A DNA stretch of 64,000 bases from Massospora cicadina. Its lineage: Eukaryota > Entomophthoromycota > Entomophthoromycetes > Entomophthorales > Entomophthoraceae. Made by a program: the position numbers and the translations under genes. How positions within the stretch are numbered: the stretch's first letter is position 1; the number at the start of each line of letters is the position of its first letter. The stretch covers positions 124,001 to 188,000 of the forward strand of contig JAKSZP010002695.1 of assembly GCA_022478985.1 (NCBI GenBank). Direction: 5' to 3'. The notes beneath the pieces were generated by a model, which saw nothing but the letters and a program-made list of their open reading frames with translations, made no database searches and was not told where the DNA came from. Below are positions 1 to 64,000 of the stretch, one piece after another.

Positions 1-222
1 TGTTGGAAGAACATCTGAACCTGAGCCAAGGTTAAGTTATACCAAAGAGGTAAGAAGTCCTTTTAGTGTTATCAGAATATTTAAACTAGATTAGGACAAG
101 CACTAGTTTGTCATTTGACCTAAAGGCCTTCTTGGCGTAGGTAAACTCAACTAGAGTAGTAATTTCTATACTACTACTGCTCCAAATAACCATTTATAGT
201 TAAGTTAAACAACGCACATGCA
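1..222. other. unassigned AT-rich sequence
   Basis: I see no open frame, structured RNA or repeat boundary here. The last 12 bases (211-222) are the left target duplication of the mini-retroposon that follows. Confidence 0.4.
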
Positions 223-270
223 GATGCATGGCAGTTACCCTTTTATTTGACACCACTAGTGCTAAAAAAG
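223..270 (+). mobile_element. mini-retroposon copy 1 (48 bp, full-length form)
   Basis: A 48-bp insertion lies between perfect 12-bp direct repeats AACGCACATGCA (211-222 and 271-282). It starts GATGCATGG and ends CACCACTAGTGCTAAAAAAG. Long target duplications plus a 3' A-run are the signature of LINE-type target-primed reverse transcription. It has no terminal inverted repeats and no coding capacity. It shares start and tail with copies 5-8 and 10, so I treat about 48 nt as full length. Confidence 0.85.
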
Positions 271-299
271 AACGCACATGCAAGAAACCTGTGCAGTTG

Positions 300-1335
300 A
301 ACTAAGGAGCTGAAGCGAGCTACTATCTAAAAGGAGGAAACATATCATGAAGATTTAACAATTGATGATCAATTGAGCTACTACCAGTTCCTAGGTTTAA
401 CACCACCTATCTCTTGCACTATGATAGAAAGTTTCCCAAAATTAAATCACTTTTTAAGTATTAATTCATACATATACTGATTGATAAAATTCAGTTTTTG
501 ATTTTTCTCATAAGACCCAAAATAATGGGTCATTAAGTCAAAAATGGTAAGTGAAATTGTTAGGCCAAAAATCCCCATTTTACTTATAGTTATAATAAAA
601 TTTGTAAATTAGTCAGATTAGTTATAAAATCAAAATTTGGATAAACTTAGGCGCAAATCCTAAATTTCAAGTTTTATATGTGTTATAATTTTGGACAGTA
701 TCACTAGATCCGTCAGCTATTCACACAGGTTGAGCCCTCTGAGCAACAGACGGACAATTTGGGGATTGTCAGTCCTTTGGACGCACTTGAAAATAGATTA
801 AAATAGGAGCAATTGCCCCAACCGGTTCTTTTATTTATTTTTATAAATACAGTGTCTTTTGCTGTCCCATCTCATCTGCCTAAAAAAACCTCCCTCTCTC
901 AATCACCCATTTTGCTTAAATACATCAGCTTCTGGCGATACTATTTCTCATTGTTTGGGTTATTTTTTTAGTACTAGATGGTCCCAACCCATTGCTTGGG
1001 TTATTCTATTCCAACAATTTTACTCAAATTTGGCTTGTTATTCTTAATCCGCTGCCGCCCTATTTGTAGGTGATTTTACTTTGTATTTGTCAAAAATCAA
1101 CATCACCTTATCGCCTTATCACCTTATATAGAGGTGATCTAATAAACTCATTATATCTAATAAGACCTGTTGTATCCCAATATCGCCTCATCTCAAGGCA
1201 ATCAAATATTTGTAACTGATACTGTGTTCAGCAGATTCTACCCAGCTGTCCCAAGACTATCATCCAGTCATATCAAAATTGTGACAATATGTATGATTAA
1301 TCTTGCAGTTAATCCAGTCAATTATTAAAATTTAT
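300..1335 (+). repeat. degenerate copia-type LTR, copy 1 (approximate ends)
   Basis: Blocks at about 420-690 and 1,295-1,335 align, in order, with 3,830-4,545 and 4,550-4,590. Examples are the ACTATGATAGAAAG/ACTATGATAGCAG block and the shared AATCCAGTCAAT. Copy 2 is followed by a primer binding site, so both are read as LTRs. This copy lacks the tandem SINE pair and the mini-retroposon found in copy 2, and therefore keeps empty sites for them. It carries about 580 bp (about 700-1,290) missing from copy 2. Outer ends are uncertain. Confidence 0.55.
965..990 (-). mobile_element. mini-retroposon copy 2 (26 bp, 5'-truncated)
   Basis: Reverse-strand copy. The complement reads GGGTTGGGACCATC followed by TAGTACTAAAAA. 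It is flanked by 15-bp direct repeats ATTGTTTGGGTTATT (950-964) and ATTGCTTGGGTTATT (991-1005), which differ at one base. Only about 21 nt of element body remain, yet the target duplication is long, as expected of a 5'-truncated retrotransposed copy. Confidence 0.85.
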
Positions 1336-2244
1336 AATTTTATATGTTAGCTTTGAAGCTTTGATATATTAGTCCAGTATAAATAAATATTAATTATATG
1401 ATTAGTCCAGAAACTATATCAACACTTCCCTAGCTTTGACTAGAATATAAGTGAAGTACTTATCTTCTTTCTTTATAATATTTTAAAGCGCTAACTCAGT
1501 ACAAAATAGCTCGCCTCTCTTAGCTGAAAAAATAACAAACACAAAAAAAATTTTGAGGCTTTAAAATTACAGTGTTAATTTAAAGCATTAAATCTTTCTT
1601 AAAAGGAGTTTGTAGCATATGATATATATCTTTTCTTTCTTTATTTTTATCTTATTTTTTTCTTGATTTAAATATATATATCTTGGTTTATATTTTATAT
1701 TTTTTTAAGTTGCATTATTTACTCACTAATAAAAAAAATATAGTCTAAAGAAAAGAGAGCGATTGGCAAAGTAGTTATGATACTTAAAAATCTTATTATT
1801 TATGGGCATTGCTATGTTAACACCCTTTAAACTTAATGTATCGTTTTTTTAACTTTGTCCCTCTGCCATCATATCTTAATAGTACGAGGTTAATTTTAAT
1901 CAGCGGTTTTTTGTTCCCTTTAGGATCATGTGCCTGCCACTAAAAGCAATTCACCTCATAAACATCATCCAAAACTATATGATGAATGAATAACAAGGCA
2001 ACGTTGCCTGAGTTTCATTTTATCTAGTGGGATTGTTGCTTCTGGCACAATAGATTATCCTTCTTCTAATTTGCATACTTTTTACCTCATTTAGAGAATC
2101 AGCTTATAGTACTACATTAATATTCCGCTGGTGAAATTTTTGAAGCATACTTTCCTTTATGATTACAACTGTAGCAAGTGAAATCAACCTTTGAGCGCTT
2201 TGCCTTTGTAACATCAGTTTGTTGACTTTTCATATAGTTATTGA
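1336..2244. other. AT-rich spacer, nothing recognised
   Basis: This stretch is very AT-rich with homopolymer runs. I found no motif, repeat partner or coding frame I could support. Confidence 0.3.
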
Positions 2245-2783
2245 TTAAATTTGTTTTTTAATTTTGAATTGATTAAAAAAATTTAACTTAAACTTGGCTC
2301 CAGTGTTAGGCAGTCCAAAAGTTAGAGAGTATAGTTGTAAGTAATTGACCAACTCATATGATGTGAGGTTCTGTACAAATGCTAATAATATGGTATTCAT
2401 CAGGTTTTGATAAGGTTGAACTGCATATTGCAATTTAATCTTAGCACTAAAATCAATCAACACCTTGGGCCTAGAAGAACCTGAGTTTTTTAGTAAATTG
2501 GCCAGCAAACTCAGTAACTTTCTATTATTTTTGAAACTATATACATAAACTAGCTTTTTAAGTTGCTTTTTTTCAGGGTTACCTAACATATAAAGAATAG
2601 CCTCTTTGCCTCATCAAAAGTAAGGTTGTCATCCAAATGCGGCATGACTAATTTAATGCTCCAATCATTCAAGCAGTTGATGATTATAGCTGCCTTATTC
2701 TGGTCACTAGAATCATAAATGACCATTTTAAATCTTTTGTTAATAGTGATCATGCTTTTATTATCAAATACGAGCAGATGCAA
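2245..2783 (-). pseudogene. possible retrotransposon gag (capsid) remnant
   Basis: Two overlapping minus-strand frames (2,583-2,783, then 2,245-2,589 in another frame) read as one broken protein. The joint contains NLTFDEAKRLFF and LGNPEKKQLKKL, followed by about 85 mostly helical residues. The pattern of an amphipathic helix, then 'F/LGxPExK', then a helical tail resembles the Retrotrans_gag capsid family. There is no start context, zinc knuckle or neighbouring pol, and the frame breaks at about 2,585. Family assignment is an inference. A fragment of an unrelated element remains possible. Confidence 0.35.
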
Positions 2784-3699
2784 AGGTGTGCAGTTGCCAT
2801 TTTCTTTTTCAGATTAATTATAACTACTACTTGGCTGAATTAGTATGGGTGTCTCAAAATGCTGAACCTCAGCGCCCTAGGTATAAGTTTTCAGATGGGC
2901 CATGGCAATCATATTACTAGGTACTTGCTGACGTGGTCTTATCAACTTCTACATTGACCTCAAAAATGTACTCTCATTATATTTATAGGCATTACTAATA
3001 TAATTTGTTTTCAAACACAGTGACATTGACCATTTATCAGTTTTCTTTTAAAATTTAATTGTATTGTTTTCTCAGTTCATGCGGTGACAGTTCCTATCTC
3101 TATAAAGAAGACTCTTTATTTTACAACTTTTAAATATGACGTTTAAGTTCCTTAATGTTTTTCTAATTCATTAGTTTAATCTATCTGATGAACCAATTCT
3201 TTTACTAGACTTGGCATTGTATAAATTCGGAAAATTGCTATAGATTAGGGATTATCCACTGCTTGCCATAGTCACCATCTGTGATCTCAGCCATGAGAGC
3301 AATGATAAAGCTTTTTTCTACTCAGATGGCTGGTTCTTTATTTCGTGATAAAATGGAGGTTTAGGGTTTTTTGTATGAAGACTATAAAATTATCTAAAAA
3401 AATACTTAATTAAATATAAACTTCTATACTAAAGACTGAGGGCTGTCCTCTTCTATTGACTATATAAAAACGGCTGCCTACCTTCTAATTTTTCTTAATG
3501 AAATGTAAAAGATAAAAAAGGCTAAAAGTGTTAAAAAAGTGAGTTTTTTATTTAGTTAAATCTAAACTCTTATCTGGCATCTCTCAAGTTCAGTCTTTGG
3601 GCTTAAATAGGTTTACTTCTGATGCTAAATTCATCTTCGCCCTTAACTCCTATCTTTACCCCACCACTTAATCAGTGGCTCATAGGAAGCTTCCTAGGG
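2784..3699. other. AT-rich spacer, nothing recognised
   Basis: No supported coding frame or repeat partner was found. It lies between the gag-like remnant and the second copia-type LTR. Confidence 0.3.
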
Positions 3700-4009
3700 T
3701 TTTTTCCACATCTGAGGCTTCCTGCTGTACACTCAGCTCCACATCTGTAAATAACGTCTTTCTGACATAAGTAAATAATTATAAGTTAGCTTCTCCTCTG
3801 ATGCATATCAAAAAGGATAAACCATTAAATTCTTGAACTATGATAGCAGAGTGCCAAAAATTGAATCACTAATTAAAAATTAATTCAATCATAACCTAAT
3901 TGACATCAAAATCTATCTTTGACTCAACTAAAAAGGCAGCCAATATGGCTTAATAATTCAAGTATATTAAGTGAATTTTCTAGGCAATGAATCCTTAGTT
4001 TACTTGTAA

Positions 4010-4150
4010 GAAAGTAATAGAGGCGGGTCAACCTTGGAACAAATATACCACACCGAGATTTTTTCATAGCCAGTAAAGATTTCAAACATTTGTTGAACAA
4101 AACCTGCACTAGAGTGGAAGCAGGAATTACCCTGCCAGGCTAACTTCCTC
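4010..4150 (-). mobile_element. SINE copy 1 (tRNA-related, about 140 bp)
   Basis: The complement starts near GTTAGCCTGGCAGGGTAAT, continues through CTGCTTCCACTCTAGTGCAGG and ends near TTGACCCGCCTC. It matches copies at 4,167-4,296 and 18,594-18,723. An A-box-like segment (TAGCCTGGCAGG) and a B-box-like segment (GGTTTCGAATT in copy 3) are spaced as in tRNA-derived SINEs. Flanking repeats CTTAGTTTACTTGTAA (3,994-4,009) and CTCAGTTTACTTGTAA (4,151-4,166) act as target duplications. Confidence 0.7.
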
Positions 4151-4166
4151 CTCAGTTTACTTGTAA

Positions 4167-4296
4167 ACAATATTTGAGGTGGATGAACCTTGGGACAAAT
4201 ATACCACGCTGAGAATTTTTCTAGCAGTATAGTTTTGAGCTCAAAACCTACACTAGGGTGGAAGCAGCTTTACTTGCCAGGTTAACCATCCTTTCC
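4167..4296 (-). mobile_element. SINE copy 2 (tandem with copy 1)
   Basis: 130 bp, reverse orientation, directly after copy 1 and separated from it only by the CTCAGTTTACTTGTAA repeat. A third version, CAAGTCTACTTGTAA, follows at 4,297-4,311. The paralogous LTR copy 1 reads straight through the equivalent point (ATTTTACTTATAG, about 577-590) with no SINE, so the pre-insertion site is preserved there. The pair arose by a second insertion into the duplicated target or by unequal exchange. Confidence 0.75.
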
Positions 4297-4436
4297 CAAG
4301 TCTACTTGTAATTATAATAAATTTATAAACTAATTAAATGTCTATTTTTTAAATGTTGGAATTTTTTTACTTAAGTGTAAAGCCATATGTTTACGTTTGA
4401 TTTAGTTAGTTAGTATTCTTGTGATTGATCAATTTA

Positions 4437-4472
4437 TCCCCCTTTTGGGCTGGGAACCACTAGTGCTAAAAG
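4437..4472 (+). mobile_element. mini-retroposon copy 3 (36 bp, 5'-truncated)
   Basis: The insertion starts TCCCCCTTTTGGG and ends GGGAACCACTAGTGCTAAAAG. It lies between GTGATTGATCAATTTA (4,421-4,436) and GTGAATAATCAATTTA (4,473-4,488), which match at 14 of 16 bases. LTR copy 1 has no such insertion at the equivalent place. Confidence 0.8.
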
Positions 4473-4592
4473 GTGAATAATCAATTTAGTTATTAAACTC
4501 AGAGCTTGATAATTTAGCCGCAAAGCCACAGTTTTACTCCAATAAAAATTATTTTCAATCTTGCAATTAATCCAGTCAATATTTCAATAATA

Positions 4593-4605
4593 TGGTATCC
4601 AGAGC
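4593..4605 (+). promoter_or_regulatory. primer binding site, initiator-Met type (copia)
   Basis: TGGTATCCAGAGC differs by one inserted base from the classic TGGTATCAGAGC complementary to the 3' end of initiator Met-tRNA. It is followed by TATGG, as in many copia elements. It sits immediately right of LTR copy 2. The gypsy elements in this window use a different primer site. Confidence 0.65.
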
Positions 4606-4609
4606 TATG

Positions 4610-5050
4610 GTCAAGGAAAAAATATATCTCAAATTGTGGGGAAGCATGAAGTAACTCCTATGTATTGGGAGCATTGAGGCCCAGTGGTTCCATAAATGAT
4701 GTAATGGGGCAGATTGGGCACAATCCTAATTTTCTTTAATATTTAGACGAGATTTTGTTCACTGAAGAACCACTATATATTGGGAAGCTTGAGAATCTTA
4801 TCCTTAACCATGTGACACATGATCTAACTATTGAATTAAGGTGGTAGGATGAAAAAATTGGCGACTTATCATAATAATAGGCAGAAACATTAAGTTTAAT
4901 AAAAGTATTGTTTAAATCATGGTTCTAGGGTTCTCCAAAGTGAACTATGTGGGGATTTCAAACTTGTTTAGAGGCTAAACAAGGAAAGGATCAGCATGAA
5001 GAGCATTTAACTTGATGCTGACCTTTTTTTTCCCTACTGTTTACAATCCA
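4610..5050 (+). pseudogene. copia interior remnant (gag region, heavily decayed)
   Basis: Located where gag should begin, downstream of the primer binding site. Short translated pieces (around 4,690-4,860) are helical and contain a fragment reading DEKIGDL, but there are many stops and shifts. Assignment rests mainly on position after the LTR and primer site. The element is cut off by the minus-strand gag relic that follows. Confidence 0.3.
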
Positions 5051-6410
5051 CCTCTTACAACCAATGGTTTTAGCACTACTACTTAGTGTCAACGTCTTCT
5101 ACAGCAGGAGCAAGTTGAAACTCCTTAATCCTTGTCCTCCAGCATATGCACTCCTGGTCTAGGTGCGGCTTGAACTGTGGAGGGTTACTTTTTCAAAGTG
5201 GCCGTGGGGATCTCATTGAGCGCCTCTTTGATGTCACAGATGCAAGTAAAAATTCGCTTAACTCCTAATATATATGAAGTTGAACATTAGGAAAATAATA
5301 TAAAGAATAAAGGACGGCAATAAAGCTTCTCTAAATGTATAATTAATAGCAGCTAGTGGTTTCATTCCAGCATAGCATACTTGAAAAATCAAAGAAGGTT
5401 TTTTCTCTGTTGAGGGAATGTCCATGAAGGTTTATTTTGACTGAAAGGGTCTGATTAGAGCCAAAATCCTGTACAAGAGCGGTCTTGATCAAGGCTTATG
5501 ATTGGCATTCAAAAAGGTGTGGGGGTCAAATCTCACATGCTTCACCACACATAAACATGAATAAATATGCTTGATCTTTTGACATTCATTGACCTTTTAT
5601 AGTAATATTGAAAGCATTAAAAACAACTCAATGCTTTTTATCTTGGAACAGATTGTTCCTTGGCTTTGGCTTGAGAGATGACCCGACTTGTGCAGAGAGG
5701 GCATAGATGCCAGCTTTAGTAATATGGCTTGAATCAGTCGAATATGACTTATATATGTGAAGGGGCTTGCTGGTTATTTCTCTCAAAAATCTCTCTATGT
5801 TCTCTTGCATTTCATCCCAGATTTATTGAGTGCGCTGGCGTCACCACAATAATTACTTTGGGATTTTAAGTTTAGATTTTGAGAATCACAGAAATTGAAG
5901 CTAGATACAAAATTTGTCTAAATCTGTTTTATCTCATTTTAAACATTTGCCATAAAATTTCATGAACTCTCATAAATTTTCCAAAGTCAAATGCGTCTAA
6001 GGTATTGGCAGGATTGATGGGCCTTCTATTAGGGTGAACTTGACACTCTTGTTTAATGATTTTAATTTGTTTCTAAAGGTCCTACAACTTTTTGAGCTTT
6101 ACAATTGGGGCCCTCTGAGCCTTCAGCCAAGAAAACTATTGGCATAGGGGAAAGCCCTCTGGAGCCAAGATCGTCCCTCAGCCCCTTTAAGACCTCTTGG
6201 ACATTTAGGGCCTTCATGGTCTTTAAGTCCCCTAGGGCTTTCTATGTTAGTTTCACTTTGGTGCTGAAGCTGATGAAGCAGGAATTCTATGTGACATAAT
6301 CATTGCATCAAAATGATTTCCAAAGTTGAGGTTTAGGTGGTAGCCTCTGAAGCGGCATTGTGGATGTACTTGTGTACCTCAGAGACCACACCCATCAGTT
6401 TCTAAGTAAT
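5051..6410 (-). pseudogene. Ty3/gypsy gag relic 'K', central and C-terminal part
   Basis: Minus-strand gag, collinear with the gag of element P. From N to C: a helical piece; a collagen-like Gly-X-Y stretch (6,165-6,241, including GLKDHEGPKCPRGLKGAEG); a capsid piece with IKTALVQDFGSNQ (about 5,430-5,475; P has VKTALTKEFGSDQ); and DIKEALNEI (about 5,215-5,245; P has FDIKEALMEI), followed by a Pro-rich linker. Frameshifts and stops separate the pieces. No protease or polymerase follows below 5,050, so K is truncated or was never autonomous. Its N-terminal part lies on the other side of element A (8,762-9,100). Confidence 0.65.
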
Positions 6411-6415
6411 GTGGG
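6411..6415. repeat. target-site duplication of element A, left (GTGGG)
   Basis: GTGGG directly precedes the first TG of the 5' LTR and is identical to 8,757-8,761. Confidence 0.9.
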
Positions 6416-7476
6416 TGTCAGGATTTTAACCAGATGAATCCTTTTTATAGTAGCCAAAATTAGGAGTTTCAGTTAGTTGGGCATAATTACTGGCTAATTG
6501 CCTAGTTCAAAACTATTTAATATTATATGTTAAATTGAGTTTAGGTTCGGTGGAAGCTAAGTTCGCTGCCAAAATGCCACCTGAAGATCATTGTGGGAGT
6601 TCTCAGCGGAAAGCTGATGAATATGTTATGAATCATATGAAATGGTTCCATCATCTAATTCAGAGCAACGGCAACTCATGCTGAGGATGCTTGAGATCCT
6701 ATTTATTTATATTTATATAAATTTACCAGCGACTTATGTGAGGATGGATTGACCTAATTTAATATTTGGTGATCAGATGAGCAGATCTGGAGGGAGTCGC
6801 TATGAAGTATGAATGAACAAGTTTCCAATCTGATAGAGTTTTGGCATCAAGAGGCTGATGAAAATTCCAGTAGTTAATTGGCCAAAGAGTACTTGGGCGC
6901 AGTAGCCCTGGAAGTAGTATAAATAGTCGTTCATTCCCTCCTAATAAACATCTCTCGTTTGCCCATCTTTCCTGTTTGTTTGAAGTAGCTTAGTGCAACT
7001 AGAGTGGGGAAGGTGTTATAGGAGATCCCCAATAGGCATGGGTGTTCACGCCTGGAGTGGCCAGCGCTACCAGCCCCATAACTCCTCCTTATGAGGAACT
7101 GGTGGAAATCTGGCTGGCTGGCTACCATAAGATGAGCTGCATAGCCACCAACCCTAGCGGGGTGCAGTGCGGGAGGTGCCATAGCCACCCAAGAAGGGGG
7201 ATGGACTCGCCGGGGCATGCCCAGATGGGTTGGTGAAGGGTCGTGAGGGTGGGGCAGCATGGAAGTGCCTGAGCCGCCCAAGAAGGGGCAGGACTTGCCA
7301 GGGCACATGCTGAGGATGCCTGGGGCTAAAGGTGAAGCTTTTGGTGGTTAGTTGGTGGGTTGGACGCAGGACTTGTAGGGGTTGGTATGCCAATGAAGCT
7401 GAAACAGAAAAGGGCCACCAGTCTTCATACTGATTGGCCTTGAAAACAAGCAGAGCCCAGGGTCGATTTTACTACA
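6416..7476 (+). repeat. 5' LTR of element A
   Basis: Starts TGTCAGGATTTTAACC and ends TTTTACTACA. Contains a TATA box and a polyadenylation signal (6,918-6,948). The part after about 6,990 is clearly GC-richer than the rest of the window. It holds an imperfect internal duplication: the blocks around 7,177-7,225 and 7,265-7,315 both contain AAGAAGGGG followed by GGACT. Confidence 0.92.
6918..6948 (+). promoter_or_regulatory. TATA box and AATAAA of element A LTR
   Basis: TATAAATA at 6,918-6,925 and AATAAA at 6,943-6,948. The same pair occurs in the 3' LTR at 8,197-8,204 and 8,222-8,227. The order suggests transcription starting shortly after the AATAAA, with a short U3/R boundary and a long U5 of about 500 bp. 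Confidence 0.7.
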
Positions 7477-7477
7477 A

Positions 7478-7495
7478 TGGTGCTCACTACAGGGG
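7478..7495 (+). promoter_or_regulatory. primer binding site of element A
   Basis: TGGTGCTCACTACAGGGG begins one base after the 5' LTR. Variants of this sequence occur at the same place in gypsy elements B, G, H, P and Q, so all probably use the same tRNA primer, whose 3' end would read AGTGAGCACCA. Confidence 0.8.
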
Positions 7496-7640
7496 GCTTC
7501 GCTGGTGGGCTGCTAGAGTAGTTGGAGGTTTTGTTATGGAGTGACAAAAGTCACTGGTCAAGACCAGTGCTCCTTCTTGAGGGCGCTGGGAGGTCTTGAA
7601 CCACCATAAGGGTGGGTCACACTGAAGGATACATCTGGAT

Positions 7641-7650
7641 AAGTGGAGGG
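7641..7650 (+). promoter_or_regulatory. polypurine tract of element A
   Basis: AAGTGGAGGG lies three bases upstream of the 3' LTR. It is the expected site for plus-strand priming, and similar G-runs precede the 3' LTRs of B, G, P and Q. Confidence 0.75.
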
Positions 7651-7653
7651 CAA

Positions 7654-8756
7654 TGTTGGGATTTTAACCAGATAAATCCTTCTGATAGTATCTGAATTAG
7701 GGGTTTCAGTTAGTAAGGCATAATTACCAGCTATTCGCCTAGTTTACAATTTAATGTTATATGTTTAATCAAGTATAGGTTCGGTGGAAGCTGCGTTTTC
7801 TGCCAAATTGACATCTGAAGATTATTGTGGGACTTTCTAGCGGAAAGCTGATGAATCTGATATGAATCATCTGAAATGGTTCCATCATCTAATTCAGAGC
7901 ACCAGTGACTCATGATGAGGATGCTCAAAATCCTATTTATTTATGAATTTATATACAATTGACTAGCGACTTATGCTGAGGATGGATTGACCTAATTTAA
8001 TATTTGGTGATCAGATGAGCAGATCTGGAGGGAGTCACTATGAAGTATGAATGGACAAGTTTCTCTGGACCATCTAGTATTAAAAAAAAAAAATGGACAA
8101 GTTTCTGATCTGATAGAGTTGTGGCATCAAGAGGCTGATGAGATTTCCAGTAGTTGATTGGCCAAAGAGTAGTTGGGTGCAGTAGCCAGAAAGGAGTATA
8201 AATAGTCGTTCATTCCCTCCTAATAAACATCTTTCATTTGCCCATCTTTCCTGTTTGTTTGAAGTAGCTTAGTGCAACTAGAGTGGGGAAGGTGGTATAG
8301 GAGATCCCCAATAGGAGAAGGTGATCACGCCTGGAATGGAAGGTGCTGCCATCTCCCATGCCTCCTCCTTATGAGGAACCAGCGGGAACCTGGCCAGCTG
8401 GCTACCAGCAGATGAGCTGCATAGCCACCAACCCTAGCAGGGTGCAGCGCGGGAGGTGCCATAGGTGCCCAAGAAGGGTGATGGACTCACTGGGGCATGC
8501 CCAGATGGGTTGGTGAAAGGTCATGAGGGTGGGGCAGCGTGGAAGTGCCTGTGCCGCTCAGGAAGGGGGCAGGACTTGTCGGGGCACACGCGAGGATGCC
8601 TGGGGCTAAAGGCGAAGCTGTTGGTGGTTAGTTGGTGGGTTGGACGCAGGACTTGTAGGGGTTGGTACGCCAATGAAGGTGAAACAGCAAAGGGCCACCA
8701 GTCTTCATACTGGTTGGCCTGGCACACTAGTGGAGCCCAGGGTCAATTTCGTGACA
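7654..8756 (+). repeat. 3' LTR of element A
   Basis: Starts TGTTGGGATTTTAACC and ends TTTCGTGACA. Carries mini-retroposon copy 4 at 8,065-8,091 plus one duplicated 15-bp target, which accounts for its extra 42 bp relative to the 5' LTR. Confidence 0.92.
8065..8091 (+). mobile_element. mini-retroposon copy 4 (27 bp) with sister empty site
   Basis: CTGGACCATCTAGTATT followed by an A-run, between identical 15-bp repeats AATGGACAAGTTTCT (8,050-8,064 and 8,092-8,106). The 5' LTR of the same element reads AATGAACAAGTTTCC once (6,812-6,826) with nothing inserted. This gives an internal pre-insertion control. The insertion therefore happened after element A integrated. Confidence 0.92.
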
Positions 8757-8761
8757 GTGGG

Positions 8762-9100
8762 TATAATTATAACCAAAGACCCCAGAATCCAACAAGAGAT
8801 TTGACTTTGGGCGTCATAATGAGGTCTAAGTTGTCCTGGATAGCTTCTTAATTGTCACAAATGGAAGAGGAGGCGTGTCCATAAAATTTGACTAAGATGG
8901 AGTTAATCGCTTTACATATCCAAGATTTGTAGAATTTTCAATGATGTAGTACCACCAATTAGAGAAGATGACGCTGGGCTGGATGTACAAATTGCCAGAG
9001 GTAGGTTTCTTCTCCGCCAAACAACTCAATATTAGCTAGGGCAGCCAAGCTGTAAAGTCTTTGTATGTAGGAGGGTACATCAGAATATTTTAAAAAATAG
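8762..9100 (-). pseudogene. Ty3/gypsy gag relic 'K', N-terminal part
   Basis: The minus-strand translation contains FVHPAQRHLL and, a few residues on, LVVLHH. It aligns with YVHPAISHVL...LGLHH at the N-terminus of the gag of element P (55,420-55,470). Continuity with the relic at 5,051-6,410 is broken only by element A. Several stops are present. Confidence 0.6.
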
Positions 9101-10599
9101 ACTGGGGCATTGCAGGGTAGATTTATCAGGAGGATGTTGGATAGATCACCTGATTAATTATTTAAAGGTTGAACTGACAGGGTCTTAGCATGAAAAGGTT
9201 AAACTCAAAGTTAGCCAAAGATTCTAGGTTCTTCAATTGAATTGGGTGTACCAATAATCTATAAAGTATCATCCCAACAAGTAATTCTTTAATTCCCATT
9301 GCAGGGTATCCAATCTCAGCATTAGCTTCAAAGTTTTATGATCAAATTTAATACTGGGTATATCTTGGGGAGCCACTGTAATGAGCACCCTGTTTTCAGG
9401 TTTTCACCAAAAAACTAATATAAATATTGCAGGTGTCATAGAATAGGTACAGAAGTCATGAGTCATCTTTTGGGATGCCTTGACTGATCAGAATGGCTGG
9501 AGAGAGGTGATGCATAGCACTTTTGATTTTTCAGGGTTTAATATATATGCACTATCCTGGGTTACAATACTAAAAATTGTAACTATGTAAAGAGGTAAAA
9601 TTTGATAAATTCACTAGAAATATACGTAAACCTGTACTTGTTAAAACTTCTAATATTCTTAGGCCAATTAGGAGTTCTGTGGTGGATGGAACACTCAAGT
9701 CCTCTTCATTCAGGATCTTCACTTCTCATCCAGTATGGGGGTCAAGCTGCAGCCAAATCCTTTGATTGGCTTTGCGATTGTTAGCCTTCCACTGTATGAG
9801 GGTGTCCAGATGGCTTCCAATGGTGTCAAGACGGAGTCTCAACTCGTGATGATTCCCAATATCCTTCCATTAATTTTTGCCTGCTTAAGGACAAGGTCTC
9901 ATTTGGCAACAAACTATCTGATTCTGGAAGGCTCGACTTCAGAGGAGGACAGCCAAACATTTATTGGTTTAATCCTGAGATAATTTGGGCCATTCTTTAG
10001 TATGAACGCCAAAACTTATAGATATCTGAGTTATTATGTTGTTGGTTTTTGTGAGATTTTACCAACCAAGATGATATTTTTGCTTACAAAAGCAGTGTCT
10101 TTTTTATTTTGACTAGACACCCTTATTGATTCATGAATGGATATCAAATTATCCAAAATTATTGAGAACATTGTGGCCTTTGCAGTAGCTACATTCCATT
10201 TTAGAGACTTTTAGAGAGTTTTTAGATGCTTTTTTAAAAGCTTAGTTAAGCTAAAAGTGTTTTTGCTTTTATTTAAAAAAACTTGAAATTAATCTGAAAA
10301 AAGTAAGATATTAGATTTAACTTTTATATCATCTTCAAGCTCTGTTGTAGACATACTTTTCTATATGATGCAGGAATGGACCTTTAGCAAAGTCCAGATA
10401 TAGAAAAAGTTTTAGTTTTTTAGGTGATATGCTGAAAGATTCAAACTGCTTCTTTTTGGGGAAACAAACATGGAGGCGAATTATTTGGAGTCATAATAAA
10501 CATTGGACCAAGGTTAAGTAGATGTTAAAGCATCTTTCTTTTGCTTTAATCACTTATTTTGATCAAATTTGTGATTGTAATTAAATGTAGTTAAGAAAG
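9101..10599. other. unassigned, with one small helical minus-strand remnant
   Basis: The only coding-like patch is on the minus strand at about 9,745-9,860. It gives a coiled-coil-like stretch containing LDTIGSHLDTLIQWK, then a stop. It may be leader or gag sequence of another gypsy element, since coiled coils are common there, but I cannot place it. The rest shows no recognisable structure. Confidence 0.3.
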
Positions 10600-11006
10600 T
10601 TCTTGTTGTTAACTTTGTGACCCTTATTATGAATTTTACAATTTTTGGCGCCCACTTCCCCTTTGTGGGGTGGCGACGCCACCTTCTGGCATTTTTTAGC
10701 CACTGCCAAAGAACACTCAGGCTGGCTTCGCTAACCCACCATCCTACCAGTTGCTTTAGCCTCCTTTAGATCTTTCTCAACACCTAGCGCGCTCCAATGC
10801 GGTGATTTAAAGCCCCTTGCTTCCCTAGAGCAACCTGTACTATATATTTAGGTGAGTATAGGAATCCACTTTTCCTATGTGAGTGTTGTCATCATTAAGA
10901 TGGTGCAGGCGTGTATATATTCTGCCATTTTTATCCATTTCCGACCCTTTGAGGGGCAATTGACCTAGGCTTCTTTAGTGAAGCCAAGTCTATTGTCACA
11001 GTAACT

Positions 11007-11528
11007 ATGAAGCTTGTTTATAAAACTCAAATTTCCACTACCTGTACTTGGCTGCCAGAAGATGCCACTCTGGTGCTCCAGTTTGGCAGGCTGCCAAACT
11101 ACCTCTCTATTAACAACTACGCCATGATATTATGGAAGGATTTCCCCTTACAGTGCCAATTCCTTCCTCAAGTTTGTTGCTCCCAAAGGGCAGTTACCTC
11201 AAAAGCATTAAACTTTTTGTGACAATTAGCCCCTCCCACTATGACGTCCACCTTAAAATCCTTAATACTAGGATCCACTCTGCCTCATACGTTTGTTATA
11301 GCCTGTGTAGAGAACAGAGACACACTCTGCCCCTTGTGCTTTTTTTGTATAACAAAACGCAAGTGCCGCTCCCTTATCACCGTAGCATCTTCTGATACTG
11401 CTCCATCCCATTTAGGCCCACCACTGATCAGGTGGAATATTTTATGGGGGCTTAATACTCCCTTCTTTTTCCACACCTCTTCAGCTGCAACTCCTAATGC
11501 GCCATCAAATCAGCTGCGATTTTCCTAA
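11007..11528 (+). pseudogene. LINE ORF1 (nucleic-acid-binding protein) remnant
   Basis: Three overlapping frames (11,007-11,222; 11,132-11,395; 11,241-11,528) cover one broken ORF1. The first holds TLVLQFGRLPNYL, equivalent to TTLVVQFEGLPTHL in LINE2 and TTMVVSFASLPSHL in LINE3. The third begins the CCHC knuckle, CPLC, after which the frame slips (a T-run at 11,340-11,347) and the expected His falls out of frame. ORF1 proteins of this type bind LINE RNA in a particle. This copy is not functional. Confidence 0.6.
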
Positions 11529-12317
11529 CCTGTTTAGAAACAGATTGCTTCTCAGGCCCCTATAGAATATCTTAGTCAGTAGTTTGAAGGCCAGATACTC
11601 CTTCCTCAGACAACCAACTCTTGTTGCTGGCCAAAATCTGCACATATTGAACCATTTATAATTATCAAATGTGTCAATTAGAGCTTTTCAAACCTTTTGC
11701 AACTACACTGATCTCAATTTTTGAAAAATTTATCCTTAATCTGATCTTTATTGCTGTTTCTGCTCTGATAAGGGCTTTCTGATTTATAAAACGTATTAGC
11801 TTGCTATTGAAACGGCCACTGCCCCCACCAACACACTAAATTGCCAGTCATTCCACAAGACCATGGAGTCTCTTATTGTGAGAGTCCATTCCTGATATCA
11901 CAGCTGACGTCTTTGAGGAATCCTAAGATGAGATTAAGGAGCTTCAATTTCTGTGTGACGCTCATGCACTGATACCACCAACAATTGGCGAATTTTCATC
12001 CCCAATTACCCTAAACTAAATAAGCTATCAATTTTCATGTGAATGTGAATTCACCATATATACCAATTTCCAGCTTGCTCATATGTTGAGGAAATGCACA
12101 CTGTATGCCTCATAGATAAATACAGAATTAAGCTCTTAAACCTTCTTTTATAATCCGCTGACTCCCCCACTCCCATTTTGTTTCTCTTACATATGCCTTC
12201 AGGTCCATGGCGGACAGATTCACTACAACCCCCCATCTGATGCCCTTCGGGCTTGACGTCACTGCACTTACCATAGTTTTTTTAAGTTTATATGTCCCCT
12301 CTGCAAAAAAACGTGTG

Positions 12318-12359
12318 GATGCATCCCTCTCAGATTGGGCCCCACTAGTACTAGAAAAA
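12318..12359 (+). mobile_element. mini-retroposon copy 5 (about 42 bp)
   Basis: Starts GATGCATCCC and ends GGGCCCCACTAGTACTAGAAAAA, aligning over its whole length with copies 1 and 6. No convincing target duplication remains, so the copy is probably old. It lies in the 3' region of LINE4. Confidence 0.6.
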
Positions 12360-13625
12360 TACATTGACGGTAACTCCTTTTCAGTCTATAAGAAAGGCTT
12401 GAGTTAGAAGTTGATATTGCACTATACTATTTTGTCATAGCTTCTATGTTTACATGTAGCTTTTAACAAATTATAGTGGTAAATAATTAGGAAAATTAAC
12501 AACAATATGATATTTAGATATATAGCAATTATTGATTACAATTTTTTCTAATTAATCAAATGAGGTACACTACCGAAAAACTTTATTTTTACATTTAGAT
12601 AATTTATATTTTAGCTTAATGTTATATTCACCAAGCTAACAACTCCACACAATCACATCATGAAAAACTAAGATTTTTAAGATCAACCTCTTAGAGGTAG
12701 TGTTAGGACCAAGAGGGCAAAATTATTTAACTAAAAACCCTTGCAGTTTCTGTGGAACCACCTGAGGCATAAGGCAACAAGGACTACAATGACTTTAAGC
12801 CCTATCTGACAAAGGTTCAATTGTTTTAGTGGGAGCATGTTAGCCGTAATTTACATCATGATACTTATAGTTGCTGAACAGAAAGGCAAAAAAATCTAAA
12901 TCTAAAGTTTAAATTTTTAATTATAATCAAGTGGAAAAGAAAATAGAACAAAATGGACCAGGACCATTACAAGAAAAGGGCAATGGCTTATAAGGGATAT
13001 GGGATTTGAGGGGGTTATCACACTGTTTGTGAGTGCTTCATCCTCTTCTTGGGCTTCAGATCTTTTCAATTTGTTCCTGGGAGGACAGGTTTAATACACA
13101 AAATGGAAGTGATTATTGTGGTTAATAATGGTGATGGGGCATGCCATGATTGACTGCTCCCCAATTAGGTTAAGAAACAATTTCAAAAAATTTTCAGATT
13201 GAGACGCACTCCACCCATGGCACCCCAGCATCTGATTGACAACAGGAAATAAAAAATGAGATATCATCGAAATAAAAAAGAAAGGGATATAATCAGAAAA
13301 AATCCCAAACTTGCCAGCGCATTAAGTCATTTACTTGTGTGCCAGCTCTCATCACTTTTGCTTTTCATCAACTTGCTCAATACGTTATGCAATGGATATC
13401 ATCGCCTCATAAACAAAAAAAAATGCAACTATGCCTCCTTATGCTGCATGCCGTGATGCTCTCACCCCAATGTTGTCTGCCATGGTCCACCAGCTAAAGC
13501 AGGCACCGGATAAATGTTCCTTAAGCTTCCACGCCTTCTGATATGGCTTCCTAGGCAGATAATTTAGGGACAATATTAGTATTTTTTTAATTTAAGATAA
13601 TCCCTTTTTTGAATCTACAAATAAA

Positions 13626-13674
13626 GATGCGTGGCAAATCCCCCTTTTGGGTTGAACACCACTAGTACTAAAAA
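13626..13674 (+). mobile_element. mini-retroposon copy 6 (49 bp, full-length form)
   Basis: Starts GATGCGTGGC, contains CCCCCTTTTGGGTTG and ends CACCACTAGTACTAAAAA. The flanks show only a degenerate possible duplication. It is the clearest 49-nt full-length match to copy 1. Confidence 0.7.
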
Positions 13675-13883
13675 CAGATTCTTCTGAAATGTAAACTCTT
13701 AAGCTTTGTAAAAGATTGTAATTTATAACATAATAATTAGGATAAAGTTAGAAAACTTTAAGGAAATATATTTCCAGATACTTTTTCCCATCTGATATGG
13801 CTTCCTGGGCTGATAGCTAAGGTATCATATTATATTCTTTTAAAGCTAATAAACACTTTTTTTAGCACATCACTTAAAGCTCC

Positions 13884-13928
13884 GATGATGACCCCTTTTT
13901 TAGGTTAGGCTCCACCAGTATTAAAAAG
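13884..13928 (+). mobile_element. mini-retroposon copy 7 (45 bp)
   Basis: Starts GATGATGACCCC and ends GCTCCACCAGTATTAAAAAG. Diverged but alignable with copies 1 and 6. No clear target duplication. Confidence 0.55.
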
Positions 13929-14120
13929 TTTAGGTAATTGAGATGTTTATTAATTGAAGATTTTGGGACTATGTCAGTGTTGTGGGAGCACTAACCTAGA
14001 GTAGTATGTGCTTTCCTGCGGTGTAACTGAGGTATTTATTTACATAAGAGCTGATCAGCATAACATATAAACTGTTAGATGAAGTGGTATAAGCAGTGTT
14101 AATATAGGGTAAAAGTCATT

Positions 14121-14779
14121 GGAAATCCTAGCATTACCATATCCACTTTTAGCCAATTTCCAACAAGGTTGGACTTCCACGATATCACTGGCGCGAGATC
14201 AATTCTTTCTAGGAAGGGTAAAGCAATACTGCAACTATGCAACTGTGGGGAAGGGAACATAAGATAGGTATACCCTTTCTTGAGAAGCAGGTTGCAAATG
14301 AAAGAGATTGTGCGTTCTGTGGACATTGTATGTTGGGAAAGGTGGGACAACATGGGGATGGGGTGAAGCAGTGGCTGGAATGGCACCCAGAGGAAACGTT
14401 AGGTGGGTAGATGGTCAGAAGCCTATTATTGGGTACAGACTTAATGAAACTGAAACTCTCAAGAGGAGTACATGGTGCTGCATAATTTGTTGGAGTAAAC
14501 TCCATTGCGGGTCATGTATGAACTTCACAATTAAATCCCAGAGGAACAGCTGAAAGCAACTGGAGTCTCTTGGCTGGAACTAGGAAATGTAAATCATTGT
14601 GAACATATGATATCATGGAAGGCAGTAGCTATAAAAGGTGATAGAGCTGATAAAGAGACATGATAATAAAAAGGTAGGCCCATGTGAGTGTAAAAGGATC
14701 TCTATGGACAGGAATGGCAAAAAGGGGAGGTCCACGCTGCACTACAGCAGGAAAGAAAATGCGATGGTTTGATATATTA
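14121..14779. other. spacer between the two C/D repeats, unassigned
   Basis: Overlapping short frames on both strands are mutually exclusive and none matches a family I know. Nothing else was recognised. Confidence 0.3.
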
Positions 14780-16120
14780 GGACCAGGGAGTCCAAGCTTT
14801 TGGTGAAAAGACCTTGCAGATTCTATAAAACCACTATAAAAACAAGAAACAATATTATGATGCTCTAAGGCCTTTATCTGACAGGGCACACCTGTTATAT
14901 TGGGTGCACATTGCCGCAGTGCACAACTTGATGCTTAAAGATGATTTTTAGACACACAGATAATTATCTGATATATGACTTTTAAAAACTAGAGAAAAGA
15001 AATTAGAACAAAATTGGTAATAACTCTCATAAGTGAGGACATTAATATTATAGGGGACTGGGAATTAGAGGGGCTACTGCGCTGTTCTTGTGGAGCTGCA
15101 TCCTAATCTTGAGTTGTAGGTTCTATGCAGTTCACAATTGGTTGAAAAAAGTTGGAATTTCAAAATTTTCATGTTAATTGAGGTTGGGAGTGGTGATGGG
15201 GCACGACATTATTGGCTGCTCTCTAACTAATCCAGTAAACATTGCAACAATTCACCTGATATAGATGCGCTCCACTCACAGCAACACTGATTTTGATTGT
15301 CAATAGGAAATTAAAAAAGGTGGATTTTGGAGAAATAAGATAAAAGGGAGAGCCAGAATCTGCAGAATCTTAAAATTAGCTTTTGTAGAAAAAGTAAAAT
15401 TTTACCAGAGAAATTGAAATTTAAAAAGGTTAGCAGAATCAGAAAATTAGGTTTTTGAAAAAGGGTTTTTTGAAAGAATGTCAAGGGTGTGTATTGGGAT
15501 TTGACCTATTTTCAGAAGGAAGGGCTTCAAAGTTCAATTTTTAAGACAACATAATGAAGTAATAAATATCAAATTTATTTATAAAATTAGAGTTTAAAAA
15601 TTTCTCTATTTAAATATAAACAAGTTTATTGATAGTACTAGGAAATATCATAGATAAAGGTTTATTTGATATCAAGCGTAATAAAATTAAAGATTATATA
15701 GATTATAATAAATCAGGATAGTCCAATTTATGAGACAATCTTACCTAATCCTACCGGTGGATAACTAGGATTTGTTACCTGAATTGTTAATTGATATTTC
15801 AAAGTAGTGATGGAATTTTTAATTTTTTCATATATTAATTTTATACCTAAAGTATATAGGTACAGTTATATATCATATACTAGATATTATAAAAGGAAAG
15901 TTGTTTTAACTACATGTAGATAAGAAACACAAATTGAGGCTTCACCCTTAATATGGAAATCTGACAGTGTGATAGAACTTACTAGAGTAGAATGTATCCT
16001 TTTGGCGATGTAACTGAGGGACTTCTCTTTATAAAAGCCTAATATATTCAACAATCACACAGTTAGGCATTGTGGCGATGGAGGCAATATTTCAAGAATA
16101 AATGTAGAAAGCATTGGAAA
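14780..16120. repeat. degenerate direct repeat C/D, second copy
   Basis: Partner of 12,660-14,120, with blocks C and D in the same order and orientation. Shorter than the first copy by roughly the length of the two mini-retroposons with their targets. Confidence 0.5.
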
Positions 16121-17509
16121 GCCTTATATCCAGCGAGACAAAGAAAGTCTTTTTTCCATTATAAAGTTCCAGCATCTATGATAAGAGCCACAACTCACAA
16201 AGCATAGTCGTTCTTGTGTTTGGATTTATAAGGTTCAGAGAGACAAGAATGGGTATTAATCCCTAGCAGCATTGTTACCACCCAGTTGTGAGGCTTAGTG
16301 AAGTTTTGGAAGGCCACCAAACTAGGAGCTTTGCATAATTTTTACCTTTCAGTAAAACTTTTATTCTATTATAAATCTGAAAAGTATATGGCACACCAAT
16401 ATAAAGACACTATAAGTATCTTAGCAAACTTAGATTCTGAAAATTAATAATAATTGTTACAGTATTTTGATAAACTACATACATTTTTAGTAAAAATAAA
16501 TAATTAGCTTAGAGATGATTTTTAGAACCTTAAGATGCCTCAGATAGCATAGTTAATTAAAACTAATAGACTAGCTTCAGGGGTTTGTCCACTAAAATTT
16601 AGCAACAGATAATTTCTTCTCAGAAGTTTTCTAGTTTAAAATTACAAAATTGTTAAGTATTGTTCAGTTTGTATCTCTCTACAATTAGGGTGCATTTAAT
16701 TACTCAGTTTAAATCAGTCAATCTTTTTAGATTATTTTATTTTTATCTAAATTACATTTTCCCTCTAGAAAAATTACACTCTGATGTATCTTGAAAATTA
16801 AGTACTAGATATTGCTTTTGTACACTAGCATTATGTTCTTAAGTCTTTATCATAATGTAAGTCTGTTTATTCAGTCCAAAATACTGAATCAGGTAATTCT
16901 TCTTAAGTTACCAGAAAGATTGGTTATATCGCCATAAGAAAAAACAGTATAAAGACATTTTAACCGCTTTACTAGCGACTTGACATGAAATAACAGAGAA
17001 TTTAACACTTACATAATAAGGTGGTGATTTTGTCAAGGAGCAACTTGAAGACTCTAAAGAAACTATCTTAACTTTTTATGATAACACTAACCCTTTAGCG
17101 CATTTATTTATAACAGATGCTTATAATCTGGAAATGGCCCCATTGAGGATGGCTGGAAGCATATACTTCTTAGGGCATCATTTATTTACCAAGAAAAAAC
17201 AATGACTCTGTGAAGCATTAGATCTTCTGATGTGGGCTGCAAGAAAGTGACACAGCACTAACATCTTGTTTGACACTTTGGTTGATTGGTAGAAACTTTC
17301 CTGAGTAATTTTTAGTATCTCAACAACACAAGGTCATGTAAGATCCACTGAATACACCTCGTGGACTACAAAGATGTTAAAATATAATGATAAATATGAC
17401 GATCTAAAAGGGCATTGGCATCAATTAGGAAACAGCAGCTGCAAAGGCATGAGTTAACAGCTTCTGGAATGTTTTTCATGATGCACTAAAATTATGATAC
17501 CATAATTGT
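16121..17509. other. AT-rich spacer, nothing recognised
   Basis: No supported coding frame, repeat partner or RNA motif. Confidence 0.3.
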
Positions 17510-17930
17510 AACGGGTCAAAGCCTTCTACATTGGCCCAAACCTGATAGGTATTGGAAAGCCAACAAAAATTCAAAATACCAAGTTTGGACCAAACATTTT
17601 ATCAATGTAAAAATGGAATGTGAAATGCGGCCCAAAAAACCGGATATATCTTCATTTTGGGGTTTTCTGAAATTAAGAAGGCCTAAATACCAACCATTGG
17701 AGAAAATAAAATGCATAATGATTTAAAGCCACCTAAGGGTTGGCGAAAATTACAGCTTCTCTATCATATTAATAAACTGTTGATCTTATAAACTGCCAGG
17801 CATAACCAAGAGTTTCAGCATTAAACACTTACAAGAGTTCCACCAAGCTCCAGAAAGGTAAGTGCTTATGGTTGAGTCACATGAAAAATTCAAATGCAAA
17901 ATATGACATTAGTCAGTTCATGACATCTCC
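17510..17930. repeat. degenerate direct repeat E, first copy
   Basis: Aligns in order with 18,340-18,870. Shared pieces include TTTGGACCAAAC/TTTGGACTAAAC, CATTGGAGAAAA with GCAT nearby, CAAAATATGACATTAGTC/CAAAATTGACATTAGTT and GTTCATGAC. Class unknown. Confidence 0.5.
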
Positions 17931-18339
17931 CCTCATAAAGATGAGGCATCAGTAGGCAGCAGCGGAAGTGTGGGACAGTGTAAAACAGGCACTAGAGCAC
18001 ATTTTCTACAGGATAAGTGAATTGGGATCTGAGCCTTTTGGCATGCATCAGGGATAATGGCGCATTGGTGGATGTCTAAAGACACGCATAACAATCTAAT
18101 TTAGGTACTGGTATGGCAGACAAATGGGAGGCAGATCAGAAGGGCTCACGTTTTGGACACTAGAGTGAACGGCGTTATGGTTGTGTGCATACCTAACCAA
18201 GGACAGGATAGGAGATGGGATTATAGAAGACACCATAAAGGCATGCGGACTTTGGACGTGGCACTTTGGTGGTGAAGGCAACAAGAAGATCTTATTATAA
18301 TGTAATAAACCAAATCCTGCTTTATTTGCTAAGGATGAA
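17931..18339. other. spacer between E repeats, unassigned
   Basis: No recognised feature. Confidence 0.3.
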
Positions 18340-18870
18340 AGAGATCAGCAAAGCCAATGAAAGCAAAACATTTTAGTTTGGACTAAACAAGCATTTTTAT
18401 GTATAAATGTGTCTGATAGATGTGGCTCAAAAATCGGATAGCATTTCAAGATAGGGCTCTCTTGAAATCAGAGAGCGGATTTATAATAAGCATTGGAGAA
18501 AAATATTGCATGACAGGGAACTTTCATGAGATGTGACGGAAATTTTAGCTGCGCCATCATTCATCAAATTATTAATCTGTAAATTGAAAAGCAAAAAGGG
18601 TGGTTAGCCTGCAGGTAAAACTGCTTCCACCCTAATACAGGTTTCGAATTTTAAACCTGTACTGGCTAGAAAAATTCTTGGTGTGGTATATTTATCCCAT
18701 GGTCGACCCATCTCAAGTAATGTTAAATTGAAAAGCAGAACCAAAAGATTTGGCATTCTACACCAATAGAAGTTCTGATGATCTTTTCAAAGGAAATTTA
18801 TCATGGGTTAGTTGCGTTTTTAAATGAATGACAAAATTGACATTAGTTGGTTCATGACTCCACCCACAAC
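18340..18870. repeat. degenerate direct repeat E, second copy (with SINE)
   Basis: Partner of 17,510-17,930. It is longer because SINE copy 3 is inserted at 18,594. Confidence 0.5.
18594..18723 (+). mobile_element. SINE copy 3 (130 bp) with perfect 14-bp target duplication
   Basis: Flanked by identical TAAATTGAAAAGCA at 18,580-18,593 and 18,724-18,737. The body reads GGTTAGCCTGCAGGTAAAAC, then a B-box-like GGTTTCGAATTT, then GGTGTGGTATATTTATCCC, and ends CTCAAGTAATGT. The length of 130 bp equals SINE copy 2. The first E repeat lacks it. There is no A-tail; the 3' end is AATGT/ATTGTTT-like, so the 3' recognition differs from that of the mini-retroposons. Confidence 0.82.
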
Positions 18871-19392
18871 ATCACAATCTGAGTGCAAGGCTTCGCCTAC
18901 TAGTCCCCCGCATTGTTCATCCTTACTCAGTAGTCCACTGAGCCCTACTAGTCTCAGCCTGAGATCAACTGCGTCAAACTACTGCTCCCTAAAGATCTCA
19001 GACCACCTACTCTGATTGGCAACCTGAAGCCTGAGGTAGACGCAACGTCATAATAAGTCCCACCCTACCCAAACAGAACATCTCATAAAGCTCATTCTAT
19101 GGTGCTATAAAAGTAACAATGAACTCTTACTTATCCAATGGGAAACATGGAGGAGGCCATTAAGCAACCTCAGGATCTTCCTCTATACCATAATGGGAGC
19201 ACCATCCTAAATTAGCAAACTAGATCCTCTGCTCTGACTTTTTCAACTAATTAACCTCTTTGCACTCAACATGAATTGCCACCTAAAGTCAATCTAGTGG
19301 ACTTAAGAACTAGCCGCCTCACTGCTGCTATATGAAAGCTGGAAACCACAAAGGATGCGAGAGGAATAACTATATGTACTTTTGGCAGAAAC

Positions 19393-19791
19393 ATGGCCAT
19401 GCATTTCATCAATGTGAATGGTTTACACGACTTCAAGTGTAGGTCCCACCTCTTCTGCAATTTCAGGTCAGCACAGATTGATATCGCTGATGTCAGTAGT
19501 CCTATATTCTTTTCCACAAACTTAATGCATGGAATGAACAGCCTAGTAGGCAATTCTTTGTGGATAAAGCATGTATCTCTTATTATATTAAACCCAAAGG
19601 TTAAAAATCTACTTCTTTTTGCAAATCTAGGTGGCAATTTTATATTAAGCAAACTCACCACCCCAGATTGTATATTTTTAAAAAAAAAATACATGCCAAC
19701 GAGGGACAATAACTTAACAAGCTCCTTTAAGAGTTTTCACAGCTTAATTTACATGCAACACCATCCTCATGGAGACTTTCAATACTACTAA
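19393..19791 (+). pseudogene. LINE ORF2 endonuclease domain (LINE5)
   Basis: A 132-codon open stretch with the layout of the LINE AP-endonuclease N-terminus: NVNGLHDFKCRSHLF at the start (the family's 'N-x-NG' opening), VGNSLWIKHVSLIILNPKV in the middle, then KLTTPDCIFLKKKYMPTRD and HHPHGDF near the end. In LINEs this domain nicks target DNA to prime reverse transcription. The catalytic Gln-Glu-x-His region is degraded (SSPIFF where QE is expected), so it is inactive. It remains in register over an unusually long stretch for this locus. Confidence 0.75.
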
Positions 19792-20479
19792 GTCGCGTCT
19801 GAAATTTCTACTCTCTGAAGCAAGGGATTTTATTGGCTCATGTTGACTTTATAACTTCCTTCGCTATAGCTGCTAAATATGATGAACTTCCCCCTATGTG
19901 TCTGGACTCAGTTATAAGAATAAAATCTAGTATGAAGGAGGGGATTTCAGTTCAGCATAGATGATAGGTATGGTACTGATTGGCCAATACTGGTTGACCT
20001 CATCTTTCCCATATCTTTCAACATAAAAATGGGTGATTTTAGATCACACATAATTGTCCTCACCACCACAAATAAACTATTTCTCATGTTTTAGCTAAGG
20101 TTTTTACCACCACTTCTCAACAACTTTTTTGTGGAGGACAGGCTATTTATGACCAACTGAGAAATTCTCAATTACTCAACCCTCTGATCAACCCCAGCGC
20201 TAGAATGGTGGTGACACAGGAGGGAATCTCCCAGGCCGCTTATAACTGCTTTAAAACAAAGATGACTTTATCTTTCACTAGATTTAAATGGCTAAATATA
20301 AAATCTGGCATCTGAGCTGTGATTTTTGACATTTAACCTCTCACTAGTCAATTTCTGGGAAGCCGCACAAGAGGCACTCCACTTGGAGCTTACCCTACAA
20401 AATGAGTGGGAAGCTAACTTAACATCGTCTCGCTATTATGCTAGTGGTAGCTCCCCATCCTTTGCTTCAAGAGAAGAAA

Positions 20480-20820
20480 GCTTGATAAAAAGTGCTGAAG
20501 ATTGCTTTACTAAGGATCATCATTACCACCATGGACAAGGAGACAATCATTTATGAGCTTCACCGCTTTTACTCAACCCTTTTCTAATCCACCATGGTAG
20601 ATTTGACAGACATCTGAGAATTCTTGTGGTGAATTCAATGCCACCCACTAACCTACAGGCTGATGAAGCTCTCATGGAGCCAGTTTTCATCCAAGATTCT
20701 ATATACTCTTTTTCAGTTACCTGCAGCTCAAAGCCCGTGTCCTGATGGTAAACCCTTTTATTGTATCTTCTAGACCTGCGGTAATAGCTAAGGCTTTGTA
20801 ATATTTCTTTCTACACTTAA
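20480..20820 (+). pseudogene. LINE reverse transcriptase, N-terminal piece (LINE5)
   Basis: Frameshifted pieces give TMDKETIIYELHRFYSTLF (about 20,530-20,587) and LPAAQSPCPDGKPF (about 20,720-20,760). The latter corresponds to the 'SPGPDGIP' motif of LINE reverse transcriptases. The frame then reads up to the junction with the LTR of element B. Confidence 0.7.
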
Positions 20821-20822
20821 GG

Positions 20823-21567
20823 TGTTGATGACTGGTGTTGACCAAGCATTTAAAATCAACCCTAATACATCTTCACATAAGCCTTTCCAACCTATTGCCC
20901 GCCTTTATTAATTAAATTTTCTTCAATCCACCATAAGATATTTTGTAACACATTTACCTTAAAATTTACCATTCATTACCCACACGCCTTTGATTTATGT
21001 TCCATTCCATTTCCGCCCAGGTTAGAATATTTAGTATATATTTTTGCTCATTCCGCTGTAACTACCTCCAAATCACTGATATGATATATGCCAAAAAAAC
21101 AAGAAAGGTGTACCTGATTAATCAAATATTAAACTCACAATTTGCACACTCCATACGCTAGGTGTGGCTGTGAGCCTGTCAGTAGGCTAAAAGGGATATC
21201 ATATAATAACTTGACTCTCCAGAGAAGGACAACAAACTTAGCACCTTCTGGATGCCTGTGAATATATAGTAAAAAAGTGCATGGTGGAATAAAGAAACTA
21301 ATCGAGATAAAAAGGTCATGGAGCTATGAACTCTTGATACCCTAAGATTCCTGATGAAACTTGATTCTTTTTCCTATGAAGGATCTTCAGCAAAAATGAA
21401 AATACTAAATGATACTATTGCAAATCCAAAGACAATGGAAAAAAGTAATATATCTATATACAATATTTAAGCTCTCCTCAGAGGTTAACATCTTCATAAG
21501 CAGTACCTTATTATTGCATTATTTACCTGTTCTCTAGCTTCATTGTTATAACTCTTGTTGCAATATT
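20823..21567 (+). repeat. 5' LTR of element B
   Basis: Begins TGTTGATGACTGG and ends TTGTTGCAATATT, one base before the primer site. About 745 bp. Confidence 0.7.
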
Positions 21568-21568
21568 C

Positions 21569-21583
21569 TGTGCTCACTACAGG
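21569..21583 (+). promoter_or_regulatory. primer binding site of element B
   Basis: TGTGCTCACTACAGG, a one-base-shorter variant of the site in element A. Confidence 0.7.
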
Positions 21584-21589
21584 TGCACT

Positions 21590-24500
21590 ATTGCTAACAC
21601 TATAAACTTGTATTAAAAATGAGCCAAAAAAAGCTGCTTCGCTTTAGCCTTTTTGGACATTTAAACATAAAGCCTATGGATCTGCAAGAGCCCAGTCAAT
21701 ATCATTTCCATCTTATAAGTCAGGTAATGAGGTGAATATACCCTTTCCTTGTGACTCTTTCTAATAAGAGCATTAGCTTCATATCCCTGTGACAGATGGC
21801 CAATGTACCCTATGATCACGTTGATGAAGTTGGGGTGTCTACTATTTTGGTACTGCATCTCTATTGACGCCATCAATAAGGATCAATTATGGATGTTTTA
21901 AACGTCGTAGAAACAAAGACTCTTTGTAGGCAAATTTTTACCTGCTTCACTAATGATAATGTCTGCCAGGAATAAAAAGATAACTGCAGAAAAAAATAGT
22001 TGAAATGATTCCCATTATATCCACACATCCATCAGACCATACGGATACTAGCTCAACACATCAAAATCATTGGATTGATTGGTTCCATGGAGGCGCAACA
22101 GTGTGACAACCACGTTTAGTAGATTCATTGGATGGTACCTTTTTAGAAGGTTCATGATGTTCTACACAATTAGCGCCATACCAACAAGGCCAATTAAAGA
22201 ATAGATAATATAATAAACGAGTTAAATGGCAATATTTTCCATATTATTGGGGAAGTTCTGATTATACCAAAGTCTCAACACAATGGGTAGCGGGTGTGAA
22301 CCACCAGTGTGCCCATGTTGAAACATACTGATAGTAGAGGGTGAGAAGCATATTACTGCAGAAGCTGCGAATCAGTAGTCCCATACCCAGACTAGAAGTT
22401 GGATTGACTAGGAAGGGGAGAGACTGAAAGTCATTTTACTCAACGCTTGAAAGTCTTAATTGATCATCACAACTAAATATAGATTACATAAAAGAGCTCA
22501 TACAATAGTCATCATAGGCTTGGCATTAAAGAAAACTACATGGACGAATCATTGCAACTTTCTAGTAGCTCATACCATAAATTTGGCTTGCAGAATAAAA
22601 TATTATGATCTCAAGGCCAGAAAAAAGCGGCTCTTACTGGAGAGAAGGCTGTATTGAAGGTCAGGCTCATCACAAGAAAAACATAAAAATAAGAGTTTGG
22701 GCAAACTGTGAAAAGTGAGTTTTACTGCCTCTCAAACATGTTGAACAGTTCCAGTACAAGATATAAGGGTATCCATAAATGTCATCAGGGCCATCCGCAA
22801 AAAGCTCAAAGTTAAATTCACTGATACATGCATATCTAGTCTAGCGTAATCATTTGTTAGATGACAAAGTGATAGGTAGCTGAATATCTCACTTTCTATT
22901 ACCTCACTATCTACTCCACATACCAATATCCAATAGACACAGATTGCTGTAAGAAACAAACAAACTTAAAAACTTCAACAGCTTTGGTAATGTGAAACAC
23001 CGCTGACCACGTAATACAGCCTGCCTGACTACCAGTCTGAACACGCATTAATTTCAGCCACATATTTAGCAACTTTAACCCATGTCAGGGCCGCAAGCCC
23101 TCTTTAAATTAAGTAAATACTTACAGTTACCATATTAATCCATTAATCTACTAAAAGTTTTTAGAAGAAGGGCATTGCCTATCTTCCCCCCCAACCACAC
23201 TCCCCCTTCTAATATAATTGCTTAGGCTCAACATGGAGGCATTATGTCGTAATTTTTTAATATGATAATCCCTTTGCTTAGAACATTGCAATGAAAGGTG
23301 CATAGACGCTCACTCATATTGGTTTGGACCCATTAGTACTTTAAAGGTAATATATATACCTTTCTGTTTCTAATTAAGATTGATATGGAAAAATCAATTG
23401 AGATGTGTATCTGGCAACACTTTATAAAATAGCAGACTTGGTCTGCAATAGCTGGTAATGCCTTAAATCTGAGAAGCTGGCCTAAAATACCAAGAGCTTA
23501 TTAGCTATTATGATTGAGGAGTTTGTAGGAGTTTACATGACGACTATAAGAAAGGCCAACTGACTCAAAATCTCTTTAAAAGGAAAAATATCCTGAGTTT
23601 TCAAACCACTTTTCCCTTGAGGCCCATCTGTTGTACAAGCTTAGTGTACTTAATAACTTTGACGCTCAAATTGTCTTATGCAACGCTTATGAGCCCAATA
23701 AGATGTTGTAACAAGTAATGTTACCTTTATTAAGCAAAGAACAAAGCGCTTCACAAACGGTGATCTACCTCAGCCATGTGGTGCCACTTTTAATGCACAT
23801 AGAAAATGGTATAATGAGAATTGTATCTACCTAAACAAGCATCCTTAGCATGAGGCCAACCAGACAAGCAAGTGCCTCTAGATTTAGGAAACCCAACGTG
23901 CGATATTATGTGCAACATAGGCTGCATTAAATAGCATTCTACCCGTTAAAGATATGACAAAGGGGCTAAGCCCAATTCCAGCATGTGGGAACAATGAGCA
24001 CTAAGGATTAGGTAAAAGTGTGGGTAGAGTAAGAAGGGAATATTATATCTCCACTGGAACCCAATCTATCCCCACTAAAGCACAAACCAGTCATCGTTTA
24101 ATCTCAAAACAGTACCAAGAAAACTTTGCCGCGTCACTAGCAACAAAACAGCCTGTGATTGCTGACAATGTATTAGCAGTAACCACTTGTTTACAAAAAG
24201 ACAGTAGCTTTAAAAAAGGTCATGGAGAAGGTATCAATAACATACATCCAGCATTTGGCAATACTACTAGTTTTTGCCTCCTATAAAATGCTAAAATTAG
24301 ATGTAGTCAACGTGGACTTCACTATAGGAGAGTTAAGAAGTCTAGCATAACTCTATGAAGAGCTCTCAATCTACCGGTGTCAGACTGACAAACTCAGTGT
24401 TTTTCTAATAGTTTATAAAGATGATTACTCTTCTGAGCGTACGTACATATATATTAACTTAAGCAGAAGATGATTAAGGCCAATTTAGACATTGGGCGCC

Positions 24501-25739
24501 AATCACATAATTTTGACCGAGGTAGGTAATAATTTGGAATACTACCAAATACTAAATAATCTAGGAATACAGAATCTACGGGCCCAATTCAACCTCTTCT
24601 CTTGGGTCTTTAGAGCATTGACAAAGATTTTCTCTATATCATCATTTTCTCCCACCATCATCCTACCAAAGCAACATTATAAATTCTCATTTTAATTTCC
24701 TACATGAGAACATACAGGATTAAGACCTACTCTGATAGAAACACAAGCAATATTTGGTCAGTACATATGCTGTACTATAGAAGGGAAAAATCAATAGGCC
24801 AAGAGTTGATATCTTCTATTTGTCATCTTAGCTTATAAAGGATGGAATAGTACTATAAGATATGAAAATGTTGGCAGTTAAACACGAAATCTACCACACC
24901 TGATCTTTGATATAGATATATTCCGCTGAGGACCAGCTAGTGTCAGATTATACCTTCTGACCACCAAGTCATATATAAACATGAACAGATACACCTGAAT
25001 ATACCTTTTGGGGTATCTGGCGACATATTCGCACCATTCCATCAGTAGCACAAAGAGCCTGTCGCCATCCTAGAATTCATCATATCAAATCATGAGAAGT
25101 AGATGGTCTGGTAATCTGTATTTCTACCAAATTTAGGTGAAGTAACACGAAATTGTTGCTCTCATCCATATCTTACTAACCTAAGTAGTAAGAATTATAC
25201 TTGATTTTAAAAATCTTGAGGAGTTCAGCTGAGAATGAGGATTGCAAGGCCGTTCATTCTTTAATACCTTGCATGAGTATATGAGGCTGAACAAAGATAA
25301 AAAGGACCAACTGAAGGCCCTACATGAGAAATTAAAAACAGTTTTGCAACGGATAATTCAGATATGGGATATGCACAGGACATAAGCATCATATTAAAAT
25401 CAGAATCGATCCATCAATACGCCTCCACCCTATTAATCAGTTCAAGCTGCAAACTTAATTTTCAAAACAAAATCATCCACATAAACAAAAAAGGGTCCTA
25501 TACTGTCTAAAAGCCCATGGTCTCTATCCCATCTAGGTTAAAAAGACTGAAGATGGCTTTAGCCAGTTGGTTATAAGCTAATAATTTTTTAAATAATAGA
25601 AATAGAATTTATCCCTCTAATGAAGATTGATAACTTGCTTGACCAGAGTGGATAGAGCAAAATACATCCATTATGTACTTAATATCGGGTGCTGGAAGAT
25701 TAAGTTTTTAAAAAGTAGAATGTGACTATGATAATGACT
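21590..25739. other. interior of element B upstream of pol (gag/protease zone, unrecognisable)
   Basis: By position this should encode gag and protease on the plus strand, but I could not recognise either. The longest open stretch is 24,020-24,286 (88 codons), preceded in nearby frames by a His/Cys-containing piece around 23,750-23,830. Two minus-strand frames (21,661-21,876 and 22,732-22,959) show no family signature. Mini-retroposon copy 8 lies at 23,298. Confidence 0.35.
23298..23346 (+). mobile_element. mini-retroposon copy 8 (about 49 bp)
   Basis: Starts GGTGCATAGACG and ends GGTTTGGACCCATTAGTACT followed by an impure A-run. It aligns end to end with copy 1 but is diverged. No clear target duplication. 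Confidence 0.5.
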
Positions 25740-26650
25740 CTGTGTCTAGCCAGCCCACTTTGATGCCATAAGTGCTGTGCAACACTCTTGCGTTATTTTC
25801 AACAGGCTAAAGACAGAGTACTGAGCTCTAAGATTTCTGTATTGTAGTGTACTTTGATTACACAAATTATTTTCTAGGAATTTTATTGAACATACAACAG
25901 GTTGAAAGACTTCCAATGGTTTGCCACTGCTAATCCCAAGATCAAGCCAATAAAGTTGAATTTCTTTCAAGAACAGCTTTTGTATCTTAGATTCGTTATT
26001 GACAAGCAGAGCTTACAGCTTCTTAGAGGCTAAAAAGAAGCCATAAAGGTGATTAAGAGCCCTGATAGTAAGAGAAATGTCAAAATCTTTTTAAAAGCCA
26101 GTTACTACTAGCGGTTCAATTAAAAAATACATTAAAATAGCGTACTTATTGTTCTATCTTCTGAATATAAATCCCAAATCAAGTGGATGAGTAGCTTTTA
26201 ACTGGCTTCTGACAAGCTACAGGCTTGCTAATCCTACGTGCTGGCACTAATGTACTCAAATTTTTAATAAAACCACTACAATATAAATAATTCTATTCCT
26301 CATCGCCATGGTGCAGTGCTATCTCAACTTGATATGAGGGGTAGCACCCCATGGCTTACTATAGTCAAACGCTAGATGAACACAAAAAGAGCTACAACTT
26401 AACTTAAAAAAGAGCCTTTCAGAAATTTATTAAATGTAAGATTTTTAGGGTATACGTCCATGTGGTGCACTTCAAAGTGATAATCAATAACTACTCACCA
26501 AAATTTTATGAAAACCTTTCAGAGCCAGAAGGGCAATTGACCCGCGGGCATTGAATTGCAGGTTTTGATTTTGTAAAAACCATTCGCCTGGTGTGAAACA
26601 ACAGAAAGCTGACAAAATATCCAAAATCACAAATTACGCTAACTTCAGAC
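25740..26650 (+). pseudogene. gypsy reverse transcriptase and RNase H remnant (element B)
   Basis: Pieces in gypsy order: CNTLAL (position of the 'GLCNAPATF' motif, about 25,775); FFQEQLLYLRFVIDKQSL (25,963-26,016), the conserved segment after the catalytic YxDD region; KVIKSPDSKRNVKIFLKASYY (about 26,047-26,109), the connection/thumb motif; and an RNase H end with FRARRAIDP...HSPGVKQQKADKIS (about 26,515-26,625), equivalent to 'R..RW...L...D..I.H.PGK.N..AD.LSR'. The catalytic YxDD is not preserved (CTLITQ). Many stops are present. Confidence 0.75.
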
Positions 26651-26949
26651 ATGAAACGATCTCCTTTTTAGAAATTAAGACAATAGTACAGCTTGAACCA
26701 AAGGAGGTGCAACGTGCTATAGACTGAATGATGAAAAATACTGTCATAAAATCTTGGAACACTTTTAATTAATAAAGGGTTGGAAATATATGAGACTGCA
26801 ACTGAAGGATCAAGTATATCTGAATCTTAGTGCCACAAAACCACAGGGCACACGGATTCAAGATGATGTATGGGAAACTGAAAAGTACTTCCACTAAAAG
26901 ATAATTCAAACAATGTTCATAATGTCATTTGCTGTTATAAAATTTTCAA

Positions 26950-27330
26950 GTGGAAGACCATACTGTAAACTCAGCTTGTACCTACAATTAAATCATTTTC
27001 GTCTTCCATGCCATATTTATCAACATTTTAGAACCAATGCTCAATAGTGGTGGCTAGTTCAAGTTTATTGTGGTTACCATTGACCACCTTACAAAAATGA
27101 TGGAGGACAAGGTTAAAAAATATGGGGAAAGTCATAACCTCCAAGTTTAATTTTGGATAATAGTATCTTTAGGCATGTATGTACTCAATCTATCAAGAAA
27201 GACAACAATTTCTCCTTCACCTATCAGGTGATTTCATTATTACCGAGTTAATGGGGTTTTGAGGGGTTCTGTTGACGCCATACTACCTCTGAGACTAAAG
27301 GTATGGTGGAATATGTTATAACCTTTTAAT
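26950..27330 (+). pseudogene. gypsy integrase core remnant (element B)
   Basis: VVTIDHLTKMMED (27,070-27,108) matches the start of the integrase catalytic core ('V.VDRLTKMAHF'). TSETKGMVEYV (27,286-27,318) matches the 'P.T.GQ.E...' motif that carries the catalytic Glu, here still Glu. The sequence between is frameshifted. This domain would insert the cDNA into chromosomes with the 5-bp duplications seen for its relatives. Confidence 0.7.
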
Positions 27331-29040
27331 ATTTTACTGAACAAGTCCATTGTGTGCATTGTAAAGATTACTGATATTGATTAAGTTAATATAAAGTTTA
27401 AAAAACTATCGTCCTAGTTCAGATCTTTACAACCATATTGAGTATTGTATCCAACGCTATACTGGTGCTATCTTTATTCTTTCCAATACATGACGTTACT
27501 TGATTTCTTTAGACAGCAAGAGGAATCTATCCCTTCTAAACTTACATCAGAGTTGGCACCTTCTATACTTAGGGAACTTTTCCCTTCCTCACAATGGAAC
27601 TTAACAATGGAACTTGACCAATTATCAGTAGGTTCAGAGGTTCCAAAGGAACTTCTCTCTTCTTCTACTAACGCAGAATCTATGAAGAACTTGGAAAGCA
27701 ACATTTAAAAAAGGCTAACTATCCTTTAACTATAATAAAGAGTAAAAAAACTATTGTATAACAGTCTAAGTATTTATGAGACTTTAAAACTGCTTTATTT
27801 AATATAAACCAAGGGATTATAAAAGGGAATTCTGGCGCCCGCATTGTTTTGCTGGAACTTAATAGGAATGGCAGCCATCGCCGATGGATTGGCCCTCTGG
27901 AGTTGTCCAAGATGAAGATTTTCCTCATTCGTTTAGTTGGATTTAGCCATCAACTAGAACACAACACCTTTTGGGTTTAGTTAAAGAACATGTCCCTATG
28001 CCTTCGCTCACCCCGCAGATTATCTTTACTAAGTTGGAAGTCGCTTTGGTGATAAACCTTTTACCCATTAACAGAAGTGGGTGTTACCAAATCTTTAAAT
28101 TGCAAGTTGCTACCAAAAGCGTTGTCAACGCCCAGCAATACCAATTAAACCTTAATTGATTGGTGTCAAACTTTGTTTGACTCATAAAAATAAAATTATA
28201 TCATCAATCGTTAAATTGATAATATACTATTTGTAAGAATGTTGGTGATCCTCCATGATGGAATCTAAGCAATATGGAAGAAAAACCCTGATGGATTAGT
28301 TAAGATCCCTTAAAGAACTATGACAAAATAGTTATTATATCATATGATAACTCTCACAACCGCTATTGCAATTCACCCAAGCAGATAAAGCAGATTTTAT
28401 TATAGATGATTAAGCTGAATTATTGTGGGCATGCTAAAAACCCACGTATGCAAATAATACCCTATTGGGAATCCTGAGGAAGTTGGTGTTGGAAAGGTTG
28501 TCAAATTGAAATCTTCTCTTTTCATCCACTAACTTTGTAAATAATTATTCATTTCAAACATAATGGGGTCACCATTCCAACTGTTGCATAGAAGAAAGCC
28601 GCTCTGCCCCCAAATTGTATTTTAGCATCCATAGAGAGAACATGAGCCACAATTAATATATAGATAATCTCAGACATATTTTATTTCAGCTCCAGACTGA
28701 CGCCTAATCCAATATTCTAGTACAGAAGATGAGATGCAGTAAGCGCGACAACCAGAAATAACACCAATCAGCCCAATTAAACTTGGAATGTGGATGCTCT
28801 ATTAAGTTAACCATGGTTCAGTATGGACTAAAAAACTAAAAAACTAAAAAGGTCATTTTTAGAATTTTTTTTAACGTCAATGGACAATTATACACTAATT
28901 CAACATCAAGGGTGTAAATTATTAGATGAGTACATGCCAAATTTCTGAAAAAATTCCAGCAGGGTATTGAGGATTTAATCCCAATAACTAGTAACATATT
29001 CGCTGCTCTTTAGCAGATTATTTTTTTTATGTTTGGTCAA
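27331..29040. other. interior of element B downstream of integrase core, unassigned
   Basis: Contains open stretches 27,445-27,708 (87 codons, acidic, Ser/Leu/Glu-rich) and 27,971-28,159 (62 codons) on the plus strand. They follow the integrase core and could be its C-terminal region or extra element sequence. No motif was recognised. Confidence 0.3.
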
Positions 29041-29048
29041 GTGAGGGG
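29041..29048 (+). promoter_or_regulatory. polypurine tract of element B
   Basis: GTGAGGGG directly before the right LTR, parallel to the G-rich tracts of A, P, G and Q. Confidence 0.6.
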
Positions 29049-29780
29049 CGTTGAAAAATTGTTGTTGGCCAAGCATGTGAATTTGAAACCTTATACATCT
29101 TCACATAGTCCCCACCACCCCACCCCACCTTTCAGTAATTTAGTTCTGTCAATTCACCATCACATATTTTGCTACTCATATGCCTTTAAATTCACCCAAT
29201 ATTATCCACGTGCTTTCAAATCCCATTTTATTCCCTTTTTCACCCAAGATAGCTTTTTAGTACTAATATAGCTCATCTCGCCATAATAGTCTACAAAGCT
29301 TTTTTGATAATTCTCTGCCTTACTTTTTAGTTTAAAGTACCCAATTGATATGATATTATACTCCTAATCTGTAATACACCATATTCATTAGATATGGCTG
29401 AGAGCCTTTAAGTAGGCTAAGCCGGTATAATTTTAGATTAATTGAATTTCAAGGAGAAGGCTGTCAAACAGAGCACCTACTAGATTATAAGACATATAGA
29501 AGAAAGTTGCACGGCGGAATAAGATGACTAAGTGTAATACTAAGGCCACAAAGCTACAAAACCTTAAGATCTTACAGTTCCTTCTTGAACTAGATTTATA
29601 TTAAAGCGGATCTTTAAAGTTAATAAAAGTACTAAATAATACTACTCCAATGTAAAGAGACATTAATTTATTGTGGCTCTATATCTTTATACATTCTTAA
29701 GTTACCCCTAAGGTATACTGTCTTGATACTGAAGTACCTTATTGGTTGACTACTTTTTCTGTAATTAAATTACCATTTTG
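29049..29780 (+). repeat. 3' LTR of element B (right end approximate)
   Basis: Begins CGTTGAAAAATTGTTG, a mutated TGTTG start. Alignable with 20,823-21,530 throughout. LINE5 reading resumes at about 29,781. Confidence 0.65.
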
Positions 29781-30358
29781 CACCCCAGATGCAACACAGG
29801 GTGAAAGGCGAGGTCATCCTCAACTCAAGAGGTCCAATCATGATTAAAAATTCATAAAGTGTCTGACCGTGTAATCCTGTAAAACTAAATCCCCATAGCA
29901 CTTATCATTATTGATCAAAATATATACTGAATTTTTTTGACACCTCTTCAAAAAATAAATTTTGCCTCTCCTCTACTCGTCCTAACATGGCTTTATTCTG
30001 GGAGGTCACTATGGACATCTATAATGAGTTCAACGCAACTATGACACTTAACTCTTGAAGGAAAATGGCTTCAATGCTCTCCTGGACATGGAGAAAGCCT
30101 ATGAACAATTGGCTTAAATGTACAACAATTCTTCCCTAGCCCGTTTCCACCTCCCCTTGCTGCTAGGCGCTGAATATTTACACTCTATGAACAGTTCAAC
30201 ACCAGAGTCGTGGTGCTAATGAGTTAAAATAGCAGTACCAGTCAGAAAAGGTCTACAGCAAGGGACCCCTGAGATCATTCCTCTTAATATCACCCTTGAC
30301 CCCCACTTGACCTCCTTATAGTATAATGTAATGGTGATTTTGGTTTCAGTTAAGACCA
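29781..30358 (+). mobile_element. LINE5 fragment 2 (reverse transcriptase palm)
   Basis: Translated pieces continue the reverse transcriptase of fragment 1: a GEVILNSRGPIMIKN-like piece (about 29,815), then ALLDMEKAYEQLAWMYN-like (30,080-30,130; the family motif is 'LLLDMEKAYDRL'), then RKGLQQGTP (30,247-30,273; family 'RGLRQGDPLS'). Coding stops at the LTR of element G near 30,359. One stop lies within the first motif. Confidence 0.75.
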
Positions 30359-30821
30359 CTATCAAATTTTGTAATAATTATTGAATTTGATGTTAGATTA
30401 AAATTAAGACTATATAGTCCTAGGAAGGAATTCTAACTATTTGCAAAGTTTGTCGTGAAGGAATTAAAACTTAAATTTAAATAAATGTAAATCTAAAATC
30501 CTATAATAATTTAGTGATTATTATCTGTAGGCTTTGCTGGAACATGACGTCAAAGCGCTTTCCTAGGTACCTCTTAACTAAGATCTTTTTACTCTGTTCA
30601 TGGTAAAACCCAATTTACAGGTTCAACTGGCTAAAATTTTTGTAAGCAACTCTTTTCTATTAAAATTTTATCATAGACATAGGACTGAAGGGAAACATTA
30701 AACTTCAGTAAATTTTAACATTGTCAGTTGGAAAATACTTAATTGAGTTGAGGTTTTCTATTATTGGTGACTTCTGACTTTATTATTGCAATTTCAGCTG
30801 TTTATACCACAAACTTTGACA
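30359..30821 (-). repeat. 3' LTR of element G
   Basis: The complement begins TGTCAAAGTTTGTGG at 30,821, right after the purine tract, and runs to about 30,359 where LINE5 ends. Confidence 0.7.
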
Positions 30822-30840
30822 ATGCCCGCCTCAAGGTCCT
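30822..30840 (-). promoter_or_regulatory. polypurine tract of element G
   Basis: The complement reads CTTGAGGCGGGCAT immediately before TGTC, matching CTTGAGGGGGCAT before the 3' LTR of element P. Confidence 0.75.
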
Positions 30841-32993
30841 GTTGAAGAAGGACATAAGGCCATAGAAACCTACTATGCACACTATTAACCATAGTTCCTG
30901 GGGTAATATATGAAAATGATTATTCAAGTCCAACTTTATGGATAAATTTGAAAGGTCAAGATCAATAAACTCCAAACTTGTTAGATTGACCTCCAGCTTA
31001 ACTATTTAAAAGAGGACAAAATTTCCTACTTTAAAAGCAGTTGAGATGGATGAAAAGACTTTATTCTATTAGTCTTATGAAAAGTTTTTGAGATAAGTCT
31101 TTCAGTAGAAATTCCTTGCAACCAATTTTTTATCAACCATATTCTCATCCTGAGATCAGATTTTTCAGGAACGAGCTTTCCTAGTAAAGGTTGTATACTA
31201 AATGTCTTCTTGGGTCTCATTTATCTAATTCCCAAAATGTAAACATATTAATTATGCAATTATAGCTGCTTCAATAATATAATAGTGCATGTAGGTAGAG
31301 ATTTAATCGCATTAAATCAGTGGATGCCATTTTTCTCATAACTAGTACCAAAGTACCATTATATCTCTTCAATGTTCCATTAGTGGAGGGATTGTATGGA
31401 GTGACAAAAGTTTTTCTGGTGTCAATAAGTTAGGTTAGTCTTTAAACTACCTGATTGGTAAAATATAAACCACTCTTAAAGAGAAGGATCTGTCAGCAAC
31501 CACTTTGATAAAGTATTGAGCAAAATAAAATTAATTAGTAGCTTCAGCTGTTGCTGATGGTACCAAAATATCTTCCATACACTTTGTCAGATGCTCAATA
31601 GCTGATTAAATATATCAATGTGCCTGTAAACCTTTAGGTAAAAGGCCTAATATATATACCCTAACAACACTAAATGGTCATAATGGTGCAACCATTTGAC
31701 CTTGATATAATGGACTTACTTAATATTGCTCATGACAATTCAGGCAGGCGTCTATTACCTCTTGTATAGTTTATAACATGATTTTAGTAATAGGGTTTGT
31801 GCAACCACTTGAGAGTCTTATAACTTCTTCATGACTAACAATAGTATGACCTTCTAAGATAACATCTGTCCGAGATAAAGGTCAAAAAATAAGGTAACTA
31901 GTTTTTATTAATAGCCTTACATAACAACCCATATTGAACTTTCGTACTTGTAGTCACTTCTTATGACACATCCTGAATCTGAGAATCTTATAAAGTCTAT
32001 AACTCCGAGTAATTAGTTAAATCATAAAACTGATTTTCCTCAGGAGTCATTACCTAAGAATGGCATTCAGGATTTACATCTGCATTTTGATGAACAGCAC
32101 CTGGTTGATGCTGAATATAGAAATCATTTTATGAAGCCTTAGTGCTTACCAAGCCAGTCACCCATCAGGATATCTAAGTTCTACAACCATCTCAAAGAAG
32201 CATGATATGTGATAACTGCAAAATGTGACCCTTAGAGATAAGGTTGAAAGTGTTTAATTGCCAAGAAGAATTTTATAAATTCTTATTCAGTAACACTGTA
32301 AAAGCTCTCAGCTTTATACAAAGTATCACTAAAGTAAGCCACTGGATGGTCCAACATTCTAAAACTGCTAAGCAAGATGGCACCTACTGCGACATCATTA
32401 GCATCAGTAAGCTATAAAAAATTTATCAAATTGATGATGAAATAAAATCAAATGTGAAACTAAAGCATTTCATAATAAATTGAGGACTGTTTTTTAACCT
32501 CATTTAAAAATGACTCTTTTTTGAAAAAATGAAACAAAGGCGCAACCAAGAACATGAATCAGGGTATAAACTGGTGTTAATATCCCACCATCCTTTGTAC
32601 TACTTGTACATCATGAAGTCTTGTTGATGGTGAGTTCTTTTAACAAGTACTGATTTTATCTGGGATAAGTAAAATATCTTCTTTTTAAATCTTATGCCCT
32701 GAAAATTCCAGCTTGGATTTCAAAAAAGACACTTAGATGGTTTCAACTCTAGAAAATCCTGATGGAATTATATAATTACTTTTTCTTAAATGCTTTGAAA
32801 GGTCAAAGAAAGTTTTTAAAAAATAGTTATATCATCAAATATGCCAGAATACATAAAATCTTGAGATCATCTAGAAGACAATCCATAGCTCTTTAGAAAG
32901 TTGATCGAGCATTGCAGAGCCATTTGAGCATACATGTAGGCTCAAACAACCCTTCAATAGCCATCAAAGTGCATTTGGTCCTATTTTACAGGG
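30841..32993 (-). pseudogene. gypsy pol remnant: end of reverse transcriptase, RNase H, integrase (element G)
   Basis: Minus-strand pieces from high to low coordinate: KCTLMAIEGLFEPTCM (about 32,925-32,975); a 'CNARSTF.RAMDCLLDDL' segment; YLDDITIF-like (about 32,830); RNase H LTDANDVAVGAILL and HPVAYFSDTLYKAESF (about 32,305-32,410); integrase with TPYNPSTNGTLKRYNGTL (about 31,345-31,400), in which the catalytic Glu is replaced by Lys; and a C-terminal domain ending VNSVHSRFLWPYV-like at about 30,880. This is collinear with the pol of element P. No part is continuous enough to be functional. Confidence 0.8.
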
Positions 32994-34054
32994 TGTTGGA
33001 AATTTGACTATGGGCTCTGCTAGTTGGCAGGCCAACCAGTATGAAGACTGGTCAATCCTTTCCATTTTGCCTTAGGCGATGGGGCCAACAGCACCGGCTA
33101 ACCCCTTGGCGTCTCACCCACGCCATTTGGGGATCCCCTAGCCTAAACTCCAACCAACGAAATAAATAATAAACTTATAACAAAAGGTAGAATAGGCAAA
33201 GGGAGATATTTATTGAGAATGAAGCGCCAGGTATTTATACTATTTACAAAAGGACTACTGCACCCACCACCGACCTATCAGCTCTTCCGCTGGTTCTTCC
33301 AGACAACCACTCTTATTATTTTTCTACTACATTATTCTCTTCCCTGGTGTCAACCCTCTCGCTCTGTCCTTCCCAATGTCTGAATTAGTTTTGGCTCATT
33401 CTCAGCCTTAAGTCGCTAGTGAGCCATATAAATGATTACTTTAAAATAAACATTTAATTTGTATTTGACCTTCAAGTTGATAATAATGCACTGGAAACAA
33501 CTTTGGTCACTCTCTTTGACTTGGAATATCTCAGAATCTTGCCGACACCTCTTCTCAACTTATCTCTCAGTTGACTGATTAGGAATCATCTTATTCAGGT
33601 GATAATGATTATACTAAATGAGGCACCAGAAACAACTTTGGCCACAATGAACTCATAATTGTCAGATCAACATCAAATAAATAGTACAGGCAGTGAAATC
33701 ATATATGGACAATTGAAGCAAATACATCTGCTTTCTGCTGGAAATCCCACAATGGTCCATGAATGGCAGTTGGTGTCAAATACTGATTCTGCTGACTGAT
33801 ACCAATTGGATCATCCTTGGCTATTAGTCGCCAGTGGTCCTTATACTAATTTGGAGCCACAAATTGGCCCCACTCAAACCTACTTCCAAACTCAGCTGAA
33901 TACTAATTTTGGCTCAAACTAAGTTGGGGAGCAACTAACCAGCAATCACATAAATCATGCGAAATTCAGTCAATAAGCCATTCCTCTGGGATTGGCCATT
34001 TTATCCCATATAACTATAAATCATTGGAGGATACCATCTGGTTAAAATCCAACA
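32994..34054 (-). repeat. solo LTR of element A family inside element G
   Basis: Exactly 1,061 bp, the length of the element A LTR. The complement starts TGTTGGATTTTAACC at 34,054 and ends ATTTCCAACA at 32,994. It retains the CCAACCAGTATGAAGAC block (33,032-33,048; compare the complement of about 8,698-8,718) and a TATA box (about 33,233). No target duplication is visible (CAGGG on one side, GAAAT on the other). The reverse transcriptase it interrupts lacks about 380 bp compared with element P, so the solo LTR probably formed with a flanking deletion. Confidence 0.85.
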
Positions 34055-35089
34055 GAAATAAGTCAGCATACTCCTTTAATAACTTTTCAAATTAAGTCCT
34101 AAGTTTCTGAGTTATGTATTTTCCAATAAAAACATTCACAGTATAGATTTCTGGGGCATTTTATAGCTTAAACTCACGGAAAAGCCCAAAATTTCTTATC
34201 TGAATCAGCCTTATTTATAGGTAACATCTAACTTATGATAGGTATATTGGGTCCTAATGTTTAAGCTTGATTGGTCAAGTTGGCCAATAGTAAAGAGACT
34301 GAACCAGCATAAGCTGGATCAAAGATTCCAGAAAAGCTAAAATCTCTCTGATAGAGGGGTTTTCAACACCATTATTTCCAATAGAGTATTTTTAAAGATG
34401 TAATTATATGATTTGGTATCAAGTTAATTTGAGATTTTGTGTGCAAGAAAACTGATTTTAGTAAGCATAACGGCTGCCCTTTCTTTCCATCTAATGAATA
34501 TGGTGTGAAATATAATCTTGATCCCTTTTTATGATATTTAATTTGTACAATCTAAATATTGTTTCCAAAAACAAGTCCAAACTGTAACTTTTATTTCTTT
34601 GGATTTTTGACTAAAAACTTATGATAATCAGTGTCCATGGAGGAAAAATTTTAAGGGTAATGCTCTAGAGCAAAATACCTCTTTAAATTAAGTACCTAGT
34701 AGAAGTTTATAGCTAGGAATATCTAAAGCTACAGCTTGAGTAATTAGAGATAGATATCAAAAATTCACAGGAAGTGCTGAATATGCTCCTGCTTGGGTGC
34801 ATGTAGGACCAGCAGAACACTACTCAATATAATGTGTAATATCTGGAGCAATTTTAATTCACTACATTTATTTTAAAGATATAACATTGAAAGGAGAACC
34901 ACAGTCAATTATAGCCTTAATTGTATTTTATGTACATTTACTGGAACTCTGGTAACTAAATTTTTCAGATTTCAGCTGAAAAGTTAAAAACATAGGTAAC
35001 TCTCCAAGAAAGAATAAGTAGAAGATTATTTATTTTTTATTTATAACTCTTGCTGAATAATTTCCATAAACTGAGTATCATCATCAATT
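34055..35089 (-). pseudogene. gypsy protease-dUTPase-RT linker remnant (element G)
   Basis: Minus-strand pieces: YKLLLGT (about 34,690), the C-terminal motif of the retropepsin; then DPAYAGSVSLLLANLTN (about 34,270-34,320) with TLGPNIPII, which fits dUTPase motifs III-IV ('D.DYRG.V.V.L.N' and 'I..G.RIAQ'); then LLKEYADLF (about 34,057-34,085), the segment just before reverse transcriptase, cut by the solo LTR. The order protease-dUTPase-RT is the same as in element P. Heavily decayed. Confidence 0.65.
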
Positions 35090-35102
35090 AAGTGTTCAAG
35101 TT
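35090..35102. repeat. target-site duplication of LINE1, left
   Basis: AAGTGTTCAAGTT, matching AAGTGTTCAGGTT at 40,359-40,371 in 12 of 13 bases. Confidence 0.75.
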
Positions 35103-35279
35103 TGGCTTTTATTTCCCATAACAATAACATTAGTTACCATAATTCAATTCAAACAGCAAATTTTTTGATAATCACACAAGAGAGATAGGCGATTTAAACA
35201 AATCACAATTAAACTGGGCGAAAGCTTTATCAGGCAATGGGAAAAATGGTGCTCTGAAAGACAAGAAACGCCAGGGAGG

Positions 35280-36500
35280 GGGACTGGGAACCAATGTCGC
35301 CAAGAAACCACAAACTCAAACACCGTCCAGGTTTTTGGAGTTTACCACTAAACAAAACTTGTACATGGAAATCCAGTATGCATGAATTATATCAAAGGTA
35401 GAGCATAAGCTCTGACTTTTCCTAAGGGTTGATTCCCCAACTCTGCTGGAGAAAGTGGGCGAGGCATAGGCCTCCCTTTCCCCCACACGGTGAATGTCAC
35501 CACCCATACCATCCACCATGGCTGGATCAATATGGACTTTGAAACTGACGAAGGTGAAGATGCTGCCATAAAAGTCTGCGTCGAAATTGCCCTCACTGAG
35601 GGCAAATGAATTGTGCGCTCCACATGCTCCAGATGAAATAAATTAACACTTTGTTCATCTCCTTTGACTTGCTCCCTACTAACCTCCCCTGCAAGGTTAT
35701 TGAGGAGGAGCTCCTGACTTGGACTTGTCATATATGGAGAAATTAAATAATTTTAACTACAGCAGTTTCACCTGATGCAAACTTGTGCACAGAAAAGGCA
35801 ATCACTGTGATTGACTATATCCTAAAGTGGCTGTAGACCTACAAAAATCCCATGCACAATGGTGTTTCACCTTCCAGTTGGGGGAGTGTCAAAGGTATAT
35901 CGCATCACACTGGAAAGAAATTCACCTGACTGTAACCACTGCAGCGCATAGGGGCACAAGGAACACGCATGCTCCATGAAGGAAGAATTTTAGCCCCAGA
36001 CTTCTGTGACGACGCCATGGACAAAGATGATGAAGACATCTCCAAAATAATTGACACAAACTACGCCTTCCTCTGGGGAGAGGATGGGCAATACATTCTC
36101 ATAGACCCAGTATCACTCAAAGTATGCAAAATGATACAGAAAGCCGGCAATTGAGCAGTAGCCAAGGCTGCATCACTTGCGTCCTCCTCCATCAACCCTG
36201 GCCAAATTCAGGAGGATTAGAGAAAATAAACTGAGCCTTCTAATTAGAGCATAATGCCCAATCTGAGGAGGACATAGATGAAATTTACTGAGCCAACCAT
36301 TTAGAGCAGAATGACAAATTAAAGCTTTTCAGAACAATTTATCTGAGTCACCTCGGTGTATCAATCAAGCAAACTTAGCAGGACAGTTAAGCTCCACTAT
36401 GAGCAAAAATGCAGGACCCACATCTATAAATTTGAACCCCGTAACCACACAAAAACAATCAGCACACTGCATCAAACCACCATGAGTCCTAAGTTGGAAA
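35280..36500 (+). pseudogene. LINE1 ORF1 (RNA-binding protein) remnant
   Basis: Plus-strand reading gives an acidic piece with FETDEGEDAAIKVCVEIAL (about 35,537-35,593) and a zinc knuckle CNHC...GHKEHAC at 35,931-35,972 (C-x2-C-x4-H-x4-C). All four ligands are present, but an in-frame TAG sits at 35,949-35,951 inside the knuckle. An acidic C-terminal stretch (35,969-36,154) follows. ORF1 proteins coat LINE RNA. The predicted frames on the opposite strand here are shadows. Confidence 0.7.
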
Positions 36501-36679
36501 ATCTAAATTAAACCCTAAAACTGCAAGACCTGCACGAAATCAGCACAGGGTAAGGGATCGGACAATGACACAGATTGGACTGGCCCAGTGACATGGAGTA
36601 GACACCAAAATCTGGGCGCTGGGTTTGGGCTGGGCGGCCCTCCCAACCACCCCTCATCTGCGGGCACCTCAGTGTCAAT

Positions 36680-37400
36680 AGGGACCTTAATCATTGTTGG
36701 AGCCAGGGCTCAAGCGTCTCGAGCTAAAAAGCTGGACTTCCTGCAAAAACCCCCTGTAGATATCTTGGCCATCCAAGAAATCCACTATCTAGAAGGAGAA
36801 GAGGGATACTGATCAGCCAGGGTCTCACCATCCCTATCAGTATGGACGTCCCACTTTAGGGTGGTCATCTGCAATAACAAAAAACAAAACACTGACTCCT
36901 CATGATATCTGCACAGCTGCATCTTGATAGCAACAATCACATGCCAAGAGACACAATATTGATAGCATGCATCTATGCACGGTGCACTGCAGCTGAGAGG
37001 AACAGTTCCTTGATACTGTGCCAAAACTCACCCTCTCACCAGATACTATCATGTTGGGTGACTTCAACTGCTGGGTTAACCCAACATGAACTGATGGCCA
37101 AACCCTAGGGGATACCCCCAGGGCACATTGAATTCCGTGAAATGATGTCATCCCTTGGCATGCACAATACCCTCTTCGTTCACCACTCCTTCCCCAAATG
37201 ACCCGCCCCAACATATGTTTGGGAACGCTCATTTCAATGAGCTGCATTGACTTCATCCTTACCCCAAAAATCCACTGCTCGAACATCTCCAACTTCTCAA
37301 CAAAGAAGATCAATTTCTTTGACCACTGACTCATTTCAGTGAAGCTTTCGCCAACCCAAACTCCCACACAGGCGTTGACCTGAAGATGCTACGCCAGAAA
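36680..37400 (+). pseudogene. LINE1 ORF2 endonuclease domain
   Basis: AP-type endonuclease motifs in order: ARAQASRAKKLDFL then VDILAIQEIHYL (catalytic Glu in QEIH, about 36,755-36,790); MLGDFNC (37,051-37,071; Asp and Asn of 'GDFN' intact); SCIDFILTPKIH (about 37,240-37,275); and FFDH-x-LISVKL (about 37,315-37,350; terminal His present). Motifs fall in different frames, so indels have broken the gene while the catalytic residues survive. The domain nicks DNA at integration sites. Confidence 0.82.
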
Positions 37401-37799
37401 AACATAAAATTGCCCAAAATATCTGACTGGGTGAAACTTGAGGTTCCAAACCCAAGAATTAAAACCCCATTTGTATTGGACCCCATCAAAACATGGGCAA
37501 AGTTTAAAGCATACTAGCAATAACAATTGCCATCTCACCTTGCGTAAGTACACCGCCAATAAAGCTACACTTAGTTGCACCTTGGTGAAACTGGACCACC
37601 TCAAGCTCAACACCCCATATCCAGCTATAGCCCTAAAGGGGCCCAAATGGGCGGAAATATTCACCCGCCTAAACGCCCTCATCTTCAAACACCAGCACAG
37701 AATCAAAGTATTGAAAAAAGGTAAGTTCCTAAAATAAGGAAAAACCTGCTTGACATATTTCTTCTTCCAATTCCACTACCACGGCAACTAGCCCACGTG

Positions 37800-38860
37800 C
37801 ACACAGGTCCACAAAGATGACGGCTCATGGCAACTTACCCAGCGGAGGTATAGGCGGAACTACACTGCTACTACACCAAACTATACTTTGGCACCTCAAC
37901 TGACCCCCAGAAAATTAAATATTTTATACACACCGCCAGAATACAAAGTGCACCACTGTACTATAACCTCTCAAATCTAATCACACAGGAGGAGCTCTGG
38001 GACACAGTCAGCGGTGCACCACGTAGGAAATGCCCAGGACCTGATGGGATACCCAACGAATTCTAAAAAAATACTTCAAGCAAATCGCCCCACCCTCTTG
38101 TCATCAATGAACCAGTGCCTGCTGGAGACATGCCTTCTACCTGGTGGCCAGGACTCTTATGTCAAACCCTGTTTAAGAAGGGTGACAAACTAACCTGGCC
38201 AACTGGCGCCCAAAGCACTCTCTAACACAGATACAAAACTACTTACAAAAATTTTAGCCACTAGATTAAACACAATAGCCTCCAAAGTCCTGTCGCCAAT
38301 CAGTTTCAGTTCATAACAGGGCGTTCAATCTGGACCAATATGCACTCCGTCGCCAACATATGCCAGTCCAAATCAACTGGAGCCCTGGTATTCCTAGACC
38401 AGGAGAAGGCATATGATCGCGTTAGTTGGCTGTACCTAATGGAATGCCTAAACGCCTTCAATCTCCCACCCAGTTCATAAACAGGGCGATTCTCCTTACA
38501 TAGTCTGCATCCATGGCAGTATGTAGCTTTGGCTTCATAACTAACATGATCACACCACATTGAGGGCTCAAATAAGGGGACCCCCTCAGCCCACTGTAGT
38601 ATAGCTTCAGTATTGATTCACTCCTTCGCGTTGCTGACTCCCGCCTCATGGGCGTAACTGCATAAGGCCAACCAACAGTCAAGATAATAGCCTTTGCGGA
38701 TGACTGCATGACAGGTATAGCTATCAACAATGATGCCCAACAGCTGGAACGCACCCTAGAGGAATACTCTATGGCTAGCAACGCATCGCTCAACAATAGG
38801 AAAATAGAAATCATTCTCTTAGGCAAATACACTAACAACTGTGCCACAACACCCAAACCT
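37800..38860 (+). pseudogene. LINE1 ORF2 reverse transcriptase
   Basis: CPGPDGIP at 38,031-38,054; FLDQEKAYDRV at 38,391-38,423 (first catalytic Asp); FADD at 38,693-38,704 with both Asp intact; then a helical thumb with LERTLEEYSMASNASLN (about 38,747-38,797). Frameshifts separate the pieces (for example around 38,080, 38,210 and 38,480). The reverse transcriptase copies LINE, and possibly SINE, RNA at nicked DNA. The QEKAYDRV form is typical of L1/Tad-like LINEs of fungi and some other eukaryotes; that placement is my inference. Confidence 0.85.
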
Positions 38861-39699
38861 CACAGCCTCCACTAAGGAACAACCCACTTATCCTACCCTT
38901 TGCATCACCTCCTTCAACCAACCCTGTCCGCCACCTTGGGAGATGGCTGGAAACAGGGGGATATGCCAATGATACATTTGAGAACAATCTACTACAGTGG
39001 ATGTATAACCGCGTCGCCTCCCTTAAGGGAAGATCCCCAGAACTAAAGGGGCGAGTAACAGTTGCCAACTCACTCATCCTCTAGATGCTGTAGTTCCTCG
39101 CCCACGCAATCTCCTTCTCACCTAAATTCATATCCTCAATCCGCGCACTTATTTAGGGATGTCTGTGGCCTGAGTCCCAGCCCCCTGTACGGGTGGAAAC
39201 ACTCTTTGGCCCACGCTCCAGTGGAGGCATGGACCTAATAGACTTTAAGGTCCATGCCAACCGCATATTAGGAACTAATATAGAGGAAGTCCTAGCCTCA
39301 GACCTCCCACAATAACACTGGTCTAGAGCGGCGAGGTCCAACTTTGCACAGGCGCTCAAACTATCCAACTCACACAACCCACCCAGCCTGCTCTCATACC
39401 TTGCAAACCGCCCTAACGCATGAGCCCACATGAAACCCCCCTCACCTCAAATGCCTCCTCTGCACCATTTGGCACATAGATTAGACCGTCACTCTCACAG
39501 GCAATAGTCAGGGAAGAGGAAGACCTGAGCTCACTCGGCGCTAAGGAAACCAGAGGACCACCCTCAGAGGGACACACGCGATGTGGCCCTATTCATTGCA
39601 AGAATTGACTAACCGGATGCTTTAGACATCCCATACAATATCATAACACAGAAGGCAATATGGAGACTAACACATCATCCGCTCATCCAGCCAAGGGTA

Positions 39700-40150
39700 A
39701 GAGCTAACACCTGGTGTTGCCTCAGAAGAACCTACAGAACAGCAGATTGCTCCAACTCTCTTCATGCAGTGTGCGCAATGTGTGGAAAGGATGGCACCCT
39801 GCACCACTGCCTCAAAGCATGCCCCCATCTAGAGCCATATGGTGGGAAGCTTCGCGTCTGTTAAGAACCCAAAATGACCAGGATCTGTCAATCTCCAGAA
39901 GTCTCCTCACACTCCAACTTAAATCCCTGATACCACCTACACTTCATTCCCTGATAGTTGCCATTGCAATGTGGACAATCCACACCGTAGCACGGATGCC
40001 TACAAGGGTACCATGCCAACTATCCGTGTGACAATCAGCAGATTTCACCTACACCTACTGGAACAATTTCAAGCCTGGGTATATGTATACATGAGGCAGA
40101 AGCTAAAACAAATTGTTGAATCATGGTTCCCAGTCTGGTTTCTGCATATG
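39700..40150 (+). pseudogene. LINE1 ORF2 C-terminal zinc finger region
   Basis: CAMCGKDGTLHHCLKAC at 39,772-39,842 provides a C-x2-C...H-x4-C arrangement of the zinc-binding domain that follows many LINE reverse transcriptases. The preceding CCLRRTYRTAD and following acidic/helical stretch fit the same domain. It is followed by the 3' untranslated tail. Confidence 0.7.
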
Positions 40151-40371
40151 GACCCCTAATTTCCACACCTGCTCCATAATAGGGGAAACCCCTTCAGAGT
40201 AAGGCATTCAACTCCCTATACCTGGCGTTACTGCTTGGCAACAGGGGTAGCTCGTCTGCTCTGGGGTGTATAAATCTTGCAATAATTTACCTCCCCCAAT
40301 CCCATTACATATTTCAGTATTTCTGTCCCCTGGTCGGCTTACCTCAGTTAGATAAAATAAGTGTTCAGGTT

Positions 40372-42701
40372 GAGACATAGACTTCTAGTCAGCCTGAGGA
40401 GCCTAAACATGTTTCATGTTGACTGTTATTTTGCCTCCTCATCATCTTTTCTTTCATGAAATAGTTCTTCATTATGACGTACTCCCTTACAATAACTGCA
40501 TCTAGTTTTAACATCTTTTCATGCTTTAATTTCATTAACATGAGGCTGATTTGATAGGCTTGGAGCAGTTGTGGGCTTTGCCATAAAAGGAGTAGAAATT
40601 GCATTTTTAGCATCTTAATTATATAAATATTAGTAAAAGTTTGCTTAAGTCAAATCATATTAATTTAATCTAGGTGAACTTCCTATGCAAGGTAATTGCA
40701 GTGATGGCATCATCGAGATTGATACAGTTTGTTGTAACTAAAGGTTTGGCACTTGTATAAAATAAACTAGCAAACTTAACAATAGTTTCATCTTTTCTTG
40801 ACTGAATGACCATAAAATCTTGTTTTGATTATAAAGTGATTGATCACTTCCAGATCCTTACTCTGGGGCAGTCCTCATCTGATCCTGAGTGTTGTAATTC
40901 TGGGATATTTATGCTTGATGGTGCAGATAACACAGGATTTTAATAATCTTGCAGTGATAGGAGTGATACAGCTCTTATCTGAGGCTAAATATGTGTTCTA
41001 GAAGTTAGATCCAAGTTGGCTTTTAAATGTATTACATTTTACATATAAAAAACAGGGACTAAATGAAGCCCTAATAAAATGTCGCCGCTTAATATTTAAG
41101 CTACTTGAGGGTTAATAGTGAGACACCTGCAAACTCAAGTTTAGCTTGGAGTGGCTCGTTTTAAGTAAATGAAGATTTAGCTTATCAGAGCACTCAAAGG
41201 TCTCTTCACTTTGTCTTGACTTTAATTCAGGCGAGTGATTGACAGCAGAATTGATATATACCCATAAGGTAAGGATTTATTATACCTAATACAATCAGAC
41301 ATCTAAAAATATTTTCACCTTTCAAGACCCCACTCAAATCTATCAAAGGGCTGTTTTTCCTTTAAGTGGCTGCATAAGATTTAAATCAATGCAAGGGCGA
41401 AATTTGGACCAGTTTGTATATTCTGCAAAGGGTTTGGCGGATTCATAACATCTAAATTCAAGCTATTCAGATGGGGGTGGGAGTAATAGTATTACTCTAA
41501 GCTAACTGACTCCTCCAAATATAGGTCAAGGGTTAACTATGAACAAAAATAGAGTTATTCTGCATAAGAACATTTTTTTCTATCTATAAGTCTTATTGTC
41601 TGGCATCAAGCTTTACATTTTATAAAGATGAGGAGTCAATATTTCATTTGAAGCACTATATTAACAAAGATTAATAAGTTTATCAGTTACTTCTTCCATA
41701 AAACTTCTTTAGTCATAATAAAAAGAGACGATGCTTTCTTCTCCAGGAATACAATTTTTTTAGATCTAGGCTTAAAGTTACTAAAAGGAGGGATGAAGGA
41801 GTATTAACACCAATATTAATTGTAGCATCAGATGTTTCATTCTCAAGATACTCATGATGAACATTATGATCCAGTATTAGTCTCATCAGATTAATATCAT
41901 CTTGAATTTCTCTCCAGTAATGGCAAAATTAATAAACTAACTTAGAGTCAAGCCGATTTCGTAGGGCTTTTAATTAAAGTTGCTGAGAATCAAGATATGA
42001 TTTGCATTTGCTAACATGGGTAAATATTTCTGTATATTTTTGCTCTAATTAGTTTATAAGCATTGGTAACTCTAGTAATCAATAATCCATTTTCTCCATA
42101 TAATGAATCTATTGTTACTCAAGTATCCATAGGCTATCCAACCAATTGAATATTGCTACCGTGACAACATTTTCTAACTGAAGATGTAGATTAGACAGAA
42201 GGGTCATAATGTTACCTCTGTAAGAACCATCATAAAAAAGGGTAAAGATGTCTAGAATGGTCAGGGGGCCCAGGAGGGCCTTGTCCTCTCTGATTATGTC
42301 CTTAAAAAGATAAACTCAGTACTGAGTGATGAAACTCATGGTGTCAATTTTCCAATAAAGATACGCATTGATTCTATATAAAACTTAGTTGTTGAGTTTG
42401 AGTATCATTAAGTTGGCTAAACCTATTCCGAAATTTGATATTATTACATTTATAAAAGTTGACATATAATTTTTAAAATGATTTGGTAATCGTTCATCCA
42501 ACAAAGTTATTTGTCCTGAGATTTTATTAATAAGCTGATGGTTACCATTATTGGTTCTCTGCTATAAACAAAGTCAGTGAAAAATCGTAAAAACTAATCA
42601 TATTGGTATGCAATTCCTGAATTAATTCAATGATTAAGAAATTTCATGAAGATCTGTGATTGCAATTTAAAGTAAATAACGTAAAGTTGGATTTTAAAAA
42701 G
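40372..42701 (-). pseudogene. gypsy gag remnant of element G (with collagen-like patch)
   Basis: Minus-strand gag between LINE1 and LINE2. The best piece is at 42,255-42,310, where the frame reads QRGQGPPGPPDHSRH, a short Gly-Pro-Pro run like those in the gags of K and P. Around 42,105-42,160 a piece reading VAIFNWLDSLWI resembles the VALPTWLPCVI segment of element Q at about 53,190-53,230. The remainder is frameshifted and mostly unrecognisable. Confidence 0.5.
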
Positions 42702-42714
42702 AAACTAAGATAAT
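42702..42714. repeat. target-site duplication of LINE2, left
   Basis: AAACTAAGATAAT, matching AAACCAAGATAAT at 44,633-44,645 (12 of 13). Confidence 0.75.
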
Positions 42715-44632
42715 GGGATAACACATTTGAGCAAATTTAAAATTACAGAAGAACTAAACAACTCTGAGAAACAGACAACACAAATCAACAATGTCCTCGG
42801 CCTGACCGCCTGCTACTCCAAAATGGGCAGTGGTGAAACCTCCTAGCATTTTCCACCCAGCGGGGAAATGCCTTCAAACTAGATTGACCAGCCCCCAACT
42901 CCTCATGTCAATACATTCCCCCAAAGATCTCACCCTCTACCCAACACATTCTCAAACGGTGCCTTGTAGTTTATTGTGCTCCCCCAAAGCAAGATGCAAT
43001 TCAGCCTCTGGGTCAAATATGGCAACTTGTTCAACTATAAACGATAAAAAAATAATAGATTAGCCCAGGCGCTTATGAATCCTTAAGGCTTTATTGACTT
43101 CCGCCCCTACAAGGGGTACTTCAACCTTGGCTTCACTTGCGAAACTAATGCTGCAATCGCAGCCAAAACTCCCCTGGTGTTCCAGGAAACACCCATCCCA
43201 AGCATTTGCACCAAGTTGCCTGATAACACCACTCTTGTGGTTCAATTTGAAGGCCTCCCCACCCACCTCCCCCTGAAACTTTATACAACGAAATAATAGC
43301 TGGGTTTTCAGTATATGGCGCTGACCCCATTTTACAATTTGTGGTTCCCAAAGGAGCCAACTGACTAGTGGGCCCCCACGCATTTGCAACCATAGCCTAA
43401 TATCAAACAAAATTTCCAGATCAATTCCTCCTCACACAGTTGTTCCCTCTGCCCCCAACCACCCTTTCTGGGCCAGAGTAGATAAAAGGCTCATGATCTG
43501 CCCCATTTGTTTCAACCTGGACCACTCAAAGTGGCACTGCCCCACGATAGTCTGAGATGGAGCCCACATGCTTGACTCACCCCATGATGCTCCCATAGCC
43601 GACATAAAAACTTTTTCCAAATGGGGCACAATCCTCCCTCCCCCTCCACCAATAAATGGTAGATGCAAATGCCATGGCTTCAACCAATAAGGAACTGACA
43701 TGCCAAACCACCACTCCTACTCCAACTAATCAGGAGCCAGCATGAACCCCAGAAATCTAAAAAAAACCCACTAAGCTACCCAAACCAGCCCACCCATATT
43801 CTGATCAGCCAATCGTCTTTAACTAAAATCCCTGGGATTATTTGGAGGAAGTTTATGAGTTGAGAAAAACCATCCCTCAACTCAGTCAAGGCCCCATGCC
43901 TTAAAATGTACCTAAACACAGAATATGCAGCTTAATTCCCAACTCGCCGCTATGCTCTACACTCAGATGTGGATGAATTCACAAAGTGACCACCAACTAC
44001 CAAAGAGGCTGTTGCCTCCCCTAATTGTCGCACCATCTGAAAGGTCATAGCAAAATCAGTTGCGGTCTTGTCAAAGGGGTACCTGCCCCTGTCTTTTCCC
44101 CCATGCAACAAATTCATAAAAAAGGGTTCCTCTAATTCTGACAAGTTGCCCACAAGGCAGTACAAAAAGCTGTGATGGTTGCAAAATTTGGCCCCAAGAC
44201 CTGCATTACCAGTAACAACATTGCCACCTTTACCACTCTACCCAAAGTTTTCCTTGAGTCTGAAAAAGCCCTTTCTGAATATATCACAACCCTTCTCATA
44301 GCTAAATTTGAGCTTCCCGAGCCACTTTGCTACCTTGGCCCCCATTTTGAAGATGCACCCATGCCCATGCTCTAAGCGCTCTGCCATACACTATCCAACA
44401 TAGAGGAAGAAGATGAGACTCCCGATCCTGACTCACCCCAACCATGGACGCATAACAGGTTACCGCATCCAACCTAATTGGTTCATTTTTAGTTTTTATA
44501 TTTATTTTTTCAATTTTGTTTAAGTGATATGATCATCTCTTTCTGTTCGTTTAAATTCTAGTGTAGTATAAGTTTGCTCCTCAGAGCTCGGTATTGTCCA
44601 TCTCCTGGTCAGCTTGCCTTGGTTAAATAAAA
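42715..44632 (+). mobile_element. LINE2: ORF1-only LINE copy (1.92 kb)
   Basis: Bounded by a 13-bp target duplication. It contains an ORF1 relic with zinc knuckle (43,499-43,540) and then, about 1.09 kb later, the tail CTCCTGGTCAGCTTGCCTT with GGTTAAATAAAAAAA. No endonuclease or reverse transcriptase lies between, although the tail resembles that of full-length LINE1. LINE3 and probably LINE4 have the same layout and spacing, which argues for a replicating ORF1-only subfamily over independent internal deletions. Confidence 0.82.
42790..44400 (+). pseudogene. LINE2 ORF1 remnant
   Basis: Pieces: a Pro/Ser-rich N-terminal part; LPDNTTLVVQFEGLPTHL (about 43,217-43,270); ICPICFNLDHSKWHC, a complete CCHC knuckle (43,499-43,540); and an acidic tail including IEEEDETPDPD (about 44,400). 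Frames shift at about 43,285 and stops occur, but the knuckle is intact. The domain order matches LINE3 and LINE4. Confidence 0.7.
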
Positions 44633-45012
44633 AAACCAAGATAATTATTAACTCCTGCTGCCAATACATTAGTTGGTAATTGATCTTAAGTATATAGATC
44701 TCTCATGGTAGAGGATACAGCATTATACTGAGCTCAGAAAGACTAACTTCCATCAGTATAAGTAACCTCCATTATTTGTTTAATAGTTCACAACTATTAT
44801 CAGTATGTATGTGTTTTTGATCCCAATTAACATTTGGTAAAACAAAACAAAGATTAGCTCTGAAAGATAAAGGCACAAGTTGCATTGAAAGCATTTCTGA
44901 GCTTGGAGTATTGATCTAACAAGTCACGCTTTTCAGATTAATTATCAGGACCATCTTGGATAGAACTCTGTATTTTATGATGAAGAATTTCACTTTAATG
45001 ACAGCTCTGGTG

Positions 45013-45030
45013 CCCTGGTAGTGAGTATCA
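45013..45030 (-). promoter_or_regulatory. primer binding site of element G
   Basis: The complement reads TGATACTCACTACCAGGG, a decayed version of TGGTGCTCACTACAGGG. It lies at the inner edge of the 5' LTR of G. Confidence 0.6.
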
Positions 45031-45031
45031 T

Positions 45032-45573
45032 TTTTTTGAACTTCATGATAATTTACAAAATTTAATGTTAAATTTATCTTTGAGACTGAAGCTGTCTTAG
45101 GAAGGTTTCCAGCTATTACTAGTAATATGGTCTTTATGAAGTCAAATTTTTACAAAAATAGTAAAGTAGATTCAAAATCTATCAAATTTATGGCTTAAAA
45201 ATAATAAAGGGTTTGCTGGAACACAACGTTGAAAATTTTCTAGGTAAATTTCAACTAGGATCTTTCAATTCTGTTCATTTTGAACTCCAATTTACAGATC
45301 CAACTGGCTGGTATTTTTAAAAGCGCACCTTTTCTAACAACATCCTATCATTAGCCATAGGATCATAGGGAATATGAGCTTTGTTGATTCTCGGCTTAGA
45401 GGCTCAATTCCATCAAGTCAGTTTGCACAGGGCAATAGCCACTAAGCAACCAAATCAGATGATATGGAGATCACCAACTTTAATAAAACTTGATAAACTA
45501 TATATGGAGCAATTGCCCCTTGTTTTGACCTTTATTATTTTATATTAATTGCAGACTTATCTGCAATCACTTA
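45032..45573 (-). repeat. 5' LTR of element G (right end approximate)
   Basis: Aligned with 30,359-30,821. The outer end is inferred from the alignment with the 3' LTR. Confidence 0.6.
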
Positions 45574-45949
45574 ATCACTGGGAAAAAACCTCCCCTATAA
45601 TCCTCCATATGACTCTTTATATCTCAATTCCATAGCCATATGCATCCTCATCTTGGTAGTCTTCTATTCATCTTCCCTTTTCAAGAAGCTCTCATTTATA
45701 TCAGATCTTGGCATAATTTCACTTGATTCTCCAAATGGTTGACATTTCAGTCAATTATTATTCATATACCTCTTCCGTCAATCTTGAGACTTGTCTTGAT
45801 ACATACTACAATCTGCCAGCATAGATAGCATATCATCCAATCATATTAACTTGCTGACAAACTTCTTGGTAGCTTTTGTCATTGTTGGCTTAGAAACACT
45901 TACCCAAGGATAAGGTTTGCTGATGATTGTCAAAGTCTGACTTCAACGT
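45574..45949. other. unassigned 0.38-kb segment between element G and LINE5
   Basis: LINE5 should resume after element G, but recognisable LINE coding only restarts near 45,950. This stretch may be a small further insertion or a diverged LINE part. No motif was recognised. Confidence 0.3.
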
Positions 45950-46495
45950 TGCAAATTCCAGAAATTTACCATCCTAAACTCTGAAACCCACCACCAGCAC
46001 TATGGCTTTTGCAGATGGCATGGCTATTTCATTTTTATCTCTAAGAATGTCGCATTTGCTAACATGACCCTTTAGAGAAACACCAACACGGTCAACGCCA
46101 AGTTATACACCTTCAAGACAATGATATTAGAGTTCAGCTAAACATCTTACCATGCCATTTGGTCTGGAATCCTCATGTTCATTGCTTCAGGATCAAGTCC
46201 TTGTTGTCTTTATTTGAGACTCCTTGGTAATTTATGAGGATTAGGTATCATATGCTACCTAATCCTCATAAATTACCAAGGAGTCTCAAATAAAGACAAC
46301 AAGGACTTGATCCTGAAGCAATGAACTGTAGGATTGCAGATAAAATTGGAAGAACTTTACTGTTCAAGGGACGGGTATTGATGGCCAAAGTGTTCCTCAT
46401 CTCTAAAGTTGAGTTCTTTGAGCACATTTTTCCTCTAAAAAAATTTTATACGAGGCTCAATGTGATGCTTCGCTGTTGGATCTAGGGCTAAACCA
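45950..46495 (+). mobile_element. LINE5 fragment 3 (RT catalytic motif and thumb)
   Basis: Translated pieces continue the same LINE: TLKPTTSTMAFADGMAISF (45,979-46,035; FADD mutated to FADG), then KDNKDLIL, MNCRIADKIGRTLLFKGRVLMAK (46,321-46,389) and YTRLNVMLRCWI (about 46,449-46,485). Coding ends exactly where an LTR starts (TGTTGGG at 46,496). A large perfect palindrome lies inside this fragment. Confidence 0.7.
46177..46326. repeat. perfect palindrome, 71-bp arms, 8-bp loop
   Basis: 46,177-46,247 is the exact reverse complement of 46,256-46,326, around the loop TCATATGC. The right arm fits the LINE reading (...SNKDNKDLIL...), so the left arm looks like an inverted copy of it. Zero mismatches in otherwise decayed sequence imply a recent event or an artefact. 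Confidence 0.95.
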
Positions 46496-47357
46496 TGTTG
46501 GGATTTTAATATTACCCATATTATGTATTTTCTGAATAAATCTAAAATCGTCAGAAAATTCATTTGGTAGTTAAGCCTAATTTATTACATAAATAATGAT
46601 AATTAGACTACTGATAGTATCAAGAATAATTGTTTATACCTTTTTATGCTCATAAATTGCAAGCCAATATGAGGCGGTCTTTGAAATTTGTTAAGTTCTG
46701 ACTTAGCTACTAATATAATTAATGAAACATTGTTATGTCTATGATTTAGACTAAAAAACAGGGTCTAATTCCTAATAATTTTCAATTGTCTAAAATTGTG
46801 GCCACATGTGCATCGCCTTTTTGATACAGATATGGAAGCTATATATATTAGTAGTATAAGCTAAAAACTAGAGAGCAATAAGTAATTAATTACTTAACTA
46901 AACTATTGCCAATGATATTTGTCATTTAACTGTTGGGAATTCATGAACTCACAAATCAAATTACAGCTTTAATTAATTCTGTCTCTAATCCCTTATTAGA
47001 CTGAGAAGTAACTTAATTGCTCTATGGGGAATGATGACTATGTTTAAAGATTATATTACTTTCTAGGTGATAGGTGGGCATTAGATTGTCATTTATCACC
47101 TATAAACAACCTACCTCTAATCATCAATAAAGTACACCTGTATGAGTTTTCTTATATGATAATTTTCTAATTCTTATAGATATATTGTTAGTCCAAAGAA
47201 GATCTTTAGGCAACATTTGTCAAAGTTTTGTGACACCTCTTTTGATATTGTCAAGAAACTATCATAGCTCACATTAGTTCCTGCCCTTTTAAGGAAATGC
47301 ATTGAAAAGGTCAAATTCTCTACAAAATTTGTTTAAGTAGCACAATTTTTCACAAGA
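46496..47357 (+). repeat. 5' LTR of element H
   Basis: TG start at the LINE5 junction and end just before the primer site AAGTGCTCACTGGGGGC. Right end good to a few bases. Confidence 0.6.
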
Positions 47358-47358
47358 G

Positions 47359-47375
47359 AAGTGCTCACTGGGGGC
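47359..47375 (+). promoter_or_regulatory. primer binding site of element H
   Basis: AAGTGCTCACTGGGGGC corresponds to TGGTGCTCACTACAGGGGGC of element A, with a 3-base gap. Confidence 0.6.
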
Positions 47376-49381
47376 ATCTGAGCCGTGTTTATCTTTAAAA
47401 AAACTTATATGTTTTAGTAGAGACTACAAAAAAGACTTAACGCCCAATTTGAGGAGGGGTAGCATAAGAATCTAAAAAGGTGAACCTGGATTACATTGGC
47501 TTGAAGGAAACCACGCTCACAATCTATGAGGTGCCATTTAATAATTCAGGGGTGAACTAAAGATTTGATTGTTTGAATAACGCAAGGGTTTTAGTTGTTA
47601 CCTATAACACTTTTGCCAAATCCCCAAACCTATTTTTTTACTTAAAATCATTAGCAATAATAAACAATTAATCAATATCCTCCAATGTCGCATTCTTCTT
47701 TACCAAGTTTCTTGCAGGATTTAAGATAACTCAAAAAAGAATTTACAATTATGTATAACAGAAACTTATAATATATGACCATTATAACCAGATAGCAGGA
47801 AACAATTACAGATCTGGTTTTGTATACTCCTGAAAAGAGCATTTTTTGCAATTTAATTGCTCAATTTAATACCAGTTTTATCTGATTTGTTCTTGATTAA
47901 ACTTAACAATGTGTGCTTCAAGCTAACAACATAATCCAGGGACTAGTCATAAACTAAAGACAAATAAGGCAGCAGTATAAAAGTATTTACTGATAGAAAA
48001 TGGCTACACACCATAATGGATACAAAATATGAATAATCTTTGGAAAAAAGCTGAAGGAAATATTGCAATTTATTCAATAATTAAGTGGTTGCTACGCTGT
48101 AAACTCCTGCACAAGACAAAAAAGCAGTACATACTCATTTAATAATAACAATGAGGTAAAGGACAATGCTATGAAATACAATTTTTACCAGTGACCTCTA
48201 TAGTATAAAGTTATTCAGGAAAATAAAGGAATTTTTCCAAATTAAAATACTAAAAACCAAATTTTGTTTCAATATTAATAAGATAGGAATAATTTTTGTC
48301 AGAAAAAATAATTTCAAAATATGTTACTATGACAAACAATGACTATAAACTTCTGAAAAGCGTGGTTAAATTATATCATTGTAGAACCTTTAGAAAAAAT
48401 TATGCCAAAAATTGTAAGCTTAGTATGGAATTGTAAAAATGCGCTAAAAATAAAAATATAGCAACTAATTGAAAATAATGATTGAAGAAAAAAATACAGT
48501 CTGCTATTTGAGTTAAGGAAAATAGATAACAATGTCAAGACTAAAGAAGGAGACTCTGAAATGTTTATAAACTGTTTCTCATCTAACAAAGTTAGCATAC
48601 TAGATAAAACCACAAAAGTATTCAAAAGGTCACAAATGCATTTAACGCCCTTCCAGAGTAAAGCTATTTATTGCCAAGTAGTTTTTCTAGTCAGATGAAA
48701 AATAGTGGCAAAGGTTTTTTTAAAAACTAGGGTTTAGTCAGCTTTAAACTGTCTGATTTTAAAAAAGAATAATGTTCTATACACCTTCTCAAAATGACCA
48801 TGGTGAGATGTGACAATCGTCAAAAGGCTGTTACCATACCTAATTGCCTAGATATAAGAAACCAAAATCTTACATACTTAGATTGGCAGCAAATGAGTGG
48901 ACTTACAGTGAGGCAAAGGATTCTATTATAAAGAAGTAGTAGTTCAGAGAATATTGTGAACCAGGTTTAAGAATCTAGAGATACTATTTTAGAAAATTAA
49001 AAACCACAAGTGTCTTTGCCAATAGATTCTATTAAGAATCTCAAATACCAACTTGAGCAGGAGTCTAAGATGATTTTTATGCACAGATTACAATAAATTT
49101 TGGTCTTCATTTCTATAGATATTTACATCTTGCTATAATATTAGCTTTCAATATGATTCAAAGACATCACAAGTGGTCAATTTTACAATTCTGCGAAACA
49201 TCTTTTGATACACTGATAAAGAGCTGCAAAAATATGAATAAATAAAAAATCTATTGTAAAAAAGCTGTGTTCATCACTAGAAATTTTATTAGACTACTAA
49301 AAAAACTTTTATAATAAGGATGCTAAAGTATAACTTGTATAAGTAATGCAAGGAAGGCCACAGATTAAATAATATAGAACA
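47376..49381. other. interior of element H, no recognisable protein
   Basis: AT-rich, with short plus-strand frames only. A fragment around 47,575-47,640 is open, but I could not match it to gag or pol. Confidence 0.3.
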
Positions 49382-49397
49382 AAAGGGCCAAAGGAAT
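49382..49397. repeat. target-site duplication of LINE3, left
   Basis: AAAGGGCCAAAGGAAT, matching AAAGGACCAAAGGATA at about 51,428-51,443 in 13 of 16 bases. Confidence 0.65.
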
Positions 49398-49491
49398 CCA
49401 AAAAAAAATTTCTGCTCAATTTCACTTTTAAGCGAATTTTATTATAAGTTTATTTTACAACCGCTATCTGGCCACACCAGTTTTCCTATTT

Positions 49492-49518
49492 CTTTTTTTA
49501 GTACTAGATGGTCCCAAA
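49492..49518 (-). mobile_element. mini-retroposon copy 9 (27 bp) with perfect 19-bp target duplication
   Basis: The complement reads TTTGGGACCATC then TAGTACTAAAAAAAG. Flanks CACACCAGTTTTCCTATTT at 49,473-49,491 and 49,519-49,537 are identical over 19 bp. This is the cleanest duplication in the family. It is inserted in the 5' part of LINE3. Confidence 0.92.
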
Positions 49519-49539
49519 CACACCAGTTTTCCTATTTAT

Positions 49540-51390
49540 GTCCGCAGATTCGCCCCCTGCTGCTCCAATTTGGGGTAGCGGCGCTCCAATACCTAGCATT
49601 TTCTGCCCTACGGGAAATTGCATTTGCATGGGGTCAAATAGCCTGCCAACTTCTTCCAGCCATTTTGTCCCCCCATGGGACTTAGCGGTCCACCTGGCAC
49701 ACATCCATTCCTCTTGCCCCTATCAGCTCCATCCCTCATTCCACAATCCAATTTTGCCTATTAGTTGAATACAGGCATTTATTCCCATATGCTGACAAGA
49801 CAATTTTCAAATTGGCCACTGCTGCATTTGCACTGGCTGGCTTTATTGATCTCCAACTGTTTAAATGCTACCTAATATTGGTTTCTAAACAATAAAGGAT
49901 GCTGCAGCAGCGGCTTCTACTCCCCTTATTTATAAAAATACTCCTATACCAAATTTTTAACTCGCCTCCCTACAGAAACCACAATGGTGGTGTCCTTTGC
50001 ATCCCTCCCTTCCCACCTCCCACCCCAAATTCTATATGATCAGTTGATGGAAGGGATCTAGCTTCTGGGACTCAGCCCTAACCTCATCTTCACTGTTCCC
50101 TCTGGTGCAGAGCGCCTTGCTGCCACTCGCGCTACTGCTAACATAATACCATACCACTCTGCCATAGCCTAACAATTCCCTTTTTTTAGCACTAGGTGGT
50201 CCCAACCTAAATGGGGGATACACTGATCTTATAGCCCAACAATTCCCCTCATTCTTATATTGCAGCAGCACCTGAGCTTTTTTGGGATCATGTGGCTAAT
50301 GGTCGCCAGATTTGTCCCGTCTGCTTTGGGTTTGAACATTCCAAAAAATCTAGACCCCATGACACTTCCTCTGATGCGGCTTCAGAGCCCTATTCAGCGG
50401 ATTCTGAATGGGGCGTTTTGTTGCCACCTCTCACTCAACATTTTTGTTTGATGGGCCAGAGTGGGAAATTGGCCCCACCAAATCAACTGCCCATATTAAC
50501 CCACCCAATTACACCCGCGCCAATCAGAGTCAGGCTTGGACTACCATCTGCACCCAGCATCCCATTTGACTATTTCCCACCCAAATTTGTCATCCACTAT
50601 TCTCATAAACCAAAATCCATGTGACCTATTGGCCAAGGTTGACTTATCTGGTAAAGTTATCATGAGTGAGGATTCTGGTGAACCTCTTGGCATGTTCAAT
50701 TATGGTCAGGCCGAATTTTTCCCTTCTGACTTTGACAAAACCTCATCCCCCAAACATTTCGCTCCTAAACCCAATGCCACCCTCTACCAAAGTGACCACC
50801 AGTTCGCCTTAGAAGGGTGTCTTCTCCCCATTGCCAAACCTATGCAAAGCAGTGGCCCAATCTGTGGATCAATTCAAACTAGGGCTGACCACATTCTACT
50901 ACCCCCCTGATTAACCCAAAGCACCCTGAAGCAAAATCAGTAAACTATCCGATAATGCTGAAGCTACTGTCATTCATGTTGCTAAACTAGCAGACTTTGA
51001 CACATCTTCTGAAAACACCCACCAAAGTTTATCCAATTTTGCCCAGCTCCCCAAAGCACCACATTCAAGCTGAACATCACTTAGCGGAATATGTTGAAGC
51101 TGTCTACCAAGCTGATCTTGATGATGAGGATGAAAACTCATTTTACACCACCATCCACCCACACTATGCTAATGCCACAACACCCTGGCTCTCCGCTTTA
51201 GTCTGTTTCTACAAGTATAATGATATTACCATGAGGAGTATGTATGCAGAAGAGCCGACTGACCCCCCCTCACCCTCTGCCATGGTGGGTTACCAGTTTC
51301 TGCTCCCCACCTGGTTGGAGATTTTTGTTTTTGTTTTATCGATCCATTCATTTGTTTGTTCAGTTCTTTTGCTCTTTGCTTATTGGTAAA
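49540..51390 (+). pseudogene. LINE3 ORF1 remnant
   Basis: Pieces: N-terminal Pro-rich part (49,508-49,768); TTMVVSFASLPSHLPPQILYDQ (about 49,978-50,042); a knuckle ICPVCFGFEHSKKS (50,310-50,351), in which the fourth Cys has become Ser (TCT at 50,349-50,351); acidic C-terminal part with DLDDEDENSF (about 51,117-51,146). One mini-retroposon (50,181-50,230) splits the region just before the knuckle. Confidence 0.7.
50181..50230 (-). mobile_element. mini-retroposon copy 10 (50 bp, full-length form)
   Basis: The complement starts AAGATCAGTGTATCCCCC and ends GGGACCACCTAGTGCTAAAAAAA. Flanks ATAGCCTAACAATTCCC (50,164-50,180) and ATAGCCCAACAATTCCC (50,231-50,247) differ at one of 17 bases. This is the longest copy with a secure duplication, and it marks the 5' end of the family independently of copy 1. 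Confidence 0.92.
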
Positions 51391-51463
51391 GTCCATCCCC
51401 TGGTCAGCGTACTTTGAATGAATTTAAAAGGACCAAAGGATAATATCAATGTGGTTGTGCCTT

Positions 51464-52301
51464 ATGACATGGTTTTTTGATTGACACTTCAGCGGCAACT
51501 ACAATTAGCACATGTATAGGGTTACACTAAATAAAAGGCAATATGTATGATGACATTAATCTTAACAAAGAGTTCAATAACAAAGCATTTGTAACAAGAG
51601 CTTCTAATTAAACTACCTGATGTTTATTTCTCATGGTGTCTATAGAGCGGCGAGTTACTGCCTCATTAGTTATAACTTCTGAGAGTTTTTAAATAAAAGA
51701 TATTCTTTCAATTGGCAATCCACCCAAGATATGCTCTCTAACTCCCAAGGTTCTCATTGGTGCAAATTACTGCTAACTAAGAGCTTGTGATTGTAGGGTA
51801 ATTGCATATTTTCAAAAAGATCATAATTATGAATGACCATGACTTGGGGAACCTACATAGTAGGAGCTCTCAGATAATTACTATCAAGATACTTGTGATT
51901 GGCTAAGAAAAGTACTAAAGCTTCATGATTGACACGTATACTCTGATGTGAGGCAAGTTATTTGAAATTATAATAAAAAGAGGATATAAAACCAGGCTTG
52001 TAGGCAACGATATTAAATATCTAGAGATTAAGAGTTGCATTGCGAGATTAAGAAATTCAATTAAAAATTTTGAGTTCTAGAAATTGCAGTTGCTAAGGTA
52101 AATCAATCAATAGTTAATCAGTACTTAAAAACTTGAAAACTACATTTAGAAAAGTGAGTGAGGGGTGAAGTAAACATAAGAAATTGTAATATAATGACAT
52201 TATTTATGGAGATTTGATCAGCTTTAGTCTATTTAAAGATTATATATAAATTTATATTAGTAAGTAAATTATAAAGATGGATGGTCAGTCCAATAGCAGC
52301 A
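51464..52301 (-). repeat. 3' LTR of element Q
   Basis: The complement begins TGCTGCTATTGGACTGACC at 52,301, just after the purine tract AAGTGGGGGGAA (complement of 52,302-52,313). Confidence 0.7.
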
Positions 52302-52313
52302 TTCCCCCCACTT

Positions 52314-54457
52314 GATCAAACACCAGAGAACAAAAATGAGTGGGGTTTACTAAGCTAGTGAGAAGCTGTGGGAATAAAGCTGGTTTTCTTGCTGACCTTT
52401 ATATTCTTTAGGTTACTTGGGATCTTCACCAGTAAGGCATGAACTATTGGGTTAAGCTCAGAGTGCTTTTTATAATAATTAATTCTATCATTATTTCGCA
52501 GTGTACCCCAAAATGACAGGCTCACGGCTGAGCTAAGTACAATCTTTGTTACTGGCAGCACATATACAAAGGCTTTGAGTTGACGCATTTAAATGTGAAT
52601 TGAGTAAGATTAAGGAGTTTGTAATGGCACCTTGATTACTCCCTGGTTAGGATTAACTGTACCAGATGAAGCAATGGGATCCATTTTGGATTGACAGAGT
52701 GGCGAAATATATTTAACAAATAGATCCTCAGTTATGTTTGATCCAATTTTCACTACTTCAAGTGCTTGATGGTCATGTGCCATAATCAAGCTCCTTACAG
52801 ATCTCTGGGAACTCCCATTATATTCTATTTCTGGATAGTAAAATTCAAAGCGCCAAGATTTTAATGATAGCTAATTGGGATAATACCTTCCTTAATCCTA
52901 AGTTGAAAAATTAACCCTGGATGAGGCTTAAGCCCTAGTTGGGATAATGATTATGCGTTATCCTGAATTGTGAGACGCGTTAAACAGTAATACATAGGTA
53001 AGGATAATTGGTTGCAAGACTTAGGATAAAGATTTATAATCATATAGAATAAGTTTTCAGAATTGATGCTAGCATAGGGACTAAGCGTTGTAGTCTCATT
53101 TTGATAAGGCATTGATATAAAAAGAGTTTTAATATGTTCCTGCACGGCAATAACTTTTGTCTCATCAGTACTTATGAGTATTTGATGGTGATTCATTATG
53201 ACACATGGTAACCATGTTGGCAAGGCAACATATTTATTGTTTAATTCATTAAACTGGATTCTTACATTGCCAGCAGAAGTATAATATCCCACTATAATCC
53301 ACCAAGGATGTTCTCATATCTTCATCCTATGAAGAGGTCACATAGTAAGAATAAGATTCATATTTAAGGTATCTAAGTCACTTTTGACGATTTGTAATCA
53401 TTGTAAGCTGTTTAGGCGTGTCAAAAGTGATGGAGTAGCAGCGGGAGTAATTTAAAATCAAATTTAAAAATTATCAATCTCTTTATCAGTAATATGGCAA
53501 AAATAAATAACTATAGGGTTTTCTGGTGAGGAAGAAAACGATAGTTGCATCATAGAAAATTAAAATCTTGTCCCATACAGCACCTGTGCCTCATAGTAAA
53601 AGCTAACAGCAAATGCTAAAACTCTCTCGCTTGGTTTAAAAAAGTTAAAAGAAAGACGGGGTTCTTTCCTATAATAAATTCTTCCCCAACAATCCACTGT
53701 TTTAAAATATTTTTTATTTACATTAGACATGTCAGTTCAAAAAATCTATAGAATTATCAGTTCTTGACTAACAGGGTTCAACAAACTTATTTATTTGGCT
53801 AGTTTGCTCTTGTATTTCTATTCCTCATAGTCTTTTAAATAACGCATAAAGGTTTGAATGCTCCCCTTATTATTAACTTTAAGGACATAGAATTTACTTG
53901 ATGACAATTGTTAAGCTCTAGATGCTGGTTAGGCTGGGATGGACCAAAAGAGCATTCAATATTAGCATTTTATGGGGTAGAAATCAGAAGCTGAGGCCAG
54001 TGTGGATCACCAGTAAAATTTGCAGAAGCAGCGTAAGATTAGCTGTTGGAGCAGCTTAAACTGGGGGTTAAGGCATATTGGTAGTACTGGATCCATTACG
54101 AGGAGAAGTAAAAGTAAAAACTATAAGCAAATCTGCTGCCATTGGTATGCCATCGCCATTGTTTTTAAAATTTTCAGTGTCAGTATCTAAAGTAAAAAAG
54201 TATTTTTTAAGGACCAGTCCTCAGCAAAATTTTGAATGCATTTACAATAGTATCTTTAATTTCCTGACATATTTGGCTCAACATATCATTAAGCTAGTGA
54301 TGTTCCGGTCATGGTTATAATCAGCTTATTTGTTTTTGAGTAGAGCAACAAAGGCAAGAATTTAAATCATTTACTTATAGTATTTGAGGATGAACTAGGG
54401 TTATTATGGAATTAAACTCCTGATAAAAGGTCGTAGATTGCAGAATCTGAGTCCCAC
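52314..54457 (-). pseudogene. gag-like interior of element Q
   Basis: Minus-strand pieces include SERVLAFAVSFYYEAQVL (about 53,590-53,640), which parallels GELIQDFGERFYHEVQTL in the gag of element P, and an N-terminal ITLVHPQIL piece (about 54,390-54,420) like the VHPA motif of K and P. The longest open stretch is 52,951-53,292 (113 codons), in which a TWLPCVI segment resembles one in element G. No protease or polymerase was recognised. Confidence 0.5.
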
Positions 54458-55016
54458 TGTCAGGGATTCAACTATGATGACCAGAATTACTCAAGATCAA
54501 GATTTGATATCTTGGTCTAATGAGATTTAAAAATCTAAGTTGGAGATATCTGATTCTAGTATAGACCAATGATCAACCCTTTGGAGTTATCAACCTTCTC
54601 TGAAGGATGATGCTAAGCTAACTGATTAAAAATCTCATACAAGTTGGTTGGTCTCATCAAATAAGAATATTATCAGTTATGGCCATTACAAGTATGTTTT
54701 TATTAATCAGCAATATTGGACATCTAATAGGAAAGATCTTACCTCAGGTGCATCCCAAAAATCCTCATGAATAACTACTAAATCTACCCCTATAAACATC
54801 CCTCATTTCTAACAAATAAAGTACCACTATTTTTGTCTCACGTAGCTTAATTTTGGTCTATCCATACAGGATTCTGTATTTCTGGTTGGAATCAATTATA
54901 CCAACTGAACTAATAACTTTGTTGCACTAGTGTCAATCTTTTCTAGAGCCATGGAACTAATAATTCGTAGCCTTTGTAGCACCTGCTTATCATAATTTCT
55001 ACCAAAATTCCAATTA
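54458..55016 (+). repeat. 5' LTR of element P
   Basis: Starts TGTCAGGGATTCAACTATG and ends ATTCCAATTA. TATAAA at 54,791-54,796 and AATAAA at 54,815-54,820. The right end is set by the primer site and the 3' LTR alignment; it ends TA rather than CA. Confidence 0.82.
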
Positions 55017-55017
55017 C

Positions 55018-55034
55018 TGGTGCTCCCTGCCAGG
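55018..55034 (+). promoter_or_regulatory. primer binding site of element P
   Basis: TGGTGCTCCCTGCCAGG, one base after the LTR; same class as elements A, B, G, H and Q. Confidence 0.8.
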
Positions 55035-55394
55035 TCTACTTCTGAGGCTACCTGGTGAAAACATACTTTCACACTGATGAATATTTCTAGTAAAGAAAGC
55101 CCCTCTTCTGAGGAATGAATGAGTATCACCCAATGGGTACGCTCCAACAGGCAATATATGCCTTCTGCTAATACAAATAATCTACAATTTCAAGCCTCTA
55201 TGGACTTGCCATTGAGGGCCCTGACCAAAATAATTATCAGATTTAAGATGCAAACGTAAAAGAAACGGTCAAAGGTTTGATTAGTGGGGCTATCTAGCCT
55301 GGCGCCAATCCTAATTGAGACCAATCATCTAAATTTTGCTGAAAATATGATGAACTTATACAACCAAGCGGTGCTATAGCCTACCAAAGTTGGT

Positions 55395-57900
55395 TTGGCT
55401 AAAACTGAGCAGTACCACCGGCATTATGTACATCCTGCTATTAGCCATGTACTCCAGATTTTGGGGTTGCATCATCTCAAGGTCCAGCATCAGTTGACCC
55501 TGGTGCAACAATTTAACTTTCAGTTATCCTCATTTTATGAAACGGCATCCAACTTTGGAAGGAAGATTGAGAGGCTATTCTTGATAATTGACGAGAAATT
55601 AATAATATCCATAACCAGTTAGTGAGAATTGATAATGGATTTGTGGGATACATTGTCCAAGAAGTATCTCAGCAGGTTAGCAATGTCACTAACCCTATTC
55701 ACCACTGTATCACCACTATTGAGGATGATATTATGAGACAACTGGGACAATTGTGGGTCCACAATGAGGAGCGCTTTGTTGAGCTTGATGGGCTAGTCAA
55801 CATCTTGTATGAATTGTGGATACTATCAGAGAAGGTGGACCTGGCCTGTTGGTTTTCCTGGACCATAGGGACCAACTAGTTACCCTTTGGTAAACTCAGA
55901 ACCTACTGGTGAACGTGGTCCTCCTGGTTTCTCGCTTCCAATGCATGATTTAGAACCTTCGATTCTACTAGTATTGAGAGTACAGGCATTAAAAAACCAA
56001 ATCCGAGCCATAGCACATAGATGTTTCTTATCATTGGAAAAACCTTCTGACTGACCTAGATTACTCTTTAACATCTTATTGGATGGCATGGATAATGCCT
56101 ATCATCTATGCGATGCTAACCAAACTATGCAAGAAAACCAGTTGCAAGGTTAAAAACTTCCATTGAATGGTTATCTGCTAGATGTGGAGTACTTGAGAAC
56201 AAGCAGGAAGAAATGATCACTGCAATTTCTAACTTGAATCAACAACATGCAAATGATCATCTTGCTCAATGGGTTTATAATTTACAGGAGGACCTCAATC
56301 ATTTAAGACAACAAGTTGACCAAATTCTCACTCAAGCTCATATCCCAGAATCTGAACCCTCCAAAGCTGATCCAGTCATGATATCAGGCTTACATTTTTT
56401 GAGTAATGAGCCCACTACCTTCAAGCCTACCTTTAAGGATAAGTTTGAGTTGAGCAAAGGTAGCATCCATTCTTTTCTCTTTGTCAATTAGTGTGCAATG
56501 GATGGGGCAACAATCAATAGAAAATATGGCACATTACCTCTTGCCTAAGCCAGCTTGCCCAAAAGATCATGGTTCCTCACCTTAAGGTTTGCAATACATG
56601 GGCTCAAGTGAAGACCGCCCTTACAAAAGAATTTGGGAGTGATCAAATCCTATGTTGAATGGTTGACTGGATATAAATAATTGGTAATTATAAATTATAA
56701 ATATCCTAATTATAGCCAAACTTGGGATTTGTGGCCTAGCAATTCCACTTAATAATAGTTGACTATGATGACATGGGCATGGGGGCTTTATTAATTTATT
56801 CAGACCTATAATAATAGCTGAATAAATAACCTGGGCACGTGGGCTTTTTTGGTCTATGTCAAAATTAGTTTTTAATGTCAATCAAGTTTTTGATCAAGCT
56901 AATTACTAATTAGTGGCATGAATCGCCTTGGTATGTACTGCTGATTGCTTGAGATGAGTATTGGTTCAGCTATTTGCAGATGCGTTAGAAATGCTGTCTT
57001 GAGTATATTTCTGAGTTTGAGACTGACTCTGAGATGTTTGGGATGTCTCAAGTTGAATGGATTTTAGACCCTCAAACAAACTTGTTACTTTCTCTGGCCA
57101 AGTGCCATTGAAATTGAGGTGTCTTGGGTAAGATGTGGTGAACCTCGAACCCTATAAATTATCCCAAGTTAATACTAATAAAATAATCAAGTATCAATAA
57201 TCAAATATCAATCATCAATATTCCTACAGTTCTATAGTTTAATTTATAAGCTTTTAGTAATAATACTTTACGTTGTATTAAGTTGAGTATTTACTTGGGA
57301 TCAGGAAGATCAGGGCAGCATGTCATCGTCTAAGTAATGACAGAAGAATATAACTTCAAGTACAATTACCAAGGAGTTATATCTTAACTATAGTCACCGT
57401 CTAGTCTGTTGTCTTCATACAATAGACGTTCAAAACTCCACCTTACCGCATAAGAAGAAGCAGCCATCCTTAGTAGACCAAAAATTCAACATCCTATCTA
57501 ACCAAAAGCAAACCTTTATAAGTATTCAAATCAAACGAGGAGAGTTAATCCAAGATTTTGGTGAGAGATTCTATCACGAGGTCCAAACTCTTGCTACTTG
57601 CGACCAGACTACTGTAGAGATGCCATATTGGCTGTAATGAGTACATTTGCTTCTCGCACTCAGCTCCTACTACATTTAAATCACTTAAAAGAAAATTCAG
57701 ATCCATTTTCGATATCAAAGAGGCGCTCATGGAGATTTCTAATGGTGTGGTACACCTGACCTCTGCTAATAACCCTTGTTCTTATATCCACGCAATGCTA
57801 GCTAGACCTAAACCTAAGCCAAAGAAGGAAAAAACTATTGCGGTCTCATAAGTCATGTGGAATCTCAATGTGTGAAAATCAAGCGGAGGAGTTTAAAAAA
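55395..57900 (+). pseudogene. gag of element P (interrupted by a solo LTR)
   Basis: N-terminal helical region with YVHPAISHVL (from 55,395) and a second helical block (55,622-55,830). A collagen-like stretch at 55,828-55,935 has GFPGP-x-GPT and GERGPPGF, with a frameshift between triplet blocks. A coiled-coil block contains YNLQEDLNHLRQQVDQIL (56,213-56,491). Capsid pieces VKTALTKEFGSDQ before, and KRGELIQDFGERFYHEVQTL after, the solo LTR at 56,653-57,491 lie in one register. A Lys/Pro-rich end (RPKPKPKKEK, about 57,810) follows. Gag forms the particle that packages element RNA. No zinc knuckle was found. Confidence 0.78.
56653..57491 (+). repeat. solo LTR 'S' inside gag of element P
   Basis: 839 bp with matching inverted ends TGTTGAAT...ATTCAACA and a perfect 5-bp target duplication TCCTA (56,648-56,652 and 57,492-57,496). 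TATAAATT at 57,153-57,160 and AATAAA at 57,177-57,182 support plus orientation. Capsid reading resumes in the same frame after one copy of TCCTA. It belongs to an LTR family not otherwise seen here. Confidence 0.88.
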
Positions 57901-57959
57901 GAGTAGTCAGCATAAGAAAAGAGGCTACCTGTGCTGTCCTACCTCTGGTGCCTCAATCA

Positions 57960-58530
57960 AAAACTTTTAACACTTCTAAAGACTGTTATGTGATATCCAC
58001 TCCTTGTAAATTGATATCCCTGATGAATTAGCCAACAAAGATACTATTTCTGCTTGCACTTCTGTTTATTTTTCTTCTAATTTAATTCAATCAAATAATT
58101 TCTCGGTGTTTTTAATCCTAAACTTTGGCACTGATGTGACCCAGGTAGAAGTCATTGTGCATAAGGTGAAAGTTTTGGCTATTATTGATATGGGATTGTC
58201 CATCAATGTAATCTCGTCCTAGCTTATATAAAATTAAATCAAATAGGTGCTGGACTTAAACTATTCTCAAGACTATATAACTGCTGGCCCTTCTTACACT
58301 ATATCTAGAGGAGCTTTTTCCTCTCTTCCAATGCGCTTTGGGAAGTTGTTTGTGTCAGCCCCTGCAGTAGTGTTGGACAACAACTGCTATGACCTGCTCT
58401 TGGGAACCTATTCTCTCATTGATTTTGATGCGATCATCAGTCTTAAGGACAATTACTTTTCTTTAATTGGGTACCAAGTACCTTTAATTCTACAAGATGT
58501 TCCCAATAGCAAAGGCAAACTCAAATGATG
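57960..58530 (+). pseudogene. retropepsin (aspartic protease) of element P
   Basis: VEVIVHKVKVLAIIDMG carries the active-site motif at 58,187-58,195 as D-M-G, where D-[ST]-G is required. LLLGTYSLIDFDAIISL (about 58,396-58,446) is the conserved second half of the fold. A frameshift and stops fall between them. Proteases of this family cut the Gag-Pol polyprotein. The Thr/Ser to Met change alone would inactivate it. Confidence 0.78.
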
Positions 58531-58582
58531 TGATTGTTTATTGGAATACCCCTCTTCTATCTCACATCTTGAGTACTAAATC

Positions 58583-58910
58583 TTGGGACCAAGGACTATA
58601 CTTCCGCCTCCATCAGCTTGTATCTCTGAAGAAATGCCTTTATATTATAACAATCCAATTACCATTCCTCCAAAAGCTCAAGTCATGATCAATACTGGAG
58701 TACAAGTATGTGTACCCCCTGATCATGTATTAGAGATCTTCAATAACCAAAATTCGTCTCATTTGTAGGCTTTCTACCTGCCCTGGTATCCTTAATCTCA
58801 CTTACTATGGGACTGTTGTAGTTCTACTAACTAATCTCACTTCTTGACCTATGTATTGAATTGCAATAACATCATCGCCTAAGTGCGGCCTACTCCTGTG
58901 AGTGAAATTT
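58583..58910 (+). pseudogene. dUTPase domain of element P
   Basis: Lies between protease and reverse transcriptase. ITIPPKAQVMINTGVQVCVPP (about 58,655-58,715) followed by HVLEIFNNQNSSHL matches the dUTPase pattern 'T.G..V.IP.G....I..RSS...'. After a frameshift come GILNLTYYGTVVVLLTNLT (about 58,785-58,845; family 'GIIDPDYRG.V.V.L.N') and an end reading RPTPVSEI. The enzyme would hydrolyse dUTP and limit uracil in cDNA. The motif III Asp is changed to Asn and the Arg of RSS to Gln, so it is inactive. Element G has the same domain. Confidence 0.75.
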
Positions 58911-58949
58911 TATACATCTTAGGATGTAGAGATTTATGTGAATTTGGGC

Positions 58950-59900
58950 TGGAAGATTCCCCTATCGTTGCTAGAATTGATTTCAAATTTAGGGATTCAC
59001 TCACTCCAGAACAGCATAAAGCTGAGTCTCTGATTGAAGAGTATGCGGATATTTGCCAAAGGTCCTGGAAATTTTAGGGCTAATGAAAGATGTGCAGCAT
59101 CAGGTGAAAACTGGGGATACTCCCCCTATTTAAGCTCAACCATATTGCAAATCTAAAGTCAAGGAGGCTCAGATCTCAGTGGAACTGAACACACCTGGGT
59201 GTGGGCTATTAACGCCTTATAAGAGTCCATGGGATTCTCCTTTACTACTCATCAGACAAAATATGGGGCCAAAAAGTGGTTATGAACTATTATCAGCTCA
59301 ATGATGTTACCCAAAAGGATTCTTATCTTCTACCTCACATAGATGATTCATTGAGATTATTGTCTGGGTCACAATACTTCTCAGCTATGGACCTTGCGAG
59401 TAGTTATTGTCAAATTGACCTATCTCCAGAAGATCATCAACAATGTGCTTTAATCTCTAATGAGGGGTTATTTGAGACTACTTGTATGCCGCAGGGGATT
59501 TGTAATGTCCCTGCTACTTTCCAACGAGCCATGGATGGCTTGTTTGGGGATTTGAAACTTATCTTGTGTTTTATTATACTTAGATGATGTTACTGTTTTC
59601 ACTCACACTTTTAATAAGCATTTGGCTCATTTAAAGGAAGTATTTGGTAAGATGCGTCACGCTTCAATTAAGCAAAAACCATCTAAGTGTGCTTTTTTAA
59701 GACTTAGATGGAATTCTTAGGTCATAAAGTTAATCACGAGGGGACTTTACCCTTATCTAGTAAGGTACAGGCTATTTTGGACATGCCTGTTCCTAGGAGT
59801 TTGCGCAATATCCAAGTGTTTTTAGGGATGGTTGGTTAACACCAACAATTCATCCCCCATTCTGCAGAGATTGTGGAGCCTTTAGTTTACCTTTTGCACA
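58950..59900 (+). pseudogene. reverse transcriptase of element P
   Basis: LIEEYADICQ (about 59,025-59,055) precedes the fingers. A 103-codon open stretch (59,276-59,587) includes YFSAMDLASSYCQIDL (first catalytic Asp in AMDL), EGLFETTCMPQGICNVPATFQRAMD, and then in a second frame YLDDVTVF (59,577-59,600) with both catalytic Asp intact. The thumb region (about 59,700-59,850) is in shifted frames. It would copy element RNA into cDNA in the particle. Confidence 0.85.
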
Positions 59901-59979
59901 AGGAAGTCCCTTTTGTATGGGAAATATCACAGCAGCAAGCTTTCAATCTTTTGCGCCAAGCCTTAGTGAGTGAACCAAT

Positions 59980-60370
59980 CTTAGCCCATCCTGATTTTTC
60001 CAAACCTTTTTTTATTTACCAATGCCAGTGATATTGCTATTGAGCCATTCTGGCTCAACATGATACTAACCTGGTTGATCACCCCATTGCATAAAATAGT
60101 AAAACATTTTCTAAGGCCATACACAATTATAGCATTACCAAGAGAGAATGGCTTGCAGTTTTGTCCGCCATCAAAAATTTCCGCCCTTACCTCAATGGCA
60201 AGCATTTCACTATTGTCACAGATAACGCTTTCTTGAAGTGGTTGCAACAAAATGAAGGATCCTGATGAGCGCTTATCTAGTTAGGCGTTAAAGCTCAAGA
60301 ATTATGACTTTACAATTTAACATTGCGCTGGAGCTATTCATCAAAATGCTGATGGACTTTCTAATTGACT
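59980..60370 (+). pseudogene. RNase H of element P
   Basis: LAHPDFSKPFF (about 59,980-60,013) opens the domain. KREWLAVLSAIKNFRPYLNGKHFTIVTDN (about 60,140-60,226) contains the catalytic Glu (REW/E) and Asp (TDN), and an 'AGAIHQNADGLS' end is visible in another frame (about 60,330-60,365). Stops and one frameshift interrupt it. The domain removes the RNA template strand. Confidence 0.78.
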
Positions 60371-60412
60371 ATACTAACGTTATTCTCTGCTGAGTAGGAT
60401 CGCATCTATGAC

Positions 60413-61610
60413 TTGATTGGTAAACCTGAGCTCTGGAACAGTGAGTCTAAAAATGTTATATCGAAGCTACAATCCTTAACTGAAGATACTCAGGTTAAAA
60501 ATGGTTTATTATACAAGAAGTTGAAATCTAAATGGTTGCTCTTTATTCAGCCCTCTGCGAGGACTGATACTATTATGGAGGCTTATCAAACAGTAGGGCA
60601 TGGAGCTGTCGCTAAGACTCTACAGTGGTTGAAAAATCATTGTTACTGGTATAACATGCTGGAATCTGTGCACAACGTGCTGGAGACTTGGCTTACTTGC
60701 CAACAATAACGTGGTGGAATTCTGATTTACCAACACAAAATTGTGGGACCTTCTAAACCTTTATTTACTATGAGTATCGATGTGGTGGGCTCAATCCCTA
60801 CTGCCACATATAGACATCATTATATTCTATTAGCTATTGCCCATTTTACTAAATGGATTGAAGCTATCTCAGTCTCCACGGTCACTGCTAAGGCTACTGC
60901 ATCCTTTCTCTTTAAGCAAGTTTTCACCAGGCATGGTAGCCCAAAAGTCCTGTTATCAGATAATGAGACTAACTTCATTTCTCAGGTGGTATCAGAGCTT
61001 ACTAAAACAATGGGTACCTATCAGTCATTTACGTTCCCTTGCAATTCTTCTACTAAAGGTACAGTCAAACGAGCAAATAGTATTCTTGTCGCCATTCTTC
61101 ATAAGATGGCTTCCAATGACCCTTTTAATGGAATCTCTATTTTCTTAGTGCGATGTTAGCTTATAGGGCTAGCTACCATCATTTATTTGGAATGTCTCCT
61201 TTTAGAGCTTTATATGGTTGGGATCCTATTATCCCCTCAATTGTACAACCTATTCTTGACGAGGCTACCACGCAAACTACTGATTTAGCTATGAGTAGAC
61301 TAGCTGATGAAATCATTCACGTAAAAGCTTTAGCTTTAAGTCCCTTACTACTACACCTTAAAAGAGGGAACAAGAACCAACGCTAGTAGACCTACGCTAG
61401 CGGAATATCAAGTCAGGGATCTTGTACTCTTCTATCACCATAAGCTGGGAGGAAGGATTTACAAACTTGACACCTTATGGGCTGGTCCTTACCGTATTAT
61501 TTATCATTGGGGTATTGAATACTCCATTGCAGCTGTTGATACTGGTACTGTTATCAATAGAGTGCATAGTAGATTTCTTTTTAAGTATGTGTCCCCTAGG
61601 CAAGATCTTG
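60413..61610 (+). pseudogene. integrase of element P
   Basis: N-terminal H2C2-like region with GHGAVAKTLQWLKNHCYW and LTCQQ (60,597-60,707). Core with SIDVVGSIP (first Asp, about 60,775), HFTKWIEAIS, LLSDNETNF (second Asp, about 60,953-60,979) and GTVKRANSI (about 61,057-61,083), where the catalytic Glu is replaced by Lys. AYRASYHHLFGMSPFRALYG follows (61,156-61,215). A C-terminal domain reads YQVRDLVLFYHHKLGG, LDTLWAGPYRI and VHSRFLFKYV (about 61,405-61,595). The Glu to Lys change makes it catalytically dead. Confidence 0.88.
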
Positions 61611-61618
61611 AGGGGGCA
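61609..61618 (+). promoter_or_regulatory. polypurine tract of element P
   Basis: TGAGGGGGCA directly before the 3' LTR (TGTTGGGG at 61,620). Confidence 0.8.
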
Positions 61619-61619
61619 T

Positions 61620-62180
61620 TGTTGGGGATTCAACTATGATGACTGAAATTACTCAAGATTGAGACTTAATATCTCAGTCTAATGAGATTTCAAAATCCAC
61701 GTTGTGGGATACCTGATTCTAAAATAGACTTACGATCAACCCTTCAGAGTTATCAACCTTCTCTAAAGGATAGTGCTAAGCTATCTGATGAGGCAAAATA
61801 TCATATATAAAGTTTAGTCTCATTAAATAAGAATCTTATCAGATCTGGCTATCACAAGTATGGTACTAAAAATCAGCAATATTGGTCCTCCAATAGGAAA
61901 GATCTTAAATCAGGTGCATCCTAAAATCCTCATGAATAACTACTAAATCTACCCCTATAAATTTCCTTATTTCTAACAAATAAAGTACCACTATTTTTGT
62001 CTCACGTAGCTTAAGTTTGGTCTATTAATATAGGATTCTGTATTTTTAATTGGAAAAAATTATAGCAACAGAACTAATAACTTTGTTGCACTTGTGTCAA
62101 TCTTCACTAGAGCCACGGAACTATTAATTTCATAGCCTTCATAGCATCTGCTTATCATAGTTTCTACTGAAATTCCAATA
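61620..62180 (+). repeat. 3' LTR of element P
   Basis: Starts TGTTGGGGATTCAACTATG, aligns throughout with the 5' LTR, and ends ATTCCAATA. TATAAAT at 61,956-61,962 and AATAAA at 61,979-61,984. Confidence 0.82.
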
Positions 62181-62235
62181 CCCTCATATTGCAATATAAA
62201 ATTAGAAATATTTGGACAGGGCTTCAAAAAATGAC

Positions 62236-62252
62236 CCTTATAGTGAGCACCA
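62236..62252 (-). promoter_or_regulatory. primer binding site of element Q
   Basis: The complement reads TGGTGCTCACTATAAGG, one base inside the 5' LTR of Q. This fixes the orientation of Q as minus strand. Confidence 0.75.
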
Positions 62253-62253
62253 G

Positions 62254-63095
62254 ATGTCATAACCTGTGCTCTGGCATTAACTACAATTAAGCACAGGCTA
62301 GGTCACACTGAAAAACGAAAATCTGTATAGATATAGATTTATAAAAAGATGAAATAATCTTGAAGTAGTCGCAATAAAGGCTTTTTATTGTAAAGATAAG
62401 TACACTAGAAATCAAATACTTAAAGTGGCTATTGGTCGGCGGTTTAATGTCTTTGTAGTTATAAATTCTGAAGCTATTTTAAGAGAAAGATTCCATCCCT
62501 TGACAATCCCTACTAGATATGCTTTCTAACTCAGAGTTTTCGTTTATGCACTTTAATGCTAAATGAGCAGCACTTGTGATTGCAAGGTAGTTGCATAATT
62601 TTATAAGTGGTCAGGGATATGAATGCCTAGGGTATGAGGCACATAAATAAAAATACTCTTAATTGATTGAAACCAATACACTGTTTTATGCCAAAAATAA
62701 TAATAATCTATTGCTTACCAAGTAGAAGCCGGTGAGGGGTATGGTATTTAATATCATAATGAGTAGTAGACTCAATACTAGGAGGTCATAAAACAATGTC
62801 TTTAAGGAGTACTCAAGTAATTATGTTTTGAGATTGCACTGGAAAAATTAAGCATGTGATTGTATTTATATATAAAAAAACTTGAGGCTACAAGGCGAGG
62901 CAACCAGGAGTAATTAGTACTTTCAATTTACAACATATAAAAATGTGGGAGCGGGCGTGAATTAATCAATATAAAGTAATATTATAGATCAACATTGATT
63001 TGCAGAGAATTAATCAAAGCCTCAATCTAAACAATAGTTAATAAAACATAAACAAGTTATTTATTCAGATGGGTGGTCAGACCAATAGTAAAACA
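62254..63095 (-). repeat. 5' LTR of element Q
   Basis: The complement begins TGTTTTACTATTGGTCTGACC at 63,095 and ends next to the primer site. 842 bp, aligned with 51,464-52,301. Confidence 0.72.
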
Positions 63096-64000
63096 TGCTA
63101 AACCAAGAAACCAATGTGGGAAAAGACCAATCCTAATAGACAAAGAAAAAACTATCTCTGGCAGTGATCAAAGTTTACTAAAGAAGTCAGAAAAAATAAA
63201 AACAATGTAACATTAGAACGTCTTATATGGAAAATGATCTCAATCCTTTACATCAGATAATGAATCCTTAAGCTCATATATTTACATATATTGATCTAGG
63301 GAAACCAAATCCAAAATTGAAGAAGTAACACGCCTTTATGTGAAGAATCTCCTGAAAAAATAAATAGATAAGATCAGGACAATTTACCACTGGATGACGT
63401 TTATATTGATTCTGATGACAACAATTAAAAGACAATTCCTTAAAGCCTGAGTAACTTAAGATATCTCTTAATGCAGCAAAAGATGACCTTATTTACAAGT
63501 AAATAGTATTTTAACTTACTTGAATTTTGTATATGTATATATTTTGATGATATGAGAGATTTTTGAGAAATCATTAATAGTGGTCTTCCTTGTTGATATT
63601 GTCCTTACAAAGTTAGCAAAAACTAAGACTTGCACTTTACCTGGATCATAAAAATAAGAGACTGTAGCCTACAAAAATTATTTTAAAGGAGCCTATAGTG
63701 ACAAGCCGTTACAGTTTAGATAATCTTTTATCAGTACAGCAGAAATTGTTTGTTAAACCAAAATTATGAAACAGCTTTACACTAAAATTTATAAGACGTA
63801 TGGGCTTAGTGTGATTTCAAAAAAGATACTCTGTATTTTTAGGGAACACTTTGATGTTGATTATTAACAAGAATGGAAATTATTTCAAAAGAAAGTTAAA
63901 TAGTTATAGTAGCAAAGTATGGGACATGATTAACCCAGTATAGTATCATAAGGCCTGTCAATGCTCACAGAAGCCACCTGATCAAATTAGTTAGAATCAT
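63096..64000. other. probable continuation of element H interior, unrecognised
   Basis: By nesting logic this should be the sequence in which Q inserted, i.e. the interior of H. It is AT-rich and shows no protein motif. No LTR end was found before the window closes. Confidence 0.3.

Follow-up and report, generated by a model that had tools for sequence, protein, structure and literature searches.

SINEs are short, non-coding, A-tailed elements with target duplications and a common 3′ end. Among the very short ones is Platy-1, a 100-bp SINE of platyrrhine primates with more than 2200 full-length members (PMC10378772). Insertions of 5′-truncated LINEs keep the 3′ end and lose the 5′ end, and also carry an A-tail and a target duplication; truncated LINE copies are quoted at 100-1,000 bp (PMC3747384). 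A third related system is formed by retroposed pieces of truncated small RNAs, which lack an A-tail.

The family described here was studied through ten copies in one window, that is, the whole stretch of 64,000 nt that was analyzed. It shares with SINEs all the characters named above and, probably, the common 5′ edge of its long copies. It differs from them in that no tRNA, 5S or 7SL head was recognized, and in that its duplication-flanked insertions are all severely truncated. Like Platy-1 it is very short but, compared by description, it has no long copy with an intact duplication. Its duplication-flanked inserts are much shorter than the quoted truncated LINE copies and, unlike for truncated LINEs, no autonomous parent with the family tail lies within the window. 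With retroposed pieces of small RNAs it has in common the type of origin, whereas its copies do have an A-tail.

A tRNA search with ARAGORN in its bacterial setting returned no hit, and Rfam gave none at gathering scores and only E 0.56-4.2 in a permissive search, the copies being few and diverged; pol III promoter boxes were inspected by eye only. Exact scans of IMG/VR gave no match to either the tail or the head, and a scan of prokaryote genomes with the tail gave 3 matches, in bacteria of three genera, where about 7 are expected by chance (our own estimate). Word matches in open-licence papers on very short or severely truncated SINEs and on fungal SINEs named no 48-nt family.

Ten copies in two length classes

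A first-pass annotation of this DNA had reported at least ten related copies with an A-run, in both orientations. The ten it listed are all present and exceed chance. The 20-mer quoted for the family matches, with at most 3 mismatches, four of the ten copies (0 expected in the window). A profile built from the ten recovers all of them at E 1.9e-12 to 1.1e-3, as it should by construction, and no eleventh copy better than E 0.16 was found in the window. With a 19-nt matrix derived from the same copies, these score 20.8-27.9 bits and the next site 15.2 bits, the highest score in 20 Markov-simulated windows being 18.0 bits.

All copies end at the A-run and they form two classes, long copies without a duplication (n = 4, one of them weakly supported), with a long form of ~141 nt, and short copies with a duplication (n = 6). 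Insert lengths of the six short copies include the A-run. The long copies are also named below by the start of their 48-nt segment (12318, 13626, 13884 and 23298).

223..270, + strand: short copy, 48-nt insert, 12-bp duplication (12/12) on each side; long-copy profile E 1.9e-4
965..990, - strand: short copy, 26-nt insert, duplication 15/16; long-copy profile E 0.062
4437..4472, + strand: short copy, 36-nt insert, weaker duplication 14/16; long-copy profile E 7.2e-5
8065..8091, + strand: short copy, 27-nt insert, duplication 15/15; missed by the long-copy profile
49492..49518, - strand: short copy, 27-nt insert, duplication 19/19; long-copy profile E 0.62
50181..50230, - strand: short copy, 50-nt insert, duplication 16/17; long-copy profile E 5.4e-4
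12231..12359, + strand: long copy, ~129 nt, with the weakest upstream support; left-out profile E 0.32
13534..13674, + strand: long copy, 141 nt; left-out profile E 4e-8
13788..13928, + strand: long copy, 141 nt; left-out profile E 2.7e-10
23205..23346, + strand: long copy, 142 nt; left-out profile E 5e-7

The ten locations annotated at first pass thus stand, but the copies at 12318, 13626, 13884 and 23298 had been drawn too short at their 5′ ends.

Target duplications and insertion

Each of the six short copies is an insertion of 26-50 nt that carries an A-tail and is flanked by a target duplication. The 12-19-bp duplications announced for six copies were found in 6 of the 10, with scores of 10-19 when searched up to 80 nt upstream; the score of 10 belongs to 4437, whose duplication is the weakest of the six. 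Among 1117 control A-runs searched over the same distance, 6 reach a score of 10, 1 reaches 13 and none reaches 15; over 260 nt, the corresponding numbers are 22, 3 and 2, and 1 control reaches 19. At the 48-nt boundary of 12318, 13626, 13884 and 23298 no duplication was found (scores 4-7; control mean 5.5). Nor was there a clear one at the long boundaries of these copies, where the score of 13626, matched by 3.8% of random pairs, is doubtful and those of the other three are matched by 29-95%.

Exact repeats of at least 12 nt beside A-rich ends occur at seven places. Three of these are family copies (223, 8065 and 49492), and only these three have, by eye, a clean A-run. A relaxed repeat scan, in which 223 fell outside the range and 4437 below the threshold, gave 11 rows, five of them (four copies) from the family and six from other sequences. 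Outside the retroposon family, an A-run at 15381 (- strand) shows a possible direct repeat of at least 18/23, 48 nt apart.

The insertion at 8065 sits in the second unit of a direct duplication of ~1.1 kb at 6421-8749 (units 6421-7469 and 7659-8749, 84.9% alike). Its target is uninterrupted in the other unit, which is direct evidence for insertion.

6812..6826, + strand: empty site for the 8065 target, a single uninterrupted copy in the paralogous duplication unit

In four of the six short copies (223, 965, 8065 and 49492) the duplication starts with AA, which would fit annealing of the A-tail to T at the nick. A LINE enzyme working by target-primed reverse transcription gives A-tails, 12-19-bp duplications, insertion in either orientation and 5′ ends that vary (PMC2912911). 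Collectively, the A-tails, the six 12-19-bp duplications, the two orientations and the one empty site support the LINE-type target-primed reverse transcription proposed at first pass.

Extent of the parent sequence and its relation to LINEs

The full length of the family had been put at about 48 nt. Within the window, copies instead run upstream into a longer conserved element, strongly in three cases (13626, 13884 and 23298, by ~92-97 nt) and weakly in a fourth (12318), an outcome that the first-pass annotation had itself named as refuting its reading. This was obtained with left-out profiles that cover only 110 nt upstream of the 48-nt segment, three copies being used for training and the fourth for testing (E values listed above); the match of 12318, the best outside the training set, falls at the right place. 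In pairwise comparisons, the upstream parts of 13626, 13884 and 23298 reach scores with one another that just 0.1-0.23% of 3000 random segments attain, and that of 12318 is matched by 0.9-15% of them, varying with partner and direction. The stretches upstream of the six short copies show no excess similarity (smallest fraction 4% of random segments).

The alignment of 13534-13674 with 13788-13927 spans 142 nt and stops at the A-run, and 13626 aligns with 23298 from -92/-93 to the A-run. That of 13884 with 23298 shares this starting head and continues, as a weak extension, for 34-35 nt beyond the A-run; direct alignment of 12318 with 23298 starts only at -16, not at the head. The pair 12318 / 13884 is left out, its stretches having overlapped a neighboring copy. 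A common 5′ edge at -92 to -97 is shared by three of the four long copies. In the proposed parent, a head around TCTGATATGGCTTCCT would be followed by an AT-rich middle and by the 48-nt 3′ segment ending in TAGTACT and the A-run; the head is based on four copies (mean column identity 70%), of which one is weak. The upstream order in the long copies is a head around TCTGATATGG, a T-run followed by AA, and then the 48-nt segment; ATAATCCCTTT is present upstream of this segment in two long copies. A partner LINE would be expected to end in CTAGTACT and an A-run. Near two of the long copies lies a separate dispersed repeat (13107-13301 / 15169-15367, E 6.9e-18).

When the four long copies are made into a profile, it finds five of the six short ones, three at E < 1e-3 and two weakly, and all five matches end at model position 141 or 142; outside the family, the best E is 1.6 in the window, and the reversed window gives 2.1 at best. 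As five short copies match the 3′ end of this profile, the parent is, judging from these alignments, at least ~141 nt long and the short copies would be extreme 5′ truncations of it. That the family is an independent retroposon of ~48 nt, as first proposed, appears highly improbable: although 223 (48 nt) and 50181 (50 nt) start within 2 nt of each other when their starts are aligned to the long copies, three copies, and weakly a fourth, have conserved sequence ahead of the 48 nt, and the copies without the upstream part vary from 26 to 50 nt, with no single 5′ start. A parent of ~340 nt is possible, because a weak, collinear similarity between 12318 and 13626 lies further upstream (12031-12187 with 13329-13481, E 0.013), matched by 0.3-0.4% of random segments.

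This further similarity, upstream of two of the long copies, speaks for the idea that all copies, long and short, are 5′-truncated ends of a several-kilobase LINE, the 141-nt copies being longer stubs. Truncation is usual for LINEs (PMC3747384). We nevertheless regard this origin as unlikely: three long copies have one 5′ edge, which random truncation would rarely give, and 13884 and 23298 show no similarity in the region further upstream. The window does contain a LINE in decay:

36519-40028, + strand: decayed LINE (~36.5-40.1 kb)
38265-38477, + strand: reverse transcriptase piece, above the Pfam cut-off
38666-38872, + strand: reverse transcriptase piece, below the Pfam cut-off
39613-39861, + strand: zf-RVT piece, below the Pfam cut-off

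No copy of the family tail occurs in the kilobase after the end of this element, which argues against such an origin; for the same reason, the decayed LINE is at most a possible partner of the family. Its piece at 36519-36809 we take, by its look, to be endonuclease-like; a PDB search with this piece gave four unconvincing matches (E 0.11-0.86).

Other repeats in the window include an LTR retrotransposon at 54455-62179, whose LTRs (54455-55014 and 61617-62179) are 84.6% alike and whose reverse transcriptase, integrase zinc-binding and integrase core pieces lie in separate frames; we read it as Ty3-type by gene order. A protein search with its integrase piece gave 14 candidates, none of them at E 0.001 or better. 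A direct repeat of ~600 nt (20833-21423 / 29060-29650) is 65% alike, its overlapping pieces 20881-21081 and 29014-29268 having no Pfam match, and a near-palindrome of 190 nt (46157-46346) matches its own reverse complement at 92.6% identity. Over the window (1-64000), CpG observed/expected is 0.31, with TG at 1.18 and CA at 1.14; the CpG depletion suggests a CpG-methylated genome, and the long, decayed transposons point to a eukaryote.

We infer that the enzyme came from a LINE, that the parent was a SINE and that early stopping caused the shortness of the copies. The family is probably a non-autonomous, SINE-like one with a parent of at least ~141 nt, moved in trans by a LINE enzyme, and with short copies that are 5′ truncations. 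In this mechanism, the LINE enzyme would act on the family RNA, the target would be nicked and the A-tail would anneal to it. The RNA would then be reverse transcribed from its 3′ end, a target duplication of 12-19 bp would be left, and the ultra-short copies would arise where reverse transcription stopped 17-43 nt into the template. Against the reading as a truncated SINE stand the long copies without a clear duplication, the weak support of 12318, the failure of the long-copy profile to match 8065 and the weakness of two of its five matches, and the lack of a recognizable small-RNA or tRNA head. Folding of the RNA of the 3′ segment gave weak hairpins, which differ between copies, and a stem halting the enzyme was therefore set aside as an explanation.

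Shortness of the duplication-flanked copies

For a SINE, the shortness of all six duplication-flanked insertions is odd. None exceeds 50 nt, with 17-43 nt ahead of the A-run; for Alu, 80.5% of human- and chimpanzee-specific insertions are full length (PMC2912911). Two explanations offer themselves, frequent early stopping of the enzyme on the template of this family or an active source RNA that is short from the outset. In the latter case, the young copies would derive from a separate, ultra-short RNA of about 26-50 nt, a 3′ derivative of the old element, and the 141-nt element would no longer be active. Duplications are present in 6/6 short and 0/4 long copies (1 in 210 by Fisher's test, done after seeing the data) and, with stops spread evenly over 15-135 nt, all six ends would fall within 45 nt with a probability of 2e-4. 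Moreover, the three shortest copies have CATCTAG as their variant, and their starts lie no more than 4 nt apart. All three observations favor a short source, which we nonetheless hold to be quite improbable, as the six 5′ ends differ (26, 27, 27, 36, 48 and 50 nt), neither a source locus nor a transcript is known, and the clustering of these ends is unremarkable within the last 45 nt. There, the observed clustering is reached in 54% of simulations, compared with 2.3% over 15-135 nt (the length of copy 223 was taken as 40, 41 on recount, with the clustering unaffected). Clustering of the 5′ ends therefore does not decide between early stopping and a short source RNA.

If the source is short, an RNA of ~20-40 nt plus an A-tail would suffice as a substrate for the host LINE machinery, and this retroposon substrate would be far smaller than usual SINEs. 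Should the extreme truncation prove to be genome-wide, the copies would document at what early points of a foreign template a LINE reverse transcriptase stops, and would show that inserts of 26-50 nt, below the size of usual repeat annotation, are products of retroposition. Otherwise, this is an ordinary SINE-like family, for which no match was found in the few sources reached.
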